Shown: one piece after another, positions 1 to 64,000 of the stretch
How positions within the stretch are numbered: the first letter of the stretch is position 1
Layout of the letters: every line of letters begins with the position of its first letter
Assembly: GCA_017860455.1 (NCBI GenBank)
Contig: JAGDMF010000004.1
Location: 1-64,000, forward strand
DNA: 64,000 nt
Source: Bacteroidota bacterium
GTDB taxonomy: Bacteria > Bacteroidota > Bacteroidia > Bacteroidales > WCHB1-69
Reading direction: 5' to 3'
Translations under genes and position numbers: made by a program
The notes under the pieces: model-generated
Told to the model about the DNA's origin: nothing
The model's database searches: none
Seen by the model: only the letters and a program-made list of their open reading frames with translations

Positions 1-290
1 GAGGTTTCGTTGGTTTGCTTAGAGGATTGGGGTAGTTCATTCATAGTATTTTGAGTTTAGTGAGTAACTGATAACGAGGCAAATATAATAAAAAAAATAG
101 TCCAAAATATGAAAATCTAAAAAAATATTTTCTATTCTGTTAAAAGATTGGTACTATTTTGATGCAAAATCGCCAAAATATTTAATGTGCTAAAAATGAA
201 AAAAATAACGCAAATCTCACCAATCATTTAACAGAATACCCAATTAAGAGCTCCGCCGGAAAATAATACATCAATTCAATAAAAAAATAA

Positions 291-332
291 AAAAGTGATA
301 AAAAATGACTGCGTCATCCTTTATCACCTTTT
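291..332 (-). terminator. Putative rho-independent terminator of rpsT
   Basis: Hairpin aaaagtgataaa...tttatcaccttt with inner atgac-tgc-gtcat, followed on the minus strand by a T-rich tract (281-290); lies just downstream of the rpsT stop. Confidence 0.6.
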
Positions 333-368
333 ATGTTGTTGAAAAAATCTTACTAACTGAACTAATTT

Positions 369-620
369 TTACATTACATTCAATTTCTTCATGATACCGG
401 ACTTAAGATTAGCCGCTTTGTTCTTATGTATAATCCCTTTTTTTGCCAATTTGTCAATTAAAGAGGTTACTTTTGGAAGCTTGCCTACTGCAGTCTCTTT
501 ATCAGAAGTTAATCTAATGTCTTTTAAAGCATTACGCATAGTCTTTGCATAATATCTGTTTGCTAATCTCTTACGATCGTTTGCTCTGATTCTTTTCTTG
601 GATGACTTGTGATTTGCCAT
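369..620 (-). CDS. rpsT: 30S ribosomal protein S20
   Basis: 83 aa, MANHKSSKKRIRANDRKRLANRYYAKTMRN... typical S20. Confidence 0.95.
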   Translation of the reverse strand: MANHKSSKKRIRANDRKRLANRYYAKTMRNALKDIRLTSDKETAVGKLPKVTSLIDKLAKKGIIHKNKAANLKSGIMKKLNVM

Positions 621-667
621 TATAGTTTGTATTTTTTTCTAAAAATTTATTTTTTCATTTAGGGCTG

Positions 668-675
668 CAAAATTA
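668..675 (-). promoter_or_regulatory. Bacteroidetes-type -7 element (TAATTTTG) upstream of rpsT
   Basis: caaaatta on + strand; matches TAnnTTTG. Confidence 0.55.
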
Positions 676-696
676 CAAAAAAAATCAATTCAAAAA

Positions 697-1839
697 TCAG
701 ATTTGTTCTTTTTTTGCAAAAAAATCTAATTTCTTCATCGCTGGAAAATGTAACTGTATGAAATCCAATAACTCCGACTCACTCATTCCGAAATTTGATA
801 TTGCCGTTACTGCACACTTTTTGAACATTTCTGTGTTCCCTAATTGATAGTAACAATTCAATTTTTCGCACCAAATATCCCAAAATAGTGGCAATCCTGT
901 TTCTAAATTTTCAAAACAAATAATCGCATTCTTGTAATCTTCTTCCACTGATAACGCCTTCCCAAATAAAAATAAATATATGGGATCATCTCCGGTTAAT
1001 GGTATCATCGCTTCAATAATCTCTTGCGATGCTTTACTGTTCCCATTGTTTGAATAAAATAACAATTTGTTTAATAATATACATCTGTGGTCAATCCCCT
1101 CTTCTTTTAGTTTTTCTAAATTAGTAATGTAATTTTTTACGTCATTTTCATATAAAGCAGGAATATAAATTTGCCAAAATTGAGGATATTGCTTTAAAAA
1201 TGGTTTGTTTTTTTCTAATATCTTTAACGCTTCCTTTTCTTTACCACTTGCAAGTAATCCGTTCGCTTTTGCTAACTTTGGGGTGGCTCCATCAGGATTG
1301 GTTATCTCCATCACATTGTAGTGTAAATAGTATATCAAATCGTTGGATAAAGTGGATGAATTATTGTATAAAAATCCATCCTGAATTTTTATCTGATTGT
1401 CAACCAACCCTACAATCCAGTCGTTTATGACAATGGAATAGTCCCTGTAAGTGCGCATTACAATGTGATGTTCTCCATCTTTGATATAGTATTTTATAAA
1501 ATGAAAATCACCACTATTGTCAATAGCTGTAGTCGCAGCAGTTGCAATTCTTATAAAATAATTTTCAAAATAAAATTTACCAACTGGTGCATCCAAACTG
1601 CTAAATGCGATAGAATTGTCCTGAAGTTTCTTTTTAAGATACTCTTTATCAAATGCATTAATATAAGTGGCTGTGTCTCCGTTTAAAATAGATTGTTCTA
1701 TTTGTAAAGCAAAATCAATGATATGCAAAGAATCTAAAGTGATTTTATCACTATTTTGCTGATTTGTTTTTTTACATGATGTGACCGCAAGAATTATAAA
1801 TCCTAAAATTATAAATGCGTTTATGATATGATGTTTCAT
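697..1839 (-). CDS. Lipoprotein with TPR-like repeats, hypothetical
   Basis: 380 aa; lipobox AVTSCKK; helical repeat-like C-terminal half. Confidence 0.5.
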   Translation of the reverse strand: MKHHIINAFIILGFIILAVTSCKKTNQQNSDKITLDSLHIIDFALQIEQSILNGDTATYINAFDKEYLKKKLQDNSIAFSSLDAPVGKFYFENYFIRIATAATTAIDNSGDFHFIKYYIKDGEHHIVMRTYRDYSIVINDWIVGLVDNQIKIQDGFLYNNSSTLSNDLIYYLHYNVMEITNPDGATPKLAKANGLLASGKEKEALKILEKNKPFLKQYPQFWQIYIPALYENDVKNYITNLEKLKEEGIDHRCILLNKLLFYSNNGNSKASQEIIEAMIPLTGDDPIYLFLFGKALSVEEDYKNAIICFENLETGLPLFWDIWCEKLNCYYQLGNTEMFKKCAVTAISNFGMSESELLDFIQLHFPAMKKLDFFAKKEQI

Positions 1840-1854
1840 TACTCAATTTTTTTG

Positions 1855-1862
1855 CAAAGATA
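1855..1862 (-). promoter_or_regulatory. -7 element (TATCTTTG) upstream of the lipoprotein gene
   Basis: caaagata on + strand, 16 bp upstream of the ATG. Confidence 0.5.
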
Positions 1863-1866
1863 ATAG

Positions 1867-3087
1867 TTATTTATGAAATAGTAACGTTGTAAAAAGGTCT
1901 GGAACCAATATTTCATTGGCAACTTCCAACAAAGTTTGAGATGTAATGCTTTCAAAACTATGAATCGCTTCCTCTAATGTTTCAATCTCATCAAAAAAGA
2001 GCGCACTTCTTCCAATGGCTAACATTTCATTGAGTTTACTCTCATTCGAAATGGCTAATTGACCTAAAAATTGCTTTTTGGCATAATGGAGTTGAAGAGT
2101 GCCCAATTTTTGATCTCTTAGCTTTTTAAGTTCTTTATGTATGATTTGAGTGCATTTTTCAACCAGATTATTGTCACATCCTACATAAATGGTAAATAGC
2201 CCACTGTCAGAAAAAGGATTATAATTAGCTTCAACACTGTATGCTAACCCTTTTTTTTCACGAACAGCTAAATTTAATCTGGTGTTTAATCCTTGCCCTC
2301 CCAATAAATTGGATAATAACATCAGGGGATAACGATTCTCGTGAAATAAAGGATAAGCAATGTTCCCCATTACAAGATGTGCCTGTGCAGTTTTCTTTTT
2401 TTTGAAAACGGTTTTTGGGGTGTATTGCTCAAATTTGCCACGAATTCTCTCACTTTTATTCATGGGTTGTTGCCCAAAATATTTGGTACACAAGTGTATC
2501 ATTTTTAATTCCGAAAATTGTCCAACATAAGAGAGTACCACATTTTGTGCTGTGTAATTTTGAGCAATAAATTCAACTATTGCCTGTCTTGATATTTTTT
2601 GAAGACTTTTTTTAGTTCCCAGAATGTTATTTCCTAAAGGATGAGTGTCGTAAATTAAAGTTTCAAAATCATCAAATATCAATTCTGAAGGGGTGTCATT
2701 ATAGTAGTTGATCTCTTCTAATATGACATCTTTCTCTTTGATGAGCTCTTTTTCGGGAAATGTGGCATGAAAAAAAATATCTGAAAGGAGTTCTATCGCT
2801 CTTTCTGAATCAGAGGATAGAAATGAAGCATGAAAATAAGTTTCCTCTTTAGATGTGCTTGCATTGATTTCACCACCTACATTCTCCATATACCGAATAA
2901 CCTGTCCACTATTCCTCTTTTGAGTTCCTTTAAAGATGGTATGTTCAACAAAGTGGGCTAGTCCGCTATATTCAGGTTTCTCATCTCTGGTTCCGGCATT
3001 TAGGAGGACTCCAAAGTGAGAAATGGGTGCGTCTATATATTTGTGAACCAGCTTGATTCCGTTAGGAAGTATGTGTATTGGATGCAT
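1867..3087 (-). CDS. M16 family zinc metallopeptidase (processing-peptidase type)
   Basis: HFVEHTIFKGT (HxxEH) motif; ~406 aa single-chain M16. Confidence 0.9.
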   Translation of the reverse strand: MHPIHILPNGIKLVHKYIDAPISHFGVLLNAGTRDEKPEYSGLAHFVEHTIFKGTQKRNSGQVIRYMENVGGEINASTSKEETYFHASFLSSDSERAIELLSDIFFHATFPEKELIKEKDVILEEINYYNDTPSELIFDDFETLIYDTHPLGNNILGTKKSLQKISRQAIVEFIAQNYTAQNVVLSYVGQFSELKMIHLCTKYFGQQPMNKSERIRGKFEQYTPKTVFKKKKTAQAHLVMGNIAYPLFHENRYPLMLLSNLLGGQGLNTRLNLAVREKKGLAYSVEANYNPFSDSGLFTIYVGCDNNLVEKCTQIIHKELKKLRDQKLGTLQLHYAKKQFLGQLAISNESKLNEMLAIGRSALFFDEIETLEEAIHSFESITSQTLLEVANEILVPDLFTTLLFHK

Positions 3088-3089
3088 CG

Positions 3090-4322
3090 TTATGCTAAGT
3101 TTTGTTCTGTTAAAGTGACCTCAATGATTTGATTTATGAGCTCTTTTTGGTTGTTGATTTGGACTTTTATATAGTTGTCGGTGAACCCGTACAGATAGTT
3201 TTGATGAACTCCTTCTTCAACCAATACAGCTCTTTTAGTATTAATGAATTGATTATAAAAGGTTTCTTTTTTCATATCAGATAAAGCAAGTAAACGATTT
3301 GTTCTTGATCTTTTAATACTCTCTTGAATCTGTTCTTTTGATTCGGATGCAGGTGTTCCGGGTCTTTTAGAATAGGTGAACACGTGCAAATATGAAATTG
3401 GAAGATGTTCGATGAATGTATAGGTGTCTTCAAAATCTATATCCGATTCACCTGGGAATCCTGTAATTACATCAACGGCAATGCATGCATCAGGTAATAT
3501 TTGTTTGATATGTTGAACTTTGGATGCGAAAAATTCCCTGTTGTATCTTCGCTTCATTCCTTGTAACACTTTATTAGATCCTGATTGTAAAGGAATGTGA
3601 AAATGGGGCATTATCGTTTTTGATTGAGAAACTAATTGAATAATCTCGTCTGTTAATAAATTGGGCTCAATGGAGGAAATCCTTACTCGTTCAATCAAAT
3701 TGGATTGCTCAATAACGGATAAAAGTTCAAATAGCGTTTCTCCTGTCTGATGACCAAAGTCTCCAACATTCACTCCGGTTAAATTTACCTCTTTAATCCC
3801 CATCTCATGGATCTCTTTGATGTTAGCCATCACGTTTTCAATAGTATCACTTCTGCTGTTTCCTCGGGCTTTTGCAACAGTACAGTATGTGCAATGATAA
3901 TCACATCCATCCTGTATTTTTAAGAAAGAACGTGTTCTGCTTAAAGATGAAAATGCTGAAAAAAACTCAGGAACTTCAGGTTCTGATTCACCTAATAAAT
4001 GGTTCACTAAATGGATCTTGTTTTCTGTTCCATAAGTTCTATATACACCTTCCCATTCAGATACTTTTTGAGCATCCAACTCCGAATAACAACCAATCAC
4101 AATCACTTTAGCCGCGGGGTGTTCGCGATGTAATTTGGAAACTAAATTTCTCCCTTTTTTTTCCGCTGCTCCGGTAACTGCACAACTGTTTACAATGATA
4201 TAGGACGGATCATAAGATATTGAAAATCCGTTTTCTAGAAGCTTTCTGGAAATATGAGATGACTCACTGTAATTTAGCTTACAACCTAATGTATGTATCG
4301 AAAATGTTCGTTCTGTTTTCAT
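3090..4322 (-). CDS. mtaB: tRNA (N6-threonylcarbamoyladenosine(37)-C2)-methylthiotransferase MtaB
   Basis: HTLGCKLNYSES N-terminus, radical SAM CDYHCTYCTVAKARG; ORF-track start at 4385 reads through repeat DNA, start at 4322 (MKTERTFSIHTLGCK) preferred. Confidence 0.85.
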   Translation of the reverse strand: MKTERTFSIHTLGCKLNYSESSHISRKLLENGFSISYDPSYIIVNSCAVTGAAEKKGRNLVSKLHREHPAAKVIVIGCYSELDAQKVSEWEGVYRTYGTENKIHLVNHLLGESEPEVPEFFSAFSSLSRTRSFLKIQDGCDYHCTYCTVAKARGNSRSDTIENVMANIKEIHEMGIKEVNLTGVNVGDFGHQTGETLFELLSVIEQSNLIERVRISSIEPNLLTDEIIQLVSQSKTIMPHFHIPLQSGSNKVLQGMKRRYNREFFASKVQHIKQILPDACIAVDVITGFPGESDIDFEDTYTFIEHLPISYLHVFTYSKRPGTPASESKEQIQESIKRSRTNRLLALSDMKKETFYNQFINTKRAVLVEEGVHQNYLYGFTDNYIKVQINNQKELINQIIEVTLTEQNLA

Positions 4323-4326
4323 ACTG

Positions 4327-4334
4327 CAAAAATA
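4327..4334 (-). promoter_or_regulatory. -7 element (TATTTTTG) of mtaB, 4 nt from the ATG
   Basis: caaaaata on + strand directly before the preferred mtaB start. Confidence 0.5.
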
Positions 4335-4346
4335 CGAAATAAAGTA

Positions 4347-4423
4347 ACAGGTAGAAGGTAGCAGGTAACATTTAATAGATAACATTTAACAGGTGACAGG
4401 GAACAGGTAGCAGGTAGCAGTTA
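4347..4423. repeat. Degenerate 7-bp tandem array (acaggta-type), ~11 units
   Basis: acaggta gaaggta gcaggta acattta atagata acattta acaggtg acaggga acaggta gcaggta gcagtta in one phase. Confidence 0.9.
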
Positions 4424-4460
4424 ACCATTATTCAGCTATCAGTTATCAGTTTTAGAATTT

Positions 4461-4537
4461 TTCATTTTTCATTTTTCATTTTTCATTTTTCATTATTCAT
4501 TTTTCACTATTCATTTTTCATTTTTCATTTTTCATTT
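4461..4537. repeat. 7-bp tandem array (ttcattt), 11 units
   Basis: ttcattt x4, ttcatta, ttcattt, ttcacta, ttcattt x4 without phase slip. Confidence 0.95.
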
Positions 4538-4540
4538 ATT

Positions 4541-4564
4541 GTCTGCCGTCTGCCGTCCGCCGTC
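4541..4564. repeat. 7-bp tandem array (gtctgcc), ~3.4 units
   Basis: gtctgcc gtctgcc gtccgcc gtc. Confidence 0.85.
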
Positions 4565-4736
4565 TTTTCACTCCTGATTATTCAACTGTAAATTAGCCGG
4601 AATATTTAAAAAAAACAAAAAGAAAATAAGATGGAATGTTAAAAAAAACGAAATGTAAGTGAGTCGGATCATGCATAAATATAAAAAGAAATGAACTAGA
4701 AGTGATTGAAAATATATTTTATAGTAACTTTTTCTG

Positions 4737-4744
4737 TATTTTTG
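4737..4744 (+). promoter_or_regulatory. -7 element (TATTTTTG) upstream of arginine decarboxylase
   Basis: TAnnTTTG match 31 bp before the ATG. Confidence 0.55.
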
Positions 4745-4775
4745 CGTTTCTAATAATGATAATTAAATAGGTATT

Positions 4776-6206
4776 ATGAGAACTAAGTATATTGATCTGA
4801 TTTCGCAAACTTATGAGTTTCCACAAGAGGAGTTCAAAGTAGAAGATAATGAATTGTATTACAATGATATCCCACTTATGGATATCATCAAACAGTATGG
4901 AACTCCTTTAAAAATTACTTACTTACCAAGAATATCCCAAAATATTCAGAAAGCAAGAAGATGGTTCAATGTCGCAATCGCTCGCGCAGATTACCAGGGT
5001 GATTACCATTATTGCTATTGTACAAAGAGTTCCCACTTTGAATTTGTTTTAACCGAAGTACTTAAAAATGGAGTTCATATAGAAACCTCCTCTGCATTTG
5101 ATATCAACCTGATTGAAGTTTTAAATGAAAATGGTCAATTTAATAAAGATAATTACATCATTTGCAATGGATATAAAAAACAACAATACATCGATAATAT
5201 TGCTCAGTTAATCGCTGATGGTTATACGAACGTGATCCCTATCATCGATAATTTAGCTGAATTTGATCAACTCGATAAAGCGGTTCAGGGAAAATGTCAG
5301 ATTGGAATCAGAATTGCAGCTGAAGAGGAACCAAGATTTGAATTCTATACTTCCCGTCTGGGAATCAGATATAACGAGATTTTACCGTTCTACGAAAATA
5401 AAATCAAAAAAAATAAAAAGTTTAAGCTGAAAATGCTCCACTTTTTTATCAATACAGGGATTAATGACACCGCTTATTATTGGAATGAGTTGAGCAAGTG
5501 CGTTAGCATCTATTGTGATTTGAAGAAAATTTGTCCAGACCTCGATTCCCTTAATATTGGAGGTGGATTCCCAATCAAAAATAAATTATCTTTTGTTTAC
5601 GATTATGAATATATGGCAGAGGAGATTGTCTCTCAAATTAAACAAATTTGTGAAAGGGAAGGCGTAAAAGAACCCAATATTTTTACTGAATTTGGATCCT
5701 ATACCGTTGGTGAAGCAAGTGCTGTGCTATACTCCATTCTTCAACAGAAAAGACAAAATGATCGCGAGCTGTGGAATATGATCGATAGTTCCTTTATGAC
5801 AACTTTACCCGATTCCTGGGCCATAAATCAACAATTTATTATCTTAGCAGTTAATAACTGGGATAAGGAGTATGAACGGGTTTTTTTAGGTGGACTCACT
5901 TGTGATAGTCACGATTATTACAATTCTGAAGCGAATCTAAACGCAGTTTTTTTACCCAAAATTGCTGATAATTACATCAGTAAGGATCAGGATGAAGACG
6001 TTAAAGAACAAGATGTTCAGTATATCGGTCTGTTTAATACCGGTGCCTATCAGGAATCTGTTGGAGGATATGGTGGGATCCAACACTGTTTAACACCGGC
6101 ACCTAAACATATCATCATTACAAAAGATGAAGATGGAGAGATTGTGACAAAACTGTTCGCAAAAGAACAAAGTTATAAATCAATGCTCAAAATTTTGGGT
6201 TATTAG
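4776..6206 (+). CDS. speA: Arginine decarboxylase-like PLP enzyme (short Bacteroidetes type, fold type III)
   Basis: 476 aa; YHYCYCTKSSHFEFV PLP-Lys region, SLNIGGGFP, FTEFGSYTVGEASA. Confidence 0.75.
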   Translation: MRTKYIDLISQTYEFPQEEFKVEDNELYYNDIPLMDIIKQYGTPLKITYLPRISQNIQKARRWFNVAIARADYQGDYHYCYCTKSSHFEFVLTEVLKNGVHIETSSAFDINLIEVLNENGQFNKDNYIICNGYKKQQYIDNIAQLIADGYTNVIPIIDNLAEFDQLDKAVQGKCQIGIRIAAEEEPRFEFYTSRLGIRYNEILPFYENKIKKNKKFKLKMLHFFINTGINDTAYYWNELSKCVSIYCDLKKICPDLDSLNIGGGFPIKNKLSFVYDYEYMAEEIVSQIKQICEREGVKEPNIFTEFGSYTVGEASAVLYSILQQKRQNDRELWNMIDSSFMTTLPDSWAINQQFIILAVNNWDKEYERVFLGGLTCDSHDYYNSEANLNAVFLPKIADNYISKDQDEDVKEQDVQYIGLFNTGAYQESVGGYGGIQHCLTPAPKHIIITKDEDGEIVTKLFAKEQSYKSMLKILGY

Positions 6207-6292
6207 TAGTTTTTTCTGACAATTTGACATAAAAGCGATTTGGCACAGTTTGTGTATCATATCTACGTTGAAATTAAAAAAACGTGATATAT

Positions 6293-8161
6293 ATGCAAAC
6301 AGGAAAAATTAATGTACAAACGGAAAACATTTTCCCAATTATCAAAAAATTTTTGTATTCAGATCATGACATTTTCCTTAGGGAATTGGTCTCTAATGCA
6401 GTGGATGCTACTCAAAAATTAAAAACCTTAACTACCTATGGTAATCTGCCAATCGAATTGGGTGATTTAACAATTCAGGTTCAGGTAAATAAAGAGGACA
6501 AAACATTGAGAGTGATCGATAGAGGAATCGGTATGACTGAAGATGAAGTGGTTAAGTACATCACTCAAATTGCATTCTCAAGTGCTGAAGAGTTTTTAGA
6601 TAAATATAAAGGAACAGATTCTGCTAATATCATTGGTCATTTTGGTTTAGGTTTCTATTCCTCTTTTATGGTCGCTAAAGAGGTTGAAATCATTACTAAA
6701 TCACATATTGAAGGCGCACAGGCAGTGAGATGGGTTTGTGATGGCTCTCCGGAATATACCATAGACCCTTGTGAAAAAGAGGATAGAGGTACTGAAATCA
6801 TTCTTCATATTGCCGAAGAGGAGGAGTCCTTCCTGGATGAATTTAAAATTATTGAACTTTTAAATAAATATTGTAGATTTTTACCTATCCCTATCCAGTG
6901 TGGTATGGAAAAAGATTATTCTAATCAAGAAGGAGAAGAAGATTCTAAAGAGATTGAAAAACCAAGAATTATCAATAATACCAACCCAATCTGGAAACAA
7001 GCTCCTGTGAATTTAACTCAGGAGAACTATACTCAGTTTTATAGAGAGTTGTACCCCATGACTTTTGAAGAACCATTGTTCCAAATTCATTTGAATGTGG
7101 ATTATCCATTTAATCTGACCGGTGTTTTATATTTTCCAAAAGTTAAAAATCAGTTTGAAATTCAAAAAAACAAAGTTCAACTATATTGTAATCAGGTTTT
7201 TATAACTGATCAACTGGAAGGTGTTATACCTGAATTTATGATGCTTTTACACGGTGTTATTGACTCTCCCGATATTCCATTAAATGTATCCCGTTCCTAT
7301 TTGCAATCTGATGCTCAGGTTAAAAAAATCTCTTCCCATATCACTAAAAAAGTGGCTGATAAATTAGAGGAGATGTTTAAAAATGACCGTGAAGATTTTG
7401 AAAAAAAATGGGACGATATCAAAATTTTTATTCAATATGGATCTATTTCCGATGAAAAATTTTATGATAAAGCCAAAAATTTCTTTTTGTTCAAAAATAT
7501 TGATGGAAAATATTTCACTATAGATGAATATAAAACACATATTGAAACTTTACAAAAAGATAAAAATGAACAATTGATCTATCTTTATACATCTGATGTT
7601 GAAACACAACATGTTTACATCAATAGTGCTAAAGAAAGAGGTTATGATATCTTGTTAATGGACGGATTTTTAGATACCCATTTTATTAATTTATTGGAAC
7701 AAAAATTGGAAAAATCAAGATTTACCAGAGTGGATGCTGATGTGATTGATAAATTGATCCAAAAAGAGGAAACATTAGTATCCAAATTGTCTGAAACAGA
7801 AACAACTAAGTTGAAAGAAGCGTATGATCAAATGGTTGAAAAAGAAAAATTTAGTGTTGTTATTGAAAGTTTGAGTGATACTGATTTGCCTGTTTTAATC
7901 ACCAGAAATGAGTTTATGAGACGCTATATGGATATGGAACGTATTTCAGGTCAAAAAGGGATTTACGGTCAGTTTGAACACTATAATTTGGTCGTAAATG
8001 GGAACCATGAGATTTCACAAAGAATCATTAATGAAGAAAATGAAGAAAAACAAAAACAATTAATACAACAAATGATAGATTTAGCGTTATTATCTCAAAA
8101 TATGCTTACCGGTGAAAAATTAAGTCAATTTGTAACCAGAAGTATTCAAATGATAAATTAA
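6293..8161 (+). CDS. htpG: Molecular chaperone HtpG (Hsp90)
   Basis: GKINVQTENIFPIIKKFLYSDHDIFLRELVSNAVDA; GHBKL ATPase motifs; alternative start at 6284. Confidence 0.95.
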   Translation: MQTGKINVQTENIFPIIKKFLYSDHDIFLRELVSNAVDATQKLKTLTTYGNLPIELGDLTIQVQVNKEDKTLRVIDRGIGMTEDEVVKYITQIAFSSAEEFLDKYKGTDSANIIGHFGLGFYSSFMVAKEVEIITKSHIEGAQAVRWVCDGSPEYTIDPCEKEDRGTEIILHIAEEEESFLDEFKIIELLNKYCRFLPIPIQCGMEKDYSNQEGEEDSKEIEKPRIINNTNPIWKQAPVNLTQENYTQFYRELYPMTFEEPLFQIHLNVDYPFNLTGVLYFPKVKNQFEIQKNKVQLYCNQVFITDQLEGVIPEFMMLLHGVIDSPDIPLNVSRSYLQSDAQVKKISSHITKKVADKLEEMFKNDREDFEKKWDDIKIFIQYGSISDEKFYDKAKNFFLFKNIDGKYFTIDEYKTHIETLQKDKNEQLIYLYTSDVETQHVYINSAKERGYDILLMDGFLDTHFINLLEQKLEKSRFTRVDADVIDKLIQKEETLVSKLSETETTKLKEAYDQMVEKEKFSVVIESLSDTDLPVLITRNEFMRRYMDMERISGQKGIYGQFEHYNLVVNGNHEISQRIINEENEEKQKQLIQQMIDLALLSQNMLTGEKLSQFVTRSIQMIN

Positions 8162-8166
8162 CGCGA

Positions 8167-8919
8167 ATGACGAAACCTATAGTTTTAGAAATTTGTGCTC
8201 CATCATTGCATTCTGCTATCAATGCAGATCTTGCAGGAGCCGATAGAATTGAGTTGTGCCAAAATCTAAATGAGGGGGGCACAACTCCTTCATTTGGTAA
8301 TATTAAGTATTGTGTAGATCATTTAAAATTAAAAACCAATGTCCTGATTCGCCCAAGATCAGGCGATTTTTGTTATAGTGATGAAGAGTTTCATACTATA
8401 CAACATGATGTTGAGTTGTGTAAGGTCTTAGGAGTTCATGGAGTTGTTGTTGGTTTTCTAAATGAAGATTTAACCATTGATATTGAAAAAACCCGCAAAA
8501 TTGTTGAAATTGCTACTCCTATGAGTGTTACCTTTCATAGAGCTTTTGATATTTGTAAAGATTGGAATACCGCTTTGGAACAGATCATTTCCTGTGGCTG
8601 TAATACCATATTGACTTCCGGAACAAGAAAAACTGCCTACGAAGGGATCCAAATTTTAAAAGAGATCGTTCAAAAAGCACAAAATAGAATTACAATATTA
8701 GCAGGTAGTGGAATTAATCCTTCAAATGCCTCTGAGATTATTGAAAAGACTGGTGTGCAAGAAATTCATTCCTCTTGTACACGCTCTATTTCTAATTCAA
8801 ATGGATCTCCAGAAGTTGAAAAACTTTTAGATGAATCCAATATTTATCACAAAGAGAGCGATATAGATCTAATCAAAAAAATATTATCTTTGCAAATTAT
8901 AAATAAATCAAAAAAATAA
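8167..8919 (+). CDS. cutC: Copper homeostasis protein CutC
   Basis: LEICAPSLHSAINADLAGADRIELCQNLNEGGTTPSFG; TFHRAFD. Confidence 0.9.
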   Translation: MTKPIVLEICAPSLHSAINADLAGADRIELCQNLNEGGTTPSFGNIKYCVDHLKLKTNVLIRPRSGDFCYSDEEFHTIQHDVELCKVLGVHGVVVGFLNEDLTIDIEKTRKIVEIATPMSVTFHRAFDICKDWNTALEQIISCGCNTILTSGTRKTAYEGIQILKEIVQKAQNRITILAGSGINPSNASEIIEKTGVQEIHSSCTRSISNSNGSPEVEKLLDESNIYHKESDIDLIKKILSLQIINKSKK

Positions 8920-8924
8920 TCATT

Positions 8925-9395
8925 ATGATACAAAGAATTCAAACCGTTTATCTATTTAGTGCTGCAATTGTTGCTTTTATATTACTTTTTATCTCTATCG
9001 GAACTTTACAAGGTGAAGCTGGCTTTTATACCTATACTCCTTTTACTGTAAAAGTGATCCATACAGATATGAAGATAGCCAGTACCGTTTTTAATGGACT
9101 GTTATTGATTGGTTCTTCTCTTTTATCATTGATTACTATTTTGTTTTTTAAAAAAAGAAAACTTCAAGTCAGATTGATCAATGTGAATATGATTGTTATT
9201 TTAGCTGCATTATTCTGTATGTTAATCGTTTATCCAAAATGGATTTTCCCATACAATGAGGACTTAAAAGGTACTATTTTAAATTTTAATTTTGTTATTT
9301 TAATTAGTTTGTTTGTCGCTCTTGGTTTGTATTTAGCAAAAAAAGCGATTTTAAAAGATGAAGCTTTAGTTCGAAGTACTGAAAGATTACGTTAA
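8925..9395 (+). CDS. DUF4293-type four-TM membrane protein
   Basis: MIQRIQTVYLF start and four hydrophobic segments, typical Bacteroidetes family. Confidence 0.75.
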   Translation: MIQRIQTVYLFSAAIVAFILLFISIGTLQGEAGFYTYTPFTVKVIHTDMKIASTVFNGLLLIGSSLLSLITILFFKKRKLQVRLINVNMIVILAALFCMLIVYPKWIFPYNEDLKGTILNFNFVILISLFVALGLYLAKKAILKDEALVRSTERLR

Positions 9396-9406
9396 AAAAT
9401 AGTATT

Positions 9407-10936
9407 ATGATTTTAACAGTTCCACAAATTCGTGAATCAGAGGATTTTACTATGCAAATCGAACCCATTTTATCTATCGATTTAATGGAACGTGCCGGCG
9501 CTAATTTAACAGAACAACTTTTGAAAGATTTTAATATTTTTTCTTTCAGTGAAGTGATCGTGTTTTGTGGCCCCGGAAATAATGGGGGAGATGGATTAGT
9601 TATTGCCCGCTATTTATCTGAAATAACTAAAGTTAAAGTGGTCTTAACTAATTTTGGACATATAACTCATTCCGAAGTAAACATCAATTTAGATAGAATC
9701 AAAGAAAATCCGAACATAGAAATCATAAGTGGAGTTCAGTTTATACAAAATATTGAAGATAATGAATTTCCATTTTCACCTCTCATTATTGATGCTATTT
9801 TTGGAATTGGACTTACTCAATCCTTAAAAGGAGATTATGTTAAAGTTGTAAATTGGATCAATTCCTTAAACGCCTTTGTTGTTTCAGTTGATATCCCTAG
9901 TGGTTTATTTAGTGACAAGCATACCCCAGATGATGCAGTTGTTATTTTATCACATCGGGTTTACTCTTTTCAATCACCAAAATTAGCATTTTTATTTCCT
10001 GAAAATCAGGAAAGAGTTGTTTCTTTTAGAATTATTGATATTGGCATGTTGATTCCTGGTACAATCCATTCTACAATGAAATGCATCAATCATGAAATGT
10101 GTTCCTTGTTATTAAGTACACCGAAAAAATTTGCGCATAAGGGAACGAAAGGAAATGCCTTGCTTATTTCAGGTTGTTCAACAATGCCGGGAGCTACCAT
10201 TTTGGCATCCAATGCAGCCATGAGAGGAGGTCTGGGTAAACTGACCGTCCATGCACCTCAATCTGTATTGAAAAGTATTGCAGTTACTGTTCCGGAAGTG
10301 GTTCATTCACAAGATGCAGATAATGATTACTTTAGTGAGATTAAAACCGATTTGAATTTTTTTGATGCAATTGCCATTGGATCTGGGTTGGGTAGAAATG
10401 AGAAAACGACTAAGGCAGTGAAACATTTTTTAGATAAAATGGAATCAGATCAATATAAATCACCCCTTATTATTGATGCGGATGCGTTGAATATTATTAG
10501 TGAACACCCCGAATGGTATTCATTAATTCCTAAAGAATCGATTATTACTCCTCATTTAAAAGAATTTGAAAGAATTGCAGGTAGAAGTAGTAACGATTTT
10601 GAAAGAATGCATAAAGTACAAGAACTTTCTAAAAAATATCAGATCATTGTCATTTTAAAAGGTGCTCATACTATGGTCGCTTTACCAACTGGTGAACTGT
10701 TTTTTAATATGTCAGGTAATCCCGGAATGGCTACAGCCGGTTCCGGTGATCTTTTAACAGGTTTGTTGTTATCTCTTTTATCACAAAATTACCCTCCACA
10801 TATAGCTTCATTATTGGCTGTTTATATTCACGGGCTCGCAGCTGATATCGCTATTGAAAATGATCAATCCATCGAGAGTTTGATCGCTTCTGATATTCCT
10901 CATTATTTTGGACAAGCATTTAACAGATTAAAATAG
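9407..10936 (+). CDS. nnr: Bifunctional NAD(P)H-hydrate epimerase / ADP-dependent dehydratase
   Basis: GPGNNGGDGLVIARYL epimerase motif plus C-terminal carbohydrate-kinase-like NPGMATAGSGDLLTGLL. Confidence 0.9.
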   Translation: MILTVPQIRESEDFTMQIEPILSIDLMERAGANLTEQLLKDFNIFSFSEVIVFCGPGNNGGDGLVIARYLSEITKVKVVLTNFGHITHSEVNINLDRIKENPNIEIISGVQFIQNIEDNEFPFSPLIIDAIFGIGLTQSLKGDYVKVVNWINSLNAFVVSVDIPSGLFSDKHTPDDAVVILSHRVYSFQSPKLAFLFPENQERVVSFRIIDIGMLIPGTIHSTMKCINHEMCSLLLSTPKKFAHKGTKGNALLISGCSTMPGATILASNAAMRGGLGKLTVHAPQSVLKSIAVTVPEVVHSQDADNDYFSEIKTDLNFFDAIAIGSGLGRNEKTTKAVKHFLDKMESDQYKSPLIIDADALNIISEHPEWYSLIPKESIITPHLKEFERIAGRSSNDFERMHKVQELSKKYQIIVILKGAHTMVALPTGELFFNMSGNPGMATAGSGDLLTGLLLSLLSQNYPPHIASLLAVYIHGLAADIAIENDQSIESLIASDIPHYFGQAFNRLK

Positions 10937-12331
10937 ATGAAAAAAAATTTCTTACTTATCATTTTAGTTTTTTTACTAACCTACTCTTATTCACAAGGAT
11001 TTAAACTAAAAATTGTATCTGACTTTCAGGCAGATTCTTTGATTTTAAAATCTTTCAATCAAAAAGATCATAAATATGATCCTTTTTTGCAATATCAATA
11101 CCAGAAAGAGGTTGTTTTTAAAACAATAAAACCCTTAGAACCGGGTATCTATCTCTTGTTGAGAGATACAACCATTATTGTTGAATTTTTTATATCAAAC
11201 GAAAAAAATCAAGATTATACCATTGAAATTAAAGGGGGAGCCCCAACCTTTAAAGGATCTCCTGAAAATGAAGCAAACCTGAAGTATATCAATAAAATGC
11301 AAGAATTTGATGCAAAAATTCAACAGCTGGATAATGAATTTCAGGAATTGAAAAAAAGAGGGATGCCTCAATATATGCTTCAACCTTTTATTGATTCTAT
11401 AGCTTTGAAAGCGGATTTGATACTTAAAGAGAAAAAAGAGTACCAATATAAAATGATTAATGAACAAAAAGGAACACTTTTAGGATCACTAATCGAATCA
11501 ACAATGGAGATGACTTCTCCCCCAAAGGATTATTATAACAATAGACAAAAGTATTTTACCTATTTATTGGAACACACTTTTGATCATTATAAATGGGAAG
11601 ATGATAGATTGTTAAATACTTCTTTACCTAGTAATAAATTTAAATTTTATTCTCAGCTTATCTTAGAATTAGATCCTGCAGTGTCTACTCCAATTGTAAT
11701 TGCAGCTTTAGAAAATAGCAAAAAGTCTGAAAAACAGTACTATAACTTCTTTGATTATCTGGAAATTTTCTTTGGATCATTAACATCACCCTATAGAGAT
11801 GAGATGTTGTATATTGCCATGCTTAAAAATGGTTTGACTTACCCTAATCTATCTCCTGAAAGAAAAGCACGATATGAAAGTGAATTGAGAATCATTGATA
11901 AAAATCAACCGGGTTCCCAAATTCCTGATTTTTCAATCATCATGTCGAACGGTGATACTACATCCATTTATAAAATTGAAGCCGAGTATTTATTATTGTA
12001 TTTCCAAAATCCTGATTGCCCTTCCTGTATAGAATTAAGACAGAAAATGGAATCAATGGATCAATTAAAAAGCGCAATAGCCAACAAAAAATTAAAAGTG
12101 ATCACTGTCTTTTTTGAATCCAATCCATTGATCTGGAATAATTATCTTAAGAAAGGGGCCAACCCCAATTATTTACATGCCTGGAACTATGACCAGCAAA
12201 TAGAACTCAAAAATCTGTTCGATACCCGAACTATTCCTATGTTGATTTTATTAGATAAGGATAAAAAAGTGATTAAGAAAGATTTAATGAGTAATGAAAT
12301 AGAACTTTATATGAAAATGATAAATCCATAG
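10937..12331 (+). CDS. Thioredoxin-like fold secreted protein (DUF5106/TlpA-like)
   Basis: Signal peptide; C-terminal FQNPDCPSCIELRQKM CxxC motif. Confidence 0.7.
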   Translation: MKKNFLLIILVFLLTYSYSQGFKLKIVSDFQADSLILKSFNQKDHKYDPFLQYQYQKEVVFKTIKPLEPGIYLLLRDTTIIVEFFISNEKNQDYTIEIKGGAPTFKGSPENEANLKYINKMQEFDAKIQQLDNEFQELKKRGMPQYMLQPFIDSIALKADLILKEKKEYQYKMINEQKGTLLGSLIESTMEMTSPPKDYYNNRQKYFTYLLEHTFDHYKWEDDRLLNTSLPSNKFKFYSQLILELDPAVSTPIVIAALENSKKSEKQYYNFFDYLEIFFGSLTSPYRDEMLYIAMLKNGLTYPNLSPERKARYESELRIIDKNQPGSQIPDFSIIMSNGDTTSIYKIEAEYLLLYFQNPDCPSCIELRQKMESMDQLKSAIANKKLKVITVFFESNPLIWNNYLKKGANPNYLHAWNYDQQIELKNLFDTRTIPMLILLDKDKKVIKKDLMSNEIELYMKMINP

Positions 12332-12407
12332 TTCAAAAATGTAACATTTTCATTAAATTCGATACTAATAGTTCAAATTTGACAAAATATTCAAAAAATT
12401 ATACAAA

Positions 12408-15224
12408 ATGAAAAAAATCTTATTATTCTTGGTTGTCACCTTAGTTACTCTAGGTACAACATTGATGGGACAGCAAGCTGATCCCATTAAAAACGATCCC
12501 AATGTAAGAATTGGAAAGTTATCCAATGGGATGACCTATTACATTCGTGCTAACAAAAAACCTGAAAAACGTGTTGAATTCAGATTAGCTGTAAATGCAG
12601 GCTCAATGCAAGAAACAGATGCACAAGTTGGCTTAGCCCATTTTGTTGAACACATGGCTTTTAATGGAATTGAAGGATATCCCGGAAATACCATGATTAG
12701 CGAATTACAAAAATTGGGTGTTTCTTTTGGTGGTGGAATCAATGCGTATACTTCATTTGACGAAACTGTTTATGAAATAACCATGCCAACCGATGATCCC
12801 AAAAATATTGAATTTGGCTTAAATATCGTTAAAGGTTGGGCTAACGGACTAATTTTAGATGATAAAGAGATTGATAAAGAAAGAGGCATTATCATTGAAG
12901 AGTATAGAAATGGTTTAGGCGCTCAAGATAGAATGAGAAAAAAATGGTTCCCTGTAGCTTTCAATGGATCTCGCTATGCTGATCGTTTACCAATTGGTAC
13001 TTTGGAAAATCTTCAAACATTCAAATATCAAACGATTAAAGATTTTTATAAAGAATGGTATCGTCCAGATTTACAAGCAATTATTGTTGTTGGTGATATT
13101 AATGTAGATCAAATAGAGGCAATGATTAAGGAAAAATTTAGTTCAATTCCTGCCAGAACAAACCCACAACCTAAAATTATGTACCCAATACCAGGAAATA
13201 AACAACCTATGGCTGTTGTTTGTACTGATCCTGAAGCAGGTGGCTCTCAAGTGATGGTTTTTAATAAACATGACTATTTCTTAGTGAAAAATGTTGGAGA
13301 TTTTAAAAAACGTATGACTCATCAATTGTATAACATGATGTTAGAGTCTCGTTTATCTGAATTACAACAAGATCCAAAAGTTCCTTTTATCGGTGCATCT
13401 TCCGGTTATGAAAATTTTATTGGACAATGTGATGCTTATTCAAGTTCTGTAACTGCTAAAGAGGGTCAAATTGAAAATTCTTTAATGGCTATTTTAAAAG
13501 AAAATTATAGAGTACTTCAATTTGGATTCTTGGAAACAGAATTAAAAAGAGCGAAAGAAGAATTGTTAAACAATTATGAAGTGGCAGCTAATGAAACGGA
13601 TAAAACCGAATCTTATACATTTGCTTCTGAATATGTAGATCATTTCTTACGCTCAAATCCAATTCCAGGAGCAAAAAGAGAATTTACATTCGCTAAAAAA
13701 TACTTACAAGAGATCACATTGGATGAGATCAATGCTTTAGCTAAAGAATGGATCAATAAAGAAAATATGGTTGCTGTTGTATTAGCTCCTGAAAAAGCAG
13801 GCTTAGTAATTCCAACAGAAAATAAAATTCTAGAGATTATCAATGACCCAACATTACAAAATGTTACTGCTTACGTGGATACCTATAAAGAACAAGAAGT
13901 TATTGATGTTACCAAATTAGTTCCCGGTAAAGTAACAAGTGTTGTTGAACTTAAAGAAGTTGAAGCAAAAGAATATACCCTTTCTAATGGAATCAAGGTT
14001 ATTTTGAAAAAAACAAACTTTAAAAATGATGAGATTTTATTTACTGCAAAAAGTAAAGGTGGGATGAGTTTATATAACGAAGCTGATCTACCTTCTATAT
14101 TCTTTGCATCTCAATTTGTTGATAGAGCTGGTATCGGTGAATTAAACTACACTTCTTTGGAAAAGAAAATGAAAGGTAAAAAAGTGGGTGTTACACCTTC
14201 TATTGATTTCGATAATGAAAGTTTAGATGGATCATCTACACCTAAAGATTTGGAATTCTTTTTCCAATATTTGAATGCATTCTTTACCAACCCAAGATAT
14301 GATGCCACTGTTCGTGAGTTAGTTCTTAATGAAACTTTAGAACAAATGAAAAGCATCAAAGCGATGCCGATGTACAGATTCTTTGGTGAAATGATTAGTG
14401 CCATGAATCAAAACGATCCATATCAAGCAAGTGTACTTAATATGACTGAAGATTTTGTTCAAAAAGCAAATTATGAAAGAGCATTTCAGATTTACAAAGA
14501 AAGATTCGCAAATCCAGCTGATTTCACCTTCTGTTTTGTGGGTAATTTTGATGAAGCAACCATGATTAAATATTTAGAAACTTATTTAGGTTCTTTAAAA
14601 ACAACAACTGTGAAAGAAAACTTCAGAACAGGTGTTGAAAAAGGATTCCCTAAAAAAGCAGTTAGAAAAAATGTTTATGTAGGTACTGAACAACAAAGTT
14701 TTGTAGGTATTGCATTATCAAAACCAATTCCATATTCTCCAAAAAATACCATGATTGTAAATCAAATCTCAGAAGCTCTTCAAATTGAATTGATTGAGGT
14801 GATTCGTGAACAAATGAGTGGCGTTTATTCTCCAATGCTTCAAATGCAAGCTACAAAATATCCAAATTCAGAATATATGACTTTCATTATGTTTGGATGT
14901 AGCCCAACAAATACGGATACTTTAGCTAATGCTGTTATGGATATTTTGAAAAATTTCCAAAAAAATGGTCCTAAAAAAGAAACATTAGAAAAAGTAAAAC
15001 AACAAATGATTAAAGATCGTCAAACTAACTTAGAAAAAAATAATTTCTGGTTAAGTTATATCTCAGGTAGAATTTATATGGGAGAACCTTTGAATACAAT
15101 TGCTACTTATGAACAATCTGTTAATGAAATCACTAATGATGATATTGTTAAATTTATGAAAAAATTTGTTGACTTAAAACAAGTTTTAAGAATTGACATG
15201 TATCCTGAATCCATGCAAAAATAG
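12408..15224 (+). CDS. M16 family (insulinase/PqqL-like) secreted metallopeptidase
   Basis: 938 aa; signal peptide; HFVEHMAFNG HxxEH. Confidence 0.9.
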   Translation: MKKILLFLVVTLVTLGTTLMGQQADPIKNDPNVRIGKLSNGMTYYIRANKKPEKRVEFRLAVNAGSMQETDAQVGLAHFVEHMAFNGIEGYPGNTMISELQKLGVSFGGGINAYTSFDETVYEITMPTDDPKNIEFGLNIVKGWANGLILDDKEIDKERGIIIEEYRNGLGAQDRMRKKWFPVAFNGSRYADRLPIGTLENLQTFKYQTIKDFYKEWYRPDLQAIIVVGDINVDQIEAMIKEKFSSIPARTNPQPKIMYPIPGNKQPMAVVCTDPEAGGSQVMVFNKHDYFLVKNVGDFKKRMTHQLYNMMLESRLSELQQDPKVPFIGASSGYENFIGQCDAYSSSVTAKEGQIENSLMAILKENYRVLQFGFLETELKRAKEELLNNYEVAANETDKTESYTFASEYVDHFLRSNPIPGAKREFTFAKKYLQEITLDEINALAKEWINKENMVAVVLAPEKAGLVIPTENKILEIINDPTLQNVTAYVDTYKEQEVIDVTKLVPGKVTSVVELKEVEAKEYTLSNGIKVILKKTNFKNDEILFTAKSKGGMSLYNEADLPSIFFASQFVDRAGIGELNYTSLEKKMKGKKVGVTPSIDFDNESLDGSSTPKDLEFFFQYLNAFFTNPRYDATVRELVLNETLEQMKSIKAMPMYRFFGEMISAMNQNDPYQASVLNMTEDFVQKANYERAFQIYKERFANPADFTFCFVGNFDEATMIKYLETYLGSLKTTTVKENFRTGVEKGFPKKAVRKNVYVGTEQQSFVGIALSKPIPYSPKNTMIVNQISEALQIELIEVIREQMSGVYSPMLQMQATKYPNSEYMTFIMFGCSPTNTDTLANAVMDILKNFQKNGPKKETLEKVKQQMIKDRQTNLEKNNFWLSYISGRIYMGEPLNTIATYEQSVNEITNDDIVKFMKKFVDLKQVLRIDMYPESMQK

Positions 15225-15252
15225 TGTTTGGAATTCCAAAATAATACAACTA

Positions 15253-15283
15253 AAAAAGAGCAGAAATTTCTGCTCTTTTTTTT
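15253..15283. terminator. Bidirectional rho-independent terminator
   Basis: aaaaagagcagaaa/tttctgctcttttttttt perfect hairpin between convergent genes. Confidence 0.9.
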
Positions 15284-15299
15284 ATCATAAAATTAAAAA

Positions 15300-16385
15300 T
15301 TATTGTTTCGGAAAATAAAGTTTGAAAGTACTTCCTTTATTGATTTCACTTTCAACTTCAATTTTTCCATTGTTTAATTTTAAAAAATCTTTAACCATAT
15401 ATAATCCTAACCCGGTTCCCTTTTCATTATTGGTTCCCTTTGTTGTATAATGTTCATCGAGTTTAAATATTTTCTCAATCACTTCCTGAGACATTCCAAC
15501 ACCTGTATCACTAATTTCAATGACTACCTGATCATCTCTCTCCTGAGCCTTGATGATCACTTTCCCGGTTATGTGACTGAATTTCACCGCATTGGAGAGG
15601 ATATTTCTGAAAATATTACTGCAAGTCATATCATCTCCCCAAAAAGTTAACAGTGGATCTATGTCTATAATAATTTGAATCTGTTTTTCATTCAAATTCA
15701 AATTTAAAATACTCATACATTCTTCAATATGTTCCTTAATATTGATTTCTGTCGGTTGAAGTTCGATGGTACTACCTTGTACTTTAGTCCAGTCTAAAAT
15801 ATTGTGAATCAATGCTAAAGTGTGTTTGGTGTTGTGGCTAATTTCACTGATTAGTTGATTGAAATGGGGACTTGACGAGTCAATATATTTTCCTTGAATT
15901 CCATCTAACAATAAAGCCATTGAGGCTAATGGTGCACGAATATCATGGGCTAAAACAGAGTATAAACGATCCCTGGTTTTTTGAAATTTAACAATCGTTT
16001 TTTTAGCATCTGCCAAATCAATGTGGGTTTTTACTCTTATGGATAATTCCTCTCCGTTAAAAGGTTTTGTAATATAATCTACACCTCCGGTATTAAACCC
16101 TTGAACAATATCTTTAGTTTGACTCTTAGCTGTGACAAAAATGATGGGAACTTCCTTATTTTTTAAATTATCATGAATCAATTTTGTTGTTTCAAAACCA
16201 TCTAATCCTGGCATCATAATATCCATCAAGACCAAATCAATATCATTGGTTTCCGCAATTTGAAGCGCACTTCGCCCGTTTAAGGCAAAAAATAGCTGGT
16301 AATCATTTTCATTTAGATAGTTGGAAATAACTTCCAGATTAATTTGATTATCATCAACAATAAGGATGTTTTTTTTAGTTTTCAT
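15300..16385 (-). CDS. Response regulator-histidine kinase hybrid (REC-HisKA-HATPase)
   Basis: ILIVDDNQINLEV...VLMDIMMPGLDG; SVLAHDIRAPLASM H-box; GTGLGLYMVKDF. Confidence 0.9.
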   Translation of the reverse strand: MKTKKNILIVDDNQINLEVISNYLNENDYQLFFALNGRSALQIAETNDIDLVLMDIMMPGLDGFETTKLIHDNLKNKEVPIIFVTAKSQTKDIVQGFNTGGVDYITKPFNGEELSIRVKTHIDLADAKKTIVKFQKTRDRLYSVLAHDIRAPLASMALLLDGIQGKYIDSSSPHFNQLISEISHNTKHTLALIHNILDWTKVQGSTIELQPTEINIKEHIEECMSILNLNLNEKQIQIIIDIDPLLTFWGDDMTCSNIFRNILSNAVKFSHITGKVIIKAQERDDQVVIEISDTGVGMSQEVIEKIFKLDEHYTTKGTNNEKGTGLGLYMVKDFLKLNNGKIEVESEINKGSTFKLYFPKQ

Positions 16386-18801
16386 TTAGATTACTATTAA
16401 ATTCAGGATTTATAGCTTTTAAAATCGATGGAAATTTTAAGAATAACTTTTTTAAGTCTTCCATTATAAAATCGTTAATTAGAGAGATCAGAGAATCAGC
16501 ATATTCAATCAATTCATCATACTTCATATTGAGTCCAATCATCTTTATTTTTTCAGCAAAGTTTTCCACTTGAAACAGAACAAAATTATGTTGTAGTTGA
16601 TCCCATTCTTTCCACAGTTGTTGGAAAAGGTAGTTTGTTGATCTTGTTTCGGTTATTCGTTCTTTACTTTTTAATTCAACCGTTGGAGTTGCTTTCGTTG
16701 TTGATAAATAGGGAGATTGGATACTCTTATTAGCCATTTTTTCAATGGTGTGAATAAGATCATCCCGTTTAACAGGTTTAAAAAGAAATCCTGCAAAATT
16801 ACCTGTTTCCATTATTTTTTCACTATGAAAAATGGAAGCTGTAAAGGCAATGAGTGGGATATGTTTTAATGAATCATCACGTTTAATTTTTTCTGCAACT
16901 TCAAAACCGGATAATCCCGGCATTCTCATATCCAAGAGAATAATATTGGGCTTATAAGTTTCTAATAAATGGAGCGCTTTTTCTCCACTGTTGGCTGTTG
17001 TTACTAGATATCCTAATGGTGATAATAGCTTACTGATCAGTTCAGTATTCAAAAATACATCATCAACAACCAAAACTGACAGAGGTGAAACAGATGGTCC
17101 ACGATCTTCTACAATAGCTGATTTTACAGTTGAAGAAATGGACACCTCGGGTTCAAGTTGCACATTTGGTATTGTTATGGTAAAGGTTGATCCAACTCCT
17201 AACATACTTTCAACAGAAATAGATCCTTTCATTTTTTCAACCAATCTTTTTGAAATGGACAGACCTAGCCCAACCCCTGAATTAAGTCGGGTATTTATAC
17301 TACTATGTTGCTTAAATGCTTCAAAAATGGAGTCCAGATTCTCTTTGGCAATTCCTATACCTGAATCAATAAACTCCATTTTTAAGATCCCTGAATTGCT
17401 GAAATATTGATGATAACTGGCTCTGATTTTTATTTCACCGGATTCAGTAAATTTTACAGCATTACCTATTAAATTAAATATAATTTGTTTGATTCGAATC
17501 TCGTCTAAAACTAATTGAGTAGGAAATGGTTGATCTAACTCAATTGAAAATTGTAAATTTTTATCCCTAGAGATCTCACTAAACATAAAAATGGTTTCTT
17601 TTAATAACGTTTCAAGATGAACCGGGTTGGTCACTATTTCAAACATACCGGATTCAATTTTAGATAAATTCAATATATCATTCAATAAACCTAATAAAAG
17701 TGTTCCACTATTTAGAATGTGATTGACCATTTTTTTGTCTTCTTCATTTTGGAGACTATATTGAAGTGCTTCACTAAACCCTAAAATAGCATTGATGGGA
17801 GTCCTGATTTCATGGCTTATATTTGCTAAAAAATCCGATTTTGCATTGTTGGCATTTTCTGCATTTTGCTTTTCTAAAATCAATTTATGCTCTAAGGATG
17901 CCCGAAGTTTAATATTAACCAGGATTTGTGAGAAAAGTGTTAATAATACCTCTTCTCTATGGTTGAAAATATATTCATTTTTAACAAAATCAAATCCAAT
18001 AAAACCAATACATTTTTTATTATCCATCATAGGAATGGTGATTAAACTTTTCACCTCCTGGGGCTCTAAAATTTGTCTGATGGGATCACTTACCGGAAGT
18101 GCAAAAACATCCTGAAGATAAACATAAATTCCTTTTTTGTGTTGTTCTACCCAAGGTTTTATTAAGTGAAGGGGAACCTTCTGCAGACTCTTTATTTGAG
18201 GATGTATATTAGGAGCCACCCATTCATAAGTGTTTCTGCAATATTTTTCTTCCCATTCATAATCAAATATATAGCACCTATCTGCTTTTACATAAGCGCC
18301 TAATTCAGCAAGTGATTTATTTATGGTCTGGTCAATATCTGATAATGGAATATTGATATATTGTGTAGCAATTTTCATTAATATGGATTGCAGTTCACTT
18401 TGTGTCATCAACTCTTTTTGAGCTAAATCCCAGGATGTTATATCTCTACCAATTGCAATTAATCCGATAATATTTCCTTCTTCATCAAAAAATGGTGTTT
18501 TTTTAGTATCAATTAATGCTCTCCTACCATCTGAATAGGTGATCCAATCAATATATTGTACACTTTTCTTAGACAATAAAACATCATTATCTTTGGATGA
18601 GTAAAAAGTCGCTTCAGTGTGTCCAATTAAATCAAAATCTGTCTTACCTATGATTTCCTCTTTTGAATACCCCATCAATTCAGCAAAAAGGTGATTACAT
18701 CCTAAATAAACACCATGATTATCCTTAATCAGTACTATGTCTGAAATAGAATCAATTAATGAACTTAAAATGGCGATATTTTTACCGTTAAAATCTTTCA
18801 T
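16375..18801 (-). CDS. Hybrid sensor histidine kinase (PAS-GAF-HisKA-HATPase-REC)
   Basis: PAS; GAF SLITIPMMDNKKCIGFIGFD; NISHEIRTPINAILGF; REC ILLDMRMPGLSG. Confidence 0.9.
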   Translation of the reverse strand: MKDFNGKNIAILSSLIDSISDIVLIKDNHGVYLGCNHLFAELMGYSKEEIIGKTDFDLIGHTEATFYSSKDNDVLLSKKSVQYIDWITYSDGRRALIDTKKTPFFDEEGNIIGLIAIGRDITSWDLAQKELMTQSELQSILMKIATQYINIPLSDIDQTINKSLAELGAYVKADRCYIFDYEWEEKYCRNTYEWVAPNIHPQIKSLQKVPLHLIKPWVEQHKKGIYVYLQDVFALPVSDPIRQILEPQEVKSLITIPMMDNKKCIGFIGFDFVKNEYIFNHREEVLLTLFSQILVNIKLRASLEHKLILEKQNAENANNAKSDFLANISHEIRTPINAILGFSEALQYSLQNEEDKKMVNHILNSGTLLLGLLNDILNLSKIESGMFEIVTNPVHLETLLKETIFMFSEISRDKNLQFSIELDQPFPTQLVLDEIRIKQIIFNLIGNAVKFTESGEIKIRASYHQYFSNSGILKMEFIDSGIGIAKENLDSIFEAFKQHSSINTRLNSGVGLGLSISKRLVEKMKGSISVESMLGVGSTFTITIPNVQLEPEVSISSTVKSAIVEDRGPSVSPLSVLVVDDVFLNTELISKLLSPLGYLVTTANSGEKALHLLETYKPNIILLDMRMPGLSGFEVAEKIKRDDSLKHIPLIAFTASIFHSEKIMETGNFAGFLFKPVKRDDLIHTIEKMANKSIQSPYLSTTKATPTVELKSKERITETRSTNYLFQQLWKEWDQLQHNFVLFQVENFAEKIKMIGLNMKYDELIEYADSLISLINDFIMEDLKKLFLKFPSILKAINPEFNSNLNEN

Positions 18802-18803
18802 TT

Positions 18804-21800
18804 TTATAATGTTTTATTTTGTTCAATCCATTGTTGGATGATAATCCATTCTTTGTTTAAGTCTTCAAATATTGACCTACAGTTTTGTTTGTCATTAGAT
18901 TGATTCTCAATATTTTGTGCTAATTTTCCTAAAATCGTAAATTCAATATTATAGGCACTTCCTTTAATAGCATGCGCTGCTCTGGTGATGTTTTGAACAT
19001 CGTTTTCAAGAATAGCATTCTTTAACTCTTTGATATATTTAGGAAATTCCTGAAGTGCTGTTTCTAATATACTGTAATAAAAGTCACCATTTGTCCCCAA
19101 TTTTTCAATAAATTTTTCTTTGTTAAAGTGTTCCGTTTCTGCTATCGGTACTTCTTCTGAGTTTTTAGATTGCAGAAGAGGTAAGATTCCGAGTAAAACC
19201 TTATTTAAATGAGCCCTTTCGATAGGTTTTGGTATAAACTCACACATTCCGGCTTTAAAACAATCCTCTTTCTCCTGGTTGGAAACACCAGCTGTTAATG
19301 CAATGACTGGAATATTTTCAAATTTTCCATTCTCCATTGATTTAATCTCTTTTGTAGCTGTAATTCCATCCATTATGGGCATTTGAACATCCATCAAGAT
19401 TAAATCTGGAGTTCTCGCCTTAACCAAATCAATTGCTTCTCTTCCATTATTGGCTTCTTTGAAATGAGCTTTAGGAAAAATGTTTTTGAGAAGATTTTTA
19501 ATCAAAATCAAATTCATTTTTATATCTTCAACTATAAGAATGGAAAGTTCAACATCTTGTGGTATTATTTGATAAGTCGATTCTATCTCATCATGATGAT
19601 AGTTTTGATCCAGAATCTTTTTCGTGTTAATATTGGTCAAATAGTAGTATAACTCGTTAGGTTTTACTGGTTTGGTTATGGAAAATCTGATATTCAAATT
19701 TTTCACCCCTTCCTGAATAATCTGATCTTCAGAAGAACTGTGCAATAAAATGATGGACTGTTGATCCGATTTGAATTTTGGACTTTTCTGTATCAGTTTA
19801 ATGGTGTCAATCCCATTAATGTATGGCATGTGAAAATCAACAATATAAATATCAAAAGGAGGTTCAGTTTCTATGATTTTCAAAGCCTCAATTCCCGTTT
19901 CAGCCTCTATTGAATCGATACCCCAATGATTAAAAGTGTGCTTCAATATCATTCGGTTATTTCTGTTATCATCCACAATGAGAATCCTATTGATGTGTTC
20001 AATTTTTTTATTTTCAATATGTTGCCCGTATTCATATTGGGTTTCAATCGCAAATTCAAAAATACTTCCTTTGTTTTCCTCACTTTGATACTGAATAAAA
20101 CTACCCATTTGTCGCGCTAATGAGTTGGAAATAACTAATCCTAAACCTGTACCACCATATCTGCGCGTTGTCGATGAATCTGCCTGAGAAAATGCTTTAA
20201 ACAATTTTTTTCTTTCATTTTCAGTGATTCCAATACCTGTATCTCTTATCGAAAAAACAAATCTTCCGGTAGTTTCATCCATTTTTTGAAATGATATTCC
20301 AAATTCAACTTCACCTGATGGCGTAAATTTTACTGCATTCGTTAACAAATTTACTAAGATCTGTTTTAGTCTGACAGGATCAATAACCGCAAATCTTGGA
20401 GTATCGGGTTGTATATTTAATAGTAGTTCTAACCTTTTCTTAGCAGCTTGTACTTTGATAATATCTGATGTGTTTTCAATCAGGTGAATTAAATCAGTTT
20501 TGATTAATTCAAGGTCTAATTTTCCGGCTTCAATTTTGGAGAAATCAAGAATATCACTAATGATTCCTAGTAATGTGTTGGCAGAAGTTATAGCATTTGT
20601 CAAATACTCTTGTTGTATTGCATTGAGTGAGGTGCTTTTTAATAACTCTGTAAATCCAATCACCCCATTTAAAGGAGTCCTGATCTCATGGCTCATATTG
20701 GATAAAAATTCAGTCTTGGCTTTATTGGCTGCTTCAGCAAGATCTTTGGCATCAATCAGTTCCTTTTCAATTTGAACTTTTGAATAGGACTCAGCGTAAA
20801 TGTTAGCTAAAACTTTTAAAACTTTGATCTCTTTTTCAGCCCATTGTTTAGTAAATTTGTTGGCTTCAAAACCAATACATCCCATAATGTTGTTTTTGTC
20901 AAATATGGGGATAATGATAAATGATTGAATATTATTTTTTAAACAATATTGTTTGTCAATCACTGCATCTTTAGGTAACTCCTTTGTATTTGGAATATGT
21001 ATGATGAGGTTCTTTTGAAGTTCATCAATAATCCTCGGAATATCAATGGCTTGAACTTTTTGATTTTTCCGAACTCTATTGGCTTGAATATTAGAATTCC
21101 ATTCGCTTTTATAGATTCCCTCTTTTTGATTTTCTTTAAAATGGATAATATAGGATCGATCAGCATCGAAAAATTGGGCCGTTTGTTTAAGTAAAAGCTT
21201 CACTTTTTCATCAATATTATAGCAATTGGCACCTACAAAATCAGAGGAAATCGTTGTCAATAACTTTTGAATCTCAAATTGTCTATTGATAACACGAACT
21301 GATTTTACTCTATTTCTCATGTTTACTAGCATTTCCGAAAATACTTTAAGTAATGCTTCCTCTTTTTCTGTATAATTCTGAAAATTATTTTTTGTATCAA
21401 ACTCCACAAACCCAATACATTCGTTTTCATCCATCATCGGAATCGCAATCAAACTTTTAATGTTGCGGTTGGCTAGATTTTGTTTTAATTCAATTGAATC
21501 TGATAGGGCATTTACATTGGAAATGGATATTGTTTCCCCAATTGTGTGAGAGGAGATCCAACTTTCATATAATTCCATTTTGTTACTGGTAGGTGCATTT
21601 TTTTCATCATTATTCTGAAGTAAGGACCATTGATAACTCTTCCAGACTGTTTTTAAATCCCACAAATATTCATATACATAAGCATTTTCGGCATTCACAA
21701 AATTGGCAATTTCAGAAAGGGAATTCTGAATAATTTCATCAATCTGATCAATGTTGATATTGATATAATTAGATGAAATTTTTATTAACAATTCTTGCAT

Positions 21801-23465
21801 TTTGGAAAAATGGGCAATCTCATCTTCGGTTTGTTTTCGGGTGGTAATATCCCGTGCAGATGCTAAAAAGTTTTCCCCTGTCTTATTGATACGCCATTCT
21901 AAGATTCTATAACTTCCATTATTATGACGACATCTGTTTACAATATGGGTGATTTTTTTGTTACCCCCCAATTTTACCAGAGAATATAAAGTAGAATCAT
22001 AATCCTCAGGATGTATTAAGTTCCTTAAATTTAAAAATTTTAAATCGCTTTTTGAATACCCTAAAAGATTATACCACTCTTCACTTACTTTCGTAAAATT
22101 TCCTTTTTTGTCAAATGTACATAAAATATCTAGGTTTACATAAAAAAGATCAGTAATTTCCTGCTCCAATTCTCTGCTTTCTGTAATATTTCTTTCAACA
22201 ACGATGATTTTATCACCAGCTAAAGAAACGGAACTTTGACAATTGATCCACTTCCCAAATCTGTTTTTTAATTTATATTCAATACTCTCAGAAATAGTTG
22301 ATGCTTGTGAAACTTCTATAAACTGATCTTTTTTTGAATAGTATTGAGCTAAAATGTTTTGAATTTTAATTTTATCCTCCGGATAAATGATGTCTAAATC
22401 CCAAAGATGTTTTCCGACCAAATAGTCCTGAGTATATCCCAGATTTCTAAATACGGAAGGACTTACATATTCATAAATGGGATTCAGTGAAAATGAAAGT
22501 ACAATAATAGTATCAGTAGTATTGGTAACAATAAGTTCACTTAAAGTTTTATAATTTTGAAACTCCTGATGCACTATTGTGGTTTTTTGTTCGGAATTAA
22601 CCCGATTGATTAAAAGACCAACCATATCAGAATAGGTTTCCATTAATTCAATATTCCTTATTGATTCATTTTTATCAAATATTAAAATGATATCCCCTAA
22701 TTTAATTTGATCAACTGTGCTTCTAAAAAGATAACAATGACTCAGTCCTAATATTTTTGCAGCATTGTTAATAATTTTAGGGGCAATAATTTCTCCTGAA
22801 AGATCAGAAAATTTTTCAAATTTCGTCCATTTTTTGTGAGCAATTTTACTTTCCATGATGGGATCACTATCCCAGTTTTTATTTCTAAAATCAAAACCCA
22901 ACACAGTGATCATTTTTTCAATTGAATTATTAAGGTCAGAAAAGCCGATCGTTTTATAAGTATTATTATTCTCTGAATATTTATTAAAAATCACATATTT
23001 TGCTCCTGAAATCTCTTTGGCTTTTTGAGCAATAAAATCATAATCAACACTTTGGTAATTAAATGAAGTGAATACTTTTAATATTTCAGGTAGAATTTTT
23101 CTTTCTGATATATCCTGAAACAAAAAAGTGATGTAACCCCCTTGATTAGAAAAAGCATTGATGCTGATCCATTTTTTTAAACGGTCATCAAATTTTTCAA
23201 TATATTTGGTGTTAAATTCAGAAGAAAGCTGTTCAAAAGTACTGATCCACTCTTGATTTTCCTGAAAAAATTGGGGCTCAATAGTCGAAAATGATGAACC
23301 TGTAATCGCTTTAGCATCTAACTGAAACTCATTTTCTAAAGCACTGTTAACCTCAATAATCTCTAAATCAATCGGTTTTTGTTCACTATTTTTTAAAATC
23401 TTACAATAAACATATCCTATTGATGATGTTTTAATGATGGATTCATAATGTTTTTCAAAAGTCAT
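18804..23465 (-). CDS. Large hybrid sensor histidine kinase (multiple PAS/GAF-HisKA-HATPase-REC-REC-HPt)
   Basis: 1553 aa; NMSHEIRTPLNGVIGF; two REC domains; HPt motif AAHAIKGSA. Confidence 0.92.
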   Translation of the reverse strand: MTFEKHYESIIKTSSIGYVYCKILKNSEQKPIDLEIIEVNSALENEFQLDAKAITGSSFSTIEPQFFQENQEWISTFEQLSSEFNTKYIEKFDDRLKKWISINAFSNQGGYITFLFQDISERKILPEILKVFTSFNYQSVDYDFIAQKAKEISGAKYVIFNKYSENNNTYKTIGFSDLNNSIEKMITVLGFDFRNKNWDSDPIMESKIAHKKWTKFEKFSDLSGEIIAPKIINNAAKILGLSHCYLFRSTVDQIKLGDIILIFDKNESIRNIELMETYSDMVGLLINRVNSEQKTTIVHQEFQNYKTLSELIVTNTTDTIIVLSFSLNPIYEYVSPSVFRNLGYTQDYLVGKHLWDLDIIYPEDKIKIQNILAQYYSKKDQFIEVSQASTISESIEYKLKNRFGKWINCQSSVSLAGDKIIVVERNITESRELEQEITDLFYVNLDILCTFDKKGNFTKVSEEWYNLLGYSKSDLKFLNLRNLIHPEDYDSTLYSLVKLGGNKKITHIVNRCRHNNGSYRILEWRINKTGENFLASARDITTRKQTEDEIAHFSKMQELLIKISSNYININIDQIDEIIQNSLSEIANFVNAENAYVYEYLWDLKTVWKSYQWSLLQNNDEKNAPTSNKMELYESWISSHTIGETISISNVNALSDSIELKQNLANRNIKSLIAIPMMDENECIGFVEFDTKNNFQNYTEKEEALLKVFSEMLVNMRNRVKSVRVINRQFEIQKLLTTISSDFVGANCYNIDEKVKLLLKQTAQFFDADRSYIIHFKENQKEGIYKSEWNSNIQANRVRKNQKVQAIDIPRIIDELQKNLIIHIPNTKELPKDAVIDKQYCLKNNIQSFIIIPIFDKNNIMGCIGFEANKFTKQWAEKEIKVLKVLANIYAESYSKVQIEKELIDAKDLAEAANKAKTEFLSNMSHEIRTPLNGVIGFTELLKSTSLNAIQQEYLTNAITSANTLLGIISDILDFSKIEAGKLDLELIKTDLIHLIENTSDIIKVQAAKKRLELLLNIQPDTPRFAVIDPVRLKQILVNLLTNAVKFTPSGEVEFGISFQKMDETTGRFVFSIRDTGIGITENERKKLFKAFSQADSSTTRRYGGTGLGLVISNSLARQMGSFIQYQSEENKGSIFEFAIETQYEYGQHIENKKIEHINRILIVDDNRNNRMILKHTFNHWGIDSIEAETGIEALKIIETEPPFDIYIVDFHMPYINGIDTIKLIQKSPKFKSDQQSIILLHSSSEDQIIQEGVKNLNIRFSITKPVKPNELYYYLTNINTKKILDQNYHHDEIESTYQIIPQDVELSILIVEDIKMNLILIKNLLKNIFPKAHFKEANNGREAIDLVKARTPDLILMDVQMPIMDGITATKEIKSMENGKFENIPVIALTAGVSNQEKEDCFKAGMCEFIPKPIERAHLNKVLLGILPLLQSKNSEEVPIAETEHFNKEKFIEKLGTNGDFYYSILETALQEFPKYIKELKNAILENDVQNITRAAHAIKGSAYNIEFTILGKLAQNIENQSNDKQNCRSIFEDLNKEWIIIQQWIEQNKTL

Positions 23466-23496
23466 ACAATCAAATATTGGGATTAAGTTTCAAATT

Positions 23497-23988
23497 TCAT
23501 TTGGGTTGATCAAAAACCTCTAATTGGGTTAAATTTGCCCCATTAATAGTAAATCTTAAAAAAGTGATATGATTATGAATACCATACTTTCCGGCAGCAC
23601 CGGGATTGATAAACAGAAATCCATGATCTGTATCGTTTTTTACTTGTAAAATGTGGGAATGACCGGCTACTACGATGGTCGGTTTTTCTTTTCTGATTAG
23701 ATCAATGACGGAAGAATCGTATTTACCGGGTCTTCCAATGATATGTTTTAAAAAAACTTTGTGTTTTTCTATTTCAAATATTTCAATTTCCTTACATTGA
23801 GATCTTACATCCCAGCCATCACAATTGCCGTAAACAGCTCTAACCTGTGTGATCGCTTCTAAATCTGTCAATATATCGGGATTCATCATATCTCCTGCAT
23901 GCCAGATTTCATCACACTCTTTGAAAAATTCAAAAAGAGAAGGGTGGGTAAACCCGTGAGTATCTGATAAAATACCAATTTTTTTCAT
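23497..23988 (-). CDS. YfcE/MJ0936-type metallophosphodiesterase
   Basis: GILSDTHGF, HAGDM, YGNCDG, GHSH, NPGA motifs. Confidence 0.88.
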   Translation of the reverse strand: MKKIGILSDTHGFTHPSLFEFFKECDEIWHAGDMMNPDILTDLEAITQVRAVYGNCDGWDVRSQCKEIEIFEIEKHKVFLKHIIGRPGKYDSSVIDLIRKEKPTIVVAGHSHILQVKNDTDHGFLFINPGAAGKYGIHNHITFLRFTINGANLTQLEVFDQPK

Positions 23989-24732
23989 CTAAGGTTCAAT
24001 CGTAATTCTTTGTTTTACAACTTCAAATAATACGATTCCTGTTGCAACAGAAACATTTAAAGAATCAATAGTCCCAACCATAGGAATTCTTACAGAATCA
24101 TTGCACTCTCTTAAATAATCCCAGGCAATTCCTTCATATTCGTTGCCTAAAATGAAAGCAACAGGATCTTTATATGTTTTTTCAAAATGGTACCTTTTTG
24201 CTTTCTCAGTTACTCCAATCACTTCAATACCTGAATCTTTTAAATAACGAATCACTTCAATCAAATTGGAGTGTCGACAAATAGGTACTTTAAATAGTGC
24301 TCCACACGAACTTTTTACTGCATCTTCATTCAATTGAGCTCCCCCCTTTAAGGGTAAAATAATAGCATCTACTCCGGCACATTCCGCTGAACGTGATATC
24401 GCTCCAATATTTCTAACATCTGTAATTTTGTCTAAAATCAGGATAAATGGAGGTTTCCCTTTTTCAAAAATGCCCGGCAAAACATCAAAAATACTTTGAT
24501 ATTCAATCGATGAAATAAATCCAATAACACCCTGATGATTTCCCCTCACTAACCGATTCAATTTTTCAATTGGTACATATTGAAATGGAATTTTATTTTC
24601 TCTGATTTTTATAAAAAAATCTTTAAATAAATCTCCTCTTAATCCTTTTTGAATTAATACTTTATCAATTGTTTTTTGACTCTCTATCGCCTCAATGATG
24701 GGGCGAAACCCATAAATAATATTGTCCTCCAT
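23989..24732 (-). CDS. rlmB: 23S rRNA (guanosine-2'-O-)-methyltransferase RlmB-like (SpoU/TrmH)
   Basis: IYGFRPIIEAI; LDKITDVRNIGAISRSAECAG; LGNEYEGI; SLNVSVATGI. Confidence 0.88.
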   Translation of the reverse strand: MEDNIIYGFRPIIEAIESQKTIDKVLIQKGLRGDLFKDFFIKIRENKIPFQYVPIEKLNRLVRGNHQGVIGFISSIEYQSIFDVLPGIFEKGKPPFILILDKITDVRNIGAISRSAECAGVDAIILPLKGGAQLNEDAVKSSCGALFKVPICRHSNLIEVIRYLKDSGIEVIGVTEKAKRYHFEKTYKDPVAFILGNEYEGIAWDYLRECNDSVRIPMVGTIDSLNVSVATGIVLFEVVKQRITIEP

Positions 24733-24753
24733 TTTTATTATTTGATTTACTTG

Positions 24754-24761
24754 CAAATGTA
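24754..24761 (-). promoter_or_regulatory. -7 element (TACATTTG) of rlmB
   Basis: caaatgta on + strand. Confidence 0.45.
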
Positions 24762-24803
24762 CAATTTTTTTGTGAAATTGGCTACATAACCAAAAAAGTT
24801 ACT

Positions 24804-24811
24804 TATATTTG
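24804..24811 (+). promoter_or_regulatory. -7 element (TATATTTG) of tolC-like gene
   Basis: TAnnTTTG match. Confidence 0.5.
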
Positions 24812-24872
24812 CCAACTGTTTTTAAATAGAACCAATTATAGAAAATTTTAAGATAGATTTAATAAAAAAGAG

Positions 24873-26243
24873 ATGAAAAAAAGTATCCCGTTTCCAATCA
24901 AATGTAGCTTTAAAAAAGTACTAACCCTCCTTTTTTTAGTTTGTATTGTATGTATTAGTTCCACTCTTTTTGCTCAAAAACAATGGACGCTGGATGCATG
25001 TATTGACTATGCTCAACAGAACAGCTTTTCTGTGAAACAAAAAATGATCGAATTAAATAATAAACAGATCCAATACAAATCTACAAAAATGAGTATTGCC
25101 CCCTCTGTTTCTGCTTCTGTGGGACAAAATATTGACTTCGGTCGATCTCAGGTTGCTTCCTCTTTGATTATTAGCGGAAACCAAGCTTCTACCTCTTTTG
25201 GTATAGGAATGAATATGGATCTTTTTCAAGGATTAAGAACGTATAATCAATTAAAAGCCAATCAAATAGATATTCAAACAACCCGTTACGAACTGGAGCA
25301 GGTAAGAGAAAATGTGGAAATGACCGTGATGGCATATTATCTTCAGGTTCTTTTAAATCGTGAAATATTGGCAGTTGCCAAAGTTCAGGAACAGATTTCG
25401 CTCGATATGGTTACTAAAGTAGAATTGCTTGTACAAAACGGAAAGAGTTCAGATGCTGAATTATTCGTTGCTAAATCAACACTGGCTAACGACAGGTATA
25501 GTGTTGTGGAAGCTGAAAATAGTCTGAATTTATCTAAACTCGACTTAGCTCAATTAATCAATTATCCTAATGTTAACGATTTTGATATTGTTCCCATGGA
25601 TCAGGAGTATTTAATTGATGAACTGTTGAATCGTTCTATTGATGTGAATGCGCTTATTAATAATGCATTACTAAATAGACCAACAATCAAGGCTGCTTTA
25701 AATAAAATTGAAAAAGCCAAAAGAGATATTCAAATTGCTCAATCTTCCTGGTATCCATCCCTTAGTTTTTTCGCCAATTACGGAACCGGATATAACTATA
25801 TGTTCACCCCATCACCTCAATATCCAAATACATCTTTTAATAAACAATTCAATAACAACTCCAGACAAGTGATTGGTCTTTCGCTCAATATCCCGATTTT
25901 TGATAAATTAAACACCCATTATAACGTCAAATTGGCTAAATTAGCAGTTCAATCTCAGGAGTTTCAAATGGAGGAGGGAAAATTAACCCTCATTAAAGAG
26001 ATTCAGCAAGCCCATGCCAATGCGATAGCAGCGAAAGAACGCTACAATTCAGCATTAGAAGCATATCAGGCAGCTAAAATTTCGTTTGAATATGAAAAGA
26101 TCCGTTATGAAGAAGGTGCATCAACCAACTATGAGTTTAATGATGCCAAAAATAAATATCTCAAATCGGAATCACAACTTATCCAATCCAAATTTGATTA
26201 CATTTTCCGAATCAAAATACTCGAATTTTACGGGAAAAATTAA
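24873..26243 (+). CDS. TolC family outer membrane efflux protein
   Basis: Signal peptide, WTLDACIDYAQQNSFSVK, coiled-coil OEP repeats. Confidence 0.88.
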   Translation: MKKSIPFPIKCSFKKVLTLLFLVCIVCISSTLFAQKQWTLDACIDYAQQNSFSVKQKMIELNNKQIQYKSTKMSIAPSVSASVGQNIDFGRSQVASSLIISGNQASTSFGIGMNMDLFQGLRTYNQLKANQIDIQTTRYELEQVRENVEMTVMAYYLQVLLNREILAVAKVQEQISLDMVTKVELLVQNGKSSDAELFVAKSTLANDRYSVVEAENSLNLSKLDLAQLINYPNVNDFDIVPMDQEYLIDELLNRSIDVNALINNALLNRPTIKAALNKIEKAKRDIQIAQSSWYPSLSFFANYGTGYNYMFTPSPQYPNTSFNKQFNNNSRQVIGLSLNIPIFDKLNTHYNVKLAKLAVQSQEFQMEEGKLTLIKEIQQAHANAIAAKERYNSALEAYQAAKISFEYEKIRYEEGASTNYEFNDAKNKYLKSESQLIQSKFDYIFRIKILEFYGKN

Positions 26244-26246
26244 AAA

Positions 26247-26281
26247 GTCAGACGGCAGATAACAGACTACAGATAACGGAC
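26247..26281. repeat. 7-bp degenerate array (gtcagac/tacagat type), 5 units
   Basis: gtcagac ggcagat aacagac tacagat aacggac. Confidence 0.75.
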
Positions 26282-26308
26282 TAATATTTTTAATAAACAT
26301 ATTTATTA

Positions 26309-26376
26309 TCGAGCAATCGAGCAATCGAGCATTCGAGCAATCGAGCAATCGACTATCGACCATCGACCATCGACTC
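26309..26376. repeat. 8-bp array (tcgagcaa x5) passing into 7-bp array (tcgacca x4)
   Basis: tcgagcaa tcgagcaa tcgagcat tcgagcaa tcgagcaa tcgacta tcgacca tcgacca tcgactc. Confidence 0.92.
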
Positions 26377-26378
26377 TT

Positions 26379-27377
26379 TTATTTTACATCAGTAAAAGTG
26401 TACACCAGCCCAATCCCTACAATCTCTTTGAATTGAACCCGCCGTATCCGGGTACGGGGTTGATTGATCCCATTTTCATATTCGTCAAACTTTACCTTTT
26501 CATTGTATCGTAATGATGTAGTGATCCGAAAATTTAACATTTTTAAGAATTGATAGGAAAGCGATAAATCCCAATCCACTTTGAAATTCCCGAACTTTTG
26601 ATCAGGATCACTATAAGGTGTGTAAAGCTCTAAAACAGTAGCAATTTTTATTCCTTTGTAAGTGGTGTTAACCGTTGTTTTCATCTTTGGTCCAACAGTC
26701 GTTATACTTCTTTTATCTACAGGTACACCATAATCGGCCCTTAACATAGAGTCAGGACAACTGGTTACCAATCCTGCAGCAGGGGAGAGGTAAATCGAAA
26801 AATGTTCATTGTATTTCCAGTCAATACCCAACGAAATATCGGTGTAAGCCGGCGACAAAAAACTGGTCAATTTCTTCGGTTCATTCAAATTGGGAAATTG
26901 TTGCGGATATCGGTAACTGTCGGTGTGTTGTGATTTGAAAGTAATCAATCCTGTTATGAAAAACTTATTGGCTACTTCGTACCCAAACTTAGAGGAGAAA
27001 TTGATTTTATCTGCGGATTTTCTCCAGGTAGGCAATAATTCGGATGAATAGAGAATTCCTAACTCATTGTCTATCATTGACTCCCAGGCTAACTTGTTTT
27101 TATTGTATATAAGCTTGGATTTGAGATTAAATATAGCATTAAAATGTTTATACCCACCCTCAGCCCAATTCCATTGATCCGTTTGAGCTAAATTTAAACC
27201 CGCTTCCCCTGAAAAATGCCAGTAATCTAACCACAAATTATTCATGAAAGTATCTGTAATCCCTTCTGTTTTGATGGTCTCAATTCTGTTGTAACGACTA
27301 ATAGTTGGATGAGTTTGAGAAAAAGAAAAATGAATGAAACTCCCCAATAAAAATAGGATCAACAAAAACTTTTTCAT
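26379..27377 (-). CDS. DUF3078 family outer-membrane-type protein
   Basis: Signal peptide; LNLAQTDQWNWAEGG typical DUF3078. Confidence 0.8.
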   Translation of the reverse strand: MKKFLLILFLLGSFIHFSFSQTHPTISRYNRIETIKTEGITDTFMNNLWLDYWHFSGEAGLNLAQTDQWNWAEGGYKHFNAIFNLKSKLIYNKNKLAWESMIDNELGILYSSELLPTWRKSADKINFSSKFGYEVANKFFITGLITFKSQHTDSYRYPQQFPNLNEPKKLTSFLSPAYTDISLGIDWKYNEHFSIYLSPAAGLVTSCPDSMLRADYGVPVDKRSITTVGPKMKTTVNTTYKGIKIATVLELYTPYSDPDQKFGNFKVDWDLSLSYQFLKMLNFRITTSLRYNEKVKFDEYENGINQPRTRIRRVQFKEIVGIGLVYTFTDVK

Positions 27378-27394
27378 GGTTATCAGTCGTACAA

Positions 27395-28570
27395 TTATCT
27401 GTTTAATTTATGAAAAGCTTTCCACCATCTTTCAGAAATAACATCAGCACATGCTAGTTCATAATCTTTAACGGAACATGGAAGATAATATTTTTGAACT
27501 ATTTCTGTTTTTTTATTAGTAATGGGGACAACCATCCACCATCTTCCAGATTTTTTACTACAATAAAAAACCAAATCTTCAATATGATTAGATACAGCAA
27601 CAGAATGTTTGATATATAGACTTTTATCTTTAAAAGTAGTATCTCCGATTCTATTGTTAAACCCTTCAATAAAGTACCAGATAATGTGGGCAATCAATTG
27701 TGATGTTTGATTATTGTAGTCTAGGGTTGGATTGTATTCATAAATTCCGAATGAGGACAATTTATCGCTTACCCCTGCAAACATCGCTACACGACAAATC
27801 TCTTCTCCATAAAAGCCGTTTGAAGATGCATTTGGATTACCGGGAGCATCACCACGACGAACAGATGACAAATCAATAGCACAGATTTCAGCATTTCTAA
27901 CAATTGGTTCCACTTCCTCCATATCTTTCCGAATAGATCCAACACGATATGTTTCAAAAAACAATTGTTCCATGAGATCAATGGAGTCAGGACTGTTCAT
28001 ATAGGATTGATATCCAATATTAGCATAATTGAGTAAATAGTTGGGTTGTTTAAGAATGATTTTATTTAAAAAAGCATTCGAGTTGATAGGGATATTCTCA
28101 TTTCCTAAATCGAAACAAGCATCAACGGACACGATATTGACAACATGTTCTAAACGCGCATAAGCCATATAGTTGGAAAACAATAAGTCGTTGCTTCCAC
28201 CCAGAATAATAGGGATAATTTTATTTTCAATCAAAAAAGAGAGCACTTCCGCTAGTATTTCATAAGTGTCGCCAACCGTTTTTCCAACTTTTAGATTTCC
28301 TAAATCAATGATATTAACCGGTTTATTCCAGCAAAATAATTTATAAAACTCTCTTCTGATTTCATCAGGAGCATAAGCAGCACCTTCATTTTGGGCACTA
28401 TTTCTCGATTCAGGAACACCAATCAATGCCAATTGCATATTTTCAAAAGAGATCACTTCCCCTTTTCTAGTGAACCAAATTTGATTGAGGATTTTTTGAG
28501 GATGTTCATTATTCCCAAAAAAATCAAGAGATTCAATCTCAATCGGGTCGAAATAGATGCTTAAATCCAT
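27395..28570 (-). CDS. Arginase/formimidoylglutamase-fold protein with degenerate metal-ligand motifs
   Basis: Ureohydrolase architecture; GGSNDLLF, DACFDLG, AIDLSSVRRGDAPG. Confidence 0.7.
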   Translation of the reverse strand: MDLSIYFDPIEIESLDFFGNNEHPQKILNQIWFTRKGEVISFENMQLALIGVPESRNSAQNEGAAYAPDEIRREFYKLFCWNKPVNIIDLGNLKVGKTVGDTYEILAEVLSFLIENKIIPIILGGSNDLLFSNYMAYARLEHVVNIVSVDACFDLGNENIPINSNAFLNKIILKQPNYLLNYANIGYQSYMNSPDSIDLMEQLFFETYRVGSIRKDMEEVEPIVRNAEICAIDLSSVRRGDAPGNPNASSNGFYGEEICRVAMFAGVSDKLSSFGIYEYNPTLDYNNQTSQLIAHIIWYFIEGFNNRIGDTTFKDKSLYIKHSVAVSNHIEDLVFYCSKKSGRWWMVVPITNKKTEIVQKYYLPCSVKDYELACADVISERWWKAFHKLNR

Positions 28571-28575
28571 ATTAA

Positions 28576-31065
28576 TTATTTTTTACGGGGAAACCTTTTT
28601 TTTGCAGTGGGAGTCGTATTTTTGATAATCTCTAAACATTCTGCAAAAGTAAGATTTTCAGCAGTTGTTCCTTTGGGTATTTTGAAATTATCAGTTCCGT
28701 TAGTAATGTATGCACCATATCTGCCGTTGACTACTTTGATGTTGTCATTTTCAGGAAATGAAGCGATCACATTTTTGGTTTTCATGTTATCGATGAGGTT
28801 TATAGCATTCTCTAAAGTAAGTGCTGCTGGAACCATCCCTTTTTCCAATGTGATGTTTTGATCGTTGTATTTTACATAAGGACCAAATTTGCCAATGGCA
28901 ACAAACACTTCATGACCATTATGTTCCCCTAACAATCTGGGAGCGCGATCTTTATCCTGTTGGATTTTATCCTTGATCAATTCAACAGCACGATCTAATT
29001 CGATTTCAGTAGGTTCTTCATCTTTTGGAAAAGAAACATACGATTTCCCGAATTTGATATAAGGCCCAAATTTACCCATTCCGATTGACACTTCATCTTC
29101 TCCGAATTTACCTAAGGTTCTGGGTAATTTAAAGAGATCCAATGCTTCTTCTAAAGTGATGGTTTCAATAAACTGAGATGCTTTCATACGAGCATAACGA
29201 GGTTTTTTATCTTCATAATTCTCTCCAATTTGAACCATTGGACCATATTTCCCCAATTTGGCATATACATTAGCCATCGATTTAGGATCCTGTCCTAATA
29301 GTCTTTCTCCGCTAGCTTTAGAAGAGTGGGAGATTGCTTCTTCAATCGAATGGTGAAAATTGTTATAAAAATTATCGATCATATTTTGCCAGATCTTCTT
29401 TCCTTCTGCAATTTCATCAAACTCTTTTTCAACATCAGCAGTAAAGCCATAATCCATGATCACTTCGAAATTATTTTGAAGATATTCATTCACTACAATG
29501 CCGATATCTGTAGGAAATAGTTTATCTTTTTCACTACCATATTTTTCCATTTTAGCATGATCAGTAATTTCCCCCTTTTTAAGAATCAACTGTGTAAATT
29601 CACGTTCAAAACCAGTACGGTTGTTTTTTACCACATATTCTCTTTTTTGAATAGTCGTAATGGTTGGTGCATAAGTGGATGGTCTTCCGATTCCAAGTTC
29701 TTCCAACTTTTTTACTAAACTGGCTTCTGTATATCGTGCAGGTGGTTGAGTATATCTTTGAGTTGCTTTAATTTCGCGGGCACTCAATGGATCTCCGGTA
29801 GAAACAGGTGGTAACCATCCTTTTATATCTTCATCTTCTTCATCTTTTGATTCAATATACACTTTTAAAAACCCTTGAAATAATACCACTTCACCCGATG
29901 CAACGAATTTTTCAGTACGATTTGAGATAGGTATGGAGATCACTGTTTTTTCGATTTCAGCATCACTCATTTGGGAAGCTATTGTTCTTTTCCAGATCAA
30001 TTCGTACAATCTTTTGGCAAAAGTATCTCCCGGAATAGTCTGATTTGCCATAATGGTAGGACGAATCGCTTCATGCGCCTCTTGTGCCCCTTTTGTTTTA
30101 GAAACAAATTTTCTGGTTTTGGAATACTCCTTACCAAAACTTTTCTCAATCTCTTCTTTTGCTGAATGTAGGGCATAATCCGAAAGTACAACAGAATCGG
30201 TTCTCATATAAGTGATATAACCTGCTTCATATAACTGTTGAGCAATAACCATTGTTTTACTTACAGAATAGCCTAACTTACGAGCAGCTTCCTGTTGAAG
30301 TGTGGATGTAGTAAATGGAGGAGCAGGTGATTTTTTAGCCGGATTTTTCTCAATAGCGGATATATAAAAACTTGCTTCTTTGCAATCATTTAAGAATTTA
30401 AGAGCATCCTCCTTAGACTCAAATCGATGATTTAAATCCGCATCAAATTCCATCTTTTTATTGCCTTCAGGATAAAAGTTACCAACCACCTTGTAGGAAG
30501 AGGTTGTTTTAAACTTTGTGATCTCTCTTTCTCTTTCCACAATTAATTTAACCGCAACAGACTGAACACGACCTGCTGAAAGTTGAGGTTTCACTTTTCT
30601 CCATAATACCGGAGATAATTCAAAACCTACTAATCGATCTAATATTCTGCGGGCTTGTTGAGCATTCACTAAGTCAATATCTAATGTTCTGGGGTTTTGA
30701 ATCGCTTTTTCAATCGCATTTTTGGTGATTTCATGAAAAACAATCCGTTTTACCTTATTCGCTGGAATTTGAGCTGCTTCCATCAAGTGCCATGAAATAG
30801 CCTCACCCTCGCGGTCATCATCGGTTGCCAGTAGGACGTAATCAACTTCCTGTGCCATCTTTTTAATATCGGTAATCAGCTTTTTCTTGTCAGGCATAAT
30901 TTCATAGTTAGGTAAAAACCCCTTAGTGATATCAATTCCAATCTCTTTTTGTGGTAAATCTCTAACATGACCTTTACTGGAGATCACTTCGTAATCTTTA
31001 TCAATAAATTTTTGAATAGTTTTAGCCTTGGCAGGTGACTCAACGATGATTAGTTGTTTGCTCAT
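28576..31065 (-). CDS. topA: DNA topoisomerase I
   Basis: LIIVESPAKAKTIQKF, DDDREGEAISWHL, YITYMRTDS; C-terminal GKFGPYIK repeats. Confidence 0.95.
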   Translation of the reverse strand: MSKQLIIVESPAKAKTIQKFIDKDYEVISSKGHVRDLPQKEIGIDITKGFLPNYEIMPDKKKLITDIKKMAQEVDYVLLATDDDREGEAISWHLMEAAQIPANKVKRIVFHEITKNAIEKAIQNPRTLDIDLVNAQQARRILDRLVGFELSPVLWRKVKPQLSAGRVQSVAVKLIVEREREITKFKTTSSYKVVGNFYPEGNKKMEFDADLNHRFESKEDALKFLNDCKEASFYISAIEKNPAKKSPAPPFTTSTLQQEAARKLGYSVSKTMVIAQQLYEAGYITYMRTDSVVLSDYALHSAKEEIEKSFGKEYSKTRKFVSKTKGAQEAHEAIRPTIMANQTIPGDTFAKRLYELIWKRTIASQMSDAEIEKTVISIPISNRTEKFVASGEVVLFQGFLKVYIESKDEEDEDIKGWLPPVSTGDPLSAREIKATQRYTQPPARYTEASLVKKLEELGIGRPSTYAPTITTIQKREYVVKNNRTGFEREFTQLILKKGEITDHAKMEKYGSEKDKLFPTDIGIVVNEYLQNNFEVIMDYGFTADVEKEFDEIAEGKKIWQNMIDNFYNNFHHSIEEAISHSSKASGERLLGQDPKSMANVYAKLGKYGPMVQIGENYEDKKPRYARMKASQFIETITLEEALDLFKLPRTLGKFGEDEVSIGMGKFGPYIKFGKSYVSFPKDEEPTEIELDRAVELIKDKIQQDKDRAPRLLGEHNGHEVFVAIGKFGPYVKYNDQNITLEKGMVPAALTLENAINLIDNMKTKNVIASFPENDNIKVVNGRYGAYITNGTDNFKIPKGTTAENLTFAECLEIIKNTTPTAKKRFPRKK

Positions 31066-31083
31066 TTTATATTATTTTGTGGT

Positions 31084-31665
31084 TTAATTAATCTTTTTTA
31101 TAAATAGATGATGCCCTAAAAGTTCTTCAGCTTCTTCAAATCTTTTTTCTGCAATCATTTTTCTTATTTGTGTGGATCTTACTGCTATATCATGAAGTAA
31201 AAATTCATCAATTTTAATCACTTCTATTCCGTTATTTTCACACAATTCATGAGTGCTGGAATAATCCCCCTCCCGGTTTCTTCCAAATCTGTGATTAGGA
31301 CCCATAACGATTGCTTTAGCCCCTATTTTGCTAATCAAAACATCTTTAATAAATTCTTCGGAAGTTATAGCTGCAAATTCTACAGAAAATGGAATAACTA
31401 ACAAATAATCAATATTTTCGGAACATAACAATGTCTTCTTTTGTTCAAAAGTGGAAATGAGAAAAAAATCGGAATGGTTGTATAAAACTTCACGTGGATG
31501 AGGATTAAAGGTAATGACAACACTTATTAGTCCCTTATCTTTTGCAGTTTGAGTAAGTTGTTGTAAAACTCTGCGGTGCCCCTGATGTACGCCATCAAAG
31601 GAACCAATAGTTACAACAGCATCTTTGTTTTTTGGAAAATTATCAATAGAATCTATAATGATCAT
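31084..31665 (-). CDS. ribF: FAD synthetase (FMN adenylyltransferase) domain protein, RibF-like without riboflavin kinase domain
   Basis: VTIGSFDGVHQGHRRVL, GPNHRFGRNREGD, STQIRKMI; ends at LLGHHLFIKKIN. Start moved from 31701 to 31665. Confidence 0.85.
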   Translation of the reverse strand: MIIIDSIDNFPKNKDAVVTIGSFDGVHQGHRRVLQQLTQTAKDKGLISVVITFNPHPREVLYNHSDFFLISTFEQKKTLLCSENIDYLLVIPFSVEFAAITSEEFIKDVLISKIGAKAIVMGPNHRFGRNREGDYSSTHELCENNGIEVIKIDEFLLHDIAVRSTQIRKMIAEKRFEEAEELLGHHLFIKKIN

Positions 31666-31669
31666 GCAG

Positions 31670-34129
31670 TTATCGTAGTTTTGCTCCACACTCACGATCA
31701 AATGCGGAGATCAGTTTGTTCATAATTTTATTAATCTCTTCTTCAGTAAACGTTTTTTCCTGATGCTGTAAAACGAAATTTAATGCATAAGATTTTTTAT
31801 TACTGTCAATTTTATCTCCTTCATAGACATCAAACAGAGATACTTTTTTTAATTTAGAACCACCTGCTTTGTAAGCAATTTGTTCTAAAATATCGTAAGT
31901 GATGTTTTTATCCAACACTAATGCTAAATCTCTCTTAACGGTTGGATAAGAAGGTATATTTTTGTATTGAACAATTTGGTTAGTCGCTATGTTTTGAAAT
32001 AATTTGAAATGAAACTCAGCATAAAAAACCGGTTTTTTAATATCAAATGGTTTCAAAACCTTTGGATGTATCTGCCCGAATTGAACCAAAACCTGATTCT
32101 CATATTTGTAAATCAGATGTTCTAAGAAATAAGGATGTTCGATAGTCTCTAAAGTTATTTCAGAAGAAGGGAAATTTACTTTTGCAAAAATATTATGAAT
32201 TATATTTTTCAAGTAAAAGAAATCTACATCAACACTTTTTTGGTACCATGAGCTTTCCAGTCTTTCTCCGGTAAGCCAAATTGCAAACTCATCCTTTTCA
32301 ACATATCGTTGCGTTACATCATCCCCTTTTTGAGTTTCCGGATTAAAATGATAGGTTTTCCCAAATTCAAAAAGCTGTAAATTTATATTACGGGTATTCG
32401 TGTTTCTAATGATTGTTTCAAGTCCTGAAAACAACATCGTTTGTCTCATCGCATTCAAATCGCTACTTAATGGATTCACTAAGTCAATGCGCTCTTTTTC
32501 ATTGATGAAATCGAACATTTCAGCATAACGACCGGAAGTAATTGAATTATTCATCACTTCATAAAATCCATTACCCACCAAATACTGAGAAATCAATAAT
32601 TGCATTTGAGACAATGATGATTCCGCTTTTTTGTTAGGGGTATAATATAGTTTTTCCGGGATCTCCACATTATTATACCCATAAACTCTGAGAATATCTT
32701 CGATTAAGTCAACAGGTCTGGTGATATCCGATTTATTCAAAGGAACAGTGACCAATAGGTGTTCTCCATCAACATGTGAAATTTCAAAACCTAATGATAC
32801 TAAGATATTAGAGATTGTATTCAAATCAATATATTTTCCAATCAACTTTTCAACTTCAGAAACAGAAAGAGTAATAGTTGGTCTTTCAATCTCTGTAGGG
32901 TAAATATCAATAATTTCTGATACTAAACTACCTCCGGCAATATCCTGAATTAAATTGGCCGCTCTTTTAATGGCATAAACCGTAATTTCAGGGTCACAAC
33001 CTCTTTCAAAGCGGAAAGAAGCATCTGTTTTAAGATTATGTCTTTTGGATGTTTTTCTGACGGAAACAGGATTAAAATAGGCACTTTCAATAAAAATGTT
33101 TTTTGTTTTTGAAGTAACCCCGGAATGTAACCCGCCGTAAACACCGGCTATACACATTCCCTCTTTTTGATTGCAAATCATCAAATCCTCTTCGTGCAAT
33201 TTAACCTCATTCCCATCTAATGTGATGAATGGAGTTCCATTTGGGAGATTTTTAACTACTATTTTGTTTCCTATAATAAAATCACTGTCAAAAGCATGAA
33301 GTGGTTGACCAATTTCAAACATCACATATTGCGTAATATCCACTATGTTATTGACAGGTCTAATTCCTATTGATTTGAGTCTGTTTTGGAGCCATTCAGG
33401 GGAATCGGTTACATTAACATTTTCAAAACAAAGTCCGGTATATCGGGGACAAGCAGCATGATTTTCAATATCAATACTAACTTTGTGGTTTTTTGAAGTG
33501 GGAATAATATCTGTTGTACTGGGTAAAAGTAATTGAGAACAGGAAATATTGTTTTGTTTGAGTACCGCAAAAAGATCTCTGGCAACCCCAAAATGGGAAG
33601 TGGCATCACTTCTGTTTGGGGTAATTCCAATTTCAAAAATATAATCGTTCTCAATTTTGAAATAATCAGATGCTAAAGTTCCCACAACAACATTTTCCGG
33701 AAGAACCATAATACCATCGTGTGAATGTCCAACTCCCATTTCATCTTCAGCACAAATCATCCCTTCAGAAGCACAACCTCTAATTTTTGATTTTTTAATC
33801 ACAAATGAGGAATCTTCTGAATATATTGTTGTTCCAATGGTTGCTACCACTACTTTCTGACCCGCTTTCACATTTGCAGCGCCACAAACAATATTTAATG
33901 GAGTATTTTCTCCAATATTCACTGTAGTGACATGTAAATGGTCAGAATCCGGATGATCTTCACATGTTAATACTTCACCGATCACAAAACCTTTTAATCC
34001 ACCTTTTATGGTTTCAAATAGTTCAATCGATTCCACTTCTAAACCACAACTGGTAAGCATTTTTCCTGTTTCTTCAGGATCTAAATGAAAAGAGATGTAC
34101 TGTTTGAGCCAATTGAATGAAATCTTCAT
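31670..34129 (-). CDS. pheT: Phenylalanine-tRNA ligase beta subunit
   Basis: MKISFNWLKQYI; tRNA-binding, B3/B4, B5 and FDX-ACB regions; start trimmed to 34129. Confidence 0.95.
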   Translation of the reverse strand: MKISFNWLKQYISFHLDPEETGKMLTSCGLEVESIELFETIKGGLKGFVIGEVLTCEDHPDSDHLHVTTVNIGENTPLNIVCGAANVKAGQKVVVATIGTTIYSEDSSFVIKKSKIRGCASEGMICAEDEMGVGHSHDGIMVLPENVVVGTLASDYFKIENDYIFEIGITPNRSDATSHFGVARDLFAVLKQNNISCSQLLLPSTTDIIPTSKNHKVSIDIENHAACPRYTGLCFENVNVTDSPEWLQNRLKSIGIRPVNNIVDITQYVMFEIGQPLHAFDSDFIIGNKIVVKNLPNGTPFITLDGNEVKLHEEDLMICNQKEGMCIAGVYGGLHSGVTSKTKNIFIESAYFNPVSVRKTSKRHNLKTDASFRFERGCDPEITVYAIKRAANLIQDIAGGSLVSEIIDIYPTEIERPTITLSVSEVEKLIGKYIDLNTISNILVSLGFEISHVDGEHLLVTVPLNKSDITRPVDLIEDILRVYGYNNVEIPEKLYYTPNKKAESSLSQMQLLISQYLVGNGFYEVMNNSITSGRYAEMFDFINEKERIDLVNPLSSDLNAMRQTMLFSGLETIIRNTNTRNINLQLFEFGKTYHFNPETQKGDDVTQRYVEKDEFAIWLTGERLESSWYQKSVDVDFFYLKNIIHNIFAKVNFPSSEITLETIEHPYFLEHLIYKYENQVLVQFGQIHPKVLKPFDIKKPVFYAEFHFKLFQNIATNQIVQYKNIPSYPTVKRDLALVLDKNITYDILEQIAYKAGGSKLKKVSLFDVYEGDKIDSNKKSYALNFVLQHQEKTFTEEEINKIMNKLISAFDRECGAKLR

Positions 34130-34183
34130 ATATCTTTTGTTTAGTTTTTTTATCTTTGTTTTAGACGAGATTAAAATCGAACC

Positions 34184-34191
34184 GCAAAAAT
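34184..34191 (-). promoter_or_regulatory. -7 element (TATTTTTG) of pheT
   Basis: caaaaata on + strand. Confidence 0.5.
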
Positions 34192-34327
34192 ACAATATTA
34201 TTATATTTTTAATATTACATTTTTTACTTTTTTTATAAAAAAATTGTTTAAGGATTGTAATTATATCTTATCTATCAATAAATCAAATAAATAACGTTAC
34301 TAAAATAAAATAAATCACACTTCCATT

Positions 34328-34480
34328 CACCTATCACCTGTCCCCTGTTACCTGTCACCTGTCACCTGTCACCTATCACCTATCACCTATCACCTGTCAC
34401 CTGTCACTTATTACCTGTTACCTATCACCTGTCACCTGTTACCTGTCACCTGTCACCTTATCCTTCGCCTTTAGCCTTTC
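34328..34480. repeat. 7-bp tandem array (cacctgt/cacctat), ~19 units plus degenerate units
   Basis: cacctat cacctgt cccctgt tacctgt cacctgt ... cacctgt cacctta, then atccttc gccttta gcctttc; in phase over ~150 bp. Confidence 0.95.
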
Positions 34481-34870
34481 CAAAATCTGAACTACACTTT
34501 TTTCAATCTCAAAATAGGGCAGGATCTCTTTAGATATAAAAACAAGAATAATCTGTATTTTTTTATTTTGATTAAAATGAGTGTCACAATAAACCGATTT
34601 ATTGTGTAATCTGTAAGCTTCTTTGGTTCTTCGTTTAATGAGATTTCTGAAAACAGCCTTTTTAAATAGTCGTTTGGAAACACTTACGGTCATTTGATTC
34701 CAATCGACTTCAGATTTTTTATCACTAATAAAATAGTAACATTTAAATGGGTAAACAAAAATGGTTTGGTTTTGGTCAATAATTGACTGTATCTCCTTTT
34801 TTGAACAAAGTCTTTCGGCTTTTACAAATGTTTTTGGGGAGCATTTCAAATTATCGTCTTCTTGTTGCAT
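34439..34870 (-). CDS. rnpA: Ribonuclease P protein component
   Basis: AERLCSKKEIQSI; KRLFKKAVFRNLIKRRTKEAYR; order DUF4271-hemD-rnpA typical of Bacteroidetes. Confidence 0.9.
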   Translation of the reverse strand: MQQEDDNLKCSPKTFVKAERLCSKKEIQSIIDQNQTIFVYPFKCYYFISDKKSEVDWNQMTVSVSKRLFKKAVFRNLIKRRTKEAYRLHNKSVYCDTHFNQNKKIQIILVFISKEILPYFEIEKSVVQILERLKAKDKVTGDR

Positions 34871-35615
34871 GTTCTTTCAAGAAGTGATCAAGCGCAACAT
34901 TTATAGAGGGTGCTTCCTTTGTAGGAGCTTCAACATGTAAAGTCCATCCTTCATTTTTTACCGCTTCACAAGCGGCAATTCCTAATGCTCCAAATGCTTT
35001 TTCTCCTTGAACAAAATCGGGAAAATTGGTTTTTAACGAATGGATACCGGAAGGACTAAAAAATACAATCAAATCATATTTATCTAAATCAACATCAGTT
35101 TTTAAATCTGCCGGAATTGTATTAAAAACGACTGCTTGATTGTATTCTATGGCGTGTTTTTGAAAAAAATCAGTAAAGTGAGTTCCCATTCCATCTGCAC
35201 CACAAGGTATTAAAAATTGTAAATCTTTGTTTTTTAACAATAGATCAAAAATACCGGAAGGATTATTGTTTTTGGCAAAGAAAATTTTTCTTTTGCGATA
35301 AGGAATATATTTTTGAAGATAATGAGCAATCTGATCGGTAATACAGAAATATTTCATGGATTCAGGAATCTCAATCCTTAAATCTTTAACCAAATTGAAA
35401 AAATGATCAATCGTGGTTGTGCTTGCAAAAACAATAGCAGAATGACTTAAAATATTAATTTTTGATTTTCTGAAGTCAATTGCTTGCACACTCTCGATTT
35501 TAAAAAATTTGTAAAAATCAATATTGATGCTATATTTTTTCTTCAACTCAGCATAAGGAGATTTTTCAAAATCAACCGGTGCAATTTGTGAAATTAAGAT
35601 GTTTTTAATTTTCAT
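34851..35615 (-). CDS. hemD: Uroporphyrinogen-III synthase
   Basis: FASTTTIDHFF, IVFFSPSGIHSL, GIAACEAVKNEGW; Bacteroidetes HemD family. Confidence 0.8.
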   Translation of the reverse strand: MKIKNILISQIAPVDFEKSPYAELKKKYSINIDFYKFFKIESVQAIDFRKSKINILSHSAIVFASTTTIDHFFNLVKDLRIEIPESMKYFCITDQIAHYLQKYIPYRKRKIFFAKNNNPSGIFDLLLKNKDLQFLIPCGADGMGTHFTDFFQKHAIEYNQAVVFNTIPADLKTDVDLDKYDLIVFFSPSGIHSLKTNFPDFVQGEKAFGALGIAACEAVKNEGWTLHVEAPTKEAPSINVALDHFLKEHATRRR

Positions 35616-35646
35616 TTTTTAGCACATTTAAATCATTCATTTTCAA

Positions 35647-36369
35647 TTATTTATTTAATTGTATCATCAGTTTAATGATTATTAAATAAGGTAGAATTTC
35701 AAGAGTGCAAAAATATATAAAAAATTGAAACAAATGAATCCTTTTTGGATTAATAGTAAAAATATTAAAGTAAGTAATTGAAAATGTGATTGATATAAAC
35801 GGAATAGATAATAACATCAATTTCCAATATCCGGAATATAACGATAATGGAATTAAAATCATAAATCCAATGGCATTCGTAAATTGAAGAAGTAATTTAT
35901 ACAAAACGTATTGTGAAAATTCCTCTTTATAATCAAACATCTGAAAATATAGATATGAAAATAGTTTTTTTATTAAAAAGTCAATGATAACTAAAAATAA
36001 AATTACTCCAATAAGAAGGTATGGATCTAAGAAATTAAAAAGTTTTGGGAAATAATACTGAACAATGAGGTATAAAAATAGGGTTTCAACTATAAAAATG
36101 ATCAAGTGAACCCAAATAAATAGGTTTTTATTGGCTAATTTACCCTCTCTTAAAAGTTGAGAAAGATGTCTTTTTGAGAATAAAGAGGTTAAAAGTAATG
36201 TAAACCGTTGTTTGTATGTGGCATATAAAATAGTGATCCCAACAAGAGCAATTAAAAGTATAGATGTGGTTATAGTATGGTTTTCACTAATGTAAACAAG
36301 AGAGTTCCCGGAAAGTTGTTCACGGGAACTCTCAAATACGTTCCACTGGTTTATGGCTAAAAGATTCAA
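35647..36369 (-). CDS. DUF4271 membrane protein
   Basis: ~6 hydrophobic segments; located upstream of hemD as is usual for this DUF. Confidence 0.7.
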   Translation of the reverse strand: MNLLAINQWNVFESSREQLSGNSLVYISENHTITTSILLIALVGITILYATYKQRFTLLLTSLFSKRHLSQLLREGKLANKNLFIWVHLIIFIVETLFLYLIVQYYFPKLFNFLDPYLLIGVILFLVIIDFLIKKLFSYLYFQMFDYKEEFSQYVLYKLLLQFTNAIGFMILIPLSLYSGYWKLMLLSIPFISITFSITYFNIFTINPKRIHLFQFFIYFCTLEILPYLIIIKLMIQLNK

Positions 36370-36379
36370 AATAAAATAT

Positions 36380-37111
36380 TTATTTTACAATCAATTTCTT
36401 AGTTACTATTGCTTTACCTTCATTTTCGATAGAGTAAAAATAGATGCCGGGATTATAATTTTCTAAAGATATGGACAATTTATTATTGTTACCAATTAAT
36501 TCTTTTGTGATAACAGAACCGGTAATACTTCTTATAACCAATAAAGCTTCAGGACTTAAATTGGCAATATTGTGTTCAAAAGTAACTTTTGTTGTAGCAG
36601 GATTTGGAAAAGCATTCAAATTTCCTAAAGTTGCATTTTCTGAAACAGCAACATCTCTACTATCTAAATGAATATAGAAATTGGTTTCAATTGTTGGGGT
36701 TGTTTGATCAAACAATTTAAATTTTAAAAGAGAAATATCTCTACCTCCATTTGGATTGTAATATAAATGAAAAGCCTGATCTCCGAAAGCAGCATGAGAG
36801 AAATTTTCTCCGGCATTAATCATTTGAGGAAATGTACTAACATTACCCTCTAAACAAGACTCTCCAAAACAAAACTGAGTTGTGGCACCCGATAATAATA
36901 ATATTGGATCTCTTACAACCATGATTCCTAATTGTTGACTTGTTGTGTTTTCAATATCAATATAATAGGTGTCGTTGCTATTTAAAAACCGTGGTTTTAC
37001 AAATATGGTGTCATTATTGTCATAAATTGCTCCGTTATATCTGATTACCAGATCTTGAGAAAAACCGGTCATGATGACAAATAGGAATAAAATGGATAAT
37101 ATTTTTTTCAT
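36380..37111 (-). CDS. Secreted protein with T9SS type A C-terminal sorting domain
   Basis: Signal peptide; NAFPNPATTKVTFEH...GIYFYSIENEGKAIVTKKLIVK. Confidence 0.82.
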   Translation of the reverse strand: MKKILSILFLFVIMTGFSQDLVIRYNGAIYDNNDTIFVKPRFLNSNDTYYIDIENTTSQQLGIMVVRDPILLLSGATTQFCFGESCLEGNVSTFPQMINAGENFSHAAFGDQAFHLYYNPNGGRDISLLKFKLFDQTTPTIETNFYIHLDSRDVAVSENATLGNLNAFPNPATTKVTFEHNIANLSPEALLVIRSITGSVITKELIGNNNKLSISLENYNPGIYFYSIENEGKAIVTKKLIVK

Positions 37112-37147
37112 AATAGATTATTTTTTTTAAGTTTAATATATAGACTG

Positions 37148-37155
37148 CAAAATTA
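37148..37155 (-). promoter_or_regulatory. -7 element (TAATTTTG) of the T9SS cargo gene
   Basis: caaaatta on + strand. Confidence 0.5.
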
Positions 37156-37174
37156 CTAAAAAATTAAATGGAAT

Positions 37175-37873
37175 TTAAAGATTGTACCATATTTTTTTAA
37201 AATGATCTCCCAGTGGTTCTGCAATAATTTCTATAGGAACCTGAGTTATGGGGTGTTCAAATGCGATTCTTCTAGCATGTAAGCATATTGAAGCATCAGG
37301 ATTGGGTCGTTTGGCTCCATATTTTAGATCACCCTTAATAATGCAACCAATAGTAGATAATTGTACTCTGATTTGATGATGTCTTCCTGTAAACAATTCC
37401 ACTTCTAGCATGGTGTATTTTTGACTATGACCAATCACAGTATAATGTAATTCAGCTCTTAAATAACCCTCTTCCGGTTGATCTTTTGCAAAACTTCTGT
37501 TTAATTTTTCATTTTTTTTCAAATAATGAACGAGCTTTTGAGATTCTTTTTGTGGGGGTTGCTCCACAATAGCCCAGTAAATTTTTGAGATTTTTCTATC
37601 TTTGATCAACTTACCCATTCGGGACAATCCTTTGGATGTTTTAGTAAAAATGATTGCCCCGCTTACTGGTCTGTCTAATCTGTGAATAGAACCACAAAAA
37701 ACATTCCCCGGTTTATTATATTTTACCTTTAAATATTCCCTCACTTTTTCAACTAAGGGTGTATCTCCCGTTTTATCTTCTTGTACTACCTCCCCGACAA
37801 TTTTATTGATGATAATCAAATGGTTATCTTCATACAAAACCCGGGGACCAATCTCTTCTAAAATCGAATTCAT
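37175..37873 (-). CDS. RluA-family RNA pseudouridine synthase
   Basis: SIHRLDRPVSGAIIFTKTSK; TGRHHQIRVQL. Confidence 0.9.
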   Translation of the reverse strand: MNSILEEIGPRVLYEDNHLIIINKIVGEVVQEDKTGDTPLVEKVREYLKVKYNKPGNVFCGSIHRLDRPVSGAIIFTKTSKGLSRMGKLIKDRKISKIYWAIVEQPPQKESQKLVHYLKKNEKLNRSFAKDQPEEGYLRAELHYTVIGHSQKYTMLEVELFTGRHHQIRVQLSTIGCIIKGDLKYGAKRPNPDASICLHARRIAFEHPITQVPIEIIAEPLGDHFKKIWYNL

Positions 37874-37876
37874 TTT

Positions 37877-38698
37877 CTAATATTGCTCTTTTTCGTTAGG
37901 GAATTCACATGTTTTGACATCATTAATGTAATTGGATACCGAATCAATGATCTCCTTGCTTAAATTATGATATCTTCTTAAAAAACGGGGTGAGAACTGT
38001 AAACTATAACCCATCATGTCGTGGAAAACCAATACCTGACCACTGGTATGAGGACCGGCTCCAATCCCAATCGTTGGGATGCTGATCGTGTCAGTTACTT
38101 TTTTTGCTAAATCAGCAGGAATTTTTTCCAGTACAATCGCAAAACACCCATGTTGTTCTAGTATCTGAGCATCATTTAATATTTTTTCAGATTCTTTTTC
38201 GGTAGTGCCTCTGACGGTATAGGTTCCATATTGATTGATAGACTGAGGCATCAATCCTAAGTGTCCCATTACAGGAATACCCGCAGATAAAATCCGGTCA
38301 ATGCTTTCTGAAATTTCAACTCCACCTTCCATTTTAACTGCGTCGGCTCCTGATTCCTTCATTATTCTGATAGCAGATGCTAATGCTTCTTTAGAATTAC
38401 CCTGATAGGTTCCGAAAGGCATATCTACAACAACAAGGGCTCTTTCAACAGCTCTGACAACAGATGAAGCATGATATATCATCTCATTCAATGTAATAGG
38501 TAAGGTAGTTTTATATCCTGCCATCACATTGGCCGCAGAATCACCAACTAATATTACGTCAATTTTTGCCTGATCTAATAATCTTGCATTGGAATAATCA
38601 TAAGCTGTCAACATGGCAATTTTTTCACCTTCGTTACGCATCTTTCTAAGAAGATTTGTAGTAACTTTTGATACATTTGTTGATAAATATTGTGTCAT
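37877..38698 (-). CDS. panB: 3-methyl-2-oxobutanoate hydroxymethyltransferase
   Basis: AMLTAYDYSNARLLD, ILVGDSAANVMAGY, DMPFGTYQG, GIGAGPHTSGQVLV. Confidence 0.95.
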   Translation of the reverse strand: MTQYLSTNVSKVTTNLLRKMRNEGEKIAMLTAYDYSNARLLDQAKIDVILVGDSAANVMAGYKTTLPITLNEMIYHASSVVRAVERALVVVDMPFGTYQGNSKEALASAIRIMKESGADAVKMEGGVEISESIDRILSAGIPVMGHLGLMPQSINQYGTYTVRGTTEKESEKILNDAQILEQHGCFAIVLEKIPADLAKKVTDTISIPTIGIGAGPHTSGQVLVFHDMMGYSLQFSPRFLRRYHNLSKEIIDSVSNYINDVKTCEFPNEKEQY

Positions 38699-38709
38699 TT
38701 TTTAAATAT

Positions 38710-40161
38710 TTAATGAATAAATATGTTCTTTTTAAATCTTTTTTTCCATACCCAGAAAAGTATGGTGATGGAGTTGGTGATTCCAAATCCTAAACTATAT
38801 GATAAAACAGGATTTAATCCAAATCCCTGATTTTGAACAATAAAAATAAATGTTGATGTGACCATGGTCATAAAAATGGCCGGAATGAAAGTGATCCAGT
38901 AAAACTTATTTTCTAAAACCAAATAAACACTTGAAGCCCAAAGTGTTACCATTGCTAAAAATTGATTTCCCCATGCAAAATAGCGCCAGATAATGTCAAA
39001 ACCTTGTTTGTCTGTGATACTCCATACTAAAATTACGATAGAAACTAAAAAAATCGGAATCGAAATGATAAGTCTGTTTTTCATCGATTTTTGTTCAAAA
39101 TGAAAAAGTTCTGCAATCATGATCCTTCCCATCCGAAAGGCAGTATCTCCAGTTGTTATAGGAGCAAAAATGACACCTAAAACAGCGAGAACTGCTCCAA
39201 TTCTCCCCATCCAGGTTTGAGTTATTAATTGAACTACTAAAGTTGGATTACCATCCACGAATAACGCTTTCCCTGCCTCATTGTGATGGAAAAAATAAGT
39301 GGCAGCAGCTGCCCATATCAAAGCAACGATCCCTTCGGTAATCATAGCCCCAAAAAAAACAGGATGCCCTTGCTTTTCATTAGTCATACACCTCGACATT
39401 AAAGTGGATTGTGTTGAATGAAAGCCACTTATTGCGCCACAGGCAATAGTGATAAACATAATAGGGAAAATGGGATTTCCGGTTTTTTGAGGATGCTGGT
39501 TTCCTAATCCATCCCAAAATTCAGGAAGTTCAGGTTGAAAATAGAAAATACTGAATAGTATTCCTAACGCCATAATCAATAAAAAAACGCCAAAAATAGG
39601 ATATATTTTGCCAATGATTTTATCGATTGGAAGTAATGTAGCTAATAAATAATAAATAAAAATGACAATTATCCAGAAGGTTAAATTGAAAAAATCTGGA
39701 GTAATAGTTGTTAATAGCTGCGCTGGTCCGGATACAAAAACAACACCAACCAAAATAGTGAGAACAATCATAAATATTCTCATAAATTCCCGTACAAATT
39801 TCCCAAGATACAATCCATGAATTTCAGGAAGTGTTTCCCCATTTTTACGCAGTGAAATCATCCCGGGAATGTAATCATGAACAGCCCCGATGAAAACAGA
39901 CCCCAATGTGATCCATAAAAATGAAGCAGTTCCATACTTGGCACCCATAATCGCTCCAAAAATGGGTCCTAATCCTGCAATATTCAAAAACTGAATAATG
40001 AAAATCTTATACCCTTTCATGGGGATAAAATCAACCCCATCTTTTAATCTAAAAGCCGGAGTTACATTTGTTTTTTCGATTTTAAATATCTTTTCAACAA
40101 CTTTTCCGTATACAAAATAGCCAACAATCAAGAAAACTAAACATCCAATAAATGAGATCAT
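38710..40161 (-). CDS. cstA: Carbon starvation CstA-family transporter
   Basis: DFIPMKGYKIFIIQFLNIAGLGPIFGAIMGAKYG; multiple TM. Confidence 0.9.
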   Translation of the reverse strand: MISFIGCLVFLIVGYFVYGKVVEKIFKIEKTNVTPAFRLKDGVDFIPMKGYKIFIIQFLNIAGLGPIFGAIMGAKYGTASFLWITLGSVFIGAVHDYIPGMISLRKNGETLPEIHGLYLGKFVREFMRIFMIVLTILVGVVFVSGPAQLLTTITPDFFNLTFWIIVIFIYYLLATLLPIDKIIGKIYPIFGVFLLIMALGILFSIFYFQPELPEFWDGLGNQHPQKTGNPIFPIMFITIACGAISGFHSTQSTLMSRCMTNEKQGHPVFFGAMITEGIVALIWAAAATYFFHHNEAGKALFVDGNPTLVVQLITQTWMGRIGAVLAVLGVIFAPITTGDTAFRMGRIMIAELFHFEQKSMKNRLIISIPIFLVSIVILVWSITDKQGFDIIWRYFAWGNQFLAMVTLWASSVYLVLENKFYWITFIPAIFMTMVTSTFIFIVQNQGFGLNPVLSYSLGFGITNSITILFWVWKKRFKKNIFIH

Positions 40162-40184
40162 AAATTACTTCTTTTTTAGACCCG

Positions 40185-40192
40185 CAAAGATA
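40185..40192 (-). promoter_or_regulatory. -7 element (TATCTTTG) of cstA
   Basis: caaagata on + strand. Confidence 0.5.
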
Positions 40193-40249
40193 TAGCTTTT
40201 TGTTGTATTCATTAATATAGTTATACTTAAAAATTCAGTATATTTTCAG

Positions 40250-40257
40250 TATATTTG
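40250..40257 (+). promoter_or_regulatory. -7 element (TATATTTG) upstream of the YqeY-like gene
   Basis: TAnnTTTG match. Confidence 0.45.
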
Positions 40258-40335
40258 CAGTTCTGAAAATCAGATCATAATACTACTCGGTGATCGGGTG
40301 TTTTTTGTTTTTAAATAATTGTAAATTAATATTAT

Positions 40336-40785
40336 ATGAGTTTAGAAGAGAAAATTAATGAGGATATCAAAAAAGCAATGTTAGCTAAAGAAAAAGAAAA
40401 ATTAAATGCTTTAAGAGCCATTAAAGCAGCCATTCTTTTATTGAAAACTTCAGGTGAAAATGTTGTAATTACTGAAGAAATGGAGTTCAAAACACTTCAA
40501 AAGTTAGCGAAACAAAGAAGAGACTCTGCCGAATTGTATCTGGCTCAAAACCGCGAAGATCTTTATACAGAAGAGATCACTCAACTCACTTTTATTAATG
40601 AATATTTGCCAAAATTACTCTCAGCAGAAGAAATTCTACAACAAGTTACAGTTATAGCTGAACAGAATTCGATTACTGATGTTAAGGAAATGGGTAAATT
40701 AATGGGTTTATGCTCCAAATCAATGGCCGGAAAAGCTGATAATAAAGTGATTTCTGAAGTTGTGAAATCCTTTTTATCCAAATAA
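40336..40785 (+). CDS. GatB/YqeY domain protein
   Basis: KAMLAKEKEKLNALRAIKAAI; MGKLMGLCSKSMAGKADNKVISEVVKSFL. Confidence 0.88.
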   Translation: MSLEEKINEDIKKAMLAKEKEKLNALRAIKAAILLLKTSGENVVITEEMEFKTLQKLAKQRRDSAELYLAQNREDLYTEEITQLTFINEYLPKLLSAEEILQQVTVIAEQNSITDVKEMGKLMGLCSKSMAGKADNKVISEVVKSFLSK

Positions 40786-40793
40786 AGTATCTC

Positions 40794-41708
40794 ATGAAAA
40801 AAATCTTTCTATACTTACTTTTTTCAATAGTTTTGAGTTGTTTGACTTTTGCTCAAACAACATATACTCCTCAGCAAAACATGAAATATCTGACTTCTTC
40901 ACCTTTGCAAGGAAGAAATGCCGGAACAAAAGGGGATTCTTTAGCCCAGATTTATATTGTTGAAAACTTAAAAAGTTTAAATATTAAACCTTTTTATACC
41001 GATTATCTGCAGCCATTTACATCAAAAATGGAAACCATGAGAGGAGGTGATCTCATCTCTAGTAAAAACGTAATTGGTTGGATTGAAGGTACCGATTCAG
41101 TTTTGAAAAAAGAGTTTATCATCATATGTGCTCACTTTGATCATGTTGGCTTAGAAAAAGGAAGAATCCATCCAGGAGCGAATGATAATGCATCCGGCGT
41201 GATTACCATTCTCAATATTGCCAAAATGATTCAACAAAATCCATTGAAAAGATCTGTTCTGGTTATATTTTTTGGTGCTGAAGAGAAAGGATTGCTCGGA
41301 TCCTATTATTTTGTAAAAAAAGCAAAATTTCCATTAAAAACAATTGATGCCGTTTTTAATTTTGATATGGTCGGAAAACTAAAACAAGAAGGAACACTAT
41401 ACTCAAAAGGGGAACAAACTGCTAAAATTTTTTCTGAATTATTGGAAAAATACGCTGCAAAATATAACGTAAAATATGAAGTTTCCCCATTTAATTACAT
41501 GAATGGATCTGACCATTACCCGTTTTATAGAAAAAGAATTCCTGTCCTTTTCTTTAACACCGGATTAGATTGGGATAATTATCATCAACCTTCCGATTTA
41601 CCTGAAAAAATTGATTATGAAGGGATTGAATTGATCTCTAAAATAGGATTTGATCTGATAACCGAAGTGGGTAATAAAACTGAAAAATTAAAATTTAACA
41701 AAAAATAA
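40794..41708 (+). CDS. M28 family metallopeptidase
   Basis: [28 protein letters not shown]. Confidence 0.9.
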
Positions 41709-41712
41709 GCGC

Positions 41713-43236
41713 ATGAACGAAAAAATTATCATTCTGGATTTTGGCTCTCAATATACCCAATTGATTGCCAGACGTATCAGAGAGTTGAACACTTATTGTG
41801 AAATTTTACCCTATAACAAATTTCCTGATTCCCTAGAAGGGATTAAAGGGGTTGTTTTATCAGGTAGTCCATTCTCCGTGAATCAGGAAGAGGCTTTTAA
41901 ACCCAATCTGGATCCATTTAAAGGGAAAATTCCAACTTTGGGGATCTGTTACGGAGCACAACTCATGGCTTTATATGCAGGAGGAAAAGTGGAACAGGCC
42001 GGGACAAGAGAATATGGTAGAGCTCATCTTTCTTTTATCGATTCAAATGATATTTTATTGCAAGGTGTAAGATCCGGTTCCCAGGTGTGGATGTCGCATG
42101 GAGATACCATTACTGTAATTCCTGATCATTTTAATGTTATTGCAAGTACCAATGAAGTAAAAGTGGGTGCATACAAAATCGAAGGGGAACCTACATGGGC
42201 CGTGCAATTTCACCCGGAAGTGTATCATAGTGAAGATGGAACCATTATCTTAAATAATTTTGTTCAACATATTTGTAAATGTAAACAAGATTGGACTCCT
42301 GCTTCATTCATCGAAACAACTGTTTCTGAATTGAAAAATCAAATTGGTGATGACCGCGTTGTTTTAGGACTATCTGGAGGTGTTGACTCTACAGTAGCTG
42401 CCGTTCTTTTGAATAAAGCGATTGGTGAAAATCTGTTTTGTATATTCGTTGATAACGGATTATTAAGAAAAAACGAATTTGAAACCGTTCTTGAAAACTA
42501 TAAAACTTTAGGTCTTAATGTTAAAGGTGTTAATGCCTCTCAACGTTTTTATAATGATTTGAAAGGGGTTACAGATCCTGAAACCAAAAGAAAAATTATT
42601 GGAAAAGGATTCATTGATGTATTTGATGTTGAAGCACATCAGCTGGAAAATATCAAATGGTTGGCTCAGGGAACCATATATCCCGATCGGATTGAATCCC
42701 TCTCTATTACCGGAATGGTGATCAAATCACATCATAATGTGGGTGGATTACCTGAAAAAATGAATTTAAAAGTGGTGGAACCGCTCCATTTATTATTCAA
42801 AGACGAAGTGAGAAGAGTCGGAAAAGCCTTAGGTATTCCTGAGTCATTGATTCAACGTCATCCATTTCCAGGTCCAGGCCTTGGTGTTAGAATTTTAGGA
42901 GATATTACACCTGAAAAAGTGCGGATTTTACAGGAAGCAGATGCTATTTTTATTGATGGATTAAAAGAGCATGGCTTATACCAACAGGTTTGGCAAGCCG
43001 GAACTATCTTACTCCCTATTCAATCTGTAGGGGTAATGGGAGATGAAAGAACGTATGAAAATGCTGTTGCTCTAAGAGCTGTGCTATCAACTGATGGGAT
43101 GACTGCTGACTGGGCTAAACTTCCTTATGAGTTTTTAGCAAAAATATCCAATGAAATAATCAATAAAGTAAAAGGGATCAATAGAGTCGTTTACGATATC
43201 AGTTCTAAACCACCTGCAACAATAGAATGGGAATAA
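41713..43236 (+). CDS. guaA: GMP synthase (glutamine-hydrolysing)
   Basis: [22 protein letters not shown]-terminal KPPATIEWE. Confidence 0.97.
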
Positions 43237-43237
43237 T

Positions 43238-43270
43238 AAAAAAGCCGGTTATGAAAACCGGCTTTTTTTT
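43238..43270. terminator. Rho-independent terminator between guaA and the DRTGG gene
   Basis: aaaaaagccggtt-atga-aaccggctttttttt. Confidence 0.92.
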
Positions 43271-43604
43271 ATTTTGAAATTTCCTGATACACACGACCAG
43301 CAATATCAAAGGTTTCCATCGGTGTTCCTAAAATTGGAATCTCCTCATCTTTAGCTTGTTCCAACATATCAGGATCAGGTTGAAACCCTTTTACTAATAT
43401 CACACAGGCCAACTCTTTTAAGGATGCAATCGCAATCACATTTTTATGTGTTTGTAAAGTCATCCATACATGTCCTTCCTGTGCAAACCCCATCACATCA
43501 CTCAAAAGATCTGAAACATATCCACCTTTAATTTCTCTATCCAGATGTTCCTCCCCACAAAAGAGTTTTAAATCCAATTTATCAACTAATTCTCTAACTT
43601 TCAT
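43269..43604 (-). CDS. DRTGG-domain small protein
   Basis: GGYVSDLLSDVMGFAQEGHVWMTLQTHKNVIAIASL; 111 aa. Confidence 0.7.
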   Translation of the reverse strand: MKVRELVDKLDLKLFCGEEHLDREIKGGYVSDLLSDVMGFAQEGHVWMTLQTHKNVIAIASLKELACVILVKGFQPDPDMLEQAKDEEIPILGTPMETFDIAGRVYQEISK

Positions 43605-43641
43605 TGTATTCTATAATTTTTTTAATATTAATTTCAAAACA

Positions 43642-43649
43642 CAAAAATA
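43642..43649 (-). promoter_or_regulatory. -7 element (TATTTTTG) of the DRTGG gene
   Basis: caaaaata on + strand. Confidence 0.45.
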
Positions 43650-43659
43650 CTAAAAATAA

Positions 43660-43691
43660 TTAGCAAATTAGCAAATTAGCAAATTAGCAAA
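43660..43691. repeat. 8-bp tandem array ttagcaaa x4
   Basis: ttagcaaa ttagcaaa ttagcaaa ttagcaaa, exact. Confidence 0.95.
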
Positions 43692-43699
43692 TTAATAAT

Positions 43700-43734
43700 G
43701 AAAAATGAAAAATGAAAAATGAAAAATGAAAAAT
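43700..43734. repeat. 7-bp tandem array gaaaaat x5
   Basis: exact; reverse complement of the ttcattt-type word at 4461-4537. Confidence 0.95.
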
Positions 43735-43832
43735 CGAGCAATCGAGCAATCGAGCATTCTGAGCAATCGAGCAATCGAGCATTCTGAGCAAATGAGCATC
43801 ACGATCAATCGAGCATTCCGAGCATTCGAGCA
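43735..43832. repeat. 8-bp (locally 9-bp) array cgagcaat
   Basis: cgagcaat cgagcaat cgagcatt ctgagcaat cgagcaat cgagcatt ... cgagcatt ccgagcatt cgagcaac. Confidence 0.9.
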
Positions 43833-44902
43833 ACATCCTCTTCTTCCAGCAAATGGTGAAGGGGCAGGCAAATAATATTTTGGGCAACTTTTTCAGCTAC
43901 GGGTAATGGGAATCTTTTGAAATGTTTAAAAATGGGTACATCTGAAACTAATGGATCAAAATATTTTTTACAATGAATATTTTCGGTTTTTAATTTTTCA
44001 AATAGCTGATCTCTGGTGAAACCATATAAAGTTGGATTGATCATGATAGGAAAATAACCATAATTGTAATTAACACCGGGTTTCTCATTCATCATTGTGA
44101 TTCCTTGTATCGATTGTAGTTTTTTTTGATATAGTTTAAATATTTCTTTTCTTTTTTGAATCGACTGATCCACATACTGAAGCTGCAAAAGACCAAATGC
44201 AGCCTGAAATTCATTCATTTTCCCGTTTAATCCCGATGTGACAGGATTTTGAGTAGTGTCTATCCCATTGTTTTTCAGCTTTTCAATCTCAGTATGAAGT
44301 GCAGGATCTTTACAAATAATGGCTCCCCCTTCAATGGTATTAAAAGTTTTAGTAGCATGAAAACTGATAGTGGAACAATCGCCTGCCTGGAGAACAGAGT
44401 GATCGTTAATCTCAACACCAAAACAATGTGCCGCATCAAAAATTAACTTGATACAATGTTTTTTTGCCATTTTTTCTAATGCTTCAATATTACAGGGTTG
44501 TCCAAAAAGATGAACCGCTAAGATTGCTGAAGTTTGAGGGGTTATGGCTTGTTCAATTTTTTCAGGATCAATATTATACGTATCATCATCGATATCAACA
44601 AATACCGGTGTAAGACCATTCCACAATATCGCCTGAGCTGTTGAAATATGCGTAAATGGGGTTGTGATCACTTCACCAGTCACTTTTAGGGCTTTTAAAG
44701 CCAGAATTAAAGCAGTTGTCCCATTGTTGACCACACTCAAATGCTCCAACCCAAGCTTTTTTTTCAATTCCATTTCGAATTGCAGTTCCATATTTCCCCG
44801 ATTGGTGATAATACCCGATTCCCATATTTTTTCCAAATAGAGAACATATTCATCCAAAGGAGGCAATAGGGGATAGGTGGTTCTAATTGGTTTATTTTTC
44901 AT
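43805..44902 (-). CDS. DegT/DnrJ/EryC1/StrS family PLP aminotransferase
   Basis: NNGTTALILALKAL; TTPFTHISTAQAI; SFHATKTFNTIEGG. Confidence 0.9.
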   Translation of the reverse strand: MKNKPIRTTYPLLPPLDEYVLYLEKIWESGIITNRGNMELQFEMELKKKLGLEHLSVVNNGTTALILALKALKVTGEVITTPFTHISTAQAILWNGLTPVFVDIDDDTYNIDPEKIEQAITPQTSAILAVHLFGQPCNIEALEKMAKKHCIKLIFDAAHCFGVEINDHSVLQAGDCSTISFHATKTFNTIEGGAIICKDPALHTEIEKLKNNGIDTTQNPVTSGLNGKMNEFQAAFGLLQLQYVDQSIQKRKEIFKLYQKKLQSIQGITMMNEKPGVNYNYGYFPIMINPTLYGFTRDQLFEKLKTENIHCKKYFDPLVSDVPIFKHFKRFPLPVAEKVAQNIICLPLHHLLEEEDVARMLGMLD

Positions 44903-46001
44903 GAAATTTAAAAAAGGATTGAGTTGTGTATGCTATTTTTTGACAAATAATATCTAATAAGGCAATGATGTATAAAATGTTGATACACAATAAACTTTGA
45001 TATTTTGAATGAAGTTTAAAAATTGATAATACGATAGATGTTACTCCTAATAAATTGATGAAAATAAATAAAACTAAAAAAGAAAAATCATGTAATGCCA
45101 ACACGCCCAATGAAACATTGACAATAAAAAGTGATATCGGAATCAATAATTTAAAATATTTATGCCAAAGTAACATCCATTTTTCTTTTAAAGGTAATTT
45201 GCTGATTAAGTTTTGCTGAGTTATGATTTGAAATAAACCTGTTAAATATCTTTTAATTCTTTGATAATTATATAGTTGGTTGCAATTTTCATCGACAATG
45301 ATCGCTTCCTGTTGGAGTATAATCTTTTTGGTTTTCAATATTTGTAATGATACATAAAGGTCATCTAAAATAATATCTTCAGGAATGGTATGATAACAAT
45401 CTTTTTTAATGGCATATAGAGGACCATAAACCCCAATCAATTTTCCCAATCGACTCTCTTTACTTTTAATAAAATTCTCAATTATTCGGATAATGGAATA
45501 TTTCCCTTTTTTATCTTGAGCAGAAAGTATGGATGAAACTGCACCAATCTCTTGATTGTTTAAGGGAGTAACAATTTTTTTGATGGCACCGGTTGAGATG
45601 GTTTGCCTTTGATCACAAAAGACAATGTAGGGAAATTGAGCCATCTTCACTGCTTCATTCATGGAATTGGGAATCCCTTTTTGAATCTCTTTGAGAATTA
45701 TTTTCACTTTAGGATGATGAAAATTCTTTAAAAAATTGGGGGTTTCATCACAACTTCCATCATCAATTATGATAATTTCACTTTGATTAAATTCCTGAAT
45801 TTCAAACAGTAATTGCGTTAATTTTTGATTCAAGTATTGAAATCCATTGTATGACAAATAGATAATAGTGATTCCATCTTTTATTTCATTTTCAAAATAG
45901 GGAATCTCTTCGTTTCTCCCTTTGTAATTGATCCAAATAGGATACAAAAGACTAAAAATAATCAACAATAAACAAACAAAAAGTAGAATATAGATTACCA
46001 T
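44892..46001 (-). CDS. Membrane glycosyltransferase family 2
   Basis: IIIIDDGSCDET, ILDDLYVSL, YQRIKRYLTGLFQ; N- and C-terminal TM. Confidence 0.88.
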   Translation of the reverse strand: MVIYILLFVCLLLIIFSLLYPIWINYKGRNEEIPYFENEIKDGITIIYLSYNGFQYLNQKLTQLLFEIQEFNQSEIIIIDDGSCDETPNFLKNFHHPKVKIILKEIQKGIPNSMNEAVKMAQFPYIVFCDQRQTISTGAIKKIVTPLNNQEIGAVSSILSAQDKKGKYSIIRIIENFIKSKESRLGKLIGVYGPLYAIKKDCYHTIPEDIILDDLYVSLQILKTKKIILQQEAIIVDENCNQLYNYQRIKRYLTGLFQIITQQNLISKLPLKEKWMLLWHKYFKLLIPISLFIVNVSLGVLALHDFSFLVLFIFINLLGVTSIVLSIFKLHSKYQSLLCINILYIIALLDIICQKIAYTTQSFFKFHEK

Positions 46002-47401
46002 TACCGGTTGTTTTTTTTAACAATTTTTAAACGATATATTGACTTTAATACCAAATAAATTTTTTCTCCCACACTTTTAGGAAGAATACGTTGAATCCAC
46101 TCTGAAATATTTTTAGCGATATCAAAGAGAATGTTTTTTTTATCCTGATTGCTGTAAAAACCCTCTTTTTTAACCAGACGAATCGCATCCACTCTATCTT
46201 TGTACGGAAATTCAGGAGTTTCAAAAACAATTCTGGGCTCAATAGAATGGTAATTATGAATCAAAGGAACTAACAAAGTGCCATGTTTTTGAACATAATC
46301 CCACTGTGGGGTTCCTTTAAACGGTAAAACAGTGTAAAAATTGGTGTAATCACAACCCGAATTTTTGGCATAAGCAATCGATTCCTTTACATGTTCTAAA
46401 GTTTCAAAAGGACTCCCAATTACAAATTGTGACATAATTTCGATTCCTGCATCTTTTAAAATCCGAATCCCTTCCGAAACCTTTTCGATGGTTGTCCCTT
46501 TCCCAATTTTTTCTAATATTTCATTGTTTGCCGATTCTATTCCAATAGATACATTATAACAACCTGCTTTTTTTAATTTTTGAGCGATCTCTTTTGTGAT
46601 AAAATCAGCCCGATAAGAAACGGCCCATAAAATATCTAACTTTTTCTCAATCAATAAATCACAAAATTGATCAATCCTGTTTAAAGGGATATTAAAACTA
46701 TTATCTCCAAAAATAAATAGTTTTTTTCCATAATGTTGAATAAGATATTCAATTTCGGTTACCATCTTTTCCGGACTCATGTATCTGGTTCCCTTTTTCC
46801 ATAATGAACTGGAATTACACCAGGCACAACTATAGGGACAACCTCTGCTGGTTACCATTCTGTGCAACGGATAACGGTTCATCGGAAAGAGATCATAAGC
46901 CGGAATCGGTAAACTATCAATATCTTTCATCTGTTCCCGTTCCGGATTGATGATTAATTCACCCTCTTTTGTTTTATACATTAATCCATTAATAGAATCA
47001 ATAGATTTTAATCCTTTAATTGATGATATCAATTCAGAAAATGTGATTTCACCCTCTCCATAAACCGCAAAATCTGCAGGGGTTTCATTAAATATTTCCT
47101 CTCTAATAGTTGTAACATACGGTCCACCTAAACAAATGAGTGTTTTAGGGTGATTTTTTCCAATGGTGTTAAATATTTTTTTTACTTCGAAATAAACAGG
47201 AGAATAAACAGTGATTCCAATAAGAGCAAACGAAGTGTTAAAAAAACGGTTTGTCTCTTTTCGGGTTGCTACTCTGGTATCTAAAACCTGAAATTCCAGA
47301 TCATCATGATGTAAACGTGCATAAGCTGCAATTAATCCAAGTCCCAGATGAACCGTTTTATATCTCCGATCCTGATTCGGAAAGATGAGTCCTATTTTCA
47401 T
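46001..47401 (-). CDS. B12-binding domain radical SAM protein
   Basis: GGPYVTTIREEIF cobalamin-binding region; SRGCPYSCAWCNSSSLW radical SAM. Confidence 0.9.
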   Translation of the reverse strand: MKIGLIFPNQDRRYKTVHLGLGLIAAYARLHHDDLEFQVLDTRVATRKETNRFFNTSFALIGITVYSPVYFEVKKIFNTIGKNHPKTLICLGGPYVTTIREEIFNETPADFAVYGEGEITFSELISSIKGLKSIDSINGLMYKTKEGELIINPEREQMKDIDSLPIPAYDLFPMNRYPLHRMVTSRGCPYSCAWCNSSSLWKKGTRYMSPEKMVTEIEYLIQHYGKKLFIFGDNSFNIPLNRIDQFCDLLIEKKLDILWAVSYRADFITKEIAQKLKKAGCYNVSIGIESANNEILEKIGKGTTIEKVSEGIRILKDAGIEIMSQFVIGSPFETLEHVKESIAYAKNSGCDYTNFYTVLPFKGTPQWDYVQKHGTLLVPLIHNYHSIEPRIVFETPEFPYKDRVDAIRLVKKEGFYSNQDKKNILFDIAKNISEWIQRILPKSVGEKIYLVLKSIYRLKIVKKNNR

Positions 47402-47405
47402 TTTA

Positions 47406-48209
47406 TTACCAGTTTATGGGATTTCTATCCTTGAAAAACAATCCTGTGGGAATATTCGGCTCCGTTGCCAGCCATATCGCAGTGTCAGCACCTTGTTGGA
47501 CCGTTCTTGGTGCATTTGGTCCTCCCATATCTGTTTTTACCCATCCCGGACACATCGCATTTACTTTGATCCCATATTGTTCTAACTCTTTGGAAAACAT
47601 AATGGTAAGTGCATTTAATGATGCTTTTGACAAACTATAAGATGGATAATAACCACTCAGGTTTGTTAATTGTCCCATTCCACTTGAAATATTGATAATT
47701 CTGGGATCATCACTCTTTTTTAGTAATGGAATCATCCATTGTGTGACACGCCATACACCAAATAAATTTGTCTCCAGAACACTTTTGACATCTTCCATTG
47801 AAACATTGGAAGCGTTGTGTTTAGTTCTTTCAATCTTACTTTCCATAATTTTTTCGGTCCATTGTTTAGCCTTAGTTAAAAGGGTAGGAGTGTATTCAGC
47901 GGCCAGTTTTTTAATTGATGTAATAATACCATTCTCCTGCGGATATTCACTGATCCCTGCATTATTAATTATGATATCCAAATGGTCAAATTCTTGAGCA
48001 ATTTGTGTATAAGCTTGTTCAATGGTTTCAATAAGAGTAACATCAAGATATAGAACTTTTACATTTGAAGACCATCCCTTGATCGCCTTTGCTCCAACTT
48101 CAATATCTCTGCAACCTAAAATGACACGAAATCCTTTCTGATCCAGCTGTCGCCCAATCTCGTGTCCGATTCCCCGGTTTCCTCCCGTTATGAGTACTGT
48201 TTTCATCAT
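47406..48209 (-). CDS. Short-chain dehydrogenase/reductase
   Basis: ITGGNRGIGHEIG, NNAG, YSLSK catalytic motif. Confidence 0.9.
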   Translation of the reverse strand: MMKTVLITGGNRGIGHEIGRQLDQKGFRVILGCRDIEVGAKAIKGWSSNVKVLYLDVTLIETIEQAYTQIAQEFDHLDIIINNAGISEYPQENGIITSIKKLAAEYTPTLLTKAKQWTEKIMESKIERTKHNASNVSMEDVKSVLETNLFGVWRVTQWMIPLLKKSDDPRIINISSGMGQLTNLSGYYPSYSLSKASLNALTIMFSKELEQYGIKVNAMCPGWVKTDMGGPNAPRTVQQGADTAIWLATEPNIPTGLFFKDRNPINW

Positions 48210-49375
48210 AATGATCTATTTAAAAAATGGTTGTATTCTCTATTGATTAATAAACTAGCTGTTTTTAATAATGCTTTTCTGTTTCGAATTGGATATTTCA
48301 TCATGGAAGCCAGCATGTTTCTTCCAAATTTATGACAACAACCCGAACATTCTTTAGGATAAGCATCTCTTTTTAACTCTTCTTGCAAAGAAGAAGTGGC
48401 TATTTCCCATAAAGTCAATAAATTAGCGGATCCAAAAGGATCAATTCTAATATCACCTTTAATCAATCCACAGGGCTGAATATTGCCATGATAGTCAATA
48501 TCAATAACTTCTAATGACTCTCTGCAGTAAAATTTGGGTAAAACAGTCTTATAAAAAGGAATTGTAGTATTATTGTCAAATTGTTTTATATAATTAGCAA
48601 TCCAGGGAATGATTCTGTATAAGTTGGTTTTAATCTCATTTTTAGTCTCGAAATAAAACATGGTTTGGAGATCCTCCATCAGGGCATTTAAAGATTCAAT
48701 GGGAACATTCAAATTCTGCTTATGGTCAATCGTGTCCAATTCAGGAAAGTTGGAAAATGAAATGACCGGTTGATACAATATTTGTTTAATTCCTAACTCA
48801 TTTGCCCTGTGCAAAGAGAGAATCAAATCTTTGTAGTTAACAACAGAAATGACCGTCAAAATTATAAATGGAATCTCATGAAACTTACATGTTTCAATCG
48901 CACTTATTGCATCGGTATATGCTTTATCATTACCTCTGGTCTTATTTTGAATCGGTTCATGAAAAGAATCAACTGAAATATTTACGGCAGTATTGCATTT
49001 TTTTAAAATTGATAAAGACTTTTCAGATAAATGAGATATGATCATTCCATTCGTTGTAATATTGCAAATAATTTGATTTTTAAAAGCATATTCAACAACC
49101 TCGAAAAGATCGGTAAATAAAAATGGTTCACCACCACACAATGAGAGACGTCTGATTCCTAACTGAACCATCTGATCAATGATCCAGAAAAGATCAGTTT
49201 TATTCAATAAATCTGAAGAATGATCTGATGAGTGGTTCTGCCCAATTTCACAATAGATGCACTGTTGATTGCACCGATTTGTCAAGTTTACAGATACCAT
49301 AGAGGGAACTGCTCTTCCAATGAAAAGTTTCTTGATTTCCGGTAAATAATTGACTTTAAGTTTTTTATTTTCCAT
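48206..49375 (-). CDS. Radical SAM protein with SPASM-like C-terminal cysteines
   Basis: CNQQCIYCE; C-terminal FYCRESLEV...GNIQPCGL...YPKECSGCCHKFG. Confidence 0.88.
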   Translation of the reverse strand: MENKKLKVNYLPEIKKLFIGRAVPSMVSVNLTNRCNQQCIYCEIGQNHSSDHSSDLLNKTDLFWIIDQMVQLGIRRLSLCGGEPFLFTDLFEVVEYAFKNQIICNITTNGMIISHLSEKSLSILKKCNTAVNISVDSFHEPIQNKTRGNDKAYTDAISAIETCKFHEIPFIILTVISVVNYKDLILSLHRANELGIKQILYQPVISFSNFPELDTIDHKQNLNVPIESLNALMEDLQTMFYFETKNEIKTNLYRIIPWIANYIKQFDNNTTIPFYKTVLPKFYCRESLEVIDIDYHGNIQPCGLIKGDIRIDPFGSANLLTLWEIATSSLQEELKRDAYPKECSGCCHKFGRNMLASMMKYPIRNRKALLKTASLLINREYNHFLNRSL

Positions 49376-49419
49376 GCTAATTCTTAGTTAGAACCATTCA
49401 GCCCCACTTTCAACATTAG

Positions 49420-49427
49420 CAAAAATA
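49420..49427 (-). promoter_or_regulatory. -7 element (TATTTTTG) of the radical SAM operon
   Basis: caaaaata on + strand. Confidence 0.5.
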
Positions 49428-49478
49428 AGAAAACTTTTTGAATTATTTTTTTAATTTTTTTCTAAAGAACGTGCATTC

Positions 49479-49661
49479 CTATTTACTTTGAAAAGCACCG
49501 GTTGGACAATAATGTAAACAATTGCCACAATCTATACAAAGTTCATGATCAATAACAGGATAACCTTCACTGTTTTGGGATACTGCATTTACGGGACAAA
49601 CTCTAACAATTGGACAAAAATGGTTGTGAGGACATCTGCTTTTGTTTACTTCAATATTCAT
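49479..49661 (-). CDS. Small 4Fe-4S ferredoxin-like protein
   Basis: CIDCGNCLHYCP canonical cluster; first motif CPHNHFCPIVRVCP atypical. Confidence 0.85.
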   Translation of the reverse strand: MNIEVNKSRCPHNHFCPIVRVCPVNAVSQNSEGYPVIDHELCIDCGNCLHYCPTGAFQSK

Positions 49662-49686
49662 AATGTTGTTTTTTAGAAATTTCTGG

Positions 49687-49718
49687 CAAAATTAAAGCGA
49701 ATAAATCTATTTATCAAA
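49687..49718 (-). promoter_or_regulatory. Ferredoxin promoter: TTTG-N20-TAATTTTG
   Basis: caaa (49715-49718) and caaaatta (49687-49694) on + strand, 20-nt spacer. Confidence 0.6.
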
Positions 49719-49732
49719 CAGATTTTATCTAT
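49696..49732. promoter_or_regulatory. Putative OxyR operator
   Basis: agcg-N7-ctat-N7-acag-N7-ctat; spacing as in E. coli consensus ATAG-N7-CTAT-N7-ATAG-N7-CTAT. Confidence 0.65.
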
Positions 49733-49737
49733 CTTTG
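49730..49737 (+). promoter_or_regulatory. -7 element (TATCTTTG) of oxyR
   Basis: TAnnTTTG match 24 bp upstream of the ATG. Confidence 0.55.
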
Positions 49738-49761
49738 CATCGGTTTTATCAATATTAAATT

Positions 49762-50688
49762 ATGACAATTCAACAATTGGAATATATTATTGCTGTAAGC
49801 AAATACAAGCATTTTGTTAAAGCAGCAGAAGTTTGTGGAATTACACAATCTACATTGAGTTCTATGATTATGAAATTAGAGCAAGAGTTAGATGTTACTA
49901 TTTTTAATAGAAATACGCATCCTGTCGAATTAACCCCAATGGGAGAAAAGGTTATTCAACAGGCTAAAGTGATTTTATATAACACAGCTCAATTGAAAGA
50001 GATGGTGATGTCAGAAAAAGAAACCAAAGTGGGAAATATTCAATTAGGGATAATTCCAACAGTTGCTCCCTATCTGTTACCCAAACTTTTTAAAAAAATT
50101 ATGGAGTCAGATTCAGGAATTCAATTGCAGGTTTCTGAATTAAGCACGGCATTGATACTGGATAAACTGCTTAAAGCAGAGTTAGATATGGCCATTATTA
50201 CGTCCCCTTCTCAAAATGATCAATTGCTGGAGATTCCTCTCTATTATGAGCGTTTTGTAGCCTATATCTCCCCATTAGATCCTCTCTTTCAGGAACAAGA
50301 GATTGTATCATCCAAAATGCCAACCAAACACATGTGGGTATTGAAAGAGGGGCATTGTTTAAGAAATCAAATTCTCCATTTTTGCAAAATTAAATCTCAC
50401 TTTTCGCCCATTTATGAAGCCGGGAATATTGATAACTTAATAAGGGTTGTAGATGAAAATTACGGATATACAATCATCCCGGAACTTCATATTGATTTGT
50501 TATCAGAGCATCAAAAAAATAATTTGAGACCATTAAATTCACCTCAAATTGTAAGAGAGATTGCTCTGGTTTTTAGGAAAGATTATGTTAAGGAGGGACT
50601 TATCAACGGGTTGGTCACCCTGATTAAACAGATCATTCCCGAAAAAATGGTGGATGAACGATTAAAGAAATTTGCCATAAAATTATAG
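49762..50688 (+). CDS. oxyR: LysR-family redox regulator OxyR
   Basis: LysR HTH; EGHCLRNQILHFC retains the two redox Cys nine residues apart as in E. coli OxyR C199/C208. Confidence 0.92.
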   Translation: MTIQQLEYIIAVSKYKHFVKAAEVCGITQSTLSSMIMKLEQELDVTIFNRNTHPVELTPMGEKVIQQAKVILYNTAQLKEMVMSEKETKVGNIQLGIIPTVAPYLLPKLFKKIMESDSGIQLQVSELSTALILDKLLKAELDMAIITSPSQNDQLLEIPLYYERFVAYISPLDPLFQEQEIVSSKMPTKHMWVLKEGHCLRNQILHFCKIKSHFSPIYEAGNIDNLIRVVDENYGYTIIPELHIDLLSEHQKNNLRPLNSPQIVREIALVFRKDYVKEGLINGLVTLIKQIIPEKMVDERLKKFAIKL

Positions 50689-50697
50689 TAAAAAGAT

Positions 50698-52077
50698 CTA
50701 CTTACCAATACAGAAAGAACCAAAAATGGTATTCAATACTTCATTGGTTGTAATCTCTCCAGTCACCATACCCAAATCATGCAATATCTGATTGATGTCT
50801 ATAGCAATGATATCTGTAGGAAGTTTTTGAGCAAATCCATCTTCAATTTTGGTGATATTTTCCTGAATTTTTAAGAAAATTTCATAATGTCTTATATTGG
50901 TTAACAAAGTTCCTTCAGAGATATTGTTTTCAGCAATATGAGAACTCAACATCTCTTTTAAAGTTTCAATATTAACATCTTTTCGGGCTGAAATATAAAC
51001 CACTTCATAATCGTTCCATTGTGAAAAATGGGAGGGAAGATCTTCCAGTTTATCAATTTTGTTGGCTACAATTATAAACTTTTTGTGAATAAAATCCACT
51101 TCATTTTCCAAAAACAGAAGTTCCTGTTCAATATCTTCAATGGTTGTATCGGTTATATCCACCATATACAGGATAATTTCCGCTTTATCAATCGCTTTAA
51201 AAGTGCGCTCAATTCCGATGGTTTCAATCTCATCTTTAGTAATTCTGATTCCAGCGGTATCGATCAATCTAAAGTTTACGCCGTTAATTGTAAAATTATC
51301 CTCTATTGTATCTCGGGTAGTACCCGGAATATGCGATACAATGGCACGATCATCATCCAGTAACGCGTTTAATAAAGTTGATTTTCCAACATTAGGTTTT
51401 CCAATGATTGCTACAGGAATACCATTTTTGATCACATTTCCCAATTTGAAAGATTCCGTTAGTCGGGTAACTTCAAATTTAAGTTCAGACAAAATGTGTA
51501 ATATTTTGGAACGATCTGCAAACTCCACATCCTCTTCACTAAAATCGAGTTCTAATTCTAATAATGCGGCCAATTCTACAAACTGAGTTCGTAAAGTTTT
51601 AATTTTTCTGGAAAAATTGCCTTTCAGTTGATTGATGGCCAGTTTATGAGAACTTTCTGTTTGGGAGTCAATCAAATCAACTACAGCTTCCGCTTGGGTT
51701 AAATCCATCTTTCCATTTAAGAAAGCACGCATGGAAAACTCTCCGGGTTCAGCCATTCGGGCTCCATTTTTAAAGAGTAATTCCAGAATTCTTTGTTGAA
51801 TATATTTGGATCCATGACACGTGATCTCCACCATATCTTCCCCCGTATAACTATGAGGTGCACCATATTTGATCACTACAATCTGGTCAATCAGTTGATT
51901 ATCATCATAAACCTCGGCCCATTTGGCATAATTGGCCTGTTGTTCAAAAAACACGGTTTGGTTTTTAAATAGGTTTGCTGCAACGGGGAATGCATTTTGC
52001 CCGGACAACCTAATCATTGCTATTGCTCCGATCCCCTGAGGGGTAGCCAAAGAACAAATGGTTTCAGATATATTCAT
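50698..52077 (-). CDS. mnmE: tRNA uridine-5-carboxymethylaminomethyl(34) synthesis GTPase MnmE
   Basis: ICSLATPQGIGAIAMIRLSG; GKPNVGKSTLLN; C-terminal FGSFCIGK. Confidence 0.97.
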   Translation of the reverse strand: MNISETICSLATPQGIGAIAMIRLSGQNAFPVAANLFKNQTVFFEQQANYAKWAEVYDDNQLIDQIVVIKYGAPHSYTGEDMVEITCHGSKYIQQRILELLFKNGARMAEPGEFSMRAFLNGKMDLTQAEAVVDLIDSQTESSHKLAINQLKGNFSRKIKTLRTQFVELAALLELELDFSEEDVEFADRSKILHILSELKFEVTRLTESFKLGNVIKNGIPVAIIGKPNVGKSTLLNALLDDDRAIVSHIPGTTRDTIEDNFTINGVNFRLIDTAGIRITKDEIETIGIERTFKAIDKAEIILYMVDITDTTIEDIEQELLFLENEVDFIHKKFIIVANKIDKLEDLPSHFSQWNDYEVVYISARKDVNIETLKEMLSSHIAENNISEGTLLTNIRHYEIFLKIQENITKIEDGFAQKLPTDIIAIDINQILHDLGMVTGEITTNEVLNTIFGSFCIGK

Positions 52078-52093
52078 AGTGCCATTTTTTTTG

Positions 52094-52101
52094 CAAAAGT
52101 A
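52094..52101 (-). promoter_or_regulatory. -7 element (TACTTTTG) of mnmE
   Basis: caaaagta on + strand. Confidence 0.5.
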
Positions 52102-52213
52102 ATACGATTTTTAATGAATTCAGTTCTAATATGAAAGATTATTTTAAATTGAAATCGTTTAACAACAAAAATGAAGAGTAATATAGATTGTATAACTAAT
52201 GTATCTATTTATC

Positions 52214-52253
52214 AATTAGCTTATTAGCACATTCTCTAATTAGCTCATTATTT
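52214..52253. repeat. 8-bp degenerate array (aattagct), 5 units
   Basis: aattagct tattagca cattctct aattagct cattattt. Confidence 0.65.
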
Positions 52254-52255
52254 AG

Positions 52256-52263
52256 TATTTTTG
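52256..52263 (+). promoter_or_regulatory. -7 element (TATTTTTG) of the lipoprotein gene
   Basis: TAnnTTTG match directly after the repeat. Confidence 0.5.
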
Positions 52264-52278
52264 CAAAAAATAAATCGT

Positions 52279-52722
52279 ATGAAAAAATTTGCACTCTCCT
52301 GTATCGCAATATGCTTATTGTTAACCGGTTGTAAGTATGATGAAGGTCCATTTATCAGTTTAAGAGAAGCTGAAACCCGTTTGGTTGGGGTTTGGGAACT
52401 GATTAATGTTTACAAAAACGGGGAAATACCCGAAACAGTTCCTTACGCTGCTTATAAACCCGGAACCTATTATACTTTTTATTTTGACTATTTAATGTCC
52501 GTTACTGCCATAGTAAACAATAATGTGAGAGAGTCAACCCAAGGTTTCTGGAGGTTTTTAGATAACGAAAAAAACCTCGAAGTTCAATTCCAACTTCCGG
52601 GAGAATCCTATTTTTACGAAGCTCAAATCAAGAGACTTACCATGTCTGAACTCCGTTATGAGTTTACTGACGATGAAGGTAATGTTTGGCGCTTTGAAAT
52701 GTTTTCCAGATCACATTACTAA
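52279..52722 (+). CDS. Lipocalin-like lipoprotein, hypothetical
   Basis: Lipobox LLTGCKYDEGPFISLR; start trimmed to 52279. Confidence 0.65.
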   Translation: MKKFALSCIAICLLLTGCKYDEGPFISLREAETRLVGVWELINVYKNGEIPETVPYAAYKPGTYYTFYFDYLMSVTAIVNNNVRESTQGFWRFLDNEKNLEVQFQLPGESYFYEAQIKRLTMSELRYEFTDDEGNVWRFEMFSRSHY

Positions 52723-53819
52723 TCTCCAAAAGAGATCCCGATTTTTTTAGCGGTATTCACCAGGGAACTGGTTTCCGGATCAACATTGTTTGGTCTTTTA
52801 ACAGCTTCATCTAAAGAAACATACGTAATTTCCGGATGGCGGTAAGATACCATTGTTCTGTATTTTTGATCTTTAACCAATTCAAATGCCTTAACTCCAA
52901 ATGCAGTCGCCAGAATCCGATCGTAGGCAACAGGAGTACCTCCACGTTGTAAATGGCCTAATACCATCACCCGAATATCGTGTTTAACCCCTAATTGTTC
53001 CAATTCCAATTTCAATTTATCTCCAACTCCTCCTAATTTGATGTTAGGATCTCCTAAAGCTGTTGGTTTGACACCTGTAATCTTTCCGTCCAACCCTTTT
53101 GCACCTTCTGCAATCACAATATTACAAAAACCACGTCCGGATTTATAACGGGACTCGATTTTTTCAACAATTTTTTTAGGATCATATTCTATTTCAGGGA
53201 TGATACAAACTTCTGCACCACCAGCTATGGCTGAATGTAAAGCGATCCATCCGGCATCACGCCCCATCACTTCCAAAATAAATACACGACTATGACTGGA
53301 AGCTGTGGTCACGAGTTTATCCACTGCCTCGGTTGCAATCTGAACAGCAGTTTGAAAGCCAAATGTGAAATCAGTGGATGATAAATCGTTATCGATTGTT
53401 TTTGGTACTCCAACGATATTGATTCCCATATCTGCCAATTGAATAGAGATTCTTTGAGAACCATCGCCGCCAATACTGATAATCACATCAATTCCTAAAT
53501 TGTCGATTCTTTTTTTAAACAATTCGGAACGATCCTCCTCTTTCCAACTCCCATCCGGTTGTTGAACCGGAAAGTGAAAAGGGCCCCCTTTATTGGTCGT
53601 TTTGATGATGGTGCCTCCATTGACATGAATTCCGGCCACATCTTTGTCTTTTAAATCCACAATTTCCACATCATCTTTCAAAAGTCCGTTATACGATTCG
53701 ATACATCCAATCACTTCCCAATCTCCTTCATATTCAGCGCTTTTAACGATTCCTCTAATCACTGCATTCAATCCGGGACAATCACCGCCACCCGTTACAA
53801 CCAATACTTTTTTTGCCAT
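52719..53819 (-). CDS. pfkA: ATP-/PPi-dependent 6-phosphofructokinase
   Basis: TGGGDCPGLNAVIRG, GGDGSQR, PKTIDND; start trimmed to 53819. Confidence 0.92.
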   Translation of the reverse strand: MAKKVLVVTGGGDCPGLNAVIRGIVKSAEYEGDWEVIGCIESYNGLLKDDVEIVDLKDKDVAGIHVNGGTIIKTTNKGGPFHFPVQQPDGSWKEEDRSELFKKRIDNLGIDVIISIGGDGSQRISIQLADMGINIVGVPKTIDNDLSSTDFTFGFQTAVQIATEAVDKLVTTASSHSRVFILEVMGRDAGWIALHSAIAGGAEVCIIPEIEYDPKKIVEKIESRYKSGRGFCNIVIAEGAKGLDGKITGVKPTALGDPNIKLGGVGDKLKLELEQLGVKHDIRVMVLGHLQRGGTPVAYDRILATAFGVKAFELVKDQKYRTMVSYRHPEITYVSLDEAVKRPNNVDPETSSLVNTAKKIGISFGD

Positions 53820-53833
53820 ACTGTTTTTTTTTG

Positions 53834-53841
53834 CAAAAGTA
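53834..53841 (-). promoter_or_regulatory. -7 element (TACTTTTG) of pfkA
   Basis: caaaagta on + strand. Confidence 0.5.
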
Positions 53842-53874
53842 ACATAAAATTGCTCTATCAGGCAACTTTTTATA

Positions 53875-53882
53875 TATTTTTG
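53875..53882 (+). promoter_or_regulatory. -7 element (TATTTTTG) of the CHU_C gene
   Basis: TAnnTTTG match. Confidence 0.5.
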
Positions 53883-53909
53883 CATCTAAGAAAAAAAGTT
53901 TTAAAACGT

Positions 53910-56807
53910 ATGAATAAAAAGTTTTTATTTTCACTCTTTCTCTTTGTAGGAATCTCATTTATGGGAAATACTCTAAAGGCTGAAATTATCAATATGTATC
54001 ACGGCACTCAAACAACAGATGAGGGTAAGTTTTATGATGAAGGAGGTTCTTTGAATAATTATCCGGCAACCAATTTAGGAACGATGACACTTACTTTAGA
54101 GTCCTCAACCTATTATAATTTCGGTTCCGGTTTTGTTCCCAGCTTGCTCCAGTTCAATTTTACTATGTTTGCCATTGGTTTCGGAGATACCCTTTTTATT
54201 TATGATGGGCAGGATCAGAACGCGCCTTTAATTGGTGCTTATAGTGGGGTGAATAGTCCCGGTTTGGTCACATCATCGACCAAATTTATCACTTTTGTAT
54301 TTTACTCTGACGGCATTGCTGATTTGAACGGATTAAATACCGGATGGAATGCTGACTTTGATTATTATTTCAATACTCCTAAAGTTTTTAATCTATCACC
54401 TGCATTGGTTTTTACTGAAAACGAAACCTGTAATGCGATTCTTTACGATTCAGGTGGTCCAACCAACAATTTTACTTCTGGCGAGGATAAAACTATTGTT
54501 TTTACATCACAGTTAGGAACTTATATTAAAGCAAAAAAAATTACATTTGATGTAGGTACCAACATCTTAGAAATTTGGGACGGAAACCTTTCCTCTGACC
54601 CTACCAATGCTCGTAGAATAGGCTATTTCAAAAATGGATTTTTACCTCCCGATTCTTTGATTTCCAGTGGGCCAAGTATGTCTTTTAGATTTGTAACCAC
54701 ATCCACCGGACCAGGTTTTAGATTTGATATTTCTTGTGTTCAGGAAATATTCCTACAAGGACAAAATGAATCAGCTTGCCCGAAAATTGAATTAGGACCT
54801 TATGTTGTTAATGGCACATTTATTCCACAAGATACAATAGTTTTTGATTGTAGTAATCCAATGATACTCCTATATGCAAATATTAAAGCACCTGGATTAC
54901 CAACAGCAGACTACACCCTTCAAAGTATTCCTTATAACCCGCCATTTCCATGGTATGGGAATGGGTTGTCACCAGCAGTTATGACTGACGATGTTTGGTT
55001 TGGTAATGTAAATTTACCCAATAGTCCACTTTTCAGTTTTTCTTTTTATGGACAAAGTTATTCATCTCTTAGTCCAGGTGCAAATGGAGCTGTTTCTTTT
55101 AATCCTCATAGTGGACCATCGGGTTATGTGTTTGATGTCAATATACCCAATATTACAAGCCCAACTTATGCATTTAATGTTTCTGGTTCTTATGATCATA
55201 AAAATTCAATTTTTGGGATTTTACAAGATACTGACCCTTTTTATGTAACGACATCAGGTAATGATATTGGTGGAATCTGGTATGGTTTTCAAGGAGAATT
55301 TCCTTGTCGTGCGTTTGTAATGTCCTTTAATAGACTTCCGTTATATGGAAATCATGCTTATCCTCCTTCATTTCAAAATGACACTACAGCATCATATCAA
55401 ATTGTAATATATGAAGGTTCAAATATTATAGAAGTTCATGTTAAACAAAGAATTGGTTATTCATCTACAAATGGAGGTAGAAGTTTGCTAGGTCTTCTTA
55501 ATGCAGGTGGTAATCAAGCAGTTGTACCTCCTGGGAGGAATACTGGAAACTGGGATGCAATTCAAGAAGCGTGGCGTTTTATTCCTATTTCTCCTATTGA
55601 TAACATAGAAGCTGTTTGGTATAAAAATTCAGTTACCCCTGAAAATTTAATAACAAACAACAATCTTGATGAAAAAGTGTTAGCTGTTTCTCCTGAAGAA
55701 ACAACAAGATATATTGGTAAATTAGAGTTTCCTACACCTATTGGAACATCCTATATCCTTTATGACACAATAGTTGTTGTTGTTAATAGACCTGCCATTA
55801 ATGCCACATCTTCTGTACCTTCAGTGTGTCCTGGTGAACCAGTTGAACTTACAATCAATACTGTTAATCCCGATGAAGCAGATCAGTTAGCATCATTTCA
55901 ATGGTATGATGGATCAATATTAGTTGGAACGAACCAAACTATTGAAGTTTCACCTATGGTTTCTACAGATTATCATGTTATTATAACATATACGAATAAC
56001 TGTGAAAAGAATGATACAGTATCAATTATAGTTCCAGAACTTGATAAACCTGTCATTGTTGGAGATACTGTTTTATGCTCCGGTGAAAGATCTGTTCTTA
56101 CTGTTACCAATGCTGTTGGGGACTATTCCTGGAGTACAGGTGCCAATATTCAGGCCATTACCGTGTCTCCATCAACAACTACCGAATTTACAGTTGATGT
56201 TACGACTGATATTGGTTGCATTACAAGAGATACTATTTTAGTATATGTGAATCCATCTCCAGTAGCAGGTTTCTCACCAAATCCTCCTCATGTTTATGTT
56301 GAAAATGGGGAAGGTCCGGTTAGTTTTGTGAACTTATCTCAAATGGCATTTAATTATTTATGGAACTTTGGAGATCAGTACAGTATCGAGTCTGACAATA
56401 CTTCTGACCTGGAATCACCAACTCATATTTATACCAGAGCCGGAAAATATAAAGTTTCCCTTACTGTAGAAACTGAAGAGGGTTGTACCGATTCAACCAG
56501 CAATTTTGTGATAGTTGAAGTACCTTACTTCTTTTATGCGCCCAATGCATTTACCCCTAATAATGATGGAATCAATGACCTTTTCTATGTAAGTGGCGAA
56601 GGAATCGATCCTGATCAATTTGAAATGCTGATTTTTAATCGTTTTGGAAACTTAATCTTCAGATCGACCACTCCATTCGATTATTGGGATGGTAGAACAT
56701 CCGACGGATCTTTATCTCCTGCAGGTGCTTATGTTTATTTAATTTCAACTTTAGATATGGATGGTAATCCGAAAAGATATGATGGGACAGTTAACCTGAT
56801 CAGATAA
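53910..56807 (+). CDS. Large secreted protein: CUB-like, nidogen-like, Ig/PKD domains and CHU_C (T9SS type B) C-terminus
   Basis: Signal peptide; GGRSLLGLLNAGGNQAVVPPGRN nidogen-like; YLWNFGD PKD; APNAFTPNNDGINDLFYV...NRFGNLIF; start trimmed to 53910. Confidence 0.88.
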   Translation: MNKKFLFSLFLFVGISFMGNTLKAEIINMYHGTQTTDEGKFYDEGGSLNNYPATNLGTMTLTLESSTYYNFGSGFVPSLLQFNFTMFAIGFGDTLFIYDGQDQNAPLIGAYSGVNSPGLVTSSTKFITFVFYSDGIADLNGLNTGWNADFDYYFNTPKVFNLSPALVFTENETCNAILYDSGGPTNNFTSGEDKTIVFTSQLGTYIKAKKITFDVGTNILEIWDGNLSSDPTNARRIGYFKNGFLPPDSLISSGPSMSFRFVTTSTGPGFRFDISCVQEIFLQGQNESACPKIELGPYVVNGTFIPQDTIVFDCSNPMILLYANIKAPGLPTADYTLQSIPYNPPFPWYGNGLSPAVMTDDVWFGNVNLPNSPLFSFSFYGQSYSSLSPGANGAVSFNPHSGPSGYVFDVNIPNITSPTYAFNVSGSYDHKNSIFGILQDTDPFYVTTSGNDIGGIWYGFQGEFPCRAFVMSFNRLPLYGNHAYPPSFQNDTTASYQIVIYEGSNIIEVHVKQRIGYSSTNGGRSLLGLLNAGGNQAVVPPGRNTGNWDAIQEAWRFIPISPIDNIEAVWYKNSVTPENLITNNNLDEKVLAVSPEETTRYIGKLEFPTPIGTSYILYDTIVVVVNRPAINATSSVPSVCPGEPVELTINTVNPDEADQLASFQWYDGSILVGTNQTIEVSPMVSTDYHVIITYTNNCEKNDTVSIIVPELDKPVIVGDTVLCSGERSVLTVTNAVGDYSWSTGANIQAITVSPSTTTEFTVDVTTDIGCITRDTILVYVNPSPVAGFSPNPPHVYVENGEGPVSFVNLSQMAFNYLWNFGDQYSIESDNTSDLESPTHIYTRAGKYKVSLTVETEEGCTDSTSNFVIVEVPYFFYAPNAFTPNNDGINDLFYVSGEGIDPDQFEMLIFNRFGNLIFRSTTPFDYWDGRTSDGSLSPAGAYVYLISTLDMDGNPKRYDGTVNLIR

Positions 56808-56808
56808 A

Positions 56809-57672
56809 ATGAATGAAAAGATAGTTAAATTTAAAATATATTTTCAATCTTCCAAACTAATCATCGCTGCATTCGTGGCGATGATTTCGTTATTTGGATG
56901 TAAAAGCACCCAAATGGTTACTGAAAATAAAATTCCTCAAAGTTCACCAATCGTTCCCGATACTTCAATAGCTCAGTTTCCTTCTATTGATACGATTCTT
57001 CCCTTACAATATTCTGATATTAAAACCATTAATCAATATGATTATGAATGGATCTCTTACCGAGCTAAAACGAATTATACCATCAATGAAAATAATGGGG
57101 AGTGTAATCTCTATTTTGTAAATCGGATTGACAGCATTATCTACCTCAATATCAATCTTGCCGGAATAGAAGTGATTAGAATGGTTCTGACACCGGATGA
57201 GGTGATCTATGTCAATAAACTAAACAAAACATTTTATAAGGGTGAATTTTTGTTATTTCAAAAAATTGCCGGAGTTCCCGTTACTTTTGATATGATTCAG
57301 GCGATTTTGAATGGTAAAGATTTTCAAAATTTTGATTCTATATTTACTATTTCTGAAGAACCGGATCAAGTAATACTTCAAACCAATACCAGAAAAGAAA
57401 AAAACAAAGATCTTTATATCATTCAAAAAATGATATTAAATAAAGAGCTTTTGATGATTCAAAATCTGATCACTGTAAAATCTAACCTTCGTAAATTAAA
57501 TATGGAGTATCTCAATTACCAACCGGTTGAACCTCATTTTTGTTTTCAGGAAATGAGATTGGAAACGGCAAATATTAAAATGAATTTAATCTTAAAAAAT
57601 ATCAAATACAACACACCTGGTCCGACCTACATTACTATTCCTGAAAGTTTTACTCCTGTTGATTTAAAATAA
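56809..57672 (+). CDS. DUF4292 lipoprotein
   Basis: Lipobox ISLFGCKS; Bacteroidetes outer-membrane lipoprotein family pattern. Confidence 0.7.
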   Translation: MNEKIVKFKIYFQSSKLIIAAFVAMISLFGCKSTQMVTENKIPQSSPIVPDTSIAQFPSIDTILPLQYSDIKTINQYDYEWISYRAKTNYTINENNGECNLYFVNRIDSIIYLNINLAGIEVIRMVLTPDEVIYVNKLNKTFYKGEFLLFQKIAGVPVTFDMIQAILNGKDFQNFDSIFTISEEPDQVILQTNTRKEKNKDLYIIQKMILNKELLMIQNLITVKSNLRKLNMEYLNYQPVEPHFCFQEMRLETANIKMNLILKNIKYNTPGPTYITIPESFTPVDLK

Positions 57673-57673
57673 T

Positions 57674-58588
57674 ATGATCTCTTTAACAAACCAATCAATT
57701 AAAAAAGAAGCTCAGAATTGTGACTTTTCATTTTGTGGTATTGCAAAACTGGAAACTTTTACTCAGGAGAAAATCCGGTTTGAAAATGCGATTAAAAATG
57801 GATATCATGCCAATATGGGCTATTTGGAAAGAGATATTGATGCCCGTTTTAATCCGAATCATCTCTTGTCTGATTGTCAATCTGTTGTAGTTTTGTTATT
57901 CAATTATTATACAGGAAAATCATTGAACTCTTCTTACAGAATATCAAAATATGCATTTGTTCAGGATTATCACCACCTGGTAACCCAACAAATTGAAAAG
58001 CTGGTGGAGATTATGAAATCTGATGGAACGCAGTTTAATTATAAAATTTCAGTAGATTCAGGAAAAATTTCAGAGAAAAATTGGGCCATTAAGGCTGGTT
58101 TGGGAAATTTTGGAAAAAATGGCCTCCTGATCACACCTAAAGGATCTTACTTTTTTATTGGTTTGCTTCTTTTAGATCAAAAAATGGACTTATATGATCA
58201 AAATGAACCCAATTCACTACCATCATGTGGGAATTGTACTCTTTGCATCGATAATTGTCCTACCCAGGCGATTGTAAAACCTTATGTGATTGATGCAAAA
58301 AGATGTTTGTCCTATCAAACATTATCTAATAAAACACCTGATTATGATTTAGTTAAGGAACATTCCTGGATCTATGGTTGTGATGTTTGTCAGGAGGTGT
58401 GTCCCAAAAATAAAAAATCTGAAATAAATGATTTTGCGGTAACCAATTCTTCCCTATTTTTGCACTTTGAAGATTCCGACTTTGAAAATTTGTCAAAAGA
58501 GGAGTTTGATCACTATTTTTCTAACACATCAATAGGATCAAAAGGGTTCGAAAAATTGATTCAATTTATAAAAAATAAACAAAAATGA
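57674..58588 (+). CDS. queG: Epoxyqueuosine reductase
   Basis: SVDSGKISEKNWAIKAGLG; CGNCTLCIDNCPTQAI; CDVCQEVCPKN. Confidence 0.93.
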   Translation: MISLTNQSIKKEAQNCDFSFCGIAKLETFTQEKIRFENAIKNGYHANMGYLERDIDARFNPNHLLSDCQSVVVLLFNYYTGKSLNSSYRISKYAFVQDYHHLVTQQIEKLVEIMKSDGTQFNYKISVDSGKISEKNWAIKAGLGNFGKNGLLITPKGSYFFIGLLLLDQKMDLYDQNEPNSLPSCGNCTLCIDNCPTQAIVKPYVIDAKRCLSYQTLSNKTPDYDLVKEHSWIYGCDVCQEVCPKNKKSEINDFAVTNSSLFLHFEDSDFENLSKEEFDHYFSNTSIGSKGFEKLIQFIKNKQK

Positions 58589-59544
58589 GTGATATGATCG
58601 AAAGGGCAAAACAGGTTCTCCAAGAGGAAGCTGATGCCATAATTCGTATGAAAGAACTTATAAATGAGGATTTTGTAAAAAGTTTAGACCTTATATTAAA
58701 TGCCAAAGGACGAATTATAGTTACAGGAATTGGAAAAAGTGCGATCATTGGACAAAAAATTGTGGCAACTTTTAATTCAACCGGAACTCCTGCGATTTTT
58801 ATGCATGCTGCAGAAGCGATTCATGGTGATTTAGGAATCATTCAACCGGATGATGTTGTTTTGTGTCTTTCTAAAAGTGGAAATACTCCTGAAATATCGG
58901 TGTTGATGCCCTATTTTAAATTAAGTGGAAATAAAATTATCGCTATTGTAGGTGATGCCAATTCATTTTTAGCTCAGGAAGCTGATTTTGTTTTAGATTG
59001 CTCTATCGAGAAAGAAGCTTGTCCCAATAATCTGGCACCAACCTGTAGTTCAACTGCTCAACTGGTGTTAGGCGATGCCCTTGCCAGTTGCTTGATTGAA
59101 TTGCGCGGCTTTACATCACAGGATTTCGCTAAATACCACCCAGGTGGAATGTTAGGAAAAAGATTATATACAAAAGTAAAAGATTTATATCGTTTTAATG
59201 AAAAACCTTTTGTTTTTAAAAATTCATTAATGCCTGATGTTATTCTTGAAATCTCAGGTAAACGTCTTGGAATCACAGCTGTGATCGATGAAAATCAAGT
59301 GATTGGATGTATTACAGATGGTGACTTAAGAAGAATGTTGGAGAAACATACGGATTATTCAAACCTTAAAGCTGAAGAAGTGATGTCTGCCAATCCCAAA
59401 ACATTAACCGAAGATGTGCTGGCTGTGGAAGCTCTTGAATTAATGAAAAAGAAAAATATTACCAGTGTTTTTGTAGTGGATCATAATAGTAACTATTTGG
59501 GAGTATTACACTTACACGATATTATAAAAGAGGGAATTTACTAA
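58585..59544 (+). CDS. kdsD: KpsF/GutQ-family arabinose-5-phosphate isomerase (SIS-CBS-CBS)
   Basis: GIGKSAIIGQKIVATFNSTGTPA; HGDLGI; FAKYHPGGMLGKRL; CBS domains. Confidence 0.9.
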   Translation: MSDMIERAKQVLQEEADAIIRMKELINEDFVKSLDLILNAKGRIIVTGIGKSAIIGQKIVATFNSTGTPAIFMHAAEAIHGDLGIIQPDDVVLCLSKSGNTPEISVLMPYFKLSGNKIIAIVGDANSFLAQEADFVLDCSIEKEACPNNLAPTCSSTAQLVLGDALASCLIELRGFTSQDFAKYHPGGMLGKRLYTKVKDLYRFNEKPFVFKNSLMPDVILEISGKRLGITAVIDENQVIGCITDGDLRRMLEKHTDYSNLKAEEVMSANPKTLTEDVLAVEALELMKKKNITSVFVVDHNSNYLGVLHLHDIIKEGIY

Positions 59545-59580
59545 ACCCTGAAACCAGTTAACCCCATAAAAGAGGATTTA

Positions 59581-60633
59581 ATGAAAGAAGAATTATTAGA
59601 TGAGATTCCCGGAAACGAGGAAAAGGATGAATTATACGAACATTTTAATTTTGAAGTAGATAGAGGTCAAAGTTTAACCCGAATGGATAAGTATTTGATG
59701 GGATTGATCCCTAATACTTCCAGAAATAAGATACAGAATGCGGTTAGGGCTAATTGTATTTTAGTAAACGGAAAACCTGAAAAATCAAATTACAAAGTAA
59801 AACCATTAGACAAAATCTCTGTTTTGATGCCTAATCCACCTCGAGATATAGAGATTATAGCAGAAGATATTCCTCTAAACGTAGTTTATGAAGATGATGA
59901 TGTGATTTTAATCAATAAAGAAGCGGGACTTGTTGTACATCCCGGTTACGGAAATTATACAGGTACTTTGGTGAATGCATTAACTTATCGGTTTTTAGGT
60001 AAAAAAACCAAAACCGGAGAGGAAATGAAACCGTATCTGGTACATAGAATCGATAAAAATACATCCGGAATTATTATTGTTGCTAAAAATGAATGGGCAC
60101 AGATCCATTTGGCTAAACAATTTTTTAATCATACCATTGATCGTAAATATTACGCATTGGTATGGGGAGATTTCAAAGAGGAGGAAGGAACTATCAATAT
60201 ACATGTAGGAAGAAATCCAAAAGATAGATTGGTGATGACCACTTTTCCGGAAGGAGAGCAAGGCAGACATGCGATAACCCATTGGAAAGTGGTGGAGCGA
60301 TTCGGGTATGTTACTTTAGTTGAATGTGTCCTCGAAACCGGTAGAACTCACCAAATCAGAATTCACATGAAATCGATTGGTCATCCCCTTTTTAACGATA
60401 CTACTTACGGTGGAAATGAGATCATCAAAGGAACCACTTTCTCCAAATACAAACAATATATTCACAATTGTTTTGAAATTATTCCACGTCAGGCGTTACA
60501 TGCCAAACAGTTAGGATTTGTTCACCCAACAACTGAAGCGTATATGTTTTTTGACTCCGATCTTCCTGCTGATATGACGCAAGTTTTGGATAAATGGAGA
60601 AACTATTCGAAGAATAAAGAATTGGAGGAATAA
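59581..60633 (+). CDS. rluD: RluD-like 23S rRNA pseudouridine synthase
   Basis: S4-like N-terminus; HRIDKNTSGIIIVAKN; TGRTHQIRIHM. Confidence 0.92.
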   Translation: MKEELLDEIPGNEEKDELYEHFNFEVDRGQSLTRMDKYLMGLIPNTSRNKIQNAVRANCILVNGKPEKSNYKVKPLDKISVLMPNPPRDIEIIAEDIPLNVVYEDDDVILINKEAGLVVHPGYGNYTGTLVNALTYRFLGKKTKTGEEMKPYLVHRIDKNTSGIIIVAKNEWAQIHLAKQFFNHTIDRKYYALVWGDFKEEEGTINIHVGRNPKDRLVMTTFPEGEQGRHAITHWKVVERFGYVTLVECVLETGRTHQIRIHMKSIGHPLFNDTTYGGNEIIKGTTFSKYKQYIHNCFEIIPRQALHAKQLGFVHPTTEAYMFFDSDLPADMTQVLDKWRNYSKNKELEE

Positions 60634-60688
60634 TGTGCTGATGTGCTAATGTGTTGATGTGCTAATGTGCTAATGTGCTTATATGGTA
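60633..60688. repeat. 8-bp tandem array (atgtgcta), 7 units
   Basis: atgtgctg atgtgcta atgtgttg atgtgcta atgtgcta atgtgctt atatggta; starts at the last base of the rluD stop. Confidence 0.9.
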
Positions 60689-60716
60689 ATATTGAAGATG
60701 TTTCAATTTTGAGATT

Positions 60717-61757
60717 TTAGAAATATGAATTTACAGCAAATTTATATTGTTCAATAAATATTTTTTTAAAGTTAGAAATATTATTTTGTTCATAAAATAA
60801 TAACATTGCTTTTTTGTAATCTAAAGAATCCACTGTCCTGAATGAAATTGGACAATAATTAAAGTTGATAAGTATGGCATTACTTACAATTCTAGCTGTT
60901 CTTTTATTCCCATCAACAAAAGGTTGAATATAAGATATTAATAATAAAATTAGTAATGCTTTCTCAAAAATATTGTCTTTATAATTCACCAAATTACACA
61001 TATTTGTAAGTGCTTCCTGAATTTGAAAGTAGTTATATAAAGGCCTGTAATTTGTTCCAGAAATTCCAACTCTACTTTTTCTAATTCTTTTATCATCTAT
61101 TAATTCTTTGATCAAAAAAGAATGAATATCTTCGATCTTTGAAATTTTTAATGGAATAATATAATCAGGATGTTCAATTATAAAGTCTATTGCATCTTTG
61201 TGATTGAGTAGCATTATAGCCTCCTCTTTTGTTTTACCTGCCGCAGTTTCCTTTTCTAAAAGTAATCTTTCTGTTTCCAAAAGGGAATATGTGTTTCCCT
61301 CTATCTGAGATGATTTCCAACTTAAATCAATCGCAAGTCGTTCTAGTTCTTTCCTGCGTTCAAGTGCAGAGAGTTTTAAAATATTGTTTTCAAATTTATT
61401 TTGAAATTGATTTAATTCGTTTAATTCAATCGTTGTAAAAATCGAATTTTCTTGAAGAAGATCAGAAATAAGCTGAAAATTATAACTGTCGTTGATTATT
61501 CTTTCATCAATCTCCTTTTCAAAATAGATATCCATGTCAATGGGGCAAACCATTTTGTATAAAGGAGATAGAAAATATTTTCTAGATTTCCCGTTTCCTT
61601 TAATTCTTAATATATTTTGATTGATTAATTTTGTAAGAATTCTCTTAGTTGTAGCATAACTAATCAATGAAGATTTAAATTCAAAAATTTCTTTTGAAGA
61701 TAAATCAGGTTTTTCCTTCAAAAGTTCAATAATTTCTAATTCATTTTTTTCTAACAT
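60717..61757 (-). CDS. Fic family protein with N-terminal winged-HTH; catalytic His replaced by Gln
   Basis: IQPFVDGNKRTAR (Fic core HPFxxGNxRxxR); SSQIEGN inhibitory-type motif; wHTH-like N-terminus; start trimmed to 61757. Confidence 0.85.
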   Translation of the reverse strand: MLEKNELEIIELLKEKPDLSSKEIFEFKSSLISYATTKRILTKLINQNILRIKGNGKSRKYFLSPLYKMVCPIDMDIYFEKEIDERIINDSYNFQLISDLLQENSIFTTIELNELNQFQNKFENNILKLSALERRKELERLAIDLSWKSSQIEGNTYSLLETERLLLEKETAAGKTKEEAIMLLNHKDAIDFIIEHPDYIIPLKISKIEDIHSFLIKELIDDKRIRKSRVGISGTNYRPLYNYFQIQEALTNMCNLVNYKDNIFEKALLILLLISYIQPFVDGNKRTARIVSNAILINFNYCPISFRTVDSLDYKKAMLLFYEQNNISNFKKIFIEQYKFAVNSYF

Positions 61758-61760
61758 AAT

Positions 61761-61848
61761 TATAAGTATTGAGCTCACAAAAATAAACATTTTAGCTCAA
61801 TTATTTTCATTTTTGAGCTTTATTTTGTAAAATAATGAGCTACAAAAT
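61761..61848. repeat. Four AGCT-core sites with exact 22-bp spacing (putative operator iterons)
   Basis: AGCT at 61772, 61794, 61816 and 61838 in ttgagctca, ttagctcaa, ttgagcttt, atgagctac. Confidence 0.75.
61778..61785 (-). promoter_or_regulatory. -7 element (TATTTTTG) of the Fic gene
   Basis: caaaaata on + strand, between iterons 1 and 2. Confidence 0.5.
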
Positions 61849-61855
61849 TAATTTT

Positions 61856-63853
61856 TTATTTTTTGACTACAAATTTTCGGTAAATAGGATGAGTTGGTGT
61901 TGTGATTTTTAACAGATATACACCAGAATTTAAAGTAGTTACATTAATATTGGTTTTATAACCTTCTAAATTTTGCACCAATTTGCCCTGCAAATCATAA
62001 ATCTGTGTTTGTATTATTTGAACTCCATTTTCCGGATACAAACTTAAAATGTCAGAAGTTGGATTGGGATAGATTCTTACATAATCATCATTTGATTGTT
62101 CAAAATCAGCGATTCCAACTTCATTAGAGGAAACAATATTGGATCTGGAGGATGTTATAGATTTTGTCGGATTACAAGGTGTTGGAGTTATCACTTCTAC
62201 TTGATAATATACCGTTCCTGAAGGAGCGTTTAAATCAGTATATTGCGTACTGGTACCGGATGTGGAACCTAGTAATGCCAAATTGGAAGAAGTAGTACCT
62301 CTATAAATGTTGTAGGAGGTTACATCAAATCCGAAATAGGGTTCCCAAATTAGATTGTAAGTTGTTCCAATCCCCTGATTGATGGCAAGATGCATTGTTT
62401 TGTGCGGTTCACTTTTTTGTGATTCAATTCCACAAATATCTTTCATTGCAATTTTATATTGATTAGATTGTACCGTTGGATTGGAACTGAGATCTTCAAA
62501 AAGGGACGTTTGGGTGTAAGGGATCACTCCAATCATTTGATAGATGTTTGATATGGTTGTTTCTCTGTAAATGTAAAATGAATCCACAAAATCGATTTCA
62601 GGTTTTTCCCATGCAATCAAATTTTTATTATTCTCGCTTACACCTACTATACAAATCTCTGGAGCACTCATAGGAACTACAGAAATGGTAACGGAAGAAG
62701 TGGCACTGCATCCATTTTGAATCGAAGCTGTTACAGTATAAGTAGTTGTTTGTGAAGGAGCTGCGATTGGGTTTTGACTATTCGGATCATTTAAACCTGT
62801 CACAGGAGTCCAACTAAATTGATCAAAATGCACCTTTTTTACAATATGCCCTTGTTCTCCAACACTATAACATACCTGATCACTACCAAAACTGATTCCC
62901 AATAGTGTTAGGTTGGGATTATAATTGGAGTTCCAATTGGTGCCATCAGAAGTTGTTAATATGGTATTTTGTCCTGCAATATAACCTATGCCTATTGAAT
63001 TAAATTCAATGGATCTTAGATGATTCACTGTTCCTGAAGTTTGTAAAATCCAGTTTTCTCCGGCATCAATGGTCTTAAGAATAGTGCCATTATCCCCTAT
63101 AGCAAATCCTATATTGCTAGAAATAAAATAAATATCATGTAAAGTTTCGGATGTATTGCTGGTTTTTGGACTCCAGGTAAGACCGGCATCAATTGTTTTT
63201 AAGATAGTTCCGGAACTACCTACTATAAATCCGGTTGCAAGACTTGTAAAATAAACACCGTATAAAGTCTGTAAAATGCCACTATTTAATGTTGTCCAAT
63301 TAAATCCACCATTCGTTGATTTTCCAATGGTGCCAAAACTTCCAACAACATAACCAGTCGATGGAGAAACGAAAAAAATATCATTTAAATTTCTACTGAT
63401 GGGATTATCTCCAAATGAGCCAGAATATATGGAATCCCCATGAATGATGCTGATCATTTCAATCGTCATCCCCTGAAAAGTAGCACTTCCCACAAAAAAA
63501 CCTAAAGTATCATTAAAAAAGCGAATTTTATTCAATGAAACAGAAACACCTGGGGCTGATGAGGTTTGAACGGACCAGGTTTGACCTCCATCTATTGTTT
63601 TTGCCAAAACAGCACTGTTAACATTATCCCCAACAATATAGCCCAAATCATTATTAATAAAACAGGTAGACTTCAATGAAAAACTGTTAAGTTGGGTGTA
63701 ATTTATAGAATTCCAGCTTGTAGTTGGGGTTAAAGTGACTGACTCACCACAGGTGATACTTTGATTATTTCCAGCTGAAATGACACATTGAGCTAGTCCA
63801 AATTGAAATCCCCAAAAAAGAAAAATCCCTAAAAAAATAGTTTTCGTTTTCAT
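61856..63853 (-). CDS. Secreted YCF48/BNR-like beta-propeller protein with Ig-like, FnIII-like and T9SS type A domains
   Basis: Repeats GTILKTIDAGLTW; C-terminal RIYPNPTSDILSLYP...GVYLLKITTPTHPIYRKFVVKK. Confidence 0.85.
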   Translation of the reverse strand: MKTKTIFLGIFLFWGFQFGLAQCVISAGNNQSITCGESVTLTPTTSWNSINYTQLNSFSLKSTCFINNDLGYIVGDNVNSAVLAKTIDGGQTWSVQTSSAPGVSVSLNKIRFFNDTLGFFVGSATFQGMTIEMISIIHGDSIYSGSFGDNPISRNLNDIFFVSPSTGYVVGSFGTIGKSTNGGFNWTTLNSGILQTLYGVYFTSLATGFIVGSSGTILKTIDAGLTWSPKTSNTSETLHDIYFISSNIGFAIGDNGTILKTIDAGENWILQTSGTVNHLRSIEFNSIGIGYIAGQNTILTTSDGTNWNSNYNPNLTLLGISFGSDQVCYSVGEQGHIVKKVHFDQFSWTPVTGLNDPNSQNPIAAPSQTTTYTVTASIQNGCSATSSVTISVVPMSAPEICIVGVSENNKNLIAWEKPEIDFVDSFYIYRETTISNIYQMIGVIPYTQTSLFEDLSSNPTVQSNQYKIAMKDICGIESQKSEPHKTMHLAINQGIGTTYNLIWEPYFGFDVTSYNIYRGTTSSNLALLGSTSGTSTQYTDLNAPSGTVYYQVEVITPTPCNPTKSITSSRSNIVSSNEVGIADFEQSNDDYVRIYPNPTSDILSLYPENGVQIIQTQIYDLQGKLVQNLEGYKTNINVTTLNSGVYLLKITTPTHPIYRKFVVKK

Positions 63854-63893
63854 AACAATTTATTTTATTGATGATTACAGTTTTTATGATTGG

Positions 63894-63901
63894 CAAATAT
63901 A
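63894..63901 (-). promoter_or_regulatory. -7 element (TATATTTG) of the propeller gene
   Basis: caaatata on + strand. Confidence 0.5.
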
Positions 63902-63958
63902 TAAAAATTATTTAGATTCAACCATATTTTTAAAAAATAATCTATAATGAAATACTTA

Positions 63959-64000
63959 TGTGCTAATTGGGCTAAAGGCGAAGGGCTAAAGGCTAATAAG
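63959..64000. repeat. Start of a compound array (atgtgcta then ggctaaa heptads), runs off the window
   Basis: atgtgcta attgg... ggctaaa ggcgaag ggctaaa ggctaat aag. Confidence 0.7.

Follow-up and report, generated by a model that had tools for sequence, protein, structure and literature searches.

Intergenic arrays of 7- and 8-bp words in a Bacteroidota genome suggest a dispersed repeat family copied between loci

The 7- and 8-bp word arrays described here are best read, with a probability of about 0.6, as modular dispersed intergenic repeats that are copied, as composites, from one locus to another and grow in place by slippage in units of 7 or 8 bp. The observations behind this reading are a sharp period, a small vocabulary, a fixed order and orientation of words, an intergenic bias, repeated flanks, absence from congener sites and species-specific words; the copying of composites, with local slippage as the growth step, is what we infer from them. 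The arrays would be the tandem part of a non-coding repeat family, each composite holding one or more word arrays in set order and often a GC-rich module such as GCATTAGGG...GGAATGCCC. The composites would be copied to further intergenic positions, mostly close to the ends of genes, where the words would expand, contract and drift through 7/8-bp slippage and block duplication. Since copying uses sequences already present, the words of a lineage would be few and would be replaced from species to species, with the period staying at 7 or 8. For the choice of 7/8, one candidate explanation is the polymerase-contact hypothesis (Mrazek et al.).

The window is the whole stretch of DNA analysed, 64,000 nt long. 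Tandem Repeats Finder called arrays of period 7 or 8 at each of the places where the original prediction had put them, the array at 52.2 kb being real but weak (Table 1). Two arrays extend into the 3' end of an ORF, the one at 34327-34458 into that of the ribonuclease P protein (34439-34870) and the word I array at 43732-43833 into that of the ORF at 43805-44902; the array at 60631-60690 begins at the stop codon of the ORF at 59581-60633. The non-periodic flank of the first array has copies at L018:19194 and L011:351, each adjoining an array, and the same phrase occurs at L012 near 3479.

Table 1. Array features of the window; positions are in nt and letters in brackets name the word classes
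Locus called by Tandem Repeats Finder	Positions	Strand	Feature	Remarks
	4324..4343	.	non-periodic flank GCAAAAATACGAAATAAA	recurs beside other GTAACAG arrays of the source genome
4344-4565 (GTAACAG, TCAGTTA, ATTTTTC, GTCTGCC)	4344..4425	+	7-bp array GTAACAG / ACAGGT[A/G] (A)	
4344-4565	4432..4451	-	~2.9 copies of TCAGTTA	TAACTGA on the minus strand, the heptamer of PMC4679880
4344-4565	4457..4537	-	7-bp array ATTTTTC (B)	AATGAAA on the minus strand
4344-4565	4541..4565	-	7-bp array GTCTGCC (C)	GGCAGAC on the minus strand
26256-26374 (14 bp, i.e. 2x7; then ATCGAGCA, 8; ATCGACC, 7)	26253..26283	+	degenerate 7-bp array GGCAGAT/AACAGAC/TACAGAT/AACGGAC (C variants)	
26256-26374	26308..26352	+	8-bp array ATCGAGCA (I)	
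26256-26374	26348..26374	+	7-bp array ATCGACC (G)	continues word I; Tandem Repeats Finder
34327-34458 (TCACCTG)	34327..34458	-	7-bp array TCACCTG, ~19 units (A)	
	34459..34482	-	short CTTCGCC / TTTAGCC heptamers (D type)	joined to the 34327-34458 array; from sequence
43658-43833 (AATTAGCA, 8; AAATGAA, 7; AATCGAGC, 8)	43658..43694	+	8-bp array AATTAGCA (J)	
43658-43833	43689..43734	+	7-bp array AAATGAA (B)	
43658-43833	43732..43833	+	8-bp array AATCGAGC (I)	8/9-bp irregularities
52.2 kb	52215..52250	.	weak degenerate 8-bp array of ATTAGCTC type	score 37, 67% matches; further match 52209-52264
60631-60690 (TAATGTGC, unit 8)	60631..60690	.	8-bp array TAATGTGC (J, reverse)	
63970-63996 (GGCTAAA, unit 7)	63956..64000	.	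composite ATGTGCTA / GGCTAAA / GGCGAAG	extends beyond the window edge as ATTAGCnn to ~64021

The window belongs to a draft genome (the source genome) of 46 contigs and 65% completeness, of which the period scan took in 750 kb. The segments found numbered 0 at period 4, 0 at 5, 5 at 6, 88 at 7, 36 at 8, 8 at 9, 0 at 10, 2 at 11, 5 at 12, 0 at 13, 39 at 14 and 9 at 16, and a second-order Markov shuffle gave 0 at periods 7 and 8. Period 7 is thus the largest class and period 8 a strong second basic unit, which is the sharp peak that had been anticipated. The expectation of a limited, recurring word set was likewise borne out: the 192 segments hold 71 distinct words where 169 were expected, and the top 11 words account for 109 of them against 30 expected at random (maximum 40 in 500 draws). 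AGC is present in most recurrent octamers, and a single trinucleotide common to the heptamers of the source genome was looked for and not found. Next-but-one units resemble each other more than the average pair does (p = 5e-5), indicating higher-order duplication. Confinement to intergenic DNA holds as a bias, in that 80% of array bases are intergenic and 20% lie in ORFs, although coding sequence makes up about 90% of the DNA.

The words also follow one another in a fixed manner. AATGAAW (B) was followed by GAGCAnnn (I), one of four possible configurations, in 10 of 10 adjacencies (p ~4e-6), an order repeated in the window at 43732-43833; the GC module (M) preceded J in 5/5 cases and B in 3/3, and B preceded E in 3/3, all of these counts except B-I being small. 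In the congener G001, among nine adjacencies, no pair was frequent enough for an order test. Flanks recur elsewhere in 72 of 208 cases in the source genome (random stretches, 11/208) and in 45 of 84 in G001 (3/84), although part of this excess may be a spacer effect because the random stretches were taken from all DNA and not from spacers alone. The repeated flanks again lie <200 bp from an array in 63 of 72 cases in the source genome, and all 45 of those in G001 are near arrays. Lying beside longer copied repeats, and with their words in fixed order and direction, the arrays look copied rather than grown afresh at each site. About 65% of the flanks in the source genome are not recognisable as repeats, and starts that arose de novo or have fully diverged would therefore be common.

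Comparison with relatives, of which samples were read, separates the period from the words. Period peaks in the relative G018 are 35 segments at 7 and 24 at 8, and G001, of the same genus, has 67 at 7 and at most 6 at every other period; the rest of the family has 24 at period 7 against 2 in other families of the order. The 12 heptamer words of G001 differ from those of the source genome, all 12 contain GAA, and different GAA-words succeed one another in phase. The common GAA is not something that plain copying with slippage predicts. Four tandem units of AATGAAW match 120 times in the source genome and are present in 1 of 247 other genomes of the phylum, and (ATTAGCNN)4 matches 43 times and is found in 0 of 58 other genomes of the family. 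At corresponding sites the 34.3-kb array is absent from G001, the 60.6-kb array from G001 and G002, and the 4.35-kb array from a congener; no insertion junction is visible at these array-free sites, as they are only about 70% identical. The 26.3-kb intergenic region carries different words in three congeners, and orthologous arrays of G001 and G002 showed no 7-bp indel within overlapping stretches that are short. Four of six window arrays (26.3, 43.7, 52.2 and 60.6 kb) lie at gene-order changes relative to G001, although such breaks favour long spacers anyway. GGTRACA occurs, among the matches listed and with no control, in many phyla and above all in Nostocales, and several genomes, chosen for holding the word, have it at many loci; in an unselected set of 247 Bacteroidota genomes, 4 had the word and 2 its reversed control, and its sharing across phyla is not claimed. 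Apparently new are the family-wide period with words confined almost wholly to one species or clade, the single order and orientation of words, the dispersed repeats in 35-54% of array flanks, mostly beside other arrays, and the absence of the three tested window arrays from corresponding congener sites.

Several other origins were weighed. Chance seeds might have expanded independently in place, through polymerase or repair machinery that favours 7/8-bp units, in line with the polymerase-contact hypothesis (Mrazek et al., quoted in PMC4679880): a 7-bp peak is reported in many unrelated bacteria, as summarised in PMC4679880, relatives have the same period with other words, and higher-order copies occur inside arrays. 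However, the small recurrent vocabulary, the fixed order of distinct words and the repeated flanks require copying between loci, which upholds the original prediction of one dispersed family shaped by more than independent slippage at each locus; as sole cause, expansion in place is already weakened and seems rather unlikely. That the arrays are sequence-specific functional sites kept by selection, acting in termination, as promoter upstream regions or in translational control as proposed for TAACTGA, would suit the intergenic bias, their position near stop codons, the conserved cores such as GAA in G001 and the 5-10 bp by which some arrays stop ahead of a TAnnTTTGC box. Against this, convergent, tandem and divergent spacers are all occupied with no preference for gene orientation (word B, 8 same and 8 opposite), TAnnTTTG boxes are no commoner at array ends than elsewhere between genes in the source genome (6.8% vs 8.2%), words differ between congeners and arrays are missing at corresponding sites, so that selected function is an improbable explanation. 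Such boxes were not enriched at array ends in G018 and were weakly commoner in G001 (12.4% vs 6.9%). Known structured RNA was rejected, as no Rfam family matched in the window; in other loci the Rfam matches were to tRNA, group II intron and DUF805b only. The arrays are most likely tolerated passengers without a single regulatory role.

Enzymatic origins were also considered. Mobilisation by a REP-associated tyrosine transposase (Y1_Tnp) is suggested by the three Y1_Tnp genes of the source genome, the two inspected having an M-type GC-rich module and arrays within ~1.2 kb; but array-rich G001 has no Y1_Tnp match, G036 has six and no tandem repeats in its 20-kb sample, and in G002, G018 and G029, each read at a single Y1_Tnp locus, that locus is free of neighbouring arrays. 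Given this inconsistency across genomes, such a transposase was rejected as the general driver and the idea as a whole is doubtful, although it might yet apply to the M module of the source genome. Templated synthesis, floated in the original prediction, would have a dedicated, telomerase-like enzyme add 7/8-bp words from a short (RNA) template, perhaps re-priming on a short anchor such as GAA; a fixed period with a variable word, and the in-phase GAA-words that make up all 12 G001 heptamers, would fit. No positive evidence for it emerged: reverse-transcriptase domain matches do not track arrays, array-rich G018 has no RVT_1 match (incomplete draft, 92%), the sole match in the source genome (G000:C1) is a group II intron maturase, the heptamers there share no single trinucleotide, and repeated flanks and higher-order block duplications, some containing flank, are typical of DNA copying. 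A reverse transcriptase was accordingly rejected as driver, and templated synthesis is very improbable. Slightly less remote, though still a long shot, is a sequence-specific process that would fix the period and a short core, for example GAA in the 12 G001 heptamers or AGC in most recurrent octamers of the source genome, lineages varying the other 4-5 bases and keeping frame and core; it would write or copy repeats from a short anchoring motif, an activity undescribed in bacteria to date. The draft state of this metagenome bin raises the question of an assembly artefact, which is scarcely credible given more than 100 array loci on many contigs, each with its own gene neighbourhood, separately assembled congeners that share the period and differ in words, and the same anatomy in isolate cyanobacteria. 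Copying of composites with local slippage is the reading that we retain.

The STRR (short tandemly repeated repetitive sequences) of heterocystous cyanobacteria are intergenic arrays, mostly of heptamers, and a genome carries several of their words. The arrays here resemble them in being tandem, mostly heptameric and mostly intergenic, with several recurrent words at many loci, some back to back. In the mostly cyanobacterial loci read, too, period 7 is the main peak and period 8 a minority, partly by selection. They differ in that the host belongs to another phylum, being a Bacteroidota-type genome with TAnnTTTGC boxes and DUF3078, and in that octamers take a large share here (36 segments against 88). 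Word order, GC module and private vocabularies were measured here, and no detailed account of them for STRR was found in the literature searched. TAACTGA arrays mixed with other heptamers are known from Beggiatoaceae, Cyanobacteria and Bacteroidetes (MacGregor 2015, PMC4679880); the likeness extends to the word itself (Table 1), but it is a minor one here, with one block genome-wide. In the Guaymas filament, most TAACTGA repeats face forward and immediately precede a start codon (PMC4679880), unlike the arrays here as a whole, the TAACTGA blocks being too few to judge alone. The long simple sequence repeats of Mrazek et al. (2007), which peak at heptanucleotides, have the same preference for 7 and the same intergenic position, as far as PMC4679880 and PMC4692102 summarise them. 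The loci of the present arrays, in contrast, are not unrelated but are linked by an ordered set of dispersed words and by repeated flanks. GGGNATC and GGGGA(T/C)T of Xanthomonas and Nostoc are also genome-specific heptamers at many intergenic loci, usually in ~4 units, but are G-rich and form G-quadruplexes (PMC4692102), whereas the words here are not of the G-run kind. With REP/REPIN and RAYT systems the arrays have in common a GC-rich intergenic module beside them and Y1_Tnp genes, but they are not palindromic and are abundant in G001 without a Y1_Tnp match. The original prediction knew of no matching named family; that none matches is not supported, since STRR, long simple sequence repeats and TAACTGA arrays (PMC4679880) all match in kind; the present arrays are filed as STRR-like, not as STRR.

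Such arrays can produce spurious ORF ends and hypothetical proteins. Why bacterial tandem arrays favour 7-bp units has been a question ever since simple repeats were surveyed across genomes, and the present family offers a comparative system for it, in which close species keep the period and swap the vocabulary, words are ordered and one congener has GAA in every word. Whether slippage, a transposase or selection sets the period and core can be tested through strains and the copying step.

The host genome, a 2.01-Mb draft of 46 contigs at 65% completeness, has Bacteroidota-type features (TAnnTTTGC promoter boxes, DUF3078). The intergenic arrays of 7- or 8-bp units noted at 4.35, 26.3, 34.3, 43.7, 52.2 and 60.6 kb and at the window end were reproduced by Tandem Repeats Finder, that at 52.2 kb weakly, and the last runs on past the window edge. 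The predicted C-termini of the ribonuclease P protein and the DegT-family aminotransferase are partly array-encoded, as arrays run into the 3' ends of both ORFs. A lag-match scan of each period in 750 kb of the same genome, in which some stretches of the first set and none of the second were picked for holding TCGAGCAA, gave the sharp 7/8 peak that the original prediction anticipated, with 88 segments (tandem stretches at one period) at period 7 and 36 at period 8 against none in a second-order Markov shuffle. Periods 14 and 16 had 39 and 9 segments, 6 and 9 had five and eight, and 4, 5, 10 and 13 had none. By simple ORF calls, ORFs hold 20% of array bases while covering ~90% of this DNA, and array density is highest in convergent spacers (27 loci in 10 kb) and lowest in divergent ones (18 in 17 kb).

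Features and their positions (L-numbers are stretches of DNA read; slashes separate word variants)
Feature	Sequence	Position
Heptamer A	ACAGGTA/G	
Heptamer B	AATGAAA/T	
Heptamer C	GGCAGAC	
Heptamer D	GGCGAAA/GGGCGAA	
Heptamer E	ACCTAAA/ACCCAAA	
Octamer I	GAGCATTC/GAGCAATC/GAGCACAT	
Octamer J	GCTAATGT/AAATTAGC	
Published heptamer	TAACTGA	window 4432-4451
Repeated flank		window 4324-4343
Ribonuclease P protein ORF		window 34439-34870
DegT-family aminotransferase ORF		window 43805-44902
Gene-order changes vs G001		window 26143-26422, 43602-46055, 52102-52321, 60634-61009
GC-rich module M		L108:14144-14250, L097:960-1118, L010:1830-1994, L021 ~6843-7025, L024:7733-7858, others
Group II intron 3' part		L097:7-960 (Rfam Intron_gpII at 875-952)
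Y1 transposase genes		L330:1462-1950, L340:1396-1857

The predicted limited set of recurring words was also borne out: the 192 segments use 71 words, the top 11 accounting for 109, whereas random genome-drawn words would give 169 distinct words and 30 segments in the top 11. With blocks parsed in both orientations and word families defined after inspection of the arrays, I follows B in the same relative orientation in all ten adjacencies (four configurations possible, p ~4e-6), and the 43.7-kb locus, ordered J, B, I, conforms. In the few cases of other pairs, module M, whose end reads GGAATGCCC, comes before J (5/5) and B (3/3), and B before E (3/3). With arrays masked, 72 of 208 array flanks (35%) are copied elsewhere in the sample, against 11 of 208 random stretches, and 63 of the 72 adjoin another array; in G001, a congener, 45 of 84 are repeated, all beside arrays, against 3 of 84 random stretches. 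One window flank is common to other GTAACAG loci. A frequent flank is M itself, a modular GC-rich repeat (GCATTAGGG ... GGAATGCCC) with ~20 or more dispersed copies in the 750 kb, which often carry arrays internally or at the 3' end; it was not found within the window and had no match in Rfam. At one copy, GTCTCC-type heptamers and the module adjoin the maturase end of a group II intron.

Independent slippage at each locus cannot by itself explain these shared words, order and flanks, which upholds the earlier view that ordinary slippage alone is insufficient. All three are accounted for if composites were copied between loci and the copies then altered by local slippage. Word junctions vary in detail from locus to locus, so the composites would have changed since copying, and units two apart within arrays are more alike than average (p = 5e-5), a sign of block duplication. 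As a dispersal agent, Y1 (RAYT) transposase is favoured by genes beside modules and arrays in both cases inspected in the host genome, but none were found in array-bearing G001. Both genes are flanked by their own palindromic repeats, the GC-rich module and arrays, the repeats at L340 comprising ~8 copies of a unit containing CAGGGCTAACGCCCC. Reverse transcriptase genes did not track with array content across the genomes compared. Neither strand preference relative to genes (for word B, 8 vs 8 in the host sample) nor promoter boxes at array ends gave any indication of a regulatory role. In those cases where a TAnnTTTG box does follow an array (L306, L322 and L324 of G001; several host loci), it often lies 5-10 bp away, at exactly 6 bp in 6/11 G001 cases; such cases are not enriched in the host genome. 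The polymerase-contact hypothesis of Mrazek et al., which PMC4679880 quotes, is compatible with the 7/8 period.

At corresponding sites, the 34.3-kb array is absent from G001, with neighbours on both sides retained, the 4.35-kb array from G001 and a second congener, G002, and the 60.6-kb array from downstream of the same upstream gene in congeners; the congener spacer matching 26.3 kb carries arrays of different words. Judging from these sites, which are ~70% identical and too diverged for junctions to be read, a recent origin in this lineage is most likely for the window arrays. Of the six array loci compared with G001, four lie where gene order shifts between the two genomes, for which long spacers alone may account.

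The cyanobacterial STRR are the oldest case of such heptamer arrays. TAACTGA arrays mixed with other heptamers occur in Bacteroidetes, Cyanobacteria and Beggiatoaceae, with array-free relatives at the same site already noted (PMC4679880), and GGGNATC heptamers have been described (PMC4692102). A scan for tandem GGTRACA units found mostly Nostocales among the matches listed, and selected Nostocales loci have the same anatomy as the arrays here. The original statement that no named family matches thus does not hold: because similar arrays are described and the Nostocales loci are alike in anatomy, the window arrays belong to an already known kind of repeat, as a variant new in detail. Among the matches listed, tandem GGTRACA spans many phyla (Nostocales, Acidobacteriota, Bdellovibrionota, Desulfobacterota, Hymenobacter; L161-L240) and many loci in several genomes, where sharing across phyla may be no more than chance.

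Relatives were compared from genome samples. G001 (403 kb) has 67 segments at period 7 and at most 6 at any other, and shares essentially no words with the host, AAGAAGT only. All 12 of its heptamers contain GAA (GAATTAC, GAAATCC, GAAAGTC, GAAGGCG, GAAATAA and GAAGGTA among them; L305-L324, L057), which none of 2000 random 12-word draws equalled, and distinct GAA-words run on in phase, one after another; this rule hints at a sequence requirement. G002 uses the same words as G001. G018, from another genus, peaks at 7 and 8 and has the octamers AAATTAGC and AATGTGCT in common with the host. A family search found ATTAGCA[A/C] arrays in the host, four genus-g17 genomes and one genus-g7 genome (reversed control, 0), and in neither congener. 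Sampled genomes from other families of the order had no period peak. Given peaks in relatives with differing words, the period is a family-level trait, and the words are nearly private and patchy.
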